A stretch of DNA of 64,000 bases from Halichondria panicea. Lineage: Eukaryota > Porifera > Demospongiae > Suberitida > Halichondriidae. The DNA lies in the NCBI RefSeq assembly GCF_963675165.1, contig NC_087380.1:2223803-2287802 (forward strand), in the 5' to 3' direction. Each line of letters starts with the position of its first letter. Position 1 is the first letter of the stretch. A model generated the notes under the pieces. It saw only the letters and a list, made by a program, of their open reading frames with translations. It was not told the origin of the DNA and made no database searches. This document shows positions 1 through 64,000 of the stretch, one piece after another. A program made the position numbers and the translations under genes.

Positions 1-112
1 ACATTCACAGGGACAGTGACCTACAGCTGTGATGATGGCTATGCACTCTTTGGGATTGCTACAAGTACTTGCCAGGCAAATGCAACCTGGAGCAGACAAC
101 CGAAATGCAGAG
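1..112 (+). other. Gene A: 3' half of a CCP/Sushi exon
   Basis: The translation has the CCP pattern: Gly-Thr-Val-Thr-Tyr-Ser-Cys, then Gly-Tyr, Cys, Trp and a last Cys, ending in Arg. It closely matches the last CCP before the Ig block in genes B, C and D (16005, 30586, 45448). The exon ends in phase 1 at GTGTGT. Confidence 0.85.
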
Positions 113-3100
113 GTGTGTACTTACATTAACTCACAAGTTTAGTCCTGCAGAGGTACGTAGTTTACATTATTGGGCATAATAAAATTATACAACACAGGTA
201 TCACTCTTACTGGTATCCAATCTGGTGTACCCATCTTAATTGGAGGTTCTGTTACCATCAACTGCACAACTATATTTTCTGCTGACTCAATAATATTGCT
301 CCAAGATAACCACCCTCTTTATGGAACTCGTCAGTCCTCCACCATCTTGACGCATAACATCCCTCTTGTGAACGATAGCATCCATAGAAACACGTTCAAA
401 TGTGTGGCCAATTTCTCAGAAACTCCAGACACTGCCTTTGACAATGTCACTACTATTATTGGCAGTAAGTTACAGTTTTAGCACTCATGATGATTAAACT
501 TCACTCTATAGTACCTGATCAACCTATCAACGCTAGTATCAGCCCATTAATATATTCACTTCCATTAATCGGAGAGCCATACACTGTGACTTGCAATGTG
601 TCTAAGTTGCCTGGACTAACTCGTACACCAACTGCTCAGTGGATACAAGTTGCCACGGGGACTGGAAGACTAATCTCGCCCACTCCTAGTCAAGCTACTC
701 TCAAATTTTCTCTACTGAGAACCTCAGATGCTGGTACATATCGTTGTCAGGGTAACCTCAATACCACTATTTACCCTGACCTCCTTTCTGACAACAGTGA
801 TTTCGACTTAAATGTTCAAAGTAAGTAATCCCCATAGCCCTAATCATCCGTCAATGTTATCATTTTACAGTACCAAAACCAGCAGTGACAATCACAAGGT
901 CACCCTCCACCTTCTACTTGTTTGCTAACCTCAGTGTGGTAACATTTACATGTCAAGTGTCCATACATACAAACATTGATACTCCTGTCAGTTTGAGCTT
1001 GACTTGGACTCGTGAAATTTATAGTAATGAAGATGATACAACCACTGAAGTGATCATGGTGAATAATACAACCAAAAATATTGAGAGGAGATGGACCTTT
1101 GATGATTTTAGTTCAAAAGACAAGAAAGTAACTTGCAATGGAACAATAAACTCAGCTAGCAGTTTTATTCAAGGCAATAGCATCACAATTGAAGACATGT
1201 TATCTGTTGTTGGTGAGTTGCCGTCTTCATAACCTATAATTATGATAAAGCTAATACACTATTCAGGTGTGTTTCTGATGTTCAACGGCAGTGTACTGGA
1301 CAACACGACCTCTGTACCAGCGAGGGATGTAAATGTCATACAGTGTCACTCTGACAAGACAGATACATTTGATGAAGACCAACATGGATGGAGTTTCCCT
1401 AATGGCACCAAGATTACTAACATCAGCACACTGGCTGTTGCAACACGGGAGGGAGGACACCTGGCACTCACTCGAGTGGGAAACAGTTCCCTGCCAGCTG
1501 GAAAGTATTGTTGCAAGGCTCAGGACGCCAGGGAAACCAGCCACACCCTCTGTGTGCATGTAAACCCAGGTGAGCTAGAGGGTTGAGGTAGATGTTATGT
1601 CATCCGAGCCAGTAGCCATCTAATTGCTCTGAGATTCTTGGGAATGAATGTGAGGCACATGTGTAACCAGCTCCTAGATGGAACAACTAGCGATCTATAC
1701 CTCTAGTTACATAGCCTGGCCTGGCCTACTCTCTATTTTTATTACCCACAGAACCAAGTTCCAGTAGCACTGCCATGGTGGGAGAGATAGCTGCTGCAAT
1801 TGTCATTCTGGTTGTTGCTCTACTGATTATCGGAGCAGTTATTCTCATTGTTGTCAGGTATATAATTAAGTCATTAATTAAACTTTTATCTCTGTAAAGA
1901 ATGCACAACTTAAATAACTATATTAATGGATGTACTATACTTCTTTTAGAGCTCATAGATCTGGAAAGCACACTTTCTCTGGCCTTGCGTTTGGTGGAGG
2001 GAGGGTCAAGCGCAAATCTCTGTTCACCATTAAAGTTGACCCCCTGACTCCATTGGACATACCCCTGGATGACCACATTGACACCTTGACCCCTGATGCA
2101 AATATGTATGTGGGCGTGACCACCTTCAGTAAGGAACCGGATAAAAAAGTTGAAGCAAATCAGCAAGGTATCACAAAAAATAATTGCCCTTAAGTAATAT
2201 AAATGACGCAAGTCTTCTACTATTTCACAGGATCTGCACTTGGTACAAACAGTTCATTTTACACGACTGACTTCCCTGCTCATGTGGACACAATGCACGA
2301 GGACACAGACAAGCTCTTCGAGACTGAGTACATGGTGAGCATGTGTGCAGAGTCGAACAATCCATCACTACTAACAAATGTGTTATAATTCTTTCTCCCC
2401 TCAGTCCATCAGCAAGGAGCCCCACTCTCCCAACAACGAGTCAAAACTGCCTCACAATACAACCAAGAACAGATTTGGAAACGTCTTCCCTTGTGAGTAC
2501 ACGCTAGTGTCAACTTGTGTTTATTCTGTATACAGATGATTTCAACCGTGTTAAGTTGAAGCCTGTGAAGGACATCAGAGGATCAGACTACATCAATGCC
2601 AGCTATGTCAATGTCAGTCAATTATCATCAGCATAACTCATTTTTCATATATACACTGTATTTATATTTGCAGGGCTATATGACCAACACCAAGTACATT
2701 GCTGCTCAAGGTGAGCACATCACTCATGCACATTCACTGTGTATCATTGCCCCAAACTCAGGTCCTCTGCCCAATACGCTGGAAGATTTCTGGAAGATGA
2801 TTATGGAGAACAAACTACGAACAATTGTCATGCTCACCAAATGTTTTGAGGAGAGGGTGAGCTGTTACACCATTCAACCATTGCTATCATTTTAATTAGT
2901 GTCTATTTCCATCAAATTTGTAGCTACAACTTACTGTAATTCCCAATTTTATCCTTGTAGAAAAAGTGTGAGTGCTACTGGCCCCTGAAGGACAACCAAC
3001 CTCTTGAGATGGGCTGTGGTATCGTGGTCTCTCTGACCAGTATGGTGGCCTTCCCCGACTTCACTGTCAGGAGAATGAAAGTCAATCAAGTCAGTGTGTT

Positions 3101-5738
3101 TACAGTTTAGAATGTACTGTGTACACAAACGCCCACAAATTGTGAAGTGAGCCTTATAGCTGTTGATAAACGATGAAGCAGCATACAAAGTTGATAAGTA
3201 ATTGTGTACACAAACGCCCACGAATTTTAGTGAAGTGAAGCCGTTGATACAAATGTGAATTATAACATTGTCACAATCATGTACCACTACTCTTATACAC
3301 AATTCCAAACAACTATTTATACATACTGTAAACCCCACCCCCTATAGCCTACCCTCGGCTCATCCCCTGTGTTTGAGGTGACCCTGTTCCACTACACTTC
3401 CTGGCCAGACCACGGTGTCCCCTCTTGTGGAATGTCCCTCATCTACTTCACTCGTGCTGTTCGTAAGACACACTCCCAGGATGATCCCCGCCCACTCCTC
3501 GTACACTGCAGCGCTGGTGTCGGACGCACGGGGACGTTCATTGTCTTGGATACGATGTTGGATCGTATGGAGCAGGACGGGATGATACATATCTACGATT
3601 GTGTTACTCATATTCGGAAACAGAGGGTGCTCCTCGTACAGACTCTGGTATGCTTGGAAATAAATACAGTGTCCCTATGAAACATTGAAAACCCATTCCC
3701 CCTCTTTCCCAGTCCCAGTACATCTTCCTGCATGATGCCCTCAAGGAGCTGATAGTGTGTGGGGAGACAGAGATACCAGCACATGTTCTCATAACAACCT
3801 TCAACCAGCTCAAAGAACCAGCTGCTAATGATGAGGAGATAGACATGGCTCGGTCTTGGGTAGAGGAGGACATACCCACTGGCTTCCAGCAACAGTTCAA
3901 GGTAGGCTATTCATTCGTTGTTCTTGCCCCAATGTATAGTATACTTGCCCCATTCTTGAGATCTCACTTTGTGTATTATTGCTATGCTCAAGCCTGTGTA
4001 TTTTGTGGCTGAATGGTAATTATCGTTGTGGATACATTTTAATTTGGGGAAGTCAACTTAATACTGGTAAATGTATATTACTCAGATTTTGAGTGAGTGT
4101 TCTGTGCCTGACGGGACAGAGGACTACTACAGCTCTCAGAATGAGGAGAATGAAGACAAAAACAGATACTCTCAGATTTTGCCCAGTAAGCTAAAATCAA
4201 CTCCACATGCATGGCGTGCTACAAACATTATGCAGCGTTGTCTCAAACTTACATGTTTATAGATTTAAGATTTCATTTTCAGATGAGATGCATCGAGTCA
4301 AGCTTCGATTCTCACCTTCTGGTTCTAACTACATCAATGCCAGCTACATTCATGTGAGGAAGCTAAACAGTACCGCCCACACACTATTTCTGCACTGTTT
4401 ATGTGTTACTTCTTGTCCAGGGCTATCAATGCAGTATGTATTTCTCTATTGTGAAGTGTTTCTCCCAACAATAATCCACTATATACTCTCTTGTCCAGGG
4501 CTACCAACAGAGGCGAGGGTACATAGCCACTCAAGGTCCCCTGGAGCACACCACTGGAGACTTGTGGAGGATGGTGGTGGAGAATGAGTGCAGCTGTATT
4601 GTCATGCTCTGTACCCTCAGGGAGGGGGAGGAGGTGTGTTGTATGCTTTCATTTTTAACTTGCATTTTATAGAAAGTGAATATTTGCACATAATTATTAA
4701 ACAGTTTTTCATATTTTATGCAGCAAAAAGTACAGTGTACATAACCCTAAACCTTTCCTATAGCAGTATATATGCACTATACTGTATTTTCACTTACTTT
4801 CTTTTTTCTTCAACAGAAGGTGTGCCATCGCTACTGGCCCAAGTTCCAAGGAGAGGCAGGCACTTATGGTGACTTCACTGTCACTCAGCAGACATTCGAC
4901 GCTTATGGTGACTACGTTGTCAGGAAGCTATCTGTTGCCATGGCAGCCTCCGATGAGCCCCCCTCTGTGGTGACACAGTTCCACTTCACCCGCTGGACCG
5001 AGAAGAACCCGCCACAGAGCCCTGCCGCTATACTGGATGTTGTGCAGGAGGTGAATGCTGTTCAGATGGCCTCAGGCAACAAGCCCATTGTCGTCATGTG
5101 CAAGTGAGTCTGTGTGTGTGTATGCATGCTTTGATGGTACAGCCTGTTATGTATACTCATGAAGTTAAGTAAAACAGTATCTCAATGTCTCACTACCCCC
5201 CCCCCACACACACACACGCACACGCACACGCACCAACGTATACAACAAAACAATGTCTCACTACCCACACTTAATACCTATACCTTACTACCTCCCCCTC
5301 ACACATATGCAGCAATGGGATTGGTCGCACTGGAGTATTCATCACCCTACATGCTCAACTGGAGCGACTCAAGATTGAGGGCGTGGTCGATCTGTTCCAG
5401 TTCATCAAGTTTGCTCGCAAACAAAGGGAGGGACTCGTTAGCAGTCCTGTAAGTCATTAAGTCTATTACAATACAAGTCTATTGGAAGCTACATTCTACT
5501 GTATTCTATTATCTATGTTGTATAGATCCAATGTTTAGCTACTTTGTTTTTATTTTGAATGCAAACTAAAAGTACCTGTGTGCTTTGTACATTCATTTAG
5601 ATATTATCTTTCAATATGAAGTAATCACCGTGCATACATCCACCCACTGTGCAGGAGATGTATGCTTTCTGTCACGAGGCACTGGCTGACTATGTGGACA
5701 GTTTTGAAACTTATGCCAACTTCAAAGAACTGGTTTAA
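1..5738 (+). CDS. Gene A: receptor tyrosine phosphatase (CCP-Ig-TM-D1-D2), 5' truncated by window
   Basis: Type I membrane receptor expected to remove phosphate from tyrosines of cytoplasmic substrates. The window opens inside a CCP/Sushi exon (1-112). Then come four Ig-like exons (198-464, 512-820, 871-1212, 1267-1569), a TM exon (1752-1857) and juxtamembrane exons (1950-2167, 2231-2334). D1 exons are 2405-2492, 2536-2612, 2674-2710, 2762-2856, 2961-3089, 3348-3647 and 3713-3901. D2 exons are 4086-4185, 4283-4353, 4499-4633, 4817-5103, 5313-5448 and 5655-5738. All have GT/AG borders and phases that close to TAA at 5736-5738. D1 has WPDHGVP at 3412 and [11 protein letters not shown] with the Cys codon at 3507. 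The protein ends [16 protein letters not shown]; the ANFK ending resembles the PTPRA-type D2 end. Donor GTCAGT at 2613 differs from GTGAGT in the sister genes. Ectodomain N-terminus and signal peptide lie outside the window. Confidence 0.9.
198..1569 (+). other. Gene A: four membrane-proximal Ig-like domains
   Basis: Four exons, one Ig-like domain each. Ig1 (198-464) has Cys in TINC and FKC. Ig2 (512-820) has YTVTC and the canonical Ig motif DAGTYRC. Ig3 (871-1212) has FTCQVS, LTWTRE and VTCNG and lacks the Tyr-X-Cys motif. Ig4 (1267-1569) has [11 protein letters not shown], a GWSFPNG core and KYCCKA, so it carries two adjacent Cys where most Ig domains have one. Several Asn-X-Ser/Thr sites (NNTT, NGT, NISTL, NSS) suggest a glycosylated surface. 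The same four exon types recur in the same order in genes B-E. Confidence 0.85.
1752..1857 (+). other. Gene A: transmembrane exon
   Basis: The exon encodes a short Ser/Thr stalk followed by about 24 hydrophobic residues rich in Ala, Ile, Val and Leu, ending at Arg. Basic residues follow in the next exon (RAHRSGK), giving type I topology. The exon ends in phase 2, where the ectodomain phase 1-1 series stops. Confidence 0.9.
1950..2334 (+). other. Gene A: juxtamembrane cytoplasmic segment
   Basis: Two exons (1950-2167, 2231-2334) encode a basic start (RVKRKSLF), then an Asp/Pro/Leu-rich stretch and an acidic run ([12 protein letters not shown]). Tyrosines in MYVGV and FETEY are candidate phosphorylation sites. 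The segment has no domain I recognise and is well conserved in genes B-D, apart from one Gly fewer in C and D and a missing three-residue DKK in D. Confidence 0.7.
2405..3901 (+). other. Gene A: phosphatase domain D1 (catalytic)
   Basis: Motifs in order: [11 protein letters not shown] (substrate-recognition loop, with Phe where most family members have Tyr), [21 protein letters not shown], a beta-strand block with CYWPL, WPDHGVP at 3412-3432, [11 protein letters not shown] around 3501-3533 and [13 protein letters not shown]. The nucleophile Cys, the P-loop Arg and the WPD general acid are all present, so D1 should be catalytically active. Confidence 0.93.
4086..5738 (+). other. Gene A: phosphatase domain D2 (degenerate active site)
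   Basis: [30 protein letters not shown] and DLWRMV are standard PTP blocks. The WPD loop reads FTRWTEK, so the general-acid Asp is lost. The P-loop reads VMCNNGIGRTG: Cys (5099-5101) and Arg of the C-X5-R motif remain, but the preceding His is Met. An intron of phase 2 splits the P-loop just after the Cys codon. The domain is probably regulatory or weakly active. Confidence 0.9.
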
Positions 5739-6011
5739 TTATAACAGTAACTCACACAAAACATTTGATTTTAGATTATACTGCTGCTTTTATAGTTATT
5801 AGATTATTGTACATACTCAGATTATACCAATAGCAAAACTTTGTATGTGTTTACCACTGACTTTTATGATACTGAATTATTGCACTTGCTGTGGTGAGAG
5901 TGTGTTCTTCAACGAATCCTAATGTGTGTTGTTACAATTCTCTCAATAAGTTACTACGTACATGGATTGAATCCTATTTATTGCCATGAATATACCTCCC
6001 TCCCCTTGTAG
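5739..6011 (+). other. Conserved 3' flank of gene A, likely 3' UTR
   Basis: No open frame is visible. The AT-rich block (TTTTAGATT, ACTGCTGCTTTTATAG, TTTACCACTGACTTTTATG) is almost the same after the stop codons of genes B, C and D. This fits a 3' UTR or shared flank. I see no clean AATAAA signal. Confidence 0.5.
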
Positions 6012-7276
6012 GTTTTTCCAGCAGCCTGGTTGGCGTAACGATGAGATCAATGCTCGTATTGAGCGTATTGAGGCTGACTCTAGGGGAGTGGAGGAGGACG
6101 AGGGACTCTACGCCACCTACGCCATGCTACACCTATCGCGATGAGTGAGTGGGTACTGTGTATATCTGTACGTCTAGAATCACGAACTAGAAATAGTATT
6201 TAACACTTGCTTAGGTAGTCAGATTGTTGGATTGGACAATCGCACACTGGAATTAATCCTTACTCCATTACTTTTTAGTTTAGCACGTACAAAAAGCATA
6301 CATGCATGGATGGTAGCAATTGTGAAGTATAATTATAGTGCATGGAGTTGGATGTGCTTGGAGCTTTATAGTACTGCCATAGATATTTGGTACCGCAGGT
6401 ATTACCATCATAAGTATTCAGTTTCCATGATACATTGTAACTGAATCTATGCTAAAAGTCTCTTTGTGTTGAGTTCGGCCTCGGAAGTTATGTGGTCAAT
6501 TATGGCTTTATTTATACTTTATGTGGTTGACAAGTATGCCAGAAACTTCTGCATGGAAAATGTTACCTTTTATAGCTGGTTGGAGCTCATCAGTTCTAAT
6601 AAAACCATGCAATGATATATGAATTTCAGTGAAGTATGACAAAGTTATGACAATTTTATGAAGGTCGAACTCAACTCAAATTTACTGTTAGTAAGAGCTT
6701 GCATGAGCAGATGTTGCATGTTGTCTTCACTGCATCACATGATGTACATTGTCTTCTGCAAAAACATTTATGTGTGTGCCTTTACTTGTATAAACTTTCA
6801 TTGTCTGACCTCTTATCCGACTACCAGCAGATATCCCAGGAGCTGAGGAGCATTGTGTGAAAAGACCACCCCCTCTGAGAGAGGACGACCCTCAGAGAGT
6901 GGGAGGGGCTATCCCTGCTACCACCACTACCCCATAAGTACGTACATGTGTGTGAGGTGGTACTGAGAAAGTTGAAAGCTGTAGCTATACATGTATAGTT
7001 GTAGCCTCGACTCCATAATTGGCTACATGTAACAGTATGCTACTTTGAGTGTATGGTGTGCACGTACGTACATGTACAGCATTTGTGCTGTACTGTGACA
7101 TTGCTGTTATGGGTACATCCTATAGAGCCTGTACATACTGTTGTGTATGAATGACAGTGATTGCTCTGTCCCCCCTGCAATCTCAACAGCTGATCAGCTA
7201 CAAAGATCTGAAGGTGTCACGTGACTTGTCGAACTTTTTAGAGTCAGCCTGGATGAACCCAAGCATCTCGCGATCG

Positions 7277-8310
7277 TGAGTCAACCAACATCTATCTTGA
7301 GTGAACTTAACTATTCTGTCAGTATAACGATCCCCAATTGAGATTGTTATCTCGCACCCCCTCACTACCCATGTGTAAACATTGCTTTCAGTTTAGTGTA
7401 TAGTCTCATTTCTATTATGTGCAATGGGTCTTTGCTTTTCTTCAAAGAGTATTATAGCCTGTGCATGAGTAGTGTGTGCTTGCTTTCAATCTGATAGATT
7501 ACTTTAGTGTTTACTGTGAACATTATACCTGTTGTGTTGTCCTGAGGCAATGTTTGTGCACCTGTGTGACTTACTATTATAATAGCCTAGGGCTATGATA
7601 ATTCAAGAACTCTAGCAAATGGTGCATGTTGCCTTTGTTCCATTAGTCAATCTGTTCACTGTGTACAGTGGGCTATCTCAACAAGTGCCTTCTGCTGGGA
7701 CTTTAATGAGAGTTTGTTCACATGCAGTCAATCCCTCCCCTGTTGACTACTAGCTTTTGCCATGCCTGAAAATATTTACTATTGTAAATAAGTGCTGTCA
7801 CTCGTGCCTTGCAGGCACTCGTGCAGTTACTGGCACAGACTCGTGATAATCTTCAGTATCCATAGGATAATGTCATAGTAATTCGATAAGTGTATCTCAT
7901 TATCTAATGACCACAATTATTACCTCGAGTCAGTCATAGTGTGAGAAGGTGACCTACTTTAACTCTATTGCCTTAGCTTTCATTATGATCTGCACTGACT
8001 ATTATAGGAGAAGCCACTAGAAGAAGCCACTACTGGTTTTGAAACCGTTTTATCAATTCTCTGCGTTTATATACTCAACCCAGATATCTAAATATCGCCC
8101 ACAAAATGCTGAGTGGTTAATTTCTTCCGGTTTGTTTTATGCAGTCCCTGTATTGTTTGACAGTTGTAGGGCTCATTCATGTGCAGTCAAACGAGCTAGC
8201 TTATATGTGTCTTTGTGTAAGGCTGACAGTTGTAGTTCTGGTAATTGCTGCTGTTAGGAGCAGTTTAAAGAAAGTGCTATTTCTCGTAAGTATTGTGTAC
8301 CTTTGCACTG
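7277..8310 (+). other. Intronic/decayed sequence of p85 relic 1
   Basis: I see no coding block here. The sequence aligns by eye with 23190-24130, 38280-39400 and 53215-54170 (shared landmarks GATAATTCAAGAACTC, AAGTGCCTTCTGCTGG, GAAGCCACTACTGGTTT), so it belongs to the duplicated unit and is not unique intergenic DNA. Confidence 0.5.
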
Positions 8311-8597
8311 GCCCAAGTTTCTGTAGTCTTTTGTCATCACTCACTGGTAAACCCAATGGGATCTTCCTGGTTCGACCCAAGAGTAATGTGGATCGAGAAG
8401 TCCTCAACTTTCTTAGCACTTTCTTTAAACACAAACACCATCGACAGGTATAGCCTCTAGCTTGCTGTGGTGTTTCTGTATAGACTGGATTAAGAATAAA
8501 AGCACTGCATGTGGCCATGTAGTATATAGTATATTTATAAAATTCCGTCAATGCAACTTGATGTACTATACATGCAAATTTACAATATGATGTATAC

Positions 8598-8855
8598 TAC
8601 GGTAGCCGAGAAGGGTCCCCCACCTCCGCCTACCACCACAATGAACCGCGCGCGCAGAGGTTTTGTTAACTGCGCGTGCGGTAGGAGACACACAACGCGC
8701 GCGGTTAAACAAAGATGACCGCCAGCAAATGTTCAGTGTACAAGGTCAAAGGTAAATGAAGATGTCTGCGTTATAATTAACGCAAGGTGTTCCAACCTCC
8801 ACGCGCGGTTCATTGTGGCGGTAGGTGGAGGCAGGTGACCCTTCTCGGCCACCGT
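8598..8855. mobile_element. MITE-like element with about 54-bp terminal inverted repeats
   Basis: The left end TACGGTAGCCGAGAAGGG and the reverse complement of the right end TACGGTGGCCGAGAAGGG match, and pairing continues through CACAATGAACCGCGCG (left arm about 8598-8651, right arm about 8800-8855). The outermost TA could be a target-site duplication, as in Tc1/mariner-type elements. There is no coding capacity. GC-rich CGCG runs differ from the AT-rich surroundings. It is absent at this place in the three other p85 relics. Confidence 0.75.
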
Positions 8856-9139
8856 AATTTACTTATTTTCTCCTTTCAAATTCTGCCCCGGTTTATAGTT
8901 GTGTACTACAATTTTAAAGTGTCATTCATACATTACTCCCCCGTGCAGAGATGGAGGCAGGTTCAAGAGGATCTCCGTGTACAGAGACCCTGCTGGAGGG
9001 TACGGATTTGCATCACTATTCGAATTTGACTCTATGCTCAGTTTAGTTCTGTACTATGCCACCAACACTGGAGAAACACAACCCTGAACTAGAGACAATG
9101 CTTAGATACCCTGCATTCCATGTGGACAGGGGCCGTTAG

Positions 9140-9561
9140 TAACTGAACTAGCAGCTGTACAGTATTGTATGTGTATATAATAATGTGTAAAATAGGAGTC
9201 TCTTTCTGTGTATTATAATTATAATAATATTATACGTAATATGGCATATTCTAAATACCTACATTGTCATACATATTATCTTGCCAACACTAAAATTTGT
9301 GCTTATTAAGTTCACGTATTAATGTGTATAGGCACTCATTTTTTGCTGATTCGCCCTTTCATCTGTGGAGTTCCTTGTTTGTATGTGTTGTTGTGGTTAG
9401 CTTTTAGTTTTTGCTTGTTTTTTTTTGTTGTGTCTGAAGTTAGAACCTGTGTATTATTTTTATGTAGAGGCTATTCTATGTGGTTGCATGTACACTTTTG
9501 ATGTGCATTCCGTCATACTTCCTGTTGTCATCACAGACTATTATTTAAATAAATTTGGAGC
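9140..9561 (+). other. Intergenic region between p85 relic 1 and gene B
   Basis: AT-rich, with no coding signal. It holds the presumed promoter of gene B. The only motif shared with the other receptor genes is the ACTTCCTG box at 9517-9524. Parts of it (TTCACGTAT, CATTCCGTCATACTTCCTG) are shared with the region before gene E. Confidence 0.5.
9517..9524 (-). promoter_or_regulatory. Candidate ETS-type site upstream of gene B
   Basis: ACTTCCTG is the complement of CAGGAAGT, the classic ETS-family consensus. It lies 55 bp before the ATG at 9580, and genes C, D and E have the same octamer at nearly the same distance. Function is inferred from position and conservation. Confidence 0.45.
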
Positions 9562-9579
9562 ATGTATGAGTTAAGAAGC

Positions 9580-10118
9580 ATGAAGAAGTTACTAGGTGAC
9601 TGTGTCTCTTGGCTGGTCCTTTTGACTGGAGCTGCTCAGCTCCTATTAGTGTGTGGAGAGGGTTCACCTGCTGGTATGTTTAAAGCTTTCATGAGCTCTG
9701 CAACCAAGTCAGTGTATTATAAATGTATTATGCTTTCATGCAGGAATGTACCTGTCTTTGGGGTCCACCACCTTCATTATGAATAACACTGAGATCCTCA
9801 TCACTAGCATTGGAGATGATAATGACATTGATCTTAATCCCCCTCTCATCTGTCACACTGACCTAATGACTTGTTGTACACCCAGTGAGACAATGATGAC
9901 AAGAGGAATTGGAGATTGGCGCTATCCAAATGGGACTCGTGTTCCTGGTGGATCAGGATCTAAATCAGCATCTCGTCCGTATGTGTCATTGAGAAATGTT
10001 CATTCCATTGAACTGGCTCGTAGAGACGATTTTACTCCCCCTCCATTGGATCCAACTGGTTCTTATTGCTGTATTATACCAACTAATGGAGAAAATATGA
10101 CCTTCTGTGCAAAACTGG
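9580..10118 (+). other. Gene B: signal peptide and N-terminal V-like Ig domain
   Basis: The signal peptide has a short basic start and a hydrophobic core ([18 protein letters not shown]). The next exon (9744-10118) has [20 protein letters not shown] and GSYCCIIP, ending at FCAKL. The paired Cys and the W-x-x-PNG core match the last Ig before the membrane, so the two ends of the ectodomain carry related domains. Confidence 0.8.
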
Positions 10119-13100
10119 GTGAGTTGTTTTGGAATATTCTTACTCTTGGATTCCATCCAAACTCTTATTCCAGTTGTGTGCCTGTCTCTCCCTCCCCTGA
10201 CCAATGGAATAGTCTCATACAACGACTCAATACTGGGTCTGGACACTGTGGCCACACACTCCTGTGACACTGGCTACACTCTCAATGGAGGCAGCACCAG
10301 GACTTGTGGGAGTAATGGAATGTGGAGTGGTGTTGATGCAACTTGTGAAGGTGAGTCTACACATGCATGCAATCGATTCCCATGCATTGAACTATATTTA
10401 CCTCCATATTATCCCAGTGGTTTGTCCTGTACTCGCTCTGGAGAATGGAGATATTATGTACACTGATGACAGCAGACGAGTTGGTACTGACGTTACTTAC
10501 AGCTGCATTGTGGGATACCGTCTTGCGAGAGAACCAGAGATAACTTGTCAGTTGAGTGATAATAACATGGCAACTTGGAGTGAATCATTACCAATGTGCA
10601 AAGGTGTGTCAATGTTGCTAAATTACACGTGTGAAAGACATATGAAAACAACACTAAATACCACACTAAAACAACATTATTACGATTGCACTTGTTAGTT
10701 TCCTGCCAATACCTCAACCCGCCTGCCAATTAATAGTGCTATCATCTACACACCCACTTACAGTTTCCCATACATGTATCGTTACACCTGTTCCACATGC
10801 ATTCCCTTCCTCACAGCAATCACCTGCTCTGCTGTCCCTGCCATTGAGAATGGAACGGTCATCTACTCCAGTGGCACAACTTCCCCTTATGACTATGGAA
10901 CAACAGCTACGTATAAGTGTGACACTGGGTATGAGATAACGAGTGGAGACAGTGAGAGGACCTGCACTGGTGTTGTTGATGATGGTCCAATGGTAGAGTG
11001 GAATGAAACTGTGGCAGTTTGTTCAGGTACTAAATGTAGTGCCTAGACATCTATATATACTGCAGTATTTTTCTCAGCTACATGCAATTGAGATCTTATA
11101 CACTACACACATGTGTAGACATTGATGAATGCTCTGGCACTGCTCATGGCTGTGATCATACCTGCACCAACACTCCTGGATCATATACCTGTGACTGCAA
11201 CTCAGGATACCAACTTGCTGCTGATGGAAAAGGATGTTAGTTTTGTAATGACTATACCGTAGTGCTAGAAATTTATGCGCAATGCTATTTATGCCTGCGA
11301 GCGACTATATTATCTAATCAGCTGTCGCGGCATGTACAATCCAAACAAAATGTTGACTGGAAAATTGGCCATAACTCATAATGTTATGCTCGCCTATAAT
11401 TATTTCTTGCACTGTTTGCTTATCTATAGCACTACATTAGTATACTATTTCTGCCTATACAGGTAATGATATTGATGAGTGTACTGGACCCAACATCTGC
11501 CAGCAGCAAGCGTGTACCAACACTGAGGGATCGTTCATCTGTGGATGTGAGGCGCTGGACAGTGACAGAACATCATGTTCTGGTATATTTATAAATTTTA
11601 TTTCTCCAAACCATAATGTGTCTTTTACTAGCCTTCTGTGATGACATCACCCTCACCAATGGAATGGTGATCTATGACCCAACCTCTTCTCCAAGACTGG
11701 AAGGAACTACAGCCACTCACAACTGTAATAGTAGTTATGTTCTCTCTGGTGGATCTCAGAGAATATGTCAGTCGGACAAAACGTGGAGTGGAGAAATTGT
11801 TACATGCAATGGTAAAAAACAAGTATAAAAATTGTCTTTACTTTTCTTATAGCCACCATATGCCCACCTCTTGCTGACTCTCCCTATGGCATGATATTGT
11901 ACTCTCCAAACACTTCCCCATACTTATTTGGGTCACAAGCAACATACACTGTTACATGCCCTCCTGGACAGGAGAGGAGAGGAGGAAATGATGTGAGGAT
12001 TTGCTCGGGTGATGGACATAGTACCATTGGGGTGTGGACTGGAACTGCTCCCGTCTGTGCAGGTTGGCAATGTACAATGAATTGTATTGTTGCACAACGT
12101 TACCGTGTCATGATATTGTACACACACAGCTTAATTTGACATAGTACTCCTCCGTCTATTACCAATGAATCTACTTTTGTATTCATGTTAATTGCGGCAG
12201 TCTCTGAGAGTGTTTTTCCCCCAGCTATAATTGTATACAACTACACACACTGGGTGTATAGGCAATGCTTTGGCAAAACTCTAGCAGAGACAACTCGCCT
12301 GGGAACGAGGCTACATGCATGTACACTGCCAGAAGCAGCCCTTGGGAACACTGAAAACATCGTTGATCTACCCTTTTTTTAATCATTCAAATGCAAAATA
12401 CGTACTTCTACATTGTAAATCTACATGCTATCCTTGAAGATCATTTCACCAGATAGACTTCTGTTTCCACTCTTCATAACAACGTATTGTGTGCGTTCAT
12501 GTCAACAATTTCTACCAACAATAATAACATACGTAACATCATGCTTATTACCTCTTCTATAACACTCTAATATTTTTTGAGCGAACATAAAACATGGCGA
12601 AAAGCATTAGAAAGCGCAGCTTGCACCACGCACTCGTTATACAGGTGATATTGATGAGTGTACTGGACCCAACATCTGCCAGCAAGTGTGTACCAACACT
12701 GAGGGATCGTTCACCTGTGGATGTGAGGCAGGATATGTGTTGGACAGTGACAGAGCATCATGTTCTGGTATGAAGTGATGTGCTATATTGCATTACTTTT
12801 ATTAAAATTATCACAGCAATCACCTGCTCTGCTCTTTCTCTTATTGAGAAAGGGGTGATTGTCTACTCCAGTAACACAGCTGAGCCTTATGACTATGGAA
12901 CAACAGCTGTTTATGAATGTGACATTGGGTATGAAGTAACCAGTGGAGACAGTGAGAGGACCTGTACTGAATCTGCTTTAACTTTAGAAGGAATTTGGAA
13001 TGGAACCATATCTACCTGTTCAGGTATAGTGGTCTGGGCACTGTGCATTGCATGGATACCGTATATAGCAGGTAATTTTCGTTCGTGGAAAATTTTCAAT

Positions 13101-16100
13101 GAAATACCCAGTTAAAAAATTTTGTAATCTAAATAATTATTATCAGAATGCACAATTATAGTTTTAATTTTTGTATTAATACTCTAAATACAAAAAACCC
13201 GAAAATGTCCACCATGCGAAAATAACCCGCTATACGATACGCTGTAATTACGATTATGTTTAATAGCTATTTCTTGTGGCTCTCCTCCCACCATGATGAA
13301 TGCAAATATTGGAGGGCCCACTCCTGACACAACCTACCAAGGCAAAGTGACCTATACCTGTGTTAGTGGGTATTGGATCTCCAATGGAGACACCACAGCA
13401 ATGGCTAGCTGTATGGCTAATAAGACCTGGGGACCTCTACCAACTTGTTCACGTATGCATGTGATTGTAATATTATAATGATGTGTTTAAATTGCTCTCA
13501 CCCACTCAGTTGTGGATTGTGGTTCTCCTCTCAATATATCTATTCTCAATGGCTCACCTGGAGCACCATCCAGAACAACCTACCAAGGGACAGTAATCTA
13601 CACCTGTGATAGTGGGTATGAGGTCTCCACTGGAGTCACCACAGCAATGGCTACCTGTACGGCTAGTGGGACGTGGGGACCTCTACCAATTTGTCAACGT
13701 ATGTGAAGTTGTACTGTCACTGATAATAGCTACTGCATTGACTGTTGTGTTCTCACCCACTCAGCTGTGGATTGTGGCTCCTCTCCCTCCATTGGCAATG
13801 GATCTCCTGGCATATCCACTCCTGGCACAACTCTCGGAGGGAAGGTGACCTACACCTGTGTCAGTGGGTATGAGGTCTCCACTGGAGTCACCACAGCAAT
13901 GGCTACCTGTACGGCTAGTGGGACGTGGGGACCTATACCAATTTGTCAACGTATGTGAAGTTGACACTGTCACTGATAATAGCTACTGCATTAGCTGTTG
14001 TTCTCACCCACTCAGCTGTGAATTGTGGCTAGCTCCCCTACCACCATTACGTTGCATGACTAATCTATACAGGTGTCTCGTGTGGTGTCCCTCCCTCTGG
14101 CAACAATGCATCTCCTGGAAAACCAACCAGCACAGTGTACCAAGGAGCAGTGACCTACACCTGTGTCAGTGGATATTGGATCTCTCAAGGATCCTTCTCG
14201 AAATTTGCTACCTGTATGGCTGGCAGGACCTGGGGGCCTCTACCAACTTGTTCACGTATGTGAAGTTGCTATTCTGATTAGTAATATAAGTACAGTAAAT
14301 GGTACACAGTTGTGGATTGTGGCTCCCCACCCACCATTGGCAATGCATCTCCTGGAACACAAACTAGAACAACCTACCAAGGGACAGTGACCTACACCTG
14401 TGATACTGGGTATGAGGTATCCAATGGAGTCACCACAGCAATGGCTACCTGTATGGCTAGTGGGGCCTGGGGACCTCTACCAACTTGTCAACGTAAGTAA
14501 TATTTCTTCACCCACTTAATGTAAATAATATTAGGTGTCACATGTGGTGACCCTCCGGACACTGGTCTCAATGCCTCTCCTGGGACACCAACCCCTGACA
14601 CAACCTACCAGTACCAAGAGACAGTGACCTACACCTGTGACACTGGATATCAGATCTCCAATGAAGCCCTCACAGCAATGGCTACCTGTATGGCTAACAG
14701 GACCTGGGGACCTCTACCAACTTGTCAACGTGTGTGAAATTGCTCCCAAACTGAATTAACATTGTTTTCACCCACTCAGTTGTGGATTGTGGCTCTCCTC
14801 CCCCTGGTATAAATGCATATCCTAGAACACTAACCAGCACAACCTATCGAGGGACAGTCCTCTACACCTGTGACACTGGGTATGAGATCTCTAATGGAGT
14901 CACCACAGCAATGGCTACCTGTGTGGCTAGTGGAATGTGGGAAACTGTACCAACTTGTACAAGTACGGTTCAGGGATTTTTCTAACTTCAGATTTGTGCA
15001 TCATAATTATGTACATGCAGTTGTGGACTGTGGTGATCCTCCCACCATTCCCAATGGATCACCCGGGACACCCACCAGGACAGCATTTGGAGGAACAGTG
15101 TCTTACACATGCAACAATAGATATCACATGATGTCAGGATCAGCCACTGTGACTTGTGAGGCTAGTGGGAGTTGGAGCACAAGACCAACTTGCTCAGGTC
15201 TGATCTGTGAACATATACAATAATTTAGTGGTGACATAATTGTTAATAGCCATCTGCAATGACCATCAAATTGAAAATGGTGACATCGATTATGATCCTG
15301 ATACCACACCGAGAACAGAGGGAAACATTGCCTTGTACTCATGTGTGTCTGGTTACCACCTGTCTGGTTTGAGCATTAGGGTCTGTATGGACGGTCGTAA
15401 TGGAATGGAGGGTGTGTGGACTGGATCCATGCCAAGCTGTATAGGTATGAAAACAAGTATAGCAATATCCATTCCCCAGTATATTTCCAATGTGTTGCAG
15501 CAATCTGTGATAGTCTCACCCTCGCAAATATTGGGTACCGTATTGTGTGCATATTTCAAGGGTATAAATGTTCGCGGTTTTCGCTGATTAAGCATGTACT
15601 GCAAACATTATACCCCCGAATTTAATATCGCACGCATGCTGCAGAAAGGCTGCTATTCCACGAAAACCTTTCTAAATGTCATTCCTCGAAATAAACCCGC
15701 TATACGGTATATCATAGAGATGCTACACTAATTTGTGTATTGTCCACAGGTATCACATGCTCTGCTCTCCCTAATGTTACGAATGGGACCATTGATTACT
15801 CTAGTGGTACTACTGCGCCATATAACTATGGAACAATGGCTACTCATCAATGCAACCATGGACATACCTTAACAACTGGAGACAGAGTGGGGACTTGTAC
15901 TGGTGATGGTAGCACTCCTGATGGTCATTGGAATGGTACTGCTCCTCAATGTCCACGTATGTTATTATTGCATTATCGTATCACATGATAATGTACACAC
16001 ACAGCTGTGGACTGTGGGACTCCTCCATCTATTACCAATGGATCTCCTGGGATACCAACAACCACAACATTCACAGGGACAGTGGTCTACAGCTGTAATA

Positions 16101-19100
16101 ATGGCTATGCACTCTTTGGGAATGCTACAAGTACTTGTCAGGCAAATGCAACCTGGAGCAAATCACCAGAATGCAGAGGTACATACAGGTGCACACTGTA
16201 TTTGTCAACATTATTGGGACATACACTAACACATACAGGTATATTTATTAGTGTTATTCAATCTGATGCCCCCATCTTAATTGGAGGTTCCGTTACCATC
16301 ACCTGCACCACTGACTCTCCTGCTGACTCAATAATGTTGTTCCAAGATAACGAACCTCTTCATGACACTATTAATAATCAAACCGCCTTGACTTACAACA
16401 TCTCTCTTGTGACTGACAGCATTCATGGAAACATTTTCAAATGTGAGGCCAAGTTGACGGAAAGAACCTACTTTTCAGACATTGCCTTTGGTATGGTTAC
16501 CATTTCCGTTGAGGGTAAGTATAATAATTGTTTGCAGCTTCTATAGACTTAAACATTTCTCTATACAGTTCCCCAACAACCTATTACGTCTATTATTAGA
16601 ACATCTATCCCTTCAACTCCACAAGTTGGAGAGCCGTACAGTCAAATTTGTACTGTGTCTAAGTTGCCTGGACTAACTCGCACACCAACTGCTCAGTGGA
16701 TGAAGGTTGCTTTGGGGACTAAAAGAATTGGCATGCCCGCTCCTAATCAAGCTGTTCTCACATTCTCTCCACTGAGAACCTCAGATGCTGGCATATATCG
16801 TTGTCAGGGAAACCTCAATACTACTGTTCAACCTGAACTCCTTTTGGACAGCAGCGATTTCGCTATAATTGCTCAAAGTGAGTCAGATATCTATAAAACA
16901 TAATAATTCTATAGTCTGCTGTTTTACAGTGCCAGCACCAACAGTGACAATCTCAAGGTTTCCCTCTGATTCAGCCTTGTTTGCTAACCTCAGTGTGGTA
17001 ACATTTACATGTCAAGTGTCCATACATACAAACATTGATACTTCCGTCACTTTGAGCTTGACTTGGACTCGTGAGGTTTATAGTGATGAAGATGATACAA
17101 CCACTAAAGTGATCATGGTGAATAGTACAACCAAAAAAATTGAGAGGAGATGGACCTTTAATGATTTAACTTCAAAGGACCAGAGAGTGACTTGCAATGG
17201 AGAATTAAGTTCAGCTAACAGTTTTATTCAAGGCAATAGCAGTATGGCTGTAGACACATTGTCTGTTGCTGGTGAGTTGCCATCTTCATCCCCTAAAGCT
17301 AATACGTTCTATTTCATTTAGGAGTGTTTCTCATCAACGACATTGCACTTAACGACAACATGACCTCTGTACCATCGAGGGATGTACATGTCATACAGTG
17401 TCACTCTGACAAGTCAGATACCTTCGATGAAGACCAACATGGATGGACTTTCCCTAATGGCAGTAAAGTTATGGCAACAGATGCACTGGCTGTTGCAACA
17501 CGGGAGGGAGGACACCTGGCACTCACTCGAGTGGGGAACAGTTCCCTGCCAGCTGGAGAGTATTGTTGCAAAGCTCAGGACGCCAGGGGAACCAACCACA
17601 CCCTCTGTGTGCATGTGGAGCCAGGTTAGGGGTGAAGGTAGATGTTATGTCCACTAATTCAGCCAGTAGCCATATAATTGCTTTGGGATTCTTGGGAATT
17701 AATGTGACACACATGCTCCTATAGATGGAACTAACTAGCAATCAATACTTCTAGTTACATAGCCTTATTTTTTCAGGCCCTATATATAATATTTACTACC
17801 CACAGAACCAAGTGCCAGTGGTATGGTTGGAGGGATAGTTGCTGCGATTGTAAGTTTGGTGATTGCTCTACTGATCATTGGAGCAGTTATTGTCATTGTT
17901 GTCAGGTAAACTTAAGTCAAAGACATTCCTGCATTTATGTGAATGAAGTCCCACAATGCCTAAATACCAACTCTTCTCTGCATTAATGGATGTACCATGA
18001 TTCTTTCAGAGCTCATAGATCTAGAAAGCACACTTTCTCTGGCCTTGCATTTGGTGGAGGGAGAGTCAAGCGTAAATCTCTCTTCACTGTGAAAGTTGAC
18101 CCCCTGACCCCATTGGACATACCCCTGGATGATCACATTGACACCTTGACCCCTGATGCAAATATGTATGTGGGTGTGACCACCTTCAGTAAGGAACCGG
18201 ATAAAAAGATTGAAAGAAATCAGCAAGGTATCACAACAAATAATTACCCTTAAGTATATATACGTGAGTCTTCTACTATTTCACAGGATCTGTACTTGGT
18301 ACAAGCAGTTCATTTTACACCACTGACTTCCCTGCTCATGTAGACACAATGCACGAGGACACAGACAAGCTCTTCGAGACTGAGTACACGGTGAGCATGT
18401 GTGCATGCAGGGTTGAATAATCTTTCTCACTGTTTCACATTTGTGGTAACTTCCTAATTTGTTCATCTCAGTCCATCAGCAAAGAGCCCCACTCTCCCAA
18501 CAACGAGTCAAAACTGCCTCACAATACAACCAAGAACAGATTCGGAAACGTCTTCCCTTGTGAGTACACAAATTAATGTCAACTTGTGCTTATTCTGTGT
18601 ACAGATGATTTCAACCGTGTTAAGTTGAAGCCTGTGAAGGACATCAGAGGATCAGACTACATCAATGCCAGCTACGTCAATGTGAGTCAATTATCATTCA
18701 GCATCAATCATTTTCATATATACACTGTATTAATATTTGCAGGGCTATATGACCAACACCAAGTACATTGCTGCTCAAGGTGAGCACATCACTCACGCAC
18801 ATTCACAGTGTATCATTGCCCCAAACTCAGGTCCTCTGCCCAATACACTGGAAGATTTCTGGAAGATGATTATGGAGAACAAACTGAGAACAATTGTCAT
18901 GCTCACCAAATGTTTTGAGGAGAGGGTGAGCTACTACACCATTCAACCAAATTCTATTGTCTAGTGGGAGTTTCCCTTCTGATCTTGTAGCTACGTACAA
19001 TTTAAAAATATATTGTCTAGTGGGCTTCTAATCTTGTAGCTACAACATAATTATACCAAATTTATTCTTGTAGAAAAAGTGTGAGTGTTACTGGCCCCTG

Positions 19101-21824
19101 AAGGACGACCAACCTCTTGAGATGGGCTGTGGTATTGTGGTCTCTCTGACCAGTATGGTGGCCTTCCCCGACTTCACTGTCAGGAGAATGAAAGTCAATC
19201 AAGTCAGTTTGTTTACAGTTTGGAATGTACTGTCTACACAAACGCCCACAAATTTTGCAAAGTGAAACCTTATAGCTGTTGATAACAATGTTGAAGCATA
19301 CAACGTTGCATTTTGGGATATGTAATTGTGTACACAAACCCCCACGAATTTTAGTGAAGTGAAGCCGTTGTTATGAATTATTACATTGTTTATTACATGT
19401 ACAATCATGTACCACTGTTATACACAATTCCAAGTAACTAATAATAAACCCCACCCCCTATAGCCCACCCTCGGTTCGTCCCCTGTGTTTGAGGTGACCC
19501 TGTTCCACTACACCTCCTGGCCAGACCACGGTGTCCCCTCCAGTGGCATGTCCCTCATCTACTTCACTCGTGCTGTTCGTAAGACACACCCCCAGGACGA
19601 TTCCCGCCCACTCCTCGTACACTGCAGCGCTGGTGTCGGACGCACAGGGACGTTCATTGTCTTAGATACGATGTTGGATCGTATGGAGCAGGATGGGATG
19701 ATACATATCTACGATTGTGTTACTCATATTCGGAAACAGAGGGTGCTCCTCGTACAGACTCTGGTACGCTTGGAAATTAATATGGTGTCCCTGAAAACCC
19801 ATTCAGTCATTATAAGTCTCCCTCTTTCCTCAGTCCCAGTACATCTTCCTGCATGATGCCCTCAAGGAGCTGATAGTGTGTGGGGAGACAGAGATACCAG
19901 CACATGTTCTCATGACAACCGTCAACCAGCTCAAAAAACCAGCTGCTACTGATGAGGAGATAGACATGGCTCAGTCTTGGGTAGAGGAGGACACACCCAC
20001 TGGCTTCCAGCGACAGTTCAAGGTAGGCTATTCATTCGTTGTTCTTGCCCCAATGTATAGTATACTTGCCCCATTCTTGAGATATCACTTTGTGTATTAT
20101 TGCTATGCTCAAGCCTGTGTATTTTGTGGCTGAATGGTAATTATCGTTGTGGATACATTTTTGGGGAAGTTAACTTGAACTATTAATACTAGTAAATGTA
20201 TATTACTTAGATTTTGAGTGAGTGTTCTGTGCCTGACGGGACAGAGGACTACTACAGCGCTCAGAATGAGGAGAATGAAGACAAGAACAGATACTCTCAG
20301 ATTTTGCCCAGTAAGCTAAAATCAACTCCACATGCACACGGCGTACTGCAAACATTATGCAGCGTTGTCTCAAACTTACATGTTTTTAGCTAAAAGATTT
20401 CATTTTCAGATGAGATGCATCGAGTCAAGCTTCGATTCTCACCTTCTGGTTCTAACTACATCAATGCCAGCTACATTCATGTGAGGAAGCTAAACAGTAC
20501 CACCCACACACTATCTGCACTGTTTATGTGCTACTTCTTGTCCAGGGCTACCAATGCACTATGTATTTCTCTATTGTGAAGTGTTTCTCCCAACAATAAT
20601 CCAGTTTTTAAACTCTCTCGTGTCCAGGGCTACCAACAGAGGCGAGGGTACATAGCCACTCAAGGTCCCCTGGAGCACACCACTGGAGACTTGTGGAGGA
20701 TGGTGGTGGAGAATGAGTGCAGCTGTATCGTCATGCTCTGTACCCTCAGGGAGGGGGAGGAGGTGTGTTGTATTTGTTTATACTTTCATTTTTAACTTGC
20801 ATTTAGAAAGTGAATATTTGCACATAAACAGTTTTAACAAAACTTTTTATGCAGCAAAAAGTACAATGTATACATAACCCTAAACCTCCTATAGCTCTTA
20901 TTGAACAGTATATGCACTGTACTGTATTTTCACTTATTTTCTTTCTTCTTCAACAGAAGGTGTGCCATCGCTACTGGCCCAAGTTCCAAGGAGAGGCAGG
21001 CACTTATGGTGACTTCACTGTCACTCAGCAGACATTCGACGCTTATGGTGACTACGTTGTCAGAAAACTATCTGTTGCCATGGCAGCCTCCGATGAGACC
21101 CCTTCCGTGGTGACACAGTTCCACTTCACCCGCTGGACCGAGAAGGACCCCCCACAGAGCCCTGCCGCTATACTGGACGTTGTGCAGGAGGTGAATGCTG
21201 TTCAGATGGCCTCAGGCAACAAGCCCATTGTGGTCATGTGCAAGTAAGTGAGTATGAGTGTGTGTGATGGTACAGCCTGTTATGTATACTTATGCTAAAT
21301 AAGTATCTGAATGTTTCACTACCCCCCCCCCCACACACACACACACACACGCAGCAACTAATGCATTATAGTAAACACTGTCTCACTGCCCACACTTAAT
21401 ACCTCCCCCTCACACACATGCAGCAATGGGATTGGTCGCACTGGAGTGTTCATCACCCTGCATGCTCAACTGGAGCGACTCAAGATTGAGGGTGTGGTCG
21501 ATCTGTTCCAGTTCATCAAGTTTGCTCACAAACAAAGGGAGGGACTCGTTAGCAGTCCTGTAAGTCATTACAATACAAGTCTATTGGAAGCTACATTCTA
21601 CTGTATTCTATTCTCCATTCTATGCTGTAGATCCAATGTTTAGCTACTCTGTTTATTTTGCTAAAGTATACGTGTGTGCATGCTTTATAGATATTATCTT
21701 TCAATATGAAGTAATCACTGTACATACACCCACTGTGCAGGAGATGTATGCTTTCTGTCACGAGGCACTGGCTGACTATGTGGACAGTTTTGAAACTTAT
21801 GCCAACTTCAAAGAACTGGTTTAA
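9580..21824 (+). CDS. Gene B: receptor tyrosine phosphatase with Ig, CCP and EGF ectodomain
   Basis: Complete receptor of about 2,478 residues by my model. Signal exon 9580-9673 ([19 protein letters not shown]), V-like Ig 9744-10118, 17 CCP and 3 EGF exons (10174-16178), four Ig exons (16239-17624), TM 17806-17905, juxtamembrane 18010-18227 and 18287-18390. D1 exons are 18472-18559, 18605-18681, 18743-18779, 18831-18925, 19074-19202, 19464-19763 and 19834-20022. D2 exons are 20211-20310, 20410-20480, 20628-20762, 20957-21243, 21424-21559 and 21741-21824. All exon phases close to TAA at 21822. I chose ATG 9580 because MKK is shared by genes B-E; an in-frame ATG at 9562 would add six residues. 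It is the only gene here with EGF domains. Two relic CCP exons and two MITEs lie in its introns. Confidence 0.9.
11119..11235 (+). other. Gene B: calcium-binding EGF-like domain 1
   Basis: [16 protein letters not shown], then [10 protein letters not shown] and [10 protein letters not shown]: a standard calcium-binding EGF. The exon ends one base into a codon; joining it to the next exon makes TGT, so the sixth Cys is created by splicing. Confidence 0.85.
11463..11582 (+). other. Gene B: EGF-like domain 2 (shortened)
   Basis: [19 protein letters not shown], then [17 protein letters not shown]. Compared with EGF 3 it lacks the Gly-Tyr-Val segment after the fourth to fifth Cys, so its last loop is short. 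It is nearly identical to EGF 3 at the nucleotide level. Confidence 0.8.
12063..12644 (+). other. Gene B: long intron between CCP 5 and EGF 3
   Basis: No coding block. It includes CTCGCCTGGGAACGAGGC, a short GC-rich inverted pattern around 12290-12312, which may be an old repeat. The downstream flank CATGGCGAAAAGCATTAG has a similar phrase before the CCP at 59061 (GAGGCATTAGCACAGC). Confidence 0.4.
12645..12767 (+). other. Gene B: calcium-binding EGF-like domain 3
   Basis: [15 protein letters not shown], then [19 protein letters not shown]: complete six-Cys calcium-binding EGF. It is a recent duplicate of EGF 2, separated from it by two CCP exons. Confidence 0.85.
13057..13239. mobile_element. 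MITE of the TACCGTATAGC family in a gene B intron
   Basis: Left end TACCGTATATAGCAGGTAA and right end TTAACCCGCTATACGATA-like (CGAAAATAACCCGC at 13217-13230) form terminal inverted repeats with the TTTTCG block inside. The interior is AT-rich and non-coding. Confidence 0.65.
14016..14066 (+). pseudogene. Gene B: relic of a CCP exon 5' end
   Basis: After an acceptor CTCAG comes CTGTGAATTGTGGCTAG, matching the start of neighbouring CCP exons (V-x-C-G) but with TAG in frame, and the match stops after CCACCATT. The following CCP (14073) has its own acceptor and is intact, so the relic is probably skipped. Confidence 0.6.
15501..15535 (+). pseudogene. Gene B: CCP exon start cut off by a MITE
   Basis: After acceptor GTTGCAG, the frame [12 protein letters not shown] matches the start of CCP exon 11632 ([11 protein letters not shown]). 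It ends exactly where the MITE begins (TACCG at 15536), and no remainder of the exon is visible after the MITE. Confidence 0.65.
15536..15709. mobile_element. MITE of the TACCGTATAGC family inside a former CCP exon
   Basis: Left end TACCGTATTGTGTGCA and right end AACCCGCTATACGGTA are imperfect inverted repeats. The interior includes TTCGCGGTTTTCGCTGATTA, typical of this family in the window. No coding capacity. Confidence 0.65.
16239..17624 (+). other. Gene B: four membrane-proximal Ig-like domains
   Basis: Exons 16239-16514, 16569-16877, 16930-17271 and 17322-17624, each one Ig-like domain in the same order as gene A. Ig2 has DAGIYRC; Ig4 has GWTFPNG and EYCCKA. Ig2 has a changed first Cys context (SQICTV in place of TVTCNV), but the Cys itself is kept. 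Confidence 0.85.
17806..17905 (+). other. Gene B: transmembrane exon
   Basis: Short stalk EPSASGM, then a hydrophobic helix of Gly, Ile, Val, Ala and Leu up to Arg. It is six bases shorter than in A, C and D, from loss of two stalk Ser codons, and keeps phase 2 at its end. Confidence 0.9.
18472..20022 (+). other. Gene B: phosphatase domain D1 (catalytic)
   Basis: All active-site elements are present: WPD at 19518-19526, catalytic Cys codon 19623-19625 in [11 protein letters not shown], and the [12 protein letters not shown] helix. The substrate loop reads KNRFGN (Phe for Tyr), as in the sister genes. Confidence 0.93.
20211..21824 (+). other. Gene B: phosphatase domain D2
   Basis: KNRYSQ and YINASY blocks are intact. 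The acid loop is WTEKDPP, the P-loop Cys codon is 21239-21241, and NNGIGRTG is completed across a phase 2 intron. The Arg at the FA-RKQ position in A, C and D is His here (FAHKQ). Confidence 0.9.
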
Positions 21825-22541
21825 TTATAACAGTAACTTCACAAAAACATTTGATTTTAGATTTTACTGCTGCTTTTATAGTTTTTAGATTATTGTACAG
21901 ACTCAGATTATACCAATAGCAAAACTGCATGTGAATGTGTTTACCACTGACTTTTATGATACTGAATTATTGCACTTGCTGGGGTGAGAGTGTGTTCTTT
22001 AACGAATCCTAATGTGTGTTGTTACAATTCTCTCAATAAGTAACTACATGTAGTAAGTTATTGAATCCTATTTATTGCTATGAATATACCCCCCTCCCCT
22101 TGCAGTTTTCTCCAGCAGCGTGGTTGGCGTAATGATGAGATCAATGCTCGTATTGAGTGTATTGAGGCTGACTCTAGTGGAGTGGAGGAGGACGAGGGAC
22201 TCTACGCCACCTATGCCATGCTACACACCTATCGCAATGAGTAAGTGTGGGGGAGAAGGGGGTGAGTACCGTGTACCTGTACGTCTAGTTACATTAAAAT
22301 CACGATTTATATAAATAGTATTTAATACTTGCTTAGGTAATTAGATTGTTGGATTGGACAATCGCATTTACATGCACACTGGGAATTATAATCCTTACTA
22401 CATTACTTAGTTTAGCACTGCGCAAAAATCATACATGGGTGGTAGCTAGTCATTTGAAGTATATATAGTGAAGTTGATGTGCTTGGATCCCTAGATACTG
22501 CCATAGATATTTGGTACTGCAGGTATTACCATCATGAGACC

Positions 22542-24130
22542 GTAAGTATTCAGTTTCCATGATACACTGTAACTGTGTATCTAATTTTACAGTGTACATG
22601 CATGGGAATCTATGCTAGTAAGAGCTTGCATGAGCAGATGTTGCATGTTGTCCTTGCTACATCACATGATGTACATTGTCTTCTTGCAAAAACATTTATG
22701 TGTGCCTTTACTTGCATAAACTTTCACAGTCTAACCTCCTATCCGACTACCAGTTGATATCCGAGGAGCGTTGTGTGAAAAAACCACCCCCTCTCTAACC
22801 CTCGGAGAGTGGGAGGGGTCAGATCAGAGACCGCCACCACCCCATAGGTACATGTGTGTGAGGTGGTACTGAGACAGTTGAAAGCTGTAGCTATACGTGT
22901 ATAGTTGTAGCCTCGACTCCATAATTGTCTACATGTAACAGTATGCTAATAATTACTTTGAGTGTATGGGTGCACGTACGTACATGTACAGCAAATTGTG
23001 CTGTACTGTGACATTGCTGTTATGGGTACTTCCTATAGAGCCTGTACATACTGTTGTGTATGAATGACAGTGATTGCTCTGTCCCCCCTGCAATTTCAAC
23101 AGCTGGTCAGTTACAAGGACCTGAAGGTGTCACGTGACCTGTCGAACTTTTTAGAGTTAGCCTGGATGAACCCAAGTATCTCGTGATCGTAAGTCAACCA
23201 ACATCTATCTTGAGTTAACTATTCTGTCAATATAACGATCCCCAATTGAGGTTGTTATCTTGCACCCCCTCACTACCCATGTGTAAACAGTTGCTTTCAG
23301 TTTGGTGTATAGTCTCATTGCTATTCCATGCACTTAGCTATGTGCACAATGGGTCTTTGCTTTTCTTCAAAGAGTATAATAGTCTGTGCATGAGTGTTGT
23401 GTGCTTGCTTTCAATCTGATAGAGTGCTTTAGTGTTTACTGTGAACATTATACTTGTTGTGTTGCCCTGAGACAATGTTTGTGCACCTGTGTGACCTACC
23501 ATTCAATATAAAATAGCCTAGGGCTGTGATAGTTTAGGAACTCTAGTAAATGGTGCATGTTTCTTTTGTTCCATTAGTATTCAGTGGGGCTATCTCAACA
23601 AGCGCCTTCTGCTGGGACTTTAATGAGACTTTGCGCACATGCGGTCGATCCTTTCTCTTTGTTCACTGCTTTAGCTTTTGCATGTCTGACAATATCAAAA
23701 TAGTAATTTAATAAGTGTATCTCTTACCTTGAGTCATATAGTGTGAATGTGACCTCTATATACTTTAAATCCATTGCCTTAGTTTTCATTATGATCTTTA
23801 CAGACTATATTATACTGTAGAAGAAGCCACTAGAAGAAGCCACTACTGGTTTTGAAACCGTTTATCAAATCTCTGCGTTTATATACTTTGACCAGATATC
23901 TTAATACTTACCACAAAATGGAGTGGCTGACAATAATCTCTTCCGGTCTGTTTTGTGTAGTTATATAGGGCAAGGCTATCATTCATTTGCTGTCAAAGGA
24001 GCTAGTTCATACTGGTATTTGTGTAAGGTTGATAGTTATAGCTGTTACGAACAGTTTTCACTGTAAAGAGAAAGTGCTACGTATTTCTCATAAGTATTTC
24101 GCTATATTCTCTGTATGCACTGGCCCTGGT
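22542..24130 (+). other. Intronic/decayed sequence of p85 relic 2
   Basis: Mostly non-coding and alignable with relic 1. A block around 23101-23187 (LVSYKDLKVSRDLSN) is the counterpart of 7189-7276, with the SH2 start W-M-N-P-S. Confidence 0.45.
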
Positions 24131-24473
24131 TTCTATATTTCTTTGGCTCAAGTTTGTTCTTTCCTCAACTGGTAAACCCAACGAGACATTCCTGGTTCGA
24201 CCCAAGGGTAATGTGGAGGACTCCTCAACTATGCCTTGCATGTCACATGTAAGTAACGGGTGTATAGTTCATTGCCATGGTTTTTCTATTTGTAATAAAG
24301 CACTGCATATTATAGTTCGTATAAAATTCCATGATTTTCAGCTTGCAATTAACTTAATCAACTATGTACTTGTATCTACTGTTATCTACAATGTATTGTG
24401 TGTATTAACCTTTCAAATTCAATTTTGACTATATCTGCTCAGTTTGCAGTTCTATATGTTATAGTTATAGACT

Positions 24474-24567
24474 AATCACAAGGTTTGTATGGAATATACA
24501 GTGCATGATGCCCGAGGGCTTTGCCCGAGGTTTGAATGCACTGTATATCCATACAAACCGTGTGATT
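24474..24567. repeat. Long perfect-looking palindrome (hairpin)
   Basis: The arm AATCACAAGGTTTGTATGGA at 24474 pairs with TCCATACAAACCGTGTGATT ending at 24567, with about 32 bp per arm and only a few mismatches. The loop contains a second small palindrome, GCCCGAGGGCTTTGCCCGAGG. It lies directly 5' of the Crypton-like reading frame and may mark the insertion or be a separate foldback MITE. Confidence 0.75.
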
Positions 24568-24665
24568 GGTCAATAACTGTTTTCTTGCATGTTGCTATTG
24601 ACAGCAATTTTGAATTTATTATTACATGTAGCTATTAGCCATACAAAGAACAAGTAGAGTAGAGA

Positions 24666-25331
24666 ATGAGTTCTACTAGACTAGGTGTAGGCTACTCAAT
24701 GGACCTTAAACTTAATGTTGCCCCTGAAGGGTGGTTCTCTGATGAAGAGGGTCCTTTGACAGGTCCTTTGACAAAGAAACAAAAACTTTAACTTGAATCT
24801 CGATTTAAAACTGCCACTGAAGAAGACCTAGACAGCTACACAGAAAAACAAGCACCAAAAAACACAAATTACTCTACTACTTGGGCTGTTCGCAACTTTT
24901 TAGACTGGATAAAGCAGCGGAATTTGCGTTTTCCAACTGTTCCAGTACCTGAAGCGCTCCTAACATCTGGCACTGCCAAACAATTGGACCGTTGGTTGTC
25001 TTTTTATGTACTGGAAACCCGAAATAACAAAGGAAAACCTTATCCTCCAAAAACCCTTTATCAGCTACTGTGTGGGCTGCTTCGACACATGCGTGGAATA
25101 AACCCCAACACCCCCAACTTCCTTGACAAGACCAACCCCTCCTACAAGAAGCTCCACCCACAAAACGGAAACATCCAGCTCCTCCCCCAGTTTTGCAGCA
25201 AACAAGCCCAGCACACTTCCCAAGAAACGAGCGGCTCGTACTACTCTCACAAAGCGAAAGGGAAGACACCTATAAACTATAATTTGCAGCAAACAAGCCC
25301 AGCAAACGAGCGGCTCCTATACTACTCTTGA
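24666..25331 (+). pseudogene. Crypton-derived DUF3504 (ZMYM/QRICH1/KIAA1958-like) reading frame, broken
   Basis: From ATG 24666 the frame runs 41 codons to an in-frame TAA at 24789, then stays open to about 25331. The second part has the hallmarks of the domain shared by ZMYM2-4, QRICH1 and KIAA1958, which derives from Crypton tyrosine recombinases: TTWAVRNFLDWIKQRN, LDRWLSFYVLETR and YPPKTLYQLLCGLLRHMRG. The C-terminal part degenerates into a low-complexity, internally repeated stretch (QTSPANERL), and the catalytic recombinase residues are not visible. It is a dead or partial copy of a mobile or domesticated gene, absent from the other three p85 relics. Confidence 0.7.
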
Positions 25332-25692
25332 ACAAAGCGAAAGGAACTTTAGGAAGAAGCCAAAGCTAGAATCCCAGCACTTCCATACATCCAGCTCCTC
25401 CCCCATGCTTAAGTCATGCTTAATAATTTTCTTTGTTTATTTTCCTTATCACACAATCATGTTAAATATTATTTAAACACGTGAAAAACATCCATTGTAC
25501 ATCTGTATTAACATTTTCCCTAACCACAGGGATCTGTATATGATTCCCAATCATTCCTATGTAATAGCAGGTTCTGTATCACAGTTATAAACCATTGTAT
25601 ACCTTAGCAACCACATAGCAACGGGCAAGAAAATTATGCTACAATGTGTCATGCGTCTGCCATCCATTTTTCCCCCTTATTCCCCTGTGCAG
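25332..25692 (+). other. Non-coding stretch between the Crypton-like element and the last p85 exon
   Basis: AT-rich, no open frame or clear repeat. The right boundary of the inserted element must be in here, but I cannot fix it. Confidence 0.4.
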
Positions 25693-26018
25693 AGATGGAG
25701 GCAGGTCCAAGAGGATCCCCGTGTACAGAGACCCTGCTGGAGGGTACGGATTTGCATCACAATTTGAATTTGACTCTCTGCTCAGTTTAGTTCTGTACGA
25801 TGCCACCAACACGATGGAGAAACACCTAAACTGGAGACAATGCTTAGATACCTTGCATTCCATGTGGACAGGGGCCGTTAGTAACTGAACTAGCAGCTGT
25901 ACAGTATTGTATGTGTATGTGTATGCATGTGTATTGGATTGTGCATGTATACGTGAGATTTTCATTCTGTATATGTGCTTATGTATGTGGGTGCATGCAT
26001 TTGATGGGTAGAAATCAG

Positions 26019-26026
26019 ACTTCCTG
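26019..26026 (-). promoter_or_regulatory. Candidate ETS-type site upstream of gene C
   Basis: ACTTCCTG (complement CAGGAAGT), 50 bp before ATG 26077. The whole space between p85 relic 2 and gene C is only about 190 bp, so any core promoter must lie within it or inside the relic. Confidence 0.45.
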
Positions 26027-26076
26027 TTGTCATCAGTATTAAAGACAATGAACCAATTGATTTGAATGCATGCATC

Positions 26077-29000
26077 ATGAAGAAGTTACAAGGTGACTGT
26101 GTCTCTTGGCTGGTCCTTTTGACTGGAGCTGCTCAGCTCCTACTAGTGTGTGGAGAGGGTATGTTTTACTTACAACCTCTGCCAGCAATATTTACTATTG
26201 GTTCCATCCACAATCCCCTTCCAGTTGTGTGCCCGTCTCTCTCTCCCCTGACCAATGGAATAGTCTCATACAACGACTTAACACTGGGTCTGAACACTAT
26301 GGCGACCTACACCTGTGACACTGGCTACACTCTCACTGGAGACACTACCAGGACTTGTGGGAGTGATGGAGTGTGGAGTGGGTTCGACCCATTGTGTCAG
26401 TGTAAGTGAAATAAATTGTGTACTGTTTGTGTAGGTGTGTTTCTATTTCTATAATGATCGAGATAGTGGTCTGTTCACAACTCACTCTCATCACCAATGG
26501 AAGCATTACCTATGGTGCTGGATCTCCCAACAACAGACCCTTTGGCTCTACAGCTACCTACAGCTGCAATCCTGGCTACACTCTCGCTGGAGGGAGCACA
26601 AGAAGGGTCTGTGTGAGTAGAGGGAGATGGAGTGGGTCAGCTCCAACTTGTCAAGGTGAGTTTCTGTGGCTCTTACACAGTTTGCATTTCATGTATAGAC
26701 ACAGGACCGACTGCTGCTCCACCGGTGACATGCTCTGACCTGACTAATCCAACCAATGGAATGATCGGCTACAACATTGAAGCTGCTAGTCCAAGACCAG
26801 TGGATACTGTGGCCACCTACACCTGTGTCACTGGTTACACTCTCAATGGAAACACTATGAGGACTTGTATGAGTGATGGAGTGTGGAGTGGGTCAGCTCC
26901 AGTTTGTCAACGTAAGTGGAATATATTTCCGTTTTTCATGATAATTATGTTTGGATTCCCATACAGAAAAACTCTGCTCTGACCTAACTCTCCCCAATGG
27001 AAACATTGTCTACAGTGCTGGATCCCCTGACAACAGATTTATCTTTTCTACAGCTATGTACAGCTGCAATCCTGGCTACACTCTCATTGGAGGGAGCAGC
27101 ACCAGGGTTGTATGTATGATCGGAGGGATCTGGAGTGGGTCAACTCCAAATTGTGAAGGTTAGTGCAAGGTAGTACATGTTTCATGCCACGGTGTTGACC
27201 ATGCAATAAAAATTAATACCGACTATTTTCTTACAGCCATTGCGTGTCCTCCCCTGCTGACCATTACTAATGGCATGATCTCCTACTTTCCTGATGTCAC
27301 CTCTGACTATGACCTGGGAACTGAAGCAACCTACACTTGTGAGGCTGGGTTCTATCTTGAGGGTAATGAGGTACGAGTGTGCATGGATGATGATGGAATG
27401 GACACCATTGGAGTGTGGAGTGGTCAGGAGCCAAGCTGTGTCAGTAAGTTATTAGTGAAAATGTAATTCCCTTGTACTGTACAAACTCGAACAACTGATG
27501 TGTATAATATGTAATTTTAGTCAGTTAGTTTTGTAACTCTAACCCAGTTTGCGTTTCGTAGGATCGACTGCTGCTCCACCCCCCAGCTGCTCTGACCTGA
27601 CTAATCCAACCAATGGAATGATCGGCTACAACATTGAAGCTGCTAGTCCAAGACCAGTGGATACTGTGGCCACCTACACCTGTGTCACTGGTTACACTCT
27701 CAATGGAAACACTATGAGGACTTGTATGAGTGATGGAGTGTGGAGTGGGTCAGCTCCAGTTTGTCAACGTAAGTGGAATATATTTCCGTTTTCATGATAA
27801 TTATGTTTGGATTCCCATACAGAAAAACTCTGTTCTGACCTAACTCTCCCCAATGGAAACATTGTCTACAGTGCTGGATCCCCTGACAACAGATTTATCT
27901 TCTCTACAGCTATGTACAACTGTAATCCTGGCTACATTCTCATTGGAGGGAGCACCAGGGTGGTATGTGTGATTGGAGGGATCTGGAGTGGGTCAATTTC
28001 AAATTGTGAAGGTTAGTGCAAGGTAGTACACGTTTTATGCCACGGTGTTGACCATATTTTCTCTTACAGCCATTGAGTGTCCTCCTCCACTGACCATTAC
28101 CAATGGCATGATCTCCTACTCTCCTGATGTCACCCCTGACTATGACCTGGGAACTGAGGCAACCTACACTTGTGAGGCTGGGTTCTATCTTGAGGGTAAT
28201 GAGGTACGAGTGTGTATGGATGATGATGTAATGAACGCCATTGGAGTGTGGAGTAGTCAGGAGCCAAGCTGTGTCCGTAAGTTATCAGTAAAAGTGTGCA
28301 ATCCACTTGCACTGTACAAACCTGAACAACGCGTGTGCCTATAATAATAGTTTTGTAACTCTAACCTGGCCAGTTTTCGTTTCGTAGGACCGACTGCTGC
28401 TCCACCCACCACCTGCTCTGACCTGATTATTCCAACTAATGGAATGATCGGCTACAACATTGAGACTGCTAGTCCAAGACCAGTGGACACTATGGCCACC
28501 TACATATGTGACACTGGCTACACTCTCAATGGAGAGACTACCAGAACTTGCGGGAGCGATGGAGTGTGGAGTGGGTCAACTCCAGTGTGTCAGCGTAAGT
28601 GGAAAATAGCTTTTCGTTTTTCATGCTGTGTTTGGATTCCCATACAGAGAAACTTTGTTCTGACCTCACTCTCACCAATGGAAACATTGTCTACAGTGCT
28701 GGATCCCCTGGCAACAGACTTATCTTCTCTACAGCTATATACAGCTGCAATCCTGGCTACACTCTCACTGGAGGGAGTACCAGGGTGGTATGTGTGATTG
28801 GAGGGATCTGGAGTGGGTCAACTCCAAATTGTGAAGGTTAGTGCAAGGTAGTACATGTTTCATGCCACGGTGTTGACCAATAAAATTAATAATGACTGTT
28901 TTCTCTTACAGCCATTATGTGTCCTTCTCTACTGGCCATTACTAATGGCATTATCTCCTACTCTCCTGATGTCACCTCTGACTATGACCAGGGAACTGAG

Positions 29001-32000
29001 GCAACCTACACTTGTGAGGCTGGGTTCTATCTTGAGGGTAATGAGGTACGAGTATGTATGGACGATGATGGAATGGACTCCATTGGAGTGTGGAGTGGTA
29101 GCCAGGAGCCAAGCTGTGTCTGTAAGTTAAGCTTACGTGGCTCGGAACGTTGAGCCAGTGTAGCTTAGGTGGTAAATGGCTTGCCGTGGTGGTGAGGAGG
29201 TAAATTTCGTCGGAGAAAGGGCAGATGAAACTAAAATTTATGTGTTTTCCAGATAATAGTTAGTTAAATATTAATATATAGCTGGTACAAATTTACTACC
29301 CTCACTAGAGCACTGGTGTAAACATTCTCACTACACACAGCTATTCAGTGTCCTCCTCTCAATCTTGTTCCCAATGGATTCATCACCTACGCTCCCGACA
29401 ACACATCTATCAGTAGCCATGATCTGGGCACTGTGGCCACTTACTCCTGTAACACTGGATTTGTTTTGGACTTCTCCCTGGGGGGATCTGAGATGAGAAC
29501 TTGTATGGATGATATGGACAATGATGCAGAGGGAGTGTTTGATAGATATGCTCCGAGATGTATCGGTAAGTCTGTTGATTCCTAAAATTGCGTTGTACTG
29601 TTTTTGCTCAATCACACTGTACTTGTATGAAAGAACAATGTGCTCTAAACTTACAGCCATTCAGTGTCTTCCCCTCGATTCTGTTGTCAATGGAGTCATC
29701 AGTTATGCTATTGATATTGCTGCAAAATATGATCTGGGCACTGTAGCCACTTATGACTGTGACCCTGGGTTTGTTCTGGACCTCTCCCTAGGGGGATCTG
29801 AGATGAGACCTTGTGTGGATGATAATGGAATGGACACCATTGGAGTATGGAGTGGTCAAGAGCCAAGCTGTGTCCGTAAGTTACTTGCACTGTGTATTAT
29901 AGCATTGGTTGATGTGTTTTGCTTGTATACAATTACTCTGATTACAGCCATCACTTAAAGTATGTAAATTGATTTTTTCTACAGCTCAGAAGGTGTATCT
30001 AGTTAAATATTATATGGCACATATAATTATATTTTGTGTGACTTTGACATTCCTTTTCAGCAACACGATGTGCCCCACTGATGACTGCTCTTGATAACGG
30101 AATTGTGACTTACTCCAACCAATTGCAAAATGAAAAGTACATCTTTGGCACATTAGTCACATACATCTGCTCTCCTGGTTACGGTCTGAGCAGTACTCAG
30201 AATCGAACATGCATCACTGATGGTGGAAGGACTATTGGAATATTCAATGGAAGTGACCCCACTTGTGATCGTGAGTTATTAGTTGACTGCAACTCCAATA
30301 AAAAATTTTTTGTCCACAGGTATAACCTGCTCTGCTCTCCCTGATGTTATGAATGGGACCATTAATTACTCTAGTGGTGGTACTACTGCACCATATGACT
30401 ATGAAACAACAGCTACTTATCATTGCAATCTTGGACATGTGTTAACAACTAGAGACAGTGAGAAGACCTGTACTGGTGATGGTAGGAGTCCTAGCGGTCA
30501 GTGGGATGGTGCTGCTCCTCAATGTCCACGTATGTCACAGTTCTATTATTGCAATTGGTCATGTCACATGATACTGTATACACAGCTGTGGACTGTAGGA
30601 CTCCTCCGTCTATTACCAATGGATTTTCTGGGATACCAACAACCACAACATTCACAGGGACAATGACTTACAGCTGTAATGATGGCTATGCACTCTTTGG
30701 GATTGCTACAAGTACTTGTCAGGCAAATGCAACCTGGAGCAGATCACCAAAATGCAGAGGTACATGTGCATGCATATTCAGTGTTTTTACATTAATAGCC
30801 ACACAACACTAACACAGGTATCACTATTGGTGGTATCCAATCTGGTGTGTCCATCTATATTGGAGATTCTGTTACCATCACCTGCACCACTGACTCTCCT
30901 GCTGACTCAGTAATGTTGCTGCAAGATGACCAACCTCTTCATGAAACTAATAGTCAAACCACTTTGATGCATAATATCTCTGTGACTGACAGCATCAATG
31001 GGAACATCTTCAAATGTGAGGCCAACTTAACAGGAAGAACCTACTCTTCAGATACTACCTTTGATATGGTTACCATTTCCATTAAAAGTAAGTCGAAAAT
31101 TGTATTATGGATATAATTTAACACTATCTCACAGTTCCTGAACAACCTATCAATGCTAGTATCAGAACATCTAGTCCTTCAACTCCACTAATTGGACAAT
31201 TGTACAATTGGACTTGCACTGTTTCTTTATTTCCTGGACTAACTCGCACACCAACTGCCCAATGGTTGAAGGTTACGATGGGGGAGGAAATTAATAATCT
31301 TAATCGATCCACTCTTAATTTCTCTCCACTAAGAACCTCAGATGCTGGCAGATACCGTTGTCAGGGAAATGTTAGTACTACTGTTCACTCTCAATCCCTT
31401 TCAGACAGCAACGATATTGACATAATTGTTCAAAGTAAGTCAAATCTCTATTGCTTTTATTGTCGTATTATTAATAATTATATTTACAGTACCAACACCA
31501 TCAGTGACAATCATGAGGTCTGTTTCTGATTCAGCTCTGTTTGCTAATCAAAGTGTGGTAACATTCACATGTCAAGTGTCTGTACATAAAGACATTGATA
31601 CTCCCGTCACTTTGAGCTTGACTTGGACTCGTGAGGTTTATAATGATGAAAATGAGACAACTACTGAGGTATTCATGGTGAATAGCACAACAACCCAAAT
31701 TATTATGAGAAATTGGACCTTTAATGATTTAAGTTCAAAAGACCAGAGAGTGATCTGCAATGGAACAATAAGCTCAGCTAGTAGGTTTATTCAAGGAAAT
31801 AGCAGTATATATGAAGACACGTTATCTGTTGCTGGTAAGTTACTGTTTTCATAGCCTGTGATAAAGTGAATACATTTCAGGTGTGTTTCTGATGTTCAAC
31901 GACATTGCGCTTAACGACAACACTACCTCTGTGCCAGCGAGGGATGTACGTGTCATACAGTGTCACTCTGACAAGACAGATACATTCAATGAAAGACAAC

Positions 32001-35000
32001 ACGGATGGAATTTTCCTAATGGCAGTAAAGTTACTAACATCAGCACACTAGCTGTTGCAACACGGGAGGGAGGACACCTGGCACTCACTCGAGTGGGGAA
32101 CAGTTCCTTGCCAGCTGGAGAGTATTGTTGCAAGGCTCAGGACGCCAGGGAAATCAGACACACCCTCTGTGTGCTTGTGGAGCAAGGTGAGCTGATGAGC
32201 ATTTGCTTTTTGCAGATGAGGTTCTTGAGATAGAATTGTATAGTAATGCTGGATGTGTAGTAGTGCAAGTGAGGAGTTGAGACAGATGTTATGTACTTCC
32301 AATGTAGTGCAGAGGGTAGTATTACTATAAATGCTCTTAAGATAAGTATGATTCTTGGTAATGTGAGGCACATGTGTACCCAGCAATGATCAATATAGCT
32401 ATACCTCTACTTTACATGGCCTTATTTTTCAGGCCCTACTCTACCCACAGAACCAAGTTCTAGTAGCACTGCCATGGTTGGAGGGATAGGTGCTGCGATT
32501 GTTATTTTGGTGGTTGCTCTTCTGATCATTGGAGCAGTTATTCTCATTGCTCTAAGGTATGATTAAGTCAAAGACATTTATGTGAATTAAGTCTTTTCTC
32601 TGTAATTAAGACACAATACTTAGCTAAATACCAAATCTTCTCCGCATTAATGAATGTACCATTTAATTTCAGAGCTCGTAGATCTGGAAAGCACACTTTC
32701 TCTAGCCTTGCATTTGGAGGGAGAGTGAAGCGTAAATCTCTCTTCACTGTAAAAGTTGACCCCTTGACCCCATTGGACATACCCCTGGACGACCACATTG
32801 ACACCTTGACCCCTGATGCAAATATGTATGTGGGTGTGACCACCTTCAGTAAGGAAGCGGGTAAAAAAGTTGAAGGAAATCAGCAAGGTATCCTATAAAT
32901 AATTGCCCTTAAGTATATATACGCAAGTCTTCTACTATTTCACAGGATCTGCACTTGGTACAAACAGTTCATTTTACACCACTGACTTCCCTGCTCATGT
33001 GGACACAATGCACGAGGACACAGACAAGCTCTTCGAGACTGAGTACACGGTAAGCATGTGTGCATGCAGAGTCGAATAATCTTTCTCACTGTTTCACATT
33101 AGTGGTAACTTCCTAAATTATTCATCTCAGTCCATCAGCAAGGAGCCCCACTCTCCCAACAACGAGTCAAAACTGCCTCACAACACAACCAAGAACAGAT
33201 TCGGAAACGTCTTCCCTTGTGAGTACACAAATTAATGTTAACTTGTGCTTATTTTGTATACAGATGATTTCAACCGTGTTAAGTTGAAGCCTGTGAAGGA
33301 CATCAGAGGATCAGACTACATCAATGCCAGCTATGTCAATGTGAGTCGATAATCATCAGCATAACTCATTTTTCATGACATGTATTTGCAGGGCTATATG
33401 ACCAACACCAAGTACATTGCTGCTCAAGGTGAGCACATCACTCATGCACATTCACAGTGTATCATTGCCCCAAACTCAGGTCCTCTGCCCAATACACTGG
33501 AAGATTTCTGGAAGATGATTATGGAGAACAAACTGCGAACAATCGTCATGCTCACTAAATGTTTTGAGGAGAGGGTGAGCTACTACACAATTCAAATTTT
33601 TATCACATAATTATTATTGTCTAGTTGGAAGTTTTTCTTCTAATGTTTTTGCTACAACTTATTGTAATTCCCAATATCAATTTTATCCTTGTAGAAAAAG
33701 TGTGAGTGTTACTGGCCCCTGAAGGACAACCAACCTCTTGAGATGGGCTGTGGTATCGTGGTCTCTCTGACCAGTATGGTGGCCTTCCCCGACTTCACTG
33801 TCAGGAGAATGAAAGTCAATCAAGTCAGTTTGTTTACAGTTTGGAATGTACTGTGTACACAAACACCCACGAATTTTGCAAAGTGAAGCCTTATAGCTGT
33901 TGATAAACGATGAAGCATACAACGTTGCATTTTGGGATATGTATTGTGTACACAAACGCCAACAAATTTAGTGAAGTGCCGTTGATATGAATTATTACAT
34001 TGTCACAATCATGTATCACTGTTATACATAATTCCATACAACTATTGGTAAACCACACCCCCTATAGCCCACCCTCGGCTCGTCCCCTGTGTTTGAGGTG
34101 ACCCTGTTCCACTACACCTCCTGGCCAGACCACGGTGTCCCCTCCAGTGGCATGTCCCTCATCTACTTCACTCGTGCTGTTCGTAAGACACACTCCCAGG
34201 ATGATCCCCGCCCACTCCTCGTACACTGCAGCGCTGGTGTCGGACGAACTGGAACGTTCATTGTCTTGGATACGATGTTGGATCGTATGGAGCAGGACGG
34301 GATGATACATATCTACGATTGTGTTACTCATATTCGGAAACAGAGGGTGCTCCTCGTACAAACTCTGGTATGCTAGGAAGTGGTTTATAGTATTGTATGT
34401 ATAAAGAACAATGAAGTATACGTAATTTTGCATGGCATTTGTTGCCTGTGTGTGATAAATAAGTTTTGCTATGTTAATGGTTTTCACAACAAAATTCTGC
34501 GACCAGCTGTCATTATAATCACCTCCCTCTCCCCTATGTGTCTTTATCACTTCCTCAGTCCCAGTACATCTTCCTGCATGATGCCCTCAAGGAGCTCATA
34601 GTGTGTGGGGAGACAGAGATACCAGCACATGTTCTCATGACAACCGTCAACCAGCTCAAAGAACCAGCTGCCACTGATGAGGAGATAGACATGGCTCAGT
34701 CTTGGGTAGAGGAGGACACACCCACTGGCTTCCAGCGACAGTTTGAAGTAGGCTAATCATTTGTTGTTCTTGTCCCAATGTACTTGCCCCATTCTTGAGA
34801 TCTCACTTTGTGTATTACTGCTATGCTATTATTGCTGTGCTCAAGCCTGTGTATTTTATGGCTGTGGAATTAATTATTATTATTGTGGATTCATTTTTGG
34901 GGAAGTCAACTTGGACTATACTGCATGGTAATGTATATTACTCAGATTTTGAGTGAGTGTTCTGTGCCTGACGGGACAGAAGACTACTACAGCTCTCAGA

Positions 35001-36327
35001 ATGAGGAGAATGAAGACAAGAACAGATACTCTCAGATTCTGCCAAGTAAGCTAAAATCACTAATAACTCCACATGCACACGGCGTGCTGCAAACATTATG
35101 CAGTGTTGTAGTCAAATTTGCATTTTATTTTTAGCTTTAAGATTCCATTTTTCATTTTCAGATGAGATGCATCGAGTCAAGCTTCGATTCTCACCTTCTG
35201 GTTCTAACTACATCAATGCCAGCTACATTCATGTGAGGAAGCTAAACAGTACCGCCCACACACTATTTCTTCACTGTTCATGTGCTACTTCTTGTCCAGG
35301 GCTACCAATGCACTATGTATTTCTCTAGCGACTTTTTATGTGATTTAATACTTTAATTGTGAAGTGTTTCTCCCAACAATAATCCACTACTCTCTTGTCC
35401 AGGGCTACCAACAGAGGCGAGGGTACATAGCCACTCAAGGTCCCCTGGAGCACACCACTGGAGACTTGTGGAGGATGGTGGTGGAGAATGAGTGCAGCTG
35501 TATCGTCATGCTCTGTACCCTCAGGGAGGGGGAGGAGGTGTGTTGTATTTATGTATCTTTTTTGTTTATGCTTTCATTTTTAACTTGCATTTAGAAAGTG
35601 AATATTTGCACATAAACAGTTTTAACAAAACTCTTTATGCAGCAAAAAGTACAATGTATACATAACCCTAAACCTCCTATAGCTCTTATATTGAACAGTA
35701 TATGCACTATACTGTATCTTCACTTATTTTTTTCTTCTTCAACAGAAGGTGTGCCATCGCTACTGGCCCAAGTTCCAAGGAGAGGCAGGAACTTATGGTG
35801 ACTTCACTGTCACTCAGCAGACATTCGACGCTTACGGTGACTACGTTGTCAGGAAGCTATCTGTTGCCATGGCAGCCTCCGATGATATCCCCTCCGAAGT
35901 GACACAGTTTCACTTCACCCGCTGGACCGAGAAGGACCCCCCACAGACCCCTGTCGCTATACTAGACGTTGTGCAGGAAGTGAATGCTGTTCAGATGGCC
36001 TCAGGCAATAAACCCATTGTCGTCATGTGCAAGTAAGTGTGTGTATGTGTATGCGTGCTTTGATGGTACAGCTATACCTATGCTAAACAAGTATCTCAAT
36101 GTCTCACTACCCCCCCCCACATACACACACGCACACACACACACACACAGCAACTTATGCATTAAAGTAAACAATGTCTCACTACCCCCCCCCCACATAC
36201 ACACACGCACACACACACACACAGCAACTTATGCAGTAAAGTAAACAATGTCTCACTACCCCCCCCCCACACACACACGCACACGCAGCAACTTATGTAT
36301 TAAAGTAAACAATATCTCACTACCCCC

Positions 36328-36365
<38 letters not shown>

Positions 36366-36937
36366 TATGCACACGCACACGCAGCAACTTATGCGCATTA
36401 AAGTGAACAATGTCTCACTACCCCCCCCCCCACAAACACACACGCACACGCACACGCAGCAACTTATGCATTAAAGTAACTCACTACCCACACTTAATAC
36501 CTTACTACCTCCCCCTCACACACATGCAGCAATGGGATTGGTCGCACTGGAGTGTTCATCACCCTGCATGCTCAACTGGAGCGACTCAAGATTGAGGGTG
36601 TGGTCGATCTGTTCCAGTTCATCAAGTTTGCTCGCAAACAGAGGGAGGGGCTCGTTAGCAGTCCTGTAAGTCGTTAACAATACAAGTCTATTGGTCTACT
36701 GTATTCTCTATTATCTATTCTATGCTGTATAGATCCAATGTTTAGCTACTCTGTTTATTTTGAAAAAGTACGTGTGTGCTTTCGAAAAGCTTTGTACATT
36801 CATTTATTATCTTTAAATATGAAGTAATCACTGTACATCCACCCACTGTGCAGGAGATGTATGCTTTCTGTCACAAGGCACTGGCTGACTATGTGGACAG
36901 TTTTGAAACTTATGCCAACTTCAAAGAACTGGTTTAA
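26077..36937 (+). CDS. Gene C: receptor tyrosine phosphatase with 16 CCP and 4 Ig domains
   Basis: Complete receptor of about 2,226 residues in 37 exons by my model. Signal exon 26077-26158, CCP exons 26225-30759, Ig exons 30818-32186, TM 32451-32556, juxtamembrane 32673-32887 and 32946-33049. D1 exons are 33131-33218, 33264-33340, 33392-33428, 33480-33574, 33695-33823, 34068-34367 and 34559-34747. D2 exons are 34946-35045, 35162-35232, 35403-35537, 35746-36032, 36530-36665 and 36854-36937 (TAA 36935). Unlike B, D and E it has no N-terminal Ig exon: the signal exon is followed directly by CCP 1. From about 29.1 kb to 36.7 kb it is almost identical to gene D, introns included. ATG 26077 is the only in-frame Met at the start. 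Confidence 0.9.
26699..29121 (+). repeat. Threefold tandem cassette of three CCP exons
   Basis: Units start at 26699, 27562 and 28388 (about 0.83-0.86 kb each). Each has, in order, a CCP with the linker PTAAPP, a CCP starting EKLCSDLTL and a CCP with [12 protein letters not shown]. Introns repeat too (CATGCCACGGTGTTGACC in all three). Confidence 0.85.
29122..29340 (+). other. Intron with a possible SINE-like fragment
   Basis: Contains TAGCTTAGGTGG, which resembles a Pol III A box, followed by a GT-rich stretch. I cannot find a convincing B box. The same intron occurs in gene D (43984-44202), so it arrived before that duplication. Confidence 0.2.
30818..32186 (+). other. Gene C: four membrane-proximal Ig-like domains
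   Basis: Exons 30818-31087, 31135-31434, 31490-31834 and 31881-32186. Same order as in A. Ig2 has DAGRYRCQG; Ig4 has GWNFPNG and EYCCKA. By eye Ig3 differs from gene D at a single residue (IMRS versus ITRS). Confidence 0.85.
32451..32556 (+). other. Gene C: transmembrane exon
   Basis: Stalk EPSSSSTAM, then a Gly/Ala/Ile/Val/Leu helix ending LIALR. Confidence 0.9.
33131..34747 (+). other. Gene C: phosphatase domain D1 (catalytic)
   Basis: WPD at 34132-34140 and catalytic Cys codon 34227-34229 in [11 protein letters not shown]. All D1 blocks are in order and in frame. The last exon ends QFE rather than QFK as in A and B. Confidence 0.93.
34946..36937 (+). other. Gene C: phosphatase domain D2
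   Basis: P-loop Cys codon 36028-36030; NNGIGRTG is completed across the minisatellite-bearing intron. The acid loop is WTEKDPP. Near the end it has FCHKALADY where the other genes have FCHEALADY. Confidence 0.9.
36091..36475 (+). repeat. Minisatellite with CA-rich core in D2 active-site intron of gene C
   Basis: About five units of roughly 60-100 bp. Each has CTCACTACC, a C run, a CA/CG dinucleotide run, GCAGCAACTTATG and a TAAAGTAAACAAT tail. It lies in the intron that splits the D2 P-loop. Genes A (5196-5235) and B (21320-21356) have only one unit. Confidence 0.85.
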
Positions 36938-38408
36938 TTATAACAGTAACTTCACAAAAACATTTGATTTTAGATTTTACTGCTGCTTTTATAGTTTTTA
37001 GATTATTGTACAGACTCAGATTATACCAATAGCAAAACTGTGAATGTGTTTACCACTGACTTTTATGATACTGAATTATTGCACTTGCTGGGATGAGAGT
37101 GTGTTCTCATAATGTGTGTTGTTACCAATTCTCTCCCCACCCACCATATTGCAGGTTTCTCCAGCAGCATGGTTGACATAACGATGATATCAATGCTCGT
37201 ATTGAGCGTATTGAGGCTGACTCTAGTGGAGTGGAGGAGGACGAGGGACTCTACGCCACCTACGCCATGCTACACACCTATCGCAATGAGTGAGTGGGGG
37301 GGAGGGGTGGGTACAGTGTACCTGTACGTTAAAATCACGAATTAGAATTAAGATTTGCTTAGGTTATTAGATTGTTGGATTGAACAATCGCATTTATGTG
37401 CACGCCGGAATTAATCCTTACTCCATTATTTTTTGTTTAGCACTTACGTAAAAAGCATACATGGATTGTAGTTAGTCATTAATTGTGAAGTATATAGTGG
37501 AGTTGATATGCTTGGATCACTAGATACTGCCATGGATATTTGGTACCACAGGTATTACCATCGTAAGTATTCAGTTTCCACGATACATTGTAAGTGTGTA
37601 TCTTAATTTTTAAGGTACATGGGAATCTACTGCTAATTTAAGAGCTTGCATGAGCAGATGTTGAATGTTGTTTTTGCTGCATCACATGATGTACATTGTC
37701 TTTTGCAAAAACATTGATGTGTACCTTTACTTGCATAAACTTTCATTGTTTTCGACCTCCAGGTCCGACTACTAGAGGATATCCCAGGGAGCTGAGGGAG
37801 CGAGATGTGAAGAGACCACCCCCTCTGAGAGAGGATGGCCCTCAGAGAGTGAGAGGGGCCAGACCAGAGACCATCCCTGCTACCACCACTACACCATATG
37901 TACATGTGTGTGAGGTGGTACTGGAAAGTTGAAAGGCCTCGACTCCAGGCCCTTAATTGCATGTAATCGAGGCTACATTTAGTTGCTACAACTAAGACTT
38001 TCATAACTTCGTCATGAGTGTATAAATTATGGTTGTACGTACATACATGTGCAGTATTCAATCGATGTACAATGTGATGTACTATGACATTGCTTTTATG
38101 TATGAGCCTGTATCAGACTATTGTGTGAATGGCATTACTTTTAGTGATTGCTATGATTATATCTGTCCCCCCGCAGTCTCAACAGCTGATCAGTTACAGG
38201 GATCTGAAGGTGTCACGTGACCTGCTGACACCCGCACTTTTTAGAGTTAGCCTGGATAAACCCAAACATCTCGTGAGTCAACCGATGAGTATCCCTGCCT
38301 AATGATTCCCAATTGAGGTTTTTATCTATTACGTACTAGTATCTACCCATACACTTCTCTTTCAGTTGGGTTTCCAGTATAATTATCAGCTATTCCGTGC
38401 ATTTCAGC

Positions 38409-38631
38409 TACCGTATAGCGCGAAATTTTCGAGGGGCTTAATTTTTGCTGATTTCGTGGGTTAGCAATCCTACACGAAAATTAAGTCCACGAAAATTGTT
38501 CTTTAATTAGAATTATCTGCTGTAACGTGCAAAGATTAAAGACGTGGCTTCCGGTAAGCAGTCCATTCCACGAACATTGTGCAACGAAATGCTTTTAGAG
38601 GCCAGCCTCAAAAATTTCGTGCTATACGGTA
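38409..38631. mobile_element. MITE of the TACCGTATAGC family in p85 relic 3
   Basis: Left end TACCGTATAGCGCGAAATTT and right end AAATTTCGTGCTATACGGTA are clear inverted repeats; the interior has more ACGAAAATT palindromic pieces. This is the best-preserved pair of ends in the family. Confidence 0.8.
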
Positions 38632-38639
38632 TGTGCACA

Positions 38640-39981
38640 ATGTGTCTTTTGCTTCTTTCAAAGAGTTAGCCTGTGAGTGGTGTGTGATTGCTTTCAATCT
38701 GATAGAGTGCTCTAGTGTTTATTGTGAGCATTACATGTTGTGTTGCCCGGAGGTATGTTTGTGCACCTTTCAATAGCCTAGGGCTGTGATAGTTTAGGAA
38801 CGCTAGCAAATGGTGCATGTTGCCTTTGCTCCAGTAGTCAATCTGTTCTTGTATGTAGTGGGGCTATCACAACAAGTGCCTTCTGTTGGGACTTTAATGT
38901 AAACTTTTCTTCATTGACTATACTTAGCTTTTGCATGTCTGACAATCCATCAAAATTGAAATAGTAAGTTTATCTCACTATTCGATGCACATTCTATTAC
39001 CTTGATATATATATAGTCACTCAATTTGTAGTGTGAATGTAACTCTAAATCTATTACCTTAGCTTTCATTATGATCTGCACTGACTACTAGGAGAAGCCA
39101 TAGCTGCATGGTTTTGAAACCCTATCAAATCCCTGTGTTTATATACTCATATCTCAGTATCGCCCACAAAAATTAATGCTGAGTAGCTGACAATCTCTTC
39201 CGGTATGTCCCAGTTTTGTGTATTTGCTTGCAGGGCTCATTTATTTGCTGTTTTTTAGTAAGGCTGATAGTGGTTATAGTGTGTGCAGTGGTATACTAGC
39301 TGGTACAAAGGTAAGAAACAGTTTGAAGATGTACCATAATAGGTAGTACGTATTTGCCTTATCTAAAGAAATTTCTTAACACTACTGGCTTGATCTGGTT
39401 TCCTTTGTTCGCTCAACTTTGTTCTTGCTCACTGCCCAACCCAAGGGTAACGTGGAGGAGTCTCAAGCCTTGCCACACCCGTCGGCATTGTGTAAATATT
39501 TACATTAAAAAACCACAGCAATGAGCTTTTCTTTATGCATAGTTTGTACATCTTAATAATTCCATGCTTTAGCTTGCAATACCACTGGCCATGCCAATAG
39601 ATCACTTACTATACACTGTACTTACGTTTTAATATTCAATCTCAGAATCAATTTTACTCCGTGTGTGCGCAACGCGCAGTTAGGTGTGTGTGTCTGTTTG
39701 TGTGTGTGCGTGTCGTTGTGTGCGTGTACGCGTGTGTGCGAAAAAATTTGCGATTATTCTCTTGATTCACAATAATTTTATAAGGTCATTACGGTGTTGA
39801 TGCTGTGCAATAAAGTTCAATGCACGGGGTGAATGCTCTATGAGCATCTTGTACGTTATAACATAATAATAGATGTGGGTATTAGGCTACAATGCCTGTA
39901 TATGATTTCATCCGCATAAGCCTTCAAGTTGTCATGCATCTGACATTTACTATTCATCTTGCTAATACCCCCTTCCTGCAG
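38640..39981 (+). other. Decayed p85 relic 3 sequence
   Basis: No coding block apart from the damaged SH2 remnant near 39410-39450. A GT-rich microsatellite (TGTGTGTCTGTTTGTGTGTG) lies at about 39683-39740. Confidence 0.45.
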
Positions 39982-40275
39982 AGATGGATCCATGTTGAGA
40001 GATACGGATTTGAATCAGTTTTCGAGTTTGACCCATTGCTCAGTTTAGTTCTGTACTATGCCACCAACACGATGGAGAAACACAACCCTGAACTAGAGAC
40101 AATGCTTAGATATCCTGCATTCCATGTGGACAGGGGCCGTTAGTAACTGAACTAGCAGCTGTACAGTATTGTATGTGTATGTGTGTTTGTGCTCTTTCTG
40201 TGTATGTGATGTTATGTAGACTATGTGGGTACTGGTACACTTTTGTGTGGAAATTGTTTGCAATGATAATTTCAG

Positions 40276-40283
40276 ACTTCCTG
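40276..40283 (-). promoter_or_regulatory. Candidate ETS-type site upstream of gene D
   Basis: ACTTCCTG, 68 bp before ATG 40352. The following TGTTGTCATC phrase seen in B and C is changed here, so the octamer is the best-kept part. Confidence 0.45.
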
Positions 40284-40351
40284 CATGTTGTTTAATAGAT
40301 CTAGATTAGTCAATCACACAATCTATCAATTTGAGCATGCATGAATACAGC

Positions 40352-40908
40352 ATGAAGAACTTACAAGGTGACTGTGTCTCTTGGCTGGTTCTTTTGACTG
40401 GAGCTGCTCACCTCCTACTAGTGTGTGGAGAGGGTATGTTTAACCATGGTCATAGACTAGTCTAGTAGTATTATGCATAATAGATCTATATACTAACGGA
40501 GTGTGCTATATAGCCAGTGCATGCATGCAGGAGTGTACCTGTCGTCGGGATCGACCAACATTACCATTACCAACAACAATACTGAGATCCTCATCACTGC
40601 CATTGGAGAGGGTGCTCCGAGTGGTCTCCCTTCTCTCACCTGTCACACTGACCTCACTACCTGCTGTAGAAGTATGAATGACAACAATGGTAATGGAAGA
40701 CGAGGACAGTGGACGTATCCTGATGGGAGTGTGATACTGGGAAATGGTCCCTCAGTGGCTGCTAGACAGCAGTTCTACATGAAAAGGAATGCTCCCCAAC
40801 TCATCAGGCTAAACCGTATACAGGGTAGCAACCCTCCCACTCCAACCGGGTCCTACTGTTGTACTGTACCAACTAATGGAGGAGAAATGACCCTCTGTGC
40901 TAACCTGG
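40352..40908 (+). other. Gene D: signal peptide and N-terminal V-like Ig domain
   Basis: After the signal exon, 40531-40908 encodes CHTDLTTCC, WTYPDGS, GSYCCTVP and LCANL. It is clearly diverged from the near-identical pair in B and E, with a longer Asn-rich insert (NDNNGNGRRG). Confidence 0.8.
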
Positions 40909-43900
40909 GTGAGTAGTTCTGCATGTAATATTCACTATTCCATTCTATTCACAACCCCCTTCCAGTTGTGTGCCTGTCTCTCCCTCTCCTGAACAATGGA
41001 ATAGTCTCATACAGTGACCCAACACTGGGTCTGAACACTGTGGCGAACTACACCTGTGACACTGGCTACACTCTCGAAGGAAACATTACCAGGACTTGTG
41101 GGAGGGATGGAGTGTGGAGTGGATCAGCTCCATCCTTCTGTGAACGTAAGTGGAACACTGTTTATGTACGTTTTTAATGTGTTTCAATTTCCATACTGAG
41201 GTAGCAGCCTGTTTTGACCTCACTCTCATCACCAATGGAAACATTACCTACAGTGCTGGATCCCCTGACATCAGACCTATTGGCACTACAGCTACCTACA
41301 TGTGCAATCCTGGCTACACTCTCATTGGAAGTACCACCACCAGGGTATGTGTGACTGGAGGGAATTGGAATGGATCAACTCCAACTTGTCAAGGTGAGTT
41401 TTGTAACTCTTACGCAGTTCGCCTTCAAGTACATAATGTGCTATTATGTATAGACACAGGACCTACTGCTGCTCCACCCACCACCTGCTCTGACCTGACT
41501 AATCTTACCAATGGAATGATCAACTACAATATGGGGACTGCTAGTCTGAGACCAGTGCACACTGTAGCCATCTTCAGATGTAACACTGGATACACTCTCA
41601 ATGGAGGCGTTACTAAGACTTGTGGAAATGATGGAGTGTGGAGTGGGTCAGATCCAGTGTGTCAGCGTAAGTGAAATGGAATGTGGACTACTCTATTGTT
41701 AAGTGTACCTGTTAAACAGTTTCTACAGGTATCTGCTTTGACGTACCCTCACTGATGAATGGGATGATCTCTTATAGTGGTGATGAATCTCCTGACAATA
41801 GGCCAGTGGCCACTATGGCTACCTACACCTGTAACCCTGGCTACACTCTCAATGGAGGCAGCACCAGGACTTGTGGAAGTGATGGAGTGTGGAGTGGGTC
41901 ACCTCCAGTATGCCAGCGTAAGTGAAATGGAATTTTAACTATTCTATTGTTAAGTGTACCTGTTTCTGTACAGGTATCTGCTTTGACGTAACCTCACTGA
42001 TGAATGGGATGATCTCTTACATTGGTGATGAATCTCCTGACAATAGGCCAGTGGCCACTATGGCTACCTACACCTGTAATCCTGGCTACACTCTCAATGG
42101 AGACAACACCAGGACTTGTGGGAGTGATGGAGTGTGGAGTGGGTCACCTCCAGTATGCCAGCGTAAGTGAAATGGAATGTGGACTATTCTATTGTTAAGT
42201 GTACCTGTTTCTGTACAGGTATCTGCTTTGACGTAACCTCACTGATGAATGGGATGATCTCTTACAGTGGTGATGAATCTCCTGACATTAGACCAGTGGC
42301 CACTATGGCTACCTACACCTGTAACCCTGGCTACACTCTCAATGGAGGCAGCACCAGGACTTGTAGAAGTGATGGAGTGTGGAGTGGGTCACCTCCAGTA
42401 TGCCAGCGTAAGTGAAATGGAATGTGGACTATTCTATTGTTAAGTGTACCTGTTTCTGTACAGGTATCTGCTTTGACGTAACCTCACTGATGAATGGGAT
42501 GATCTCTTACAGTGGTGATGAATCTCCTGACAATCGACCAGTGGCCACTATGGCTACCTACACCTGTAATCCTGGCTACACTCTGAATGGAGGCAGCACC
42601 AGGATTTGTAGAAGTGATGGAGTGTGGAGTGGGTCACCTCCAGTATGCCAGCGTAAGTGAAATGGAATGTGGACTATTCTATTGTTAAGTGTACCTGTTT
42701 CTGTACAGGTATCTGCTTTGACGTAACCTCACTGATGAATGGGATGATCTCTTACAGTGGTGATGAATCTCCTGACAATCGACCAGTGGCCACTATGGCT
42801 ACCTACACCTGTAACCCTGGCTACACTCTGAATGGAGGCAGCACCAGGACTTGTAGAAGTGATGGAGTGTGGAGTGGGTCACCTCCAGTATGCCAGCGTA
42901 AGTGAAATGGAATGTGGACTATTCTATTGTTAAGTGTACCTGTTTCTGTACAGGTATCTGCTTTGACGTAACCTCACTGATGAATGGGATGATCTCTTAC
43001 AGTGGTGATGAATCTCCTGACATTAGACCAGTGGCCACTATGGCTACCTACACCTGTAACCCTGGCTACACTCTCAATGGAGGCAGCACCAGGACTTGTA
43101 GAAGTGATGGAGTGTGGAGTGGGTCACCTCCAGTATGCCAGCGTAAGTGAAATGGAATGTGGACTATTCTATTGTTAAGTGTACTTGTTTCTGTACAGGT
43201 ATCTGCTTTGACGTACCCTCACTGATGAATGGGATGATCTCTTACAGTGGTAATGAATCCCCTGACAATAGACCAGTGGCCACTGTGGCTACCTACACCT
43301 GTAACCCTGGCTACACTCTCAATGGAGGCAGCACCAGGACTTGTGGGAGTGATGGAGTGTGGAGTGGGTCACTTTCAGTATGTCAACGTAAGTGGAATGG
43401 ATTTTGAACTACTTGTATTTATTGTGTCGATTATTATACAGAGATACTGACCTGTTCTGACCTCACTCTCACCAATGGAGACATTACCTACAGTGCTGGA
43501 TCCCCTGACAACAGACCTTTCATCTCTACAGCTACCTACACCTGCAATCCTGGCTACACTCTCACTGGAGGTACCACTACCAGGATCTGTGTGCGTGGAG
43601 GGAGTTGGGATGGGCCAGCTCCAACTTGCCAAGGTTCCAAACTTAGTATTAGCTAAGTAGTATGTAGTATTTTGTACATTCGTGAACTGTACTCAGTTTA
43701 TGAGCAATGCTGCTTGTTCATGTTTTCCACTGACTACTAAAGTACTATTTAACAATAATCTATACCTGTGCAGCCATTGTGTGTCCTCCTCTACCGGCCA
43801 TTACCAATGGCATGATCTCCTACTCTCCTAATGTCACCCCTGGCTATGACCTAGGAACTGAGGCAACCTACACTTGTGAGGCTGGGTTCTATTTTGAGGG

Positions 43901-46900
43901 TAATGAGGTACAAGTATGTATAGACGATGATGTAATGGACTCCATTGGAGTGTGGAGTGGTAGCCAGGAGCCAAGCTGTGTCTGTAAGTTAAGCTTACGT
44001 GGCTCGGAACGTTGAGCCAGTGTAGCTTAGGTGGTAAATGCCTTGTCGTGGTGGTGAGGAGGTAAATTTCGTCGGAGAAAGGGCAGATGAAACTAAAATT
44101 TATGTGTTTTCCAGATAATATAGTTAGTCAAATATTAATATAGCTGGTACAAATTTACTACCCTCACTAGAGCACTGGTGTAAACATTCTCACTACACAC
44201 AGCTATTCAGTGTCCTCCTCTCAATCTTGTTCCCAATGGATTCATTACCTACGCTCCCGACAACACACCTATCAGTAGCCATGATCTGGGCACTGTGGCC
44301 ACTTACTCCTGTAACACTGGATTTGTTCTGGACCTCTCCCTGGGGGGATCTGAGATGAGAACTTGTGTGGATGATATGGACAATGATGCAGAGGGAGTGT
44401 TTGATAGATATGGTCCGAGATGTATCGGTAAGTCTGTTGATTCCTAAAATTGCGTTGTACTGTTTTTGCTCAATCACACTGTACTTGTATGAAAGAACAA
44501 TGTGCTCTAAACTTACAGCCATTCAGTGTCCTCCCCTCGATTCTGTTGTCAATGGAGTCATCAGTTATGCTATTGATATTGCTGCAAAATATGATCTGGG
44601 CACTGTAGCCACTTATGACTGTGACCCTGGGTTTGTTCTGGACCTCTCCCTAGGGGGATCTGAGATGAGACCTTGTATGGATGATAATGGACTGGATGCC
44701 ATTGGAGTGTGGAGTGGTCAAGAGCCAATCTGTGTCCGTAAGTTACTTGCACTGTGTATTATAGCATTGGTTGATGTGTTTTGCTTGTATACAATTACTC
44801 TGATCACAGCCATCACTTAAAGTATGTAAATTGATTTTTTCTACAGCTCAGAAGGTGTATCTAGTTGAATATTATATGGCACATATAATTATATTTTGTG
44901 TGACTTTGACATTCCTTTTCAGCAATACGATGTGCCCCACTGATGACTGCTCTTGATAACGGAATAGTGACTTACTCCAACCAATTGCAAAATAAAAAGT
45001 ACATCTTTGGCACATTAGTCACATACATCTGCTCTCCTGGTTACGGTCTGAGCAGTACTCAGAATCGAACATGCATCACTGATGGTGGAAGGACTATTGG
45101 AAGATTCAATGGAAGTGACCCCACTTGTGATCGTGAGTTATTAGTTGACTGCAACTCCAATAAAAAAAATTTTATCCACAGGTATAACCTGCTCTGCTCT
45201 CCCTGATGTTATCAATGGGACCATTAATTACTCTAGTGGTGGTGCTACTGCACCATATGACTATGAAACAACAGCTACTTATCATTGCAACCTTGGACAT
45301 GTGTTAACAACTAGAGACAGTGAGAAGGCCTGTACTGGTGATGGTAGGAGTCTTAGCGGTCAGTGGGATGGTGCTGCTCCTCGATGTCCACGTATGTAAC
45401 AGTTCTATTATTGCAATTGGTCATGTCACATGATACTGTACACACAGCTGTGGACTGTGGGACTCCTCCGTCTATTACCAATGGATCTTCTGGGATACCA
45501 ACAACCACAACATTCACAGGGACAGTGACTTACAGCTGTAATGATGGCTATGCACTCTTTGGGATTGCTACAAGTACTTGTCAGGCGAATACAACCTGGA
45601 GCAGACCACCAGAATGCAGAGGTACGTGTGCATGCTTATTCAGTGTTTTTACATTAATAGCCACCCAACACTAACACAGGTATCACTATTGGTGGTATCC
45701 AATCTGGTGTGTCTATCTATATTGGAGATTCCGCTACCATCACCTGCACCACTGACTCTCCTGCTGACTCAGTAATGTTGCTGCAAGATGACCAACCTCT
45801 TCATGAAACTAATAGTCAAACCACTTTGATGCATACTATCTCTGTGACTGACAGCATCAACGGGAACATCTTCAAATGTGAGGCCAACTTAACAGGAAGA
45901 ACCTACTCTTCAAATACTGCCTTTGATATGGTTACCATTTCCATTAAAAGTAAGTTGATAATTGTATTATAGATATAATTTAACACAACCCCACAGTTCC
46001 CCAACAACCTATCAATGCTAGTATCAGAACATCCAGCCCATCAAATCCACTAATTGGACAATTGTACAATTGGACTTGCTCTGTTTCTCTGTTGCCTGGA
46101 CTAACTCGCACACCAACTGCACAATGGTTGAAGGTTATTATGGGAGAGGAAATAATAAATCTTAATCGATCCATTCTTAATTTCTCTCCACTAAGAACCT
46201 CAGATGCTGGCAGATACCGTTGTCAGGGAAATGTTAGTACTACTGTTCACTCTCAATCCCTTTCAGACAGCAACGATATTGACATAATTGTTCAAAGTAA
46301 GTCAAATCTCTATTGCTTTTATTGTCGTATTATTAATAATTATATTTACAGTACCAACACCATCAGTGACAATCACGAGGTCTGTTTCTGATTCAGCTCT
46401 GTTTGCTAATCAAAGTGTGGTAACATTCACATGTCAAGTGTCTGTACATAAAGACATTGATACTCCCGTCACTTTGAGCTTGACTTGGACTCGTGAGGTT
46501 TATAATGATGAAAATGAGACAACTACTGAGGTATTCATGGTGAATAGCACAACAACCCAAATTATTATGAGAAATTGGACCTTTAATGATTTAAGTTCAA
46601 AAGACCAGAGAGTGATCTGCAATGGAACAATAAGCTCAGCTAGTAGGTTTATTCAAGGAAATAGCAGTATATATGAAGACACGTTATCTGTTGCTGGTAA
46701 GTTACTGTTTTCATAGCCTGTGATAAAGTGAATACATTTCAGGTGTGTTTCTGATGTTCAACGACATTGCGCTTAACGATAACACTACCTCTGTGCCAGC
46801 GAGGGATATACGTGTCATACAGTGTCACTCTGACAAGACAGATACATTCAATGAAAGACAACACGGATGGAATTTTCCTAATGGCAGTAAAGTTACTAAC

Positions 46901-49900
46901 ATCAGCACACTAGCTATTGCAACACGGAAGGGAGGACACCTGGCACTCACTCGAGTGGGAAACAGTTCCTTGCCAGCTGGAGAGTATTGTTGCAAGGCTC
47001 AGGACGCCAGGGAAATCAGACACACCCTCTGTGTGTATGTGGAGCAAGGTGAGCTGATGAGCATTTACTTTTTGCAGATGAGGTTCTTGAGATAGAATTG
47101 TATAGTAATGCTGGATGTGTAGTAGTGCAAGTGAGGAGTTGAGACAGATGTTGTGTACTTGCAATGTAGCGCAGAGGGTATAGTATTACTATAAATGCTC
47201 TTAAGATAAGTATGATTCTTGGTAATGTGAAGCACATGTGTACCCAGCAATGATCAATATAGCTATAACTCTACGTACTTTACATGGCCTTATTTTTCAG
47301 GCCCTACTCTACCCACAGAACCAAGTTCTAGTAGCACTGCCATGGTTGGAGGGATAGTTGCTGCGATTGTCATTTTGATGATTGCTCTTCTGATCATTGG
47401 AGCAGTTATTCTCATTGCTCTCAGGTATGATTAAGACATTTATGTGAATTAAGTCTTTTCTCTGTAATTAAGACACAATACTTAGCTAAATACCAAATCT
47501 TCTCCGCATTAATGAATGTACCATGATTTCAGAGCTCGTAGATCTGGAAAGCACACTTTCTCTAGCCTTGCGTTTGGAGGGAGAGTGAAGCATAAATCTC
47601 CTTTCACTGTAAAAGTTGACCCCCTGACCCCATTGGACATACCCCTGGACGACCACATCATCACGTTGACCCCTGATGCAAGTATGTATGTGGGCGTAAC
47701 TACCTTCAGTAAGGAACCAGTTGAAGCAAATCAGCAAGGTATCCCTTAAAATAATTGCCCTTAAGTATATATACGTGAGTCTTCTACTATTTCACAGGAT
47801 CTGCACTTGGTACAAGCAGTTCATTTTACACCACTGACTTCCCTGCTCATGTGGACACAATGCACGAGGACACAGACAAGCTCTTCGAGACTGAGTACAC
47901 GGTGAGCAAGTGTGCATAGTCAAACAATCTGTTCACATTTGTGGTAACTTCCTAATTTGTATCTCAGTCCATCAGCAAGGAGCCCCACTCTCCCAACAAC
48001 GAGTCAAAGCTGCCTCACAACACAACCAAGAACAGATTCGGAAATGTCTTCCCTTGTGAGTACACAAATTAATGTCAACTTGTGCTTATTCTGTGTACAG
48101 ATGATTTCAACCGTGTTAAGTTGAAGCCTGTGAAGGACATCAGAGGATCAGACTACATCAATGCCAGCTACGTCAATGTGAGTCAATAAATCATTCAGCA
48201 TCACTCATTTTTCATGACATGCACTGCTTATATTTGCAGGGCTATATGACCAACACCAAGTACATTGCTGCTCAAGGTGAGCACATCACTCACGCACATT
48301 CACAGTGTATCATTGCCCCAAACTCAGGTCCTCTGCCCAATACGCTGGAAGATTTCTGGAAGATGATTGTGGAGAACAAACTGCGAACAATTGTCATGCT
48401 CACCAAATGTTTTGAGGAGAGGGTGAGCTACTACACCATTCAACCATTGATATCATAGTGTCTATTTCATCAAATTTGTAGCTACTGTTAATTCCCAATT
48501 TTATCCTTGTAGAAAAAGTGTGAGTGTTATTGGCCCCTGAAGGACAACCAACCTCTTGAGATGGGCTGTGGTATCGTGGTCTCTCTGACCAGTATGGTGG
48601 CCTTCCCCGACTTCACTGTCAGGAGAATGAAAGTCAATCAAGTCAGTTTGTTTACAGTTTGGAATGTACTGTGTACACAAACGCCCACGAATTTTGCAAA
48701 GTGAAGCCTTATAGCTGTTGATAAATGATGAAGCATACAAAGTTGATAAGTAATTGTGTACACAAACGCCCACGATTTTAGTGAAGTGAAGCCGTTGATA
48801 CAAATGTGAATTATAACATTGTCACAATCATGTACCACTGTTATACACATTTCCAAACAACTATTTATACATACTGTAAACCCCTATAGCCCACCCTTGG
48901 CTCGTCCCCTGTGTTTGAGGTGACCCTGTTCCACTACACCTCCTGGCCAGACCACGGTGTCCCCTCCAGTGGCATGTCCCTCATCTATTTCACTCGTGCT
49001 GTTCGTAAGACACACCCCCAGGATGATCCCCGCCCACTCCTCGTACACTGCAGTGCTGGTGTCGGACGAACTGGAACGTTCATTGTCTTGGATACGATGT
49101 TGGATCGTATGGAGCAGGACGGGATGATACATATCTACGATTGTGTTACTCATATTCGGAAACAGAGGGTGCTCCTCGTACAGACTCTGGTATGCTAGGA
49201 AGTGGTTTATAGTATTGTATGTATAAAGAACAATGAAGTATACGTAATCTTGCATTTGCTGCCTGTGTGTGATAAATAAGTTTTGCTATGTTAATGGTTT
49301 TCACAACAAAATTCTGCGACCAGCTGTCATTATAATCACTTCCCTCTCCCCGATGTGTCTTTATCACTTCCTCAGTCCCAGTACATCTTCCTGCATGATG
49401 CCCTCAAGGAGCTCATAGTGTGTGGGGAGACAGAGATACCAGCACATGTTCTCATGACAACCGTCAACCAGCTCAAAGAACCAGCTGCTACTGATGAGGA
49501 GATAGACATGGCTCAGTCTTGGGTAGAGGAGGACACACCCACTGGCTTCCAGCGACAGTTTGAAGTAGGCTAATCATTTGTTGTTCTTGCCCCAATGTAC
49601 TTGCCCCATTCTTGAGATCTCACTTTGTGTATTACTGCTATGCTATTATTGCTGTGCTCAAGCCTGTGTATTTTATGGCTGTGGAATTAATTATTATTAT
49701 TGTGGATTCATTTTTGGGGAAGTCAACTTGGACTATACTGCATGGTAATGTATATTACTCAGATTTTGAGTGAGTGTTCTGTGCCTGACGGGACAGAAGA
49801 CTACTACAGCTCTCAGAATGAGGAGAATGAAGACAAGAACAGATACTCTCAGATTCTGCCAAGTAAGCTAAAATCACTAATAACTCCACATGCACACGGC

Positions 49901-51145
49901 GTGCTGCAAACATTATGCAGTGTTGTAGTCAAATTTGCATTTTATTTTTAGCTTTAAGATTCCATTTTTCATTTTCAGATGAGATGCATCGAGTCAAGCT
50001 TCGATTCTCACCTTCTGGTTCTAACTACATCAATGCCAGCTACATTCATGTGAGGAAGCTAAACAGTACCGCCCACACACTATTTCTTCACTGTTCATGT
50101 GCTACTTCTTGTCCAGGGCTACCAATGCACTATGTATTTCTCTAGCGACTTTTTATGTGATTTAATACTTTAATTGTGAAGTGTTTCTCCCAACAATAAT
50201 CCACTACTCTCTTGTCCAGGGCTACCAACAGAGGCGAGGGTACATAGCCACTCAAGGTCCCCTGGAGCACACCACTGGAGACTTGTGGAGGATGGTGGTG
50301 GAGAATGAGTGCAGCTGTATCGTCATGCTCTGTACCCTCAGGGAGGGGGAGGAGGTGTGTTGTATTTATGTATCTTTTTTGTTTATGCTTTCATTTTTAA
50401 CTTGCATTTAGAAAGTGAATATTTGCACATAAACAGTTTTAACAAAACTCTTTATGCAGCAAAAAGTACAATGTATACATAACCCTAAACCTCCTATAGC
50501 TCTTATATTGAACAGTATATGCACTATACTGTATCTTCACTTATTTTTTTCTTCTTCAACAGAAGGTGTGCCATCGCTACTGGCCCAAGTTCCAAGGAGA
50601 GGCAGGAACTTATGGTGACTTCACTGTCACTCAGCAGACATTCGACGCTTACGGTGACTACGTTGTCAGGAAGCTATCTGTTGCCATGGCAGCCTCCGAT
50701 GATATCCCCTCCGAAGTGACACAGTTTCACTTCACCCGCTGGACCGAGAAGGACCCCCCACAGACCCCTGTCGCTATACTAGACGTTGTGCAGGAAGTGA
50801 ATGCTGTTCAGATGGCCTCAGGCAATAAACCCATTGTCGTCATGTGCAAGTAAGTGTGTGTATGTGTATGCGTGCTTTGATGGTACAGCTATACCTATGC
50901 TAAACAAGTATCTCAATGTCTCACTACCCCCCCCCCCACATACACACACGCACACACACACACACACAGCAACTTATGCATTAAAGTAAACAATGTCTCA
51001 CTACCCCCCCCCCACATACACACACGCACACACACACACACAGCAACTTATGCAGTAAAGTAAACAATGTCTCACTACCCCCCCCCACACACACACGCAC
51101 ACGCAGCAACTTATGTATTAAAGTAAACAATATCTCACTACCCCC

Positions 51146-51183
<38 letters not shown>

Positions 51184-51750
51184 TATGCACACGCACACGC
51201 AGCAACTTATGCGCATTAAAGTGAACAATGTCTCACTACCCCCCCCCCACAAACACACACGCACACGCACACGCAGCAACTTATGCATTAAAGTAACTCA
51301 CTACCCACACTTAATACCTTACTACCTCCCCCTCACACACATGCAGCAATGGGATTGGTCGCACTGGAGTGTTCATCACCCTGCATGCTCAACTGGAGCG
51401 ACTCAAGATTGAGGGTGTGGTCGATCTGTTCCAGTTCATCAAGTTTGCTCGCAAACAGAGGGAGGGACTCGTTAGCAGTCCTGTAAGTCATTAACAATAC
51501 AAGTCTATTGGTCTACTGTATTCTCTATTATCTATTCTATGCTGTATAGATCCAATGTTTAGCTACTCTGTTTATTATGAAAAAGTACGTGTGTGCTTTC
51601 AGCTTTGTACATTCATTTATTATCTTTAAATATGAAGTAATCACTGTACATCCACCCACTGTGCAGGAGATGTATGCTTTCTGTCACGAGGCACTGGCTG
51701 ACTATGTGGACAGTTTTGAAACTTATGCCAACTTCAAAGAACTGGTTTAA
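40352..51750 (+). CDS. Gene D: receptor tyrosine phosphatase with Ig, 17 CCP and 4 Ig domains
   Basis: Complete receptor of about 2,389 residues by my model. Signal exon 40352-40433 ([19 protein letters not shown]), V-like Ig 40531-40908, 17 CCP exons (40966-45621), Ig exons 45680-47048, TM 47319-47424, juxtamembrane 47533-47738 and 47798-47901. D1 exons are 47968-48055, 48101-48177, 48240-48276, 48328-48422, 48513-48641, 48890-49189 and 49376-49564. D2 exons are 49763-49862, 49979-50049, 50220-50354, 50563-50849, 51347-51482 and 51667-51750. Phases close to TAA at 51748. An in-frame ATG at 40337 would add five residues. The CCP block holds a seven-unit 245-bp array. The juxtamembrane exon is nine bases shorter than in gene C. 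Confidence 0.9.
40966..45621 (+). other. Gene D: 17 CCP/Sushi exons
   Basis: Exons 40966-41145, 41205-41393, 41454-41666, then seven 189-bp exons at 245-bp spacing from 41729 to 43387, then 43442-43633, 43774-43983, 44203-44427, 44519-44737, 44923-45132, 45182-45391, 45448-45621. For the second CCP I used the acceptor GTAG ending at 41204, the only one nearby that keeps the phase. The donor at 43634 (GTTCCA) is weak. Confidence 0.87.
41729..43387 (+). repeat. Seven-unit, 245-bp tandem array of CCP exon plus intron
   Basis: Exons begin at 41729, 41974, 42219, 42464, 42709, 42954 and 43199, exactly 245 bp apart. Each encodes one 63-codon CCP (GICFD, then MNGMISYSGDESPD and NPGYTLNG). The introns (56 bp) repeat with the same phrases (GGACTATTCTATTG). 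Sequence differences are few; the middle units look nearly identical. Confidence 0.95.
45680..47048 (+). other. Gene D: four membrane-proximal Ig-like domains
   Basis: Exons 45680-45949, 45997-46296, 46352-46696 and 46743-47048, with the order and key Cys residues of gene C. Introns between them are also nearly the same as in C. Confidence 0.85.
47319..47424 (+). other. Gene D: transmembrane exon
   Basis: EPSSSSTAM stalk, then a hydrophobic helix with Met in its middle ([12 protein letters not shown]), ending at Arg. Confidence 0.9.
47968..49564 (+). other. Gene D: phosphatase domain D1 (catalytic)
   Basis: WPD at 48954-48962 and catalytic Cys codon 49049-49051 in [11 protein letters not shown]. 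Substrate loop KNRFGN as in the others. Confidence 0.93.
49763..51750 (+). other. Gene D: phosphatase domain D2
   Basis: P-loop Cys codon 50845-50847, Arg retained after the splice; acid loop WTEKDPP. Exons 2-4 and their introns look identical to gene C. Confidence 0.9.
50908..51295 (+). repeat. Minisatellite with CA-rich core in D2 active-site intron of gene D
   Basis: Same five-unit structure as 36091-36475, with small differences in the lengths of the C and CA runs, as expected for slippage after duplication. Confidence 0.85.
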
Positions 51751-52787
51751 TTAACAGTAACTCACACAAACATTCGATTTTAGATTTTACTGCTGCTTTT
51801 ATAGTTCTTAGATTATTGTACAGACTCAGATTATACCAATAGCAAAACTGTGAATGTGTTTACCACTGACTTTTATGATACTGAATTATTGCACTTGCTG
51901 AGGTGACGTTTGTTGTTTAACGAATCCTAATCTGTGTTGTTACCAATTCTCTCCCCACCCACCATATTACAGGTTTCTCCAGCAGCGTGGTTGGTGTAAC
52001 GATGAGATCAATGCTCGTATTGAGCGTATTGAGGCAGACTCTAGTGGAGTGAAGGAGGACGAGGGACTCTACGCCACCTACACCACCTACGCCATGCTAC
52101 ACACCTATCGCAATGAGTGAGTGGGGGAGGGGGTGGTTACAATGTACCTATACTACTAAAATACGAATGAAGATTGTTTAGTGGATTATTGAAAGGATCG
52201 AGGGACAATTGTATTTATATGTATGGTGTAGCTAGACATTTATTATACTTGTGCATGAAGTATAATTATAGTGGAGTTGGATGTGCTTGGAGCCTTTGGT
52301 ACTGCCATTGATTGTTTGCAGGTATTAATGTGTTCAGTGTCCGTGATACAGTGTAACTGTCACTGTATTTAAATTGCAGTATGGGAATCTATTATGCTAG
52401 CTTGCATGAGCAGATTTTGCATGTTGTCTTTGCTGTATCACATGATATACATTGTCTTCTGCAAAAACATTTATGTATGCTTTTACTTGTATAAACTTTC
52501 ATTGTTTCTGACCTCTAGATCTGATATCTCAGGAGCTGAAATAGCGAGGTGAGAGGACGACCCTTGTAGAGTAAAAGGGGCCACACCAGAGACCACCACC
52601 ACTACCCCACATGTGTATGAGGTGGCTGAGAAAGTTGAAAGCTGTAGCTACGTGTGTATAATATGTGTATAGTACGTTATAGCCTCGACTCAAGGCACAT
52701 AATTATAATTAGCATGTATGCTAAAACTAAAGCCTTTAACTTTGAGTGTATGCATGTGGGTGTATAATATTATGGTGTATAATATTA

Positions 52788-52994
52788 TACCGTATAGCTG
52801 GTAATTTTTGTGGGGCAATTATTATGTTCGTGGTTTTCGTGGTTGAAGCTCAGACCACATTTTACCCATGAATGAAGCGACATTGCCTACCTTTACTGCA
52901 GCAACCACGAAAATATCATTCACGAAGTGACTATAAATATCGCTCAACCACAAATTTTGTTTTTTGCCCCCCGAAAATTACCCGCTATATGGTA
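52788..52994. mobile_element. MITE of the TACCGTATAGC family in p85 relic 4
   Basis: Left end TACCGTATAGCTGGTAATTT and right end AAAATTACCCGCTATATGGTA are inverted repeats, followed inward by TGTGGGGCA / TGCCCCCCG. The interior has AACCACGAAAA and TTTCGTGGTT, a second inverted pair. Confidence 0.75.
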
Positions 52995-52999
52995 TAATT

Positions 53000-54548
53000 A
53001 TGTACATGTACTGCAATTATGTGCTGTACTGTGACCTCGCTTTTATGAATTCTTTCTATAGAGCCAGTACATGCTGTTGTGGAATTATGAATGACATTAG
53101 CGATTGGCTATATATCTGTCCTCCCTGCAGTCTCCACAGCTGATCAGTATATAGAAGGTGTCACATGACCTCACACTTTTAGAGTTAGCTTGGATGAACC
53201 CACACATCTCGTGAGTTCACCATCTCTTGAGTGAACTTAGCTATTCTGTCAGTAGACTAGTATATATAATGATCCCCTATTGAGGTTGTTGTATCTTGCA
53301 CCCCAACTACCCCATGTGTACACATAATTTATTTGCTTTCAGTTTGGTTTCCTATAGCCACAATGGCATTATTATAGGTATTCCATGAACTTAGCTATGT
53401 GCACAAGTGGTCTTTGCTTTCTTTCAAAGAGTATATAGTCTGGCTGTGACTGGTGTGTGCTTGCTTTCAATTTGATAGAGTGCTCTATATAGTGTTTATG
53501 AATTGCCTGTTGTGTTGCTCTGAGGCAATGTTTTTGCACGTGTGTGGCCTTTCAATAGCTTAGGGCTGTGATAGTTTAGGAACTCTAGCAAATGGTGCAT
53601 GTTGCCTTTGCTCCATTAGTCAATCTGTTCATATGACGGTAGAGTGGGACTATCTCAACAAGTGCCTTCTGCTAGAACTTTAATGATCAATCCTTTCTTT
53701 GTTGACTACTTCAGCTTTTGCATGTCTGCTCATCAACATTATCCAACATTCTAATCACTATAACTTGATTTATAGTGTGAAAGTGACCTACATACTGTAA
53801 CTCTATATTGCCTTGCATAATTATAGCTTTCACTATAGAGGAAGCTAGTATATATAAAGAAGCCACTTCTGGTTTTGAAACTGTTTATCAAATCTCTTCG
53901 TTTATATACTCTGCCCAATATCCAATATCGCCCACAAAATTAATGCTTCCGTTCTGTTTTGTGCAGTCCTAGTATTGTTTGACAGTTGAGGGCTCATTTA
54001 TGTACTGTCAAATTAATGCTTAGACTGGTCTTGATGTAGCTCTGGCAATTACTATGCTGTTAGGAACAGTTGTCACTGTTTAAAAAGAAAGTACTTGTTG
54101 AGTTAGTGTTATAATTATGCAGTTCTTATAATTATTCTCTGCCTTCGCACGACATGGTTTATGTTACTTTCTTTGGTGTTCACTGGTAAATTCAACGAGT
54201 CTTCAACCGTGCCTTGTCACCCACACACACGCAACGTATCATGTAAGTAACAGGTAGTTCATATAATGATACTTACAAATCTTACAATGTGATGTATCTA
54301 TTATACAATGCATTGTGCTTTCATTCTTAACTTATAAGTAGTCAACTCTCTGCTCAGTTCATCACAATTATTCTCCGATTCAAGATCATTTCCATGTTAA
54401 GGTCATTACCAGATAAAAAGTTGATCGCGTGTCCATTCTGTAAACGCAGGGGGTGAATGCTCTCTGAGCATCTTCTTCTATATACTACCATTTTAAAGTG
54501 TCATGCATTAATTGCCATCTACCATTTTTTCTCCCATTCCCTCGGTAG
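53000..54548 (+). other. Decayed p85 relic 4 sequence
   Basis: Alignable to the other relics but without an open SH2 core. The W-M-N-P start of SH2 survives near 53187 as LAWMNPHIS. Nothing else is recognised. Confidence 0.45.
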
Positions 54549-54730
54549 AGATGGAAGAAGGTTCAAGGTACCCTGCTGTATGGGGGGGGTACGGATTTGC
54601 ATCACCATTCGAATTTGACTCTTTTCTCAGTTTATTTCTGTACTATGCCACCAACACGATGGAGAAACACAACCCTGAACTAGAGACAATGCTTAGATAC
54701 CCTGCATTCCATGTGGACAGGGGCCGTTAG

Positions 54731-55252
54731 TAACTGAACTAGCAGCTGTACAGTATTGTATGTGTATAACTATTTATAGGATTCTCTTTCTGTGTATGTT
54801 GTGGGGGTATGTATATGTAGATATAATTATAATAAGGTACATAATTATGTCAGATTTTAGATTGTCTAGGTTCTATAATTCATACATTATACCAACACAA
54901 CACTATTGTTTATTAAGTTCACGTATCATATTAGTTACTCATTAATTCGCCATTCTTGTAGAGTTCCTTACCATTGTATAGTCTAGTATGCAATGTATTA
55001 CCTCCTAAACTAGTTTAAGCACCATGCATAATACAGAATTTTGTTTCTGTTTGTTAATGTTGTTGTTGTTGTTGTTTTTGTTGTTTGTCCCATCAAGTAT
55101 AGGTCACATGTGTTTCTGTACAACTCTTCTCTCTTTGAGAGAACAAATTATTTCAATTCAATGTATGTATAAGTATGTGGTTGCATGTACATTCCGTCAT
55201 ACACTTCCTGTTATCATCTCTATTAAAGTCAGTTAATTTGGACCATGCATGC
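54731..55252 (+). other. Intergenic region between p85 relic 4 and gene E
   Basis: AT-rich, with a TTG microsatellite at about 55057-55085. It resembles the region upstream of gene B in its 3' part and should contain the gene E promoter. Confidence 0.45.
55203..55210 (-). promoter_or_regulatory. Candidate ETS-type site upstream of gene E
   Basis: ACTTCCTG, 57 bp before ATG 55268, followed by TTATCATC as in B and C (TTGTCATC). Confidence 0.45.
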
Positions 55253-55267
55253 ATGAACACAGACAGC

Positions 55268-55803
55268 ATGAAGAAGTTACAAGGTGACTGTGTCTCTTGG
55301 CTGGTACTTTTGACTGGAGCTGCTCAGCTCCTATTAGTGTGTGGAGAAGGTTCACCTGCTGGTATGTTTAAAGCTTTCATGAGCTCTGCAACCAAGTCAG
55401 TGTATTATAAATGTATTATGCTTGTATGCAGGAATGTACCTGTCTTTGGGGACCACCACTTTCATTATGAATAACACTGAGATCCTCATCACTAGCATTG
55501 GAGATGATAATGGGGGTAGTCTTCCCCCTCTCATCTGTCACACTGACCTAATGACTTGTTGTACACCCAATGAGACAATGATGACAAGAGGAATTGGAGA
55601 TTGGCGCTATCCAAATGGGGCTCGTGTTCCTGGTGAATCAGGATCTAACTCAGCATCTCAACCGTTTGTGTCATTGAGAAATGTTCATTCCATTAAACTG
55701 GCTCGTAGAGACGATTTTACTCCCCCTCCGTTGGATCCAACTGGTTCCTATTGCTGTATTATACCAACTACTGGAGAAGATATGACCTTCTGTGCCAAAC
55801 TGG
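55268..55803 (+). other. Gene E: signal peptide and N-terminal V-like Ig domain
   Basis: [19 protein letters not shown] signal, then an Ig almost the same as in gene B ([29 protein letters not shown]). The intron between them is also nearly identical to the one in B. Confidence 0.8.
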
Positions 55804-58800
55804 GTGAGTTATTATGGAATAATTATTCTCACTCTTGGATTCCATCCAAATTCCTATTCCAGTTGTGTGCCCGTCTCTCCCTGCCCTGACCAATGGAATG
55901 GTCTTATACAACGACTTAACACTGGGTGTGGACACTGTGGCCACCTACACCTGTGACATTGGCTATACTCTAACGGGAGAGGACACCACAACTTGTGGAA
56001 TGGATGGGAACTGGATTACATCAGCTCCTAACTGTCAATGTGGGTGCAACTAAGAATTATAATTTTAGAGTTTTAACAGCATCCACATGCACTCTCCACA
56101 GTACCCGGAACTATGCCAACAGTTACTACTCCTCTGCCCGCCACTTGCCCTGACCTTCAAGAAATGAACAATATAATGATTATTTACGATATGAATCCCA
56201 TGCATATTGGCTCAAGACCAGTGGACACTGTGGCCACCTACACCTGTGATACTGGCTACACTCTCAATGGAGGCACAACCAGGACTTGTGGGAGTGATGG
56301 AGTGTGGAGTGGATCAGCTCCAGTTTGTCAAGGTATATACAATGATATAGTTAAGTGATAGTACAGTATGTATAGTCGTATACCAACTGTTGTATTCTGT
56401 TTTTTTAATGAATATAACAGCAACTTTTGTATAACGGCAACTTTTCAACTTGTGTTCATAAGTTGTGCACATAATTATGGTTACTGTAGCGAGTATATTC
56501 GAGGGTTATAAACTTATGTAGAAATCTTTTTGTTTGTAGATTTAAAACTTACGCAGAATAACAGCCTTTTTGCATTAATTATGAGTGTAAATGTTCGCAG
56601 TATAATAATTATGCTTAATCAGTGAAAACTACTGACAAACATTTTCACCTAGAAGTTTACCCGCAATACGGTATAAGGTATATTGTTATAAATTATGTGT
56701 AAACACATGTACAGCCATTGAGTGTCCTCCTACACCACCCATTTCCAATGGAAGCATGATCTCCTACGCCCCCGATAATACTCAAAATATTTCCCTGGGA
56801 ACTATTGCCACCTACAGTTGTATGATTGGGTTCTCCTTGGTTGTGTCTGAAGTTAGAACCTGTGTGGACGATGATGGAACTGACGCTATTGGAATATGGG
56901 TTGGTCAACCACCAACTTGTGTTCGTAAGTTGTGTTCATGAGGTGTTGGTTGCTATAAGGTATTGCTATGTGTACAGCCATTGAGTGTCCTCCTACACCA
57001 CCCATTTCCAATGGAAGCATGATCTCCTACGCCCCCGATAATACTCGAAATTTTTCCCTGGGAACTATCGCCACCTACAGTTGTATGATTGGGTTCTCCT
57101 TGGTTGTGTCTGAAGTTAGAACCTGTATGGAGGACGATGCATATGGTGGAACTGATGCTATTGGAATATGGGTTGGTCAACCACCAACTTGTACTCGTAA
57201 GTTGGTGTTCATGAGAATTAATGGCTATAAGGTATTGCTATGTGCACAGCCACCAACTTGTGTTCGTAAGTTGTAGAATTAATTTCTTAAAAGGTAATGC
57301 CAAAATAGAAGTAGTGTCTATCGAATTTTATCATTCCACATTCTGTATGTATAATTCACACAGCTATCATGTGTCCACCTCTCACTCATCCCTATGGCTC
57401 GGTAACCTACTCTTCCCTTGGACCATCTTATCCCTTTGGAACACAAGCACTATATGAGATGATATCTTGTCCTGAGGGTACAGAGAAAATAGGAGGAGAT
57501 CATATAAGGAATTGTACTAGTGATGGCAGTAGTACTGTGGGAGCGTGGAATGGAGCTGCTCCCATCTGTGCAGGTTCGTAAATACTTACTCTTTTCTGTA
57601 TTTTGTAACAATTCTTCCATTACTAGATCAACCACTCTTTCTATCACTCCAAGGAATATCCTATACTACCAACAACAGTAACATTCAAGTGACCAGAATT
57701 GGAACCACAAACGACACATCCTTGACCTGTCACACTGACTCAATCACCTGTTGTAGAGGAATACACAATCCAGATGGAAATGCTGGTTTTGGGGAGTGGT
57801 TTTTTCCTAATGGAACAGAGATTGCTCGAAACAGAGTCACTGGTAGTGGGTTCTACTGGGTCAGAAACCTTCAGGCTGTCAGACTCTATCGTCAAGATGA
57901 TATCCAGTCTCCAGTAGGTCGCTACTGCTGTAGAATACCTGACAGTGGTGGAGTGTTGAGGACTGTTTGTGCTAATCTTACAAGTGAGTTTATCATAACA
58001 ATAATTATTAAGCAATTTATATAATGTGACAGCAAACACTATTCGATGTCCCCCTGATGACTCATTGATGGCTCCCACTAATGGGAGTGTCTCATACTCT
58101 AGTCCAGAGGAAGGTGGCAGCTACGTTTTTGGAACGGTGGCCACTTTCTCCTGCTTTCCTGGTTTTGGCCTCAGTACTCTTGGTACTAGAATGTGCAAAG
58201 GCACTACAATGGGAACCTTTAGTGGTTCCAGTCCAACATGTGATGGTGAGTATCCTAATCTTATACACTACCATACATATACACAGTGATGTTCATATTC
58301 TCATGCCGTATTTTTTCTCACAGCAATAACCTGCTCTGTTCTTGCTGAACTTGTCAATGGGACGATTGATTATTCCCGGTCTCCTAACTCTGCCCGTTAC
58401 AGTTACGGAACAGCAGCTATTTATCAGTGTAACCCCGGGTATAATATAACAAGTGTAGACGAAGTGAGGACTTGTACTGGTGATGGTATGAGGTCAGTTG
58501 GAGAATGGGATACTACTGCTCCTCAATGTCCACGTACGTTTTTTATTGTAACTGGTCATGTCACATGATACTGTACACACACAGCTGTGGACTGTGAGAC
58601 TCCTCCGTCTATTATCAATGGATCTCCTGGGATACCAACAACCACAACATTCACAGGGACAGTGACCTATAGCTGTAATGATGGCTATGCACTCTTTGGG
58701 ATTGCTACAAGTACTTGTCAGGCAAATGCAACCTGGAGCAGACCACCAGAATGCAGAGGTATGTGCACATTCATTTTACATTATTTAGTGTGCCTTTCTA

Positions 58801-61800
58801 GACCATAAGATATAGACTTTTGTTTCTTGTTCAAATATTACCAATGTTACCTCTCGAAGTAAGCTTGTCCCACTAAAATTAATAACACTAATGTATGGAA
58901 TTCAATTCAATTCAATTCCATCATTGTACGTACAATGCAAATTTAAACATATATACTAATTTCCTCTTCTAAAACTTTTGAGCAAAGCAAACATACAAGA
59001 GGCATTAGCACAGCACAGTTTGCAATAATTATTCGTAATTATATGTTCCCATGCATGCAGCTATTGAATGTCGCACTCTACTGGCCATTACTAATGGAGT
59101 CATCACCTACGTTCCCGACAACACCTCTGGCTATGATCTGGGCACTGTGGCCACTTATGCCTGTGATCCTGGGTTTGTTCTGGACCTCTCCCTGGGGGGA
59201 TCTGAGATGAGCACTTGTGTAGATGATATGGACAATGATGCAGAGGGAGTGTTCGATAACCAGGCTCCAAAATGTGTCCGTAAGTTTCCTTTGGTCTGGT
59301 TTCCAATGCAAATTCCAGATTCATGTTTCTGACCTGCTCAACTTTCTATCATTCAATAACCACATGCAGGTATCATTTGCCAACCTCTTTTCCATTACCC
59401 CTATGGTATGACAACCTATCATCACGAAATTCCACCTTACTCATACGGAACACGAGCAAGATACAACGTCTCATGCCCTCCTGAACTAGAGAGAAGTGGA
59501 GGAGATGATGAGAGGACTTGTACTGATAATGGCCATAGTGTTGTGGGGGTGTGGTCTGGAACTGCTCCCATCTGTGCAGGTTTGCAGTGTAAATGTTGTG
59601 TGTACAAAGTTGAAACATATTCTCTTGTATAGCTCGAGGAGTTTTCCTGTCATTTCAAGGAACAACCTACACTACGAACAACAGTAATATTGTACTCACC
59701 AGGATTGAGACTACAAATGACACATCCTTGACCTGTCACACTGACTCAACCACCTGCTGTAGAGCTGTAGATTCATCTTCAGATATGGGTACTGGAGAGT
59801 GGCTGTTTCCTAATGGAACAAGTATTGTCCGGAAGAAGAGAGTACCTAGTGATGGGTTCTATTATACAAGGTTTCATCAAGCTATCAGACTGTATCGTAA
59901 TGATGATACCCGGACTCCACTGGGAACCTACTGCTGTAGAATACCTGACAGTGGTAGAGTATTGAAGACTATGTGTGCTAACCTCATTGGTGAGTGGTGT
60001 AATACAATGTATCTAGGATTAACTTATTTGTTATTACTGTAGACAACAACATTCGATGTCCCTCTGACTCGGTGATGGCTCCCACTAATGGGATGGTCTC
60101 ACATTCAAGTCCAGTGGAAGGTGGCAGTTACAGCTATGGAACAGTTGCAACCTTTACCTGTTCCACTGGTTTTAGTCTTAATGGTACCTCAACTAGAACA
60201 TGTGATACTGAACAGGGAACATTTAGTGGCACAACCCCATCTTGTATAAGTGAGTATAGAATACCATAATTGTTGTACTTTATTCATTTTTTAAACCCAC
60301 AGCAATCACCTGCTCTGCTCTCACTGCTATTGGAAATGGAAAAATTGTCTACTCTAGCGACATGATTAAACCTTATAACTATGGAACAACAGCTATGTAT
60401 AAGTGTGACCCTGGGTACGAGATAACAAGTGGAAACAAAAAGAGAAACTGCACTGGCGATGGTACTACACAAAGTGGCGATTGGAACGGAACTGCTGCAA
60501 TGTGTTCACGTAAGTTGGAAAACGTCTTTTATTGAGACGTTTATGCAATGTATTACTGACAGCTGTATCCTGTGGCCAAGTTCCTTCTGATACTAATGCA
60601 TCTCCTGGGACACCAACTCGACAAACCTTTGGAGGGACAGTGACCTACAGCTGTAATGAAGGCTATGCACTCTTTGGAATTGCAACAAGTACTTGTCAGG
60701 CAAACGCAACCTGGAGCAGACCACCAGAATGCAGAGGTATGTGCACATTCATTTTACATTATTTAGTGTGCCTTTCTAGACCATAAGATATAGACTTTTG
60801 TTTCTTGTTCAAATATTACCAATGTTACCTCTCGAAGTAAGCTTGTCCCACTAAAATTAATAACACTAATGTATGGAATTCAATTCAATTCAATTCGATC
60901 ATTGTACGTACAATGCAAATTTAAACATATATACTAATTTCCTCTTCTAAAACTTTTGAGCAAAGCAAACATACAAGAGGCATTAGCACAGCACAGTTTG
61001 CAATAATTATTCGTAATTATATGTTCCCATGCATGCAGCTATTGAATGTCGCACTCTACTGGCCATTACTAATGGAGTCATCACCTACGTTCCCGACAAC
61101 ACCTCTGGCTATGATCTGGGCACTGTGGCTACTTATGCCTGTAACCCTGGGTTTGTTCTGGACCTCTCCCTGGGGGGATTTGAGATGAGCACTTGTGTAG
61201 ATGATATGGACAATGATGCAGAGGGAGTGTTCGATAACCAGGCTCCAAAATGCGTCCGTAAGTTTCCTTTGGTCTGGTTTCCAATGCAAATTCCAGATTC
61301 ATGTTTCTGACCTGCTCAACTTTCTATCATTCAATAACCACATGCAGGTATCATTTGCCAACCTCTTTTCCCTTACCCCTATGGTATGACAACCTATCAT
61401 CACGAAATTCCACCTTACTCATACGGAACACGAGCAAGATACAACGTCTCATGCCCTCCTAAACTAGAGAGAAGTGGAGGAGATGATGAGAGGACTTGTA
61501 CTGATAATGGCCGTAGTGTTGTGGGAGTGTGGTCTGGAACTGCTCCCATCTGTGCAGGTTTGCAGTGTAAATGTTGTGTGTACAAAGTTGAAACATATTC
61601 TCTTGTATAGCTCGAGGAGTTTTCCTGTCATTTCAAGGAACAACCTACACTACAAACAACAGTAATATTGTACTCACCAGGATTGAGACTACAAATGACA
61701 CATCCTTGACCTGTCACACTGACTCAACTACCTGCTGTAGAGGTAAAGACAAGAAGTCATCTTCAAATATGGGTACTGGAGAGTGGCTGTTTCCTAATGA

Positions 61801-64000
61801 AACAAGTATTGTCCGAAAGAAAGTCACTGGTAGCGGGTTCTATTATACAAGGTTTCATCAAGCTATCAGACTGTATCGTAATAATGATACCCGGACTCCA
61901 CTGGGAACCTACTGCTGTAGAATACCTGACAGTGGTAGAATATTGAAGACTATGTGTGCTAACCTCATTGGTGAGTGGTGTAATACAATGTATCTAGGAT
62001 TAACTTATTTGTTATTACTGTAGACAACAACATTCGATGTCCCTCTGACTCGGTGATGGCTCCCACTAATGGGACGGTCTCATACACTAGTCCAGTGGAA
62101 GGTGGCAGTTACAGTTATGGAACAGTTGCAACCTTTACCTGTTCCACTGGTTTTAGTCTTAATGGTACCTCAACTAGAACATGTGATACTGAACATGGAA
62201 CATTTAGTGGCACAACCCCATCTTGTATAAGTGAGTATAGAATACCATAATTGTTGTACTTTATTCCTTTTTTAAACTCACAGCAATCACCTGCTCTGCT
62301 CTCACTGCTATTGGAAATGGAAAAATTGTCTACTCTAGCGACATGATTAAACCTTATGACTATGGAACAACAGCTACGTATAAGTGTGACCCTGGGTACG
62401 AGATAACAAGTGGAAACAAAAAGAGAAACTGCACTGGCGATGGTACTACACAAAGTGGCGATTGGAACGGAACTGCTGCAATGTGTTCACGTAAGTTGGA
62501 AAACGTCTTTTATTGAGACGTTTATGCGATGTATTACTGACAGCTGTATCCTGTGGCCAAGTTCCTTCTGATACTAATGCATCTCCTGGGACACCAACTC
62601 GACAAACCTTTGGAGGGACAGTGACCTACAGCTGTAATGATAGCTATACACTCTTTGGAAATGCTACAAGTACTTGTCAGGCAAATGCAACCTGGAGCAG
62701 ACCACCAGAATGCAAAGGTACAAGCACTTCATTGTTGACCACATTACATGCATGGATACCATACCAATAAATTATGTATAGGTATCCACATTACTGGTAT
62801 CCAATCTGGTGAGCCCATCTTAATTGGAGGTTCTGTTACCATCACCTGCACCACTGACTCTCCTGCTGACTCAATAATGTTACTCCAAGATGACCAACCC
62901 AAAGCTCAGCAGTTATCAACTACCACCTTGATGTATACTATATATTTTGTTACCGACAGCATTCATGGAAACATCTTCAAATGTGAGGCCCTGCTAACAG
63001 GGAGAACAGACACTTCTGATACTGCCTTTGAAAGTCTCACTCTTTCTATTAAAGGTATAATAAAATTGGCTGGATATAGTATGCGCTTTATAAACTTTCC
63101 CTGCAGTTCCCCAACAACCTATTACTATTAATATCAGAACATCCAGTCCTTCACTAATTATTGGAGAGCCATACAATGTTACTTGCACTGTGTCTAAGTT
63201 GCCTGGACTAACTCGCACACCAACTGCTCAATGGGTGAATGTTACCATGGAGACCGAACAAATCGGAATGCCCACTCTTAATAAAGCTGTTCTCATTTTT
63301 TCTCCACTGAGAAGCTCAGATGCTGGCATATACTATTGTCTGGGAAATCTCAATACTACTATTCACTCTCAACCTCTTTCGAACAGCAGCAATTTCACTT
63401 TAATTGCACAAAGTAAGTCAAATCTTCGTAGGCTAGATGTAAATATTACCATGAATGATTATGTTTTACAGTACCAACACCAACAGTGAACATCTCAAGG
63501 TATCCCTCTAGTTCAGCTCTGTTTGCTAATCATAGTGAGGTAACATTTACATGTCAAGTGTCTATACATGAAGATATCGATACTCCCGTCAATCTGAGCT
63601 TGACTTGGACTCGTGAGGTTTATAGTGATGAAGATAATACAACTACTGAAGTGATCATAATGAATAGTACGACCAGCACCGTTGAGAGAAGTTGGACTCT
63701 AGACAGTTTAAGTTCAAATGACCAGAGAGTGACCTGCAATGGAGAATTAAGTACTAGCAGGTTTATTCAAGGCAATAGAGGCATTGATGAACACATGTTA
63801 TCTGTTGTTGGTGAGTTACCTTTGCTAAACCTATGACAAATCTATCACAGTGTATATAATCATTCAGGTGTGTTTCTGATATTCAACGGCAGTTCATTTG
63901 ATGACAACACTACCTCTGTACCAGCGAGGGATGTACGTGTCATACAGTGTCACTCTGACAAGACAGATACATTCGATGAAGACCAACACGGATGGACTTT
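55268..64000 (+). CDS. Gene E: receptor tyrosine phosphatase ectodomain, 3' truncated by window
   Basis: Exons by my model: signal 55268-55361; V-like Ig 55432-55803; CCP 55863-56039, 56102-56332, 56715-56924, 56978-57196, 57364-57573; Ig 57627-57983; CCP 58033-58245, 58324-58533, 58585-58758, 59061-59279, 59370-59579; Ig 59633-59989; CCP 60043-60249, 60303-60509, 60563-60736, 61039-61257, 61348-61557; Ig 61611-61970; CCP 62024-62230, 62284-62490, 62544-62717; then the four membrane-proximal Ig exons 62782-63054, 63107-63412, 63472-63810 and 63868 onward. Every complete exon after the signal exon is a multiple of three. That gives 18 CCP and four V-like Ig before the last four Ig. TM and phosphatase domains are inferred from the sister genes and lie outside. 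An in-frame ATG at 55253 would add five residues. Confidence 0.88.
56482..56673. mobile_element. Degraded MITE of the TACCGTATAGC family in a gene E intron
   Basis: Right end AGAAGTTTACCCGCAATACG-GTA matches the family; left end TACTGTAGCGAGTATATTCG is more diverged. The interior phrase AAATGTTCGCAGTATAATAA matches the element at 15536. Confidence 0.55.
57250..57265 (+). pseudogene. Gene E: 16-bp relic of a CCP exon 3' end
   Basis: CCACCAACTTGTGTTC with its GTAAGTTGT donor repeats the end of CCP exon 56715-56924, preceded by a copy of the upstream intron (AAGGTATTGCTATGTG) and an AG. The rest of the exon is missing. At 16 bp it would break the frame if spliced in. Confidence 0.65.
57627..57983 (+). 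other. Gene E: internal V-like Ig domain
   Basis: CHTDSITCCRG, EWFFPNGTEI and GRYCCRIP, ending VCANL. Same family as the N-terminal Ig, placed among CCPs; two later copies lie at 59633 and 61611. Confidence 0.8.
58585..62543 (+). repeat. Tandem duplication of a 1.98-kb block of six exons in gene E
   Basis: Exons 58585, 59061, 59370, 59633, 60043 and 60303 recur at +1978 to +1981 (60563, 61039, 61348, 61611, 62024, 62284) in the same order, with near-identical introns, including an AATTCAATTCAATTCAATTC tract at 58900 and 60878. The block contains CCP-CCP-CCP-Ig-CCP-CCP. Confidence 0.93.
62782..64000 (+). other. Gene E: membrane-proximal Ig-like domains (last one cut by window)
   Basis: Exons 62782-63054, 63107-63412, 63472-63810 and 63868 onward match the four-Ig block of A-D. 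Ig2 has DAGIYYCLG in place of YRCQG. The last exon ends in QHGWT at the window edge. Confidence 0.85.

What the first reader, a model, noticed from the sequence alone, without database searches (positions are those of the whole stretch)
6012..54730. A broken p85 (PI3K regulatory) 3' end rides behind every receptor
All four complete intergenic spaces hold the same gene tail: the end of the inter-SH2 helix, then parts of a C-terminal SH2 domain (GIFLVRPKSN, GGYGFAS, MEKHNPELE...YPAF). Each copy has its own lesions: frameshifts in copy 1, frameshift plus insertion in copy 2, nonsense and FLVR loss in copy 3, FLVR loss in copy 4. The first duplication therefore carried a neighbouring p85 gene's end along. 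The relics are neutral clocks for ordering the receptor duplications.
Basis: partly seen in the sequence, partly recalled or inferred. Interest (0 to 1): 0.75.

Follow-up and report, generated by a model that had tools for sequence, protein, structure and literature searches.

The report
Dead p85 tail repeated before receptors
In this animal genome the broken 3' end of a PI3-kinase regulatory (p85) gene has been copied about 36 times, mostly just upstream of a cell-surface receptor gene; the protein message is dead, but a short stretch around its old stop codon is unusually well kept and may now serve the receptor's promoter.

Summary
The four window tails belong to a 444-kb array with 36 same-strand copies of the p85 last exon. 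A p85-type gene with an open six-exon C-terminus stands at its left edge, about 150 bp before the first receptor; the last receptor found has no tail behind it. Both ends fit a founding duplication of [p85 3' end + receptor]. Two corrections. The tail is tied to the receptor ahead of it (31 of 38 first exons), not the one behind. And the relics are poor clocks: a 75-nt block across the old stop is about 3.5 times slower than the first 150 nt of the exon, without codon-position signal, and exon distances conflict with receptor distances. Unproved novel reading: a dead SH2 exon end became part of the receptors' upstream control DNA. Four receptors lack it. A second p85-receptor cluster looks similar.

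The parts
6010..6146 (+). copy 1, p85 exon E1 (end of inter-SH2 region), 2-nt deletion
   Evidence: parent L001:5079-5213
6816..6934 (+). copy 1, p85 exon E2 (linker), frameshifted
7181..7270 (+). copy 1, p85 exon E4
8340..8446 (+). copy 1, p85 exon E5 (FLVR half of cSH2), several indels
8947..9141 (+). copy 1, p85 last exon E6, 2-nt deletion
9141..9173 (+). copy 1, conserved 33-mer directly after the old p85 stop (exact match)
9560..9672 (+). first (signal-peptide) exon region of the receptor following copy 1
22104..22242 (+). copy 2, E1 (open)
22742..22840 (+). copy 2, E2, frameshifted
23096..23184 (+). copy 2, E4
24168..24247 (+). copy 2, E5 (FLVR), 4-nt insertion
25691..25883 (+). copy 2, E6, 4-nt deletion
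25883..25915 (+). copy 2, conserved 33-mer (exact)
37153..37291 (+). copy 3, E1 with TGA
37761..37896 (+). copy 3, E2 with TAG and frameshift
38175..38274 (+). copy 3, E4, 7-nt insertion
39439..39493 (+). copy 3, second half of E5 only (FLVR part not found)
39979..40145 (+). copy 3, E6, 5' part lost
40145..40177 (+). copy 3, conserved 33-mer (exact)
51971..52118 (+). copy 4, E1, 9-nt insertion
52523..52610 (+). copy 4, E2 with stop and 22-nt deletion
53129..53212 (+). copy 4, E4 with several indels
54197..54228 (+). copy 4, 32-nt remnant of E5
54547..54732 (+). copy 4, E6 with small indels near its 5' end
54732..54764 (+). copy 4, conserved 33-mer (exact)
5649..5738 (+). receptor 1 last coding exon (end of second phosphatase domain) with its own stop, before the p85 tail

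Best explanation
A receptor gene started about 150 bp downstream of the stop codon of a p85 (PI3K regulatory subunit) gene. A duplication with one breakpoint in the p85 intron before exon E1 and the other in the flank behind a receptor made the unit [p85 E1-E6 + receptor]; further unequal exchange and deletion spread and eroded it into the present 444-kb array. Shown: a p85 gene with an open C-terminus at the left edge, tails between units, no tail behind the last receptor found, no copy with a complete C-terminal SH2, no codon-position constraint. Inferred: the founding breakpoints, and that the tail travels because it is the 5' flank of the receptor ahead of it, so that what lies nearest the receptor's start is kept and the rest decays. 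That the slow block is regulatory is a further step and is scored apart, in the section on the most novel reading.
For: Parent p85 C-terminus is one open frame over six GT-AG exons; nSH2 upstream on the same strand (47.2 bits at C4:1872960; PDB p85-alpha E=1.9e-34) and a weak iSH2 match. Its stop is at C4:1879050 and the receptor first-exon match starts at C4:1879199. 36 plus-strand E6 copies, parent included, all in C4:1878848-2322737. The last receptor (L005) shows no match to the parent p85 or to window tails behind its phosphatase exons. Receptors end with their own stop before E1 in the five units read (window 1-4, L004). 31 of 38 plus-strand first exons have E6 within 1.2 kb upstream. 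Of 35 non-parent copies, at least part of E1 is matched in 8, E2 in 14, E3 in 5, E4 in 12, E5 in 28. 33 of 40 distinct E6 indels are not multiples of three. Codon positions are nearly equal. A second cluster with the same order stands on the other strand.
Against: Most array units do not carry this phosphatase type and E1 is matched in 8 of 35 copies (10 non-parent plus-strand places genome-wide), so later breakpoints or deletions are needed that I did not reconstruct. Alignable parts of introns 3, 4 and 5 are more diverged from the parent (0.11-0.12) than exons (0.035-0.092); intron 1 aligned over 60 bp only (0.067) and intron 2 not at all. Constraint in the parent lineage explains part of this; a contribution of gene conversion is not excluded. 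Nine E6 copies, parent included, carry no frame-shifting indel. No expression data.
Confidence: 0.82

Rival explanations
1. Same origin, but pure hitchhiking: the tails have no function at all, and the slow block around the stop is chance, an alignment effect, or the result of gene conversion among array copies.
For: E6 divergence among units 1-4 (9/187 to 21/158) is about that of receptor four-fold sites or above it (0.017-0.107), as for neutral DNA. Four receptors do without E6. Tandem arrays convert, and E6 distances conflict with receptor distances. Nine or so indels fall inside the last 46 nt of E6.
Against: 33 genome-wide matches to the 33-mer after the stop with up to 3 mismatches, 21 exact. 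Substitutions against the parent are 0.011 per site in the first 50 nt past the stop (33 of 35 copies aligned), 0.088 in the next 100 nt (28 of 35), 0.11-0.12 in introns 3-5. 0 of 20,000 site permutations give so slow a 75-nt window. Conversion confined to about 75 nt inside otherwise divergent flanks would itself need explaining.
Confidence: 0.4
2. The tails still make protein: either a small C-terminal SH2 protein or a receptor-p85 fusion through splicing from the phosphatase exons into E1.
For: E1 keeps AG and GT in all four window copies. Five of 36 non-parent E6 copies pass the test of acceptor, frame and stop, and four more are open throughout or to their last codons but fail at the acceptor or the stop.
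Against: No non-parent copy passes both the E5 and the E6 test: E6 5 of 36, one of those (2129905) only through compensating shifts; E5 3 of the 22 copies that could be scored out of 35; no overlap. Codon positions are nearly equal. The exon before the receptor's last exon ends in phase 0 in units 1 and 2 and E1 needs two preceding bases, so skipping the last exon into E1 would, in that phase, meet a stop after eight codons in each of the four window copies (sequences).
Confidence: 0.04
3. The shared E6 block persists mainly because it serves as the homology patch at which unequal exchange and conversion between units take place.
For: Median pair of copies: upstream intron unalignable, E6 about 93% identical (630 pairs). 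Units 3 and 4 share a 9-kb block (93.6% with gaps) that stops at 37935/52641, before E4-E6.
Against: That block boundary is not at E6. E6 as a whole is not less diverged than receptor silent sites among units 1-4.
Confidence: 0.15
4. Assembly artefact (collapsed or duplicated haplotypes).
For: Highly repetitive region; assembly quality was not testable here.
Against: Units 1-4 differ by 5-13% in E6, with different lesions and different flanks.
Confidence: 0.02

Closest known systems
Human RCCX module (STK19B, TNXA in the C4 repeat)
   Same: A tandem duplication carried the broken end of a neighbouring gene with it; STK19B is only 914 bases of the 3' end of STK19, immediately upstream of C4B (PMC8362596, passages seen).
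   Different: Here about 36 copies, a p85 donor, receptors as cargo, and a slow block across the dead stop codon.
PIK3R (p85) class IA PI3K regulatory subunits
   Same: The parent gene has nSH2, a weak iSH2 match and cSH2; its SH2 exons match p85-alpha best in the PDB. The tails are recognised by DNA identity to it.
   Different: The tails start at E1, so lack nSH2 and most of iSH2, and no copy passes as an intact cSH2.
Compact sponge promoters (Amphimedon; PMC4773876, abstract, start of introduction and outline seen)
   Same: Tightly packed genes, so a promoter can lie against the previous gene's end.
   Different: What I saw of that paper does not describe relic exons as promoters. I did not identify the organism of this window.

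Membership tests
PIK3R / p85 (parent gene) | N-terminal SH2 of p85 type | tested here: met
   PDB p85-alpha E=1.9e-34; Pfam SH2 46.6 bits, cut-off 21
PIK3R / p85 (parent gene) | inter-SH2 coiled coil | tested here: inconclusive
   PF16454: 19.9 bits, E=0.035 at the parent locus and 23.3 bits for two exons joined by me, both under the 31.5-bit cut-off; at the lax E<=1, 8 of 14 control genomes also rang, none over the cut-off. The paralogue at C4:1811396 scores 32.0
PIK3R / p85 (parent gene) | C-terminal SH2 | tested here: met
   22.9 bits, cut-off 21, E5+E6 joined; FLVR present. Not listed by the exon-by-exon genome search
PIK3R / p85 (parent gene) | SH3 and BH domains (in long isoforms) | not tested
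   the 5' end of the gene was not modelled
PIK3R / p85 (array tails) | complete open C-terminal SH2 | tested here: not met
   no non-parent copy passes both the E5 and the E6 test
Pseudogene / relic | loss of frame and of codon-position constraint | tested here: met
Receptor promoter element | drives transcription of the receptor | not testable with these tools
   only a comparative footprint

The most novel reading that the evidence does not exclude
The 3' end of a dead SH2-coding exon, about 75 bp across the old p85 stop codon, has been co-opted as an upstream promoter or first-exon element of a large receptor family, so that most new receptor copies carried a piece of another gene as their control DNA; a similar linkage is seen in a second p85-receptor cluster.
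Probability: 0.38. Interest if true: 0.65.

Novelty: new variant of a known kind. Interest (0 to 1): 0.5.

Why it matters
It gives an oriented landmark beside most units of a large receptor array in an animal, with the source gene still present, so the origin of the array can be read. If the slow block is regulatory, it is a countable case of coding sequence that died as protein while a part of it survived as control DNA, testable in about 30 natural replicates. It also warns against using such relics as neutral clocks.

Tried and rejected
Receptor-p85 fusion: considered because E1 sits 220-280 bp behind the phosphatase exons and keeps its splice sites; rejected on the receptor's own stop and on splice phase. 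Protein-level selection on tails: rejected on codon positions, indel sizes and exon tests. E6 as an indispensable promoter: weakened by four receptors without it. An exon/intron identity by global alignment was useless (shuffled introns scored 0.926) and is not used; replace it. One search scored the copy at 1938760 on a wrong stretch; one search corrected it for E6. One search failed on a file name. Seven paper searches (listings only) showed no title or abstract on p85 tails in a receptor array; that is all the literature I searched. Receptor domain names (sushi, Ig, phosphatase, signal peptide) are from motifs that I recall; I ran no family search on the receptors.
Full report
OBSERVATION. 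The window is C4:2223803-2287802 of an unnamed 131-Mb genome. The parent's last exon matches human p85-alpha in the PDB (E=2.8e-14), though it is too short for a Pfam hit by itself, and the Pfam SH2 search of the genome lists no tail. Receptor domain names below rest on motifs that I recall, not on a family search.

THE ARRAY. A DNA search with the last exon finds 37 matches, all on contig 4: 36 on the plus strand between 1,878,848 and 2,322,737 and one on the minus strand at 2,601,336. The leftmost belongs to a p85-type gene: nSH2 at 1872960, a weak iSH2 match at 1874645, and a C-terminus open over six exons with GT-AG introns. I did not model its 5' end. The receptor first-exon match starts at 1879199, about 150 bp past the p85 stop at 1879050. 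The last plus-strand receptor (L005) shows no match to the parent p85 or to window tails behind its phosphatase exons. These are the two ends expected if the unit is [p85 3' end + receptor].

WHERE THE RECEPTOR STOPS AND THE TAIL STARTS. The second phosphatase domain ends in its own stop in the four window units, in L004, in the last unit and in the inverted one. In the window E1 lies 220-280 bases further on; homology to the parent starts in the intron just before E1 (window about 5998, parent L001 about 5065). The preceding receptor exon ends in phase 0 in units 1 and 2, where I read it, and E1 expects two preceding bases, so skipping into E1 in that phase would meet a stop after eight codons in each of the four window copies.

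DEAD AS PROTEIN. Of 37 E6 copies, 6 pass a test of acceptor, frame and stop, the parent included. One of the other five (2129905) passes only through compensating shifts. Four more (1898879, 2115060, 1966420, 1989423) are open throughout or to their last codons but fail at the acceptor or the stop; nine copies, parent and two fragments included, have no frame-shifting indel in E6. E5 could be scored in 22 of 35 non-parent copies, and 3 pass, one of them (1966420) having lost the FLVR part; none of the three passes E6. Thirty-three of 40 distinct E6 indels are not multiples of three. Parent-to-copy differences by codon position are 0.0505, 0.0481 and 0.0592 over all exons, four-fold sites 0.0726; among copies, diversity is 0.0895, 0.0902 and 0.1041 in E6. 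The slight four-fold excess is what a constrained parent lineage would add (inference). Calibration: receptor four-fold divergence over the 15 pairs of six units is 0.017-0.107, and alignable receptor introns 0.005-0.106.

TIED TO THE NEXT RECEPTOR. Receptor first exons were searched on their own: 40 matches, 38 on the plus strand. Of these 38, 31 have E6 and 27 have the post-stop 33-mer within 1.2 kb upstream. By contrast the phosphatase exon of this type was found in only 9 plus-strand units and E1 in 11 plus-strand places including the parent. Upstream p85 exons are often missing: of 35 copies, at least part of E1 is matched in 8, E2 14, E3 5, E4 12, E5 28. E1-E4 counts may be low where I fetched only about 1.9 kb upstream, and copies were found through E6, so E6 itself cannot be missing among them.

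A SLOW BLOCK. Parsimony steps on a tree of 36 copies: 244 in E6 sites 1-150, 27 in 151-193, 20 in the next 32 sites past the stop; beyond site 225 steps rise to about 4 per site and indels increase sharply, where the alignment is poor. The slowest 75-nt window (sites 146-220) has 35 steps; 0 of 20,000 site permutations reach it. In 151-193 the third codon position is not the fastest (0.50, 0.93, 0.47), so this is not coding constraint. The 33-mer after the stop occurs 33 times in the genome with up to 3 mismatches, 21 exactly: 32 in the array, one in the inverted group, 0 in the reversed control. Substitutions against the parent are 0.011 per site in the first 50 nt past the stop and 0.088 in the next 100. 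Caveats: copies are not independent, alignment quality differs along the exon, several indels do fall in the end of E6, and local conversion could mimic constraint.

TOWARDS A PROMOTER. Aligning 28 of the 38 plus-strand first exons with 200 bases upstream shows further conserved pieces nearer the ATG, among them ACTTCCTGTTGTCATCA; ACTTCCTG is exact in 24 of 28. I recall this as an ETS-type site; no call tested that. Seven of 38 first exons have no E6 within 1.2 kb. I read four of these seven (L042-L045): they keep the nearer block and the first exon but have no 33-mer or E6 end. So the nearer block is general, and the p85-derived block is common but dispensable, if those four receptors work.

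A SECOND CASE. On the minus strand at C4:1759-1813 kb stand a p85 paralogue with nSH2 and iSH2 and three further tails (L038-L040), for which searches list no SH2 or iSH2 match nearby. Sushi-like receptor exons follow on the same strand in L008, L039 and L040, seen by eye; the stretch L038 showed none. A candidate signal peptide begins about 54 nt after the p85 stop in L008. By eye L038 has open E5 and E6, L039 a shifted E6, L040 an open E6 without an open E5. The pairing of p85 and receptor is thus older than the window's array, or arose twice.

CLOCKS. Units 3 and 4 share a 9-kb block and differ at 3 of 173 receptor four-fold sites, but at 13 of 154 E6 sites. Unit 1 and the unit at 2295480 have identical E6 (0/191). 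The tails cannot simply order the receptor duplications.

VERDICT. A confirmed, large and instructive case of a gene end co-duplicated with its neighbour, like STK19B upstream of C4B in RCCX (PMC8362596, passages), with a testable hint that part of the dead exon was kept as control DNA.

Noticed in passing
24792-25331: ORF of 179 aa between E5 and E6 of copy 2; Pfam QRICH1 27.3 bits, under its cut-off of 30.8; possibly a broken tyrosine-recombinase-type mobile element (recalled).
   Followed up: partly
L041 (C4:3668500-3673500), minus strand near 3671798: An isolated p85 last-exon-like ORF of 67 aa with no receptor recognised nearby by eye.
   Followed up: partly
C4:1759904-1812823: Second p85-receptor cluster on the minus strand with one nSH2-bearing gene and three tails; FLVR reads FLCR.
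   Followed up: partly
C4:1878848-2095950: No phosphatase exon of the window's type was found in this left half of the array; what the cytoplasmic ends of these receptors are was not worked out.
   Followed up: no
L006 (C4:2578500-2585000): The inverted receptor group ends in a long imperfect tandem repeat just after the phosphatase exons.
   Followed up: no
41556-43631: Run of repeats about 245 bp apart, mostly some 84-92% alike, inside the receptor that starts near 40349.
   Followed up: no
8600-8860: Stretch with long inverted ends between E5 and E6 of copy 1, by eye; probably a small inserted element.
   Followed up: no
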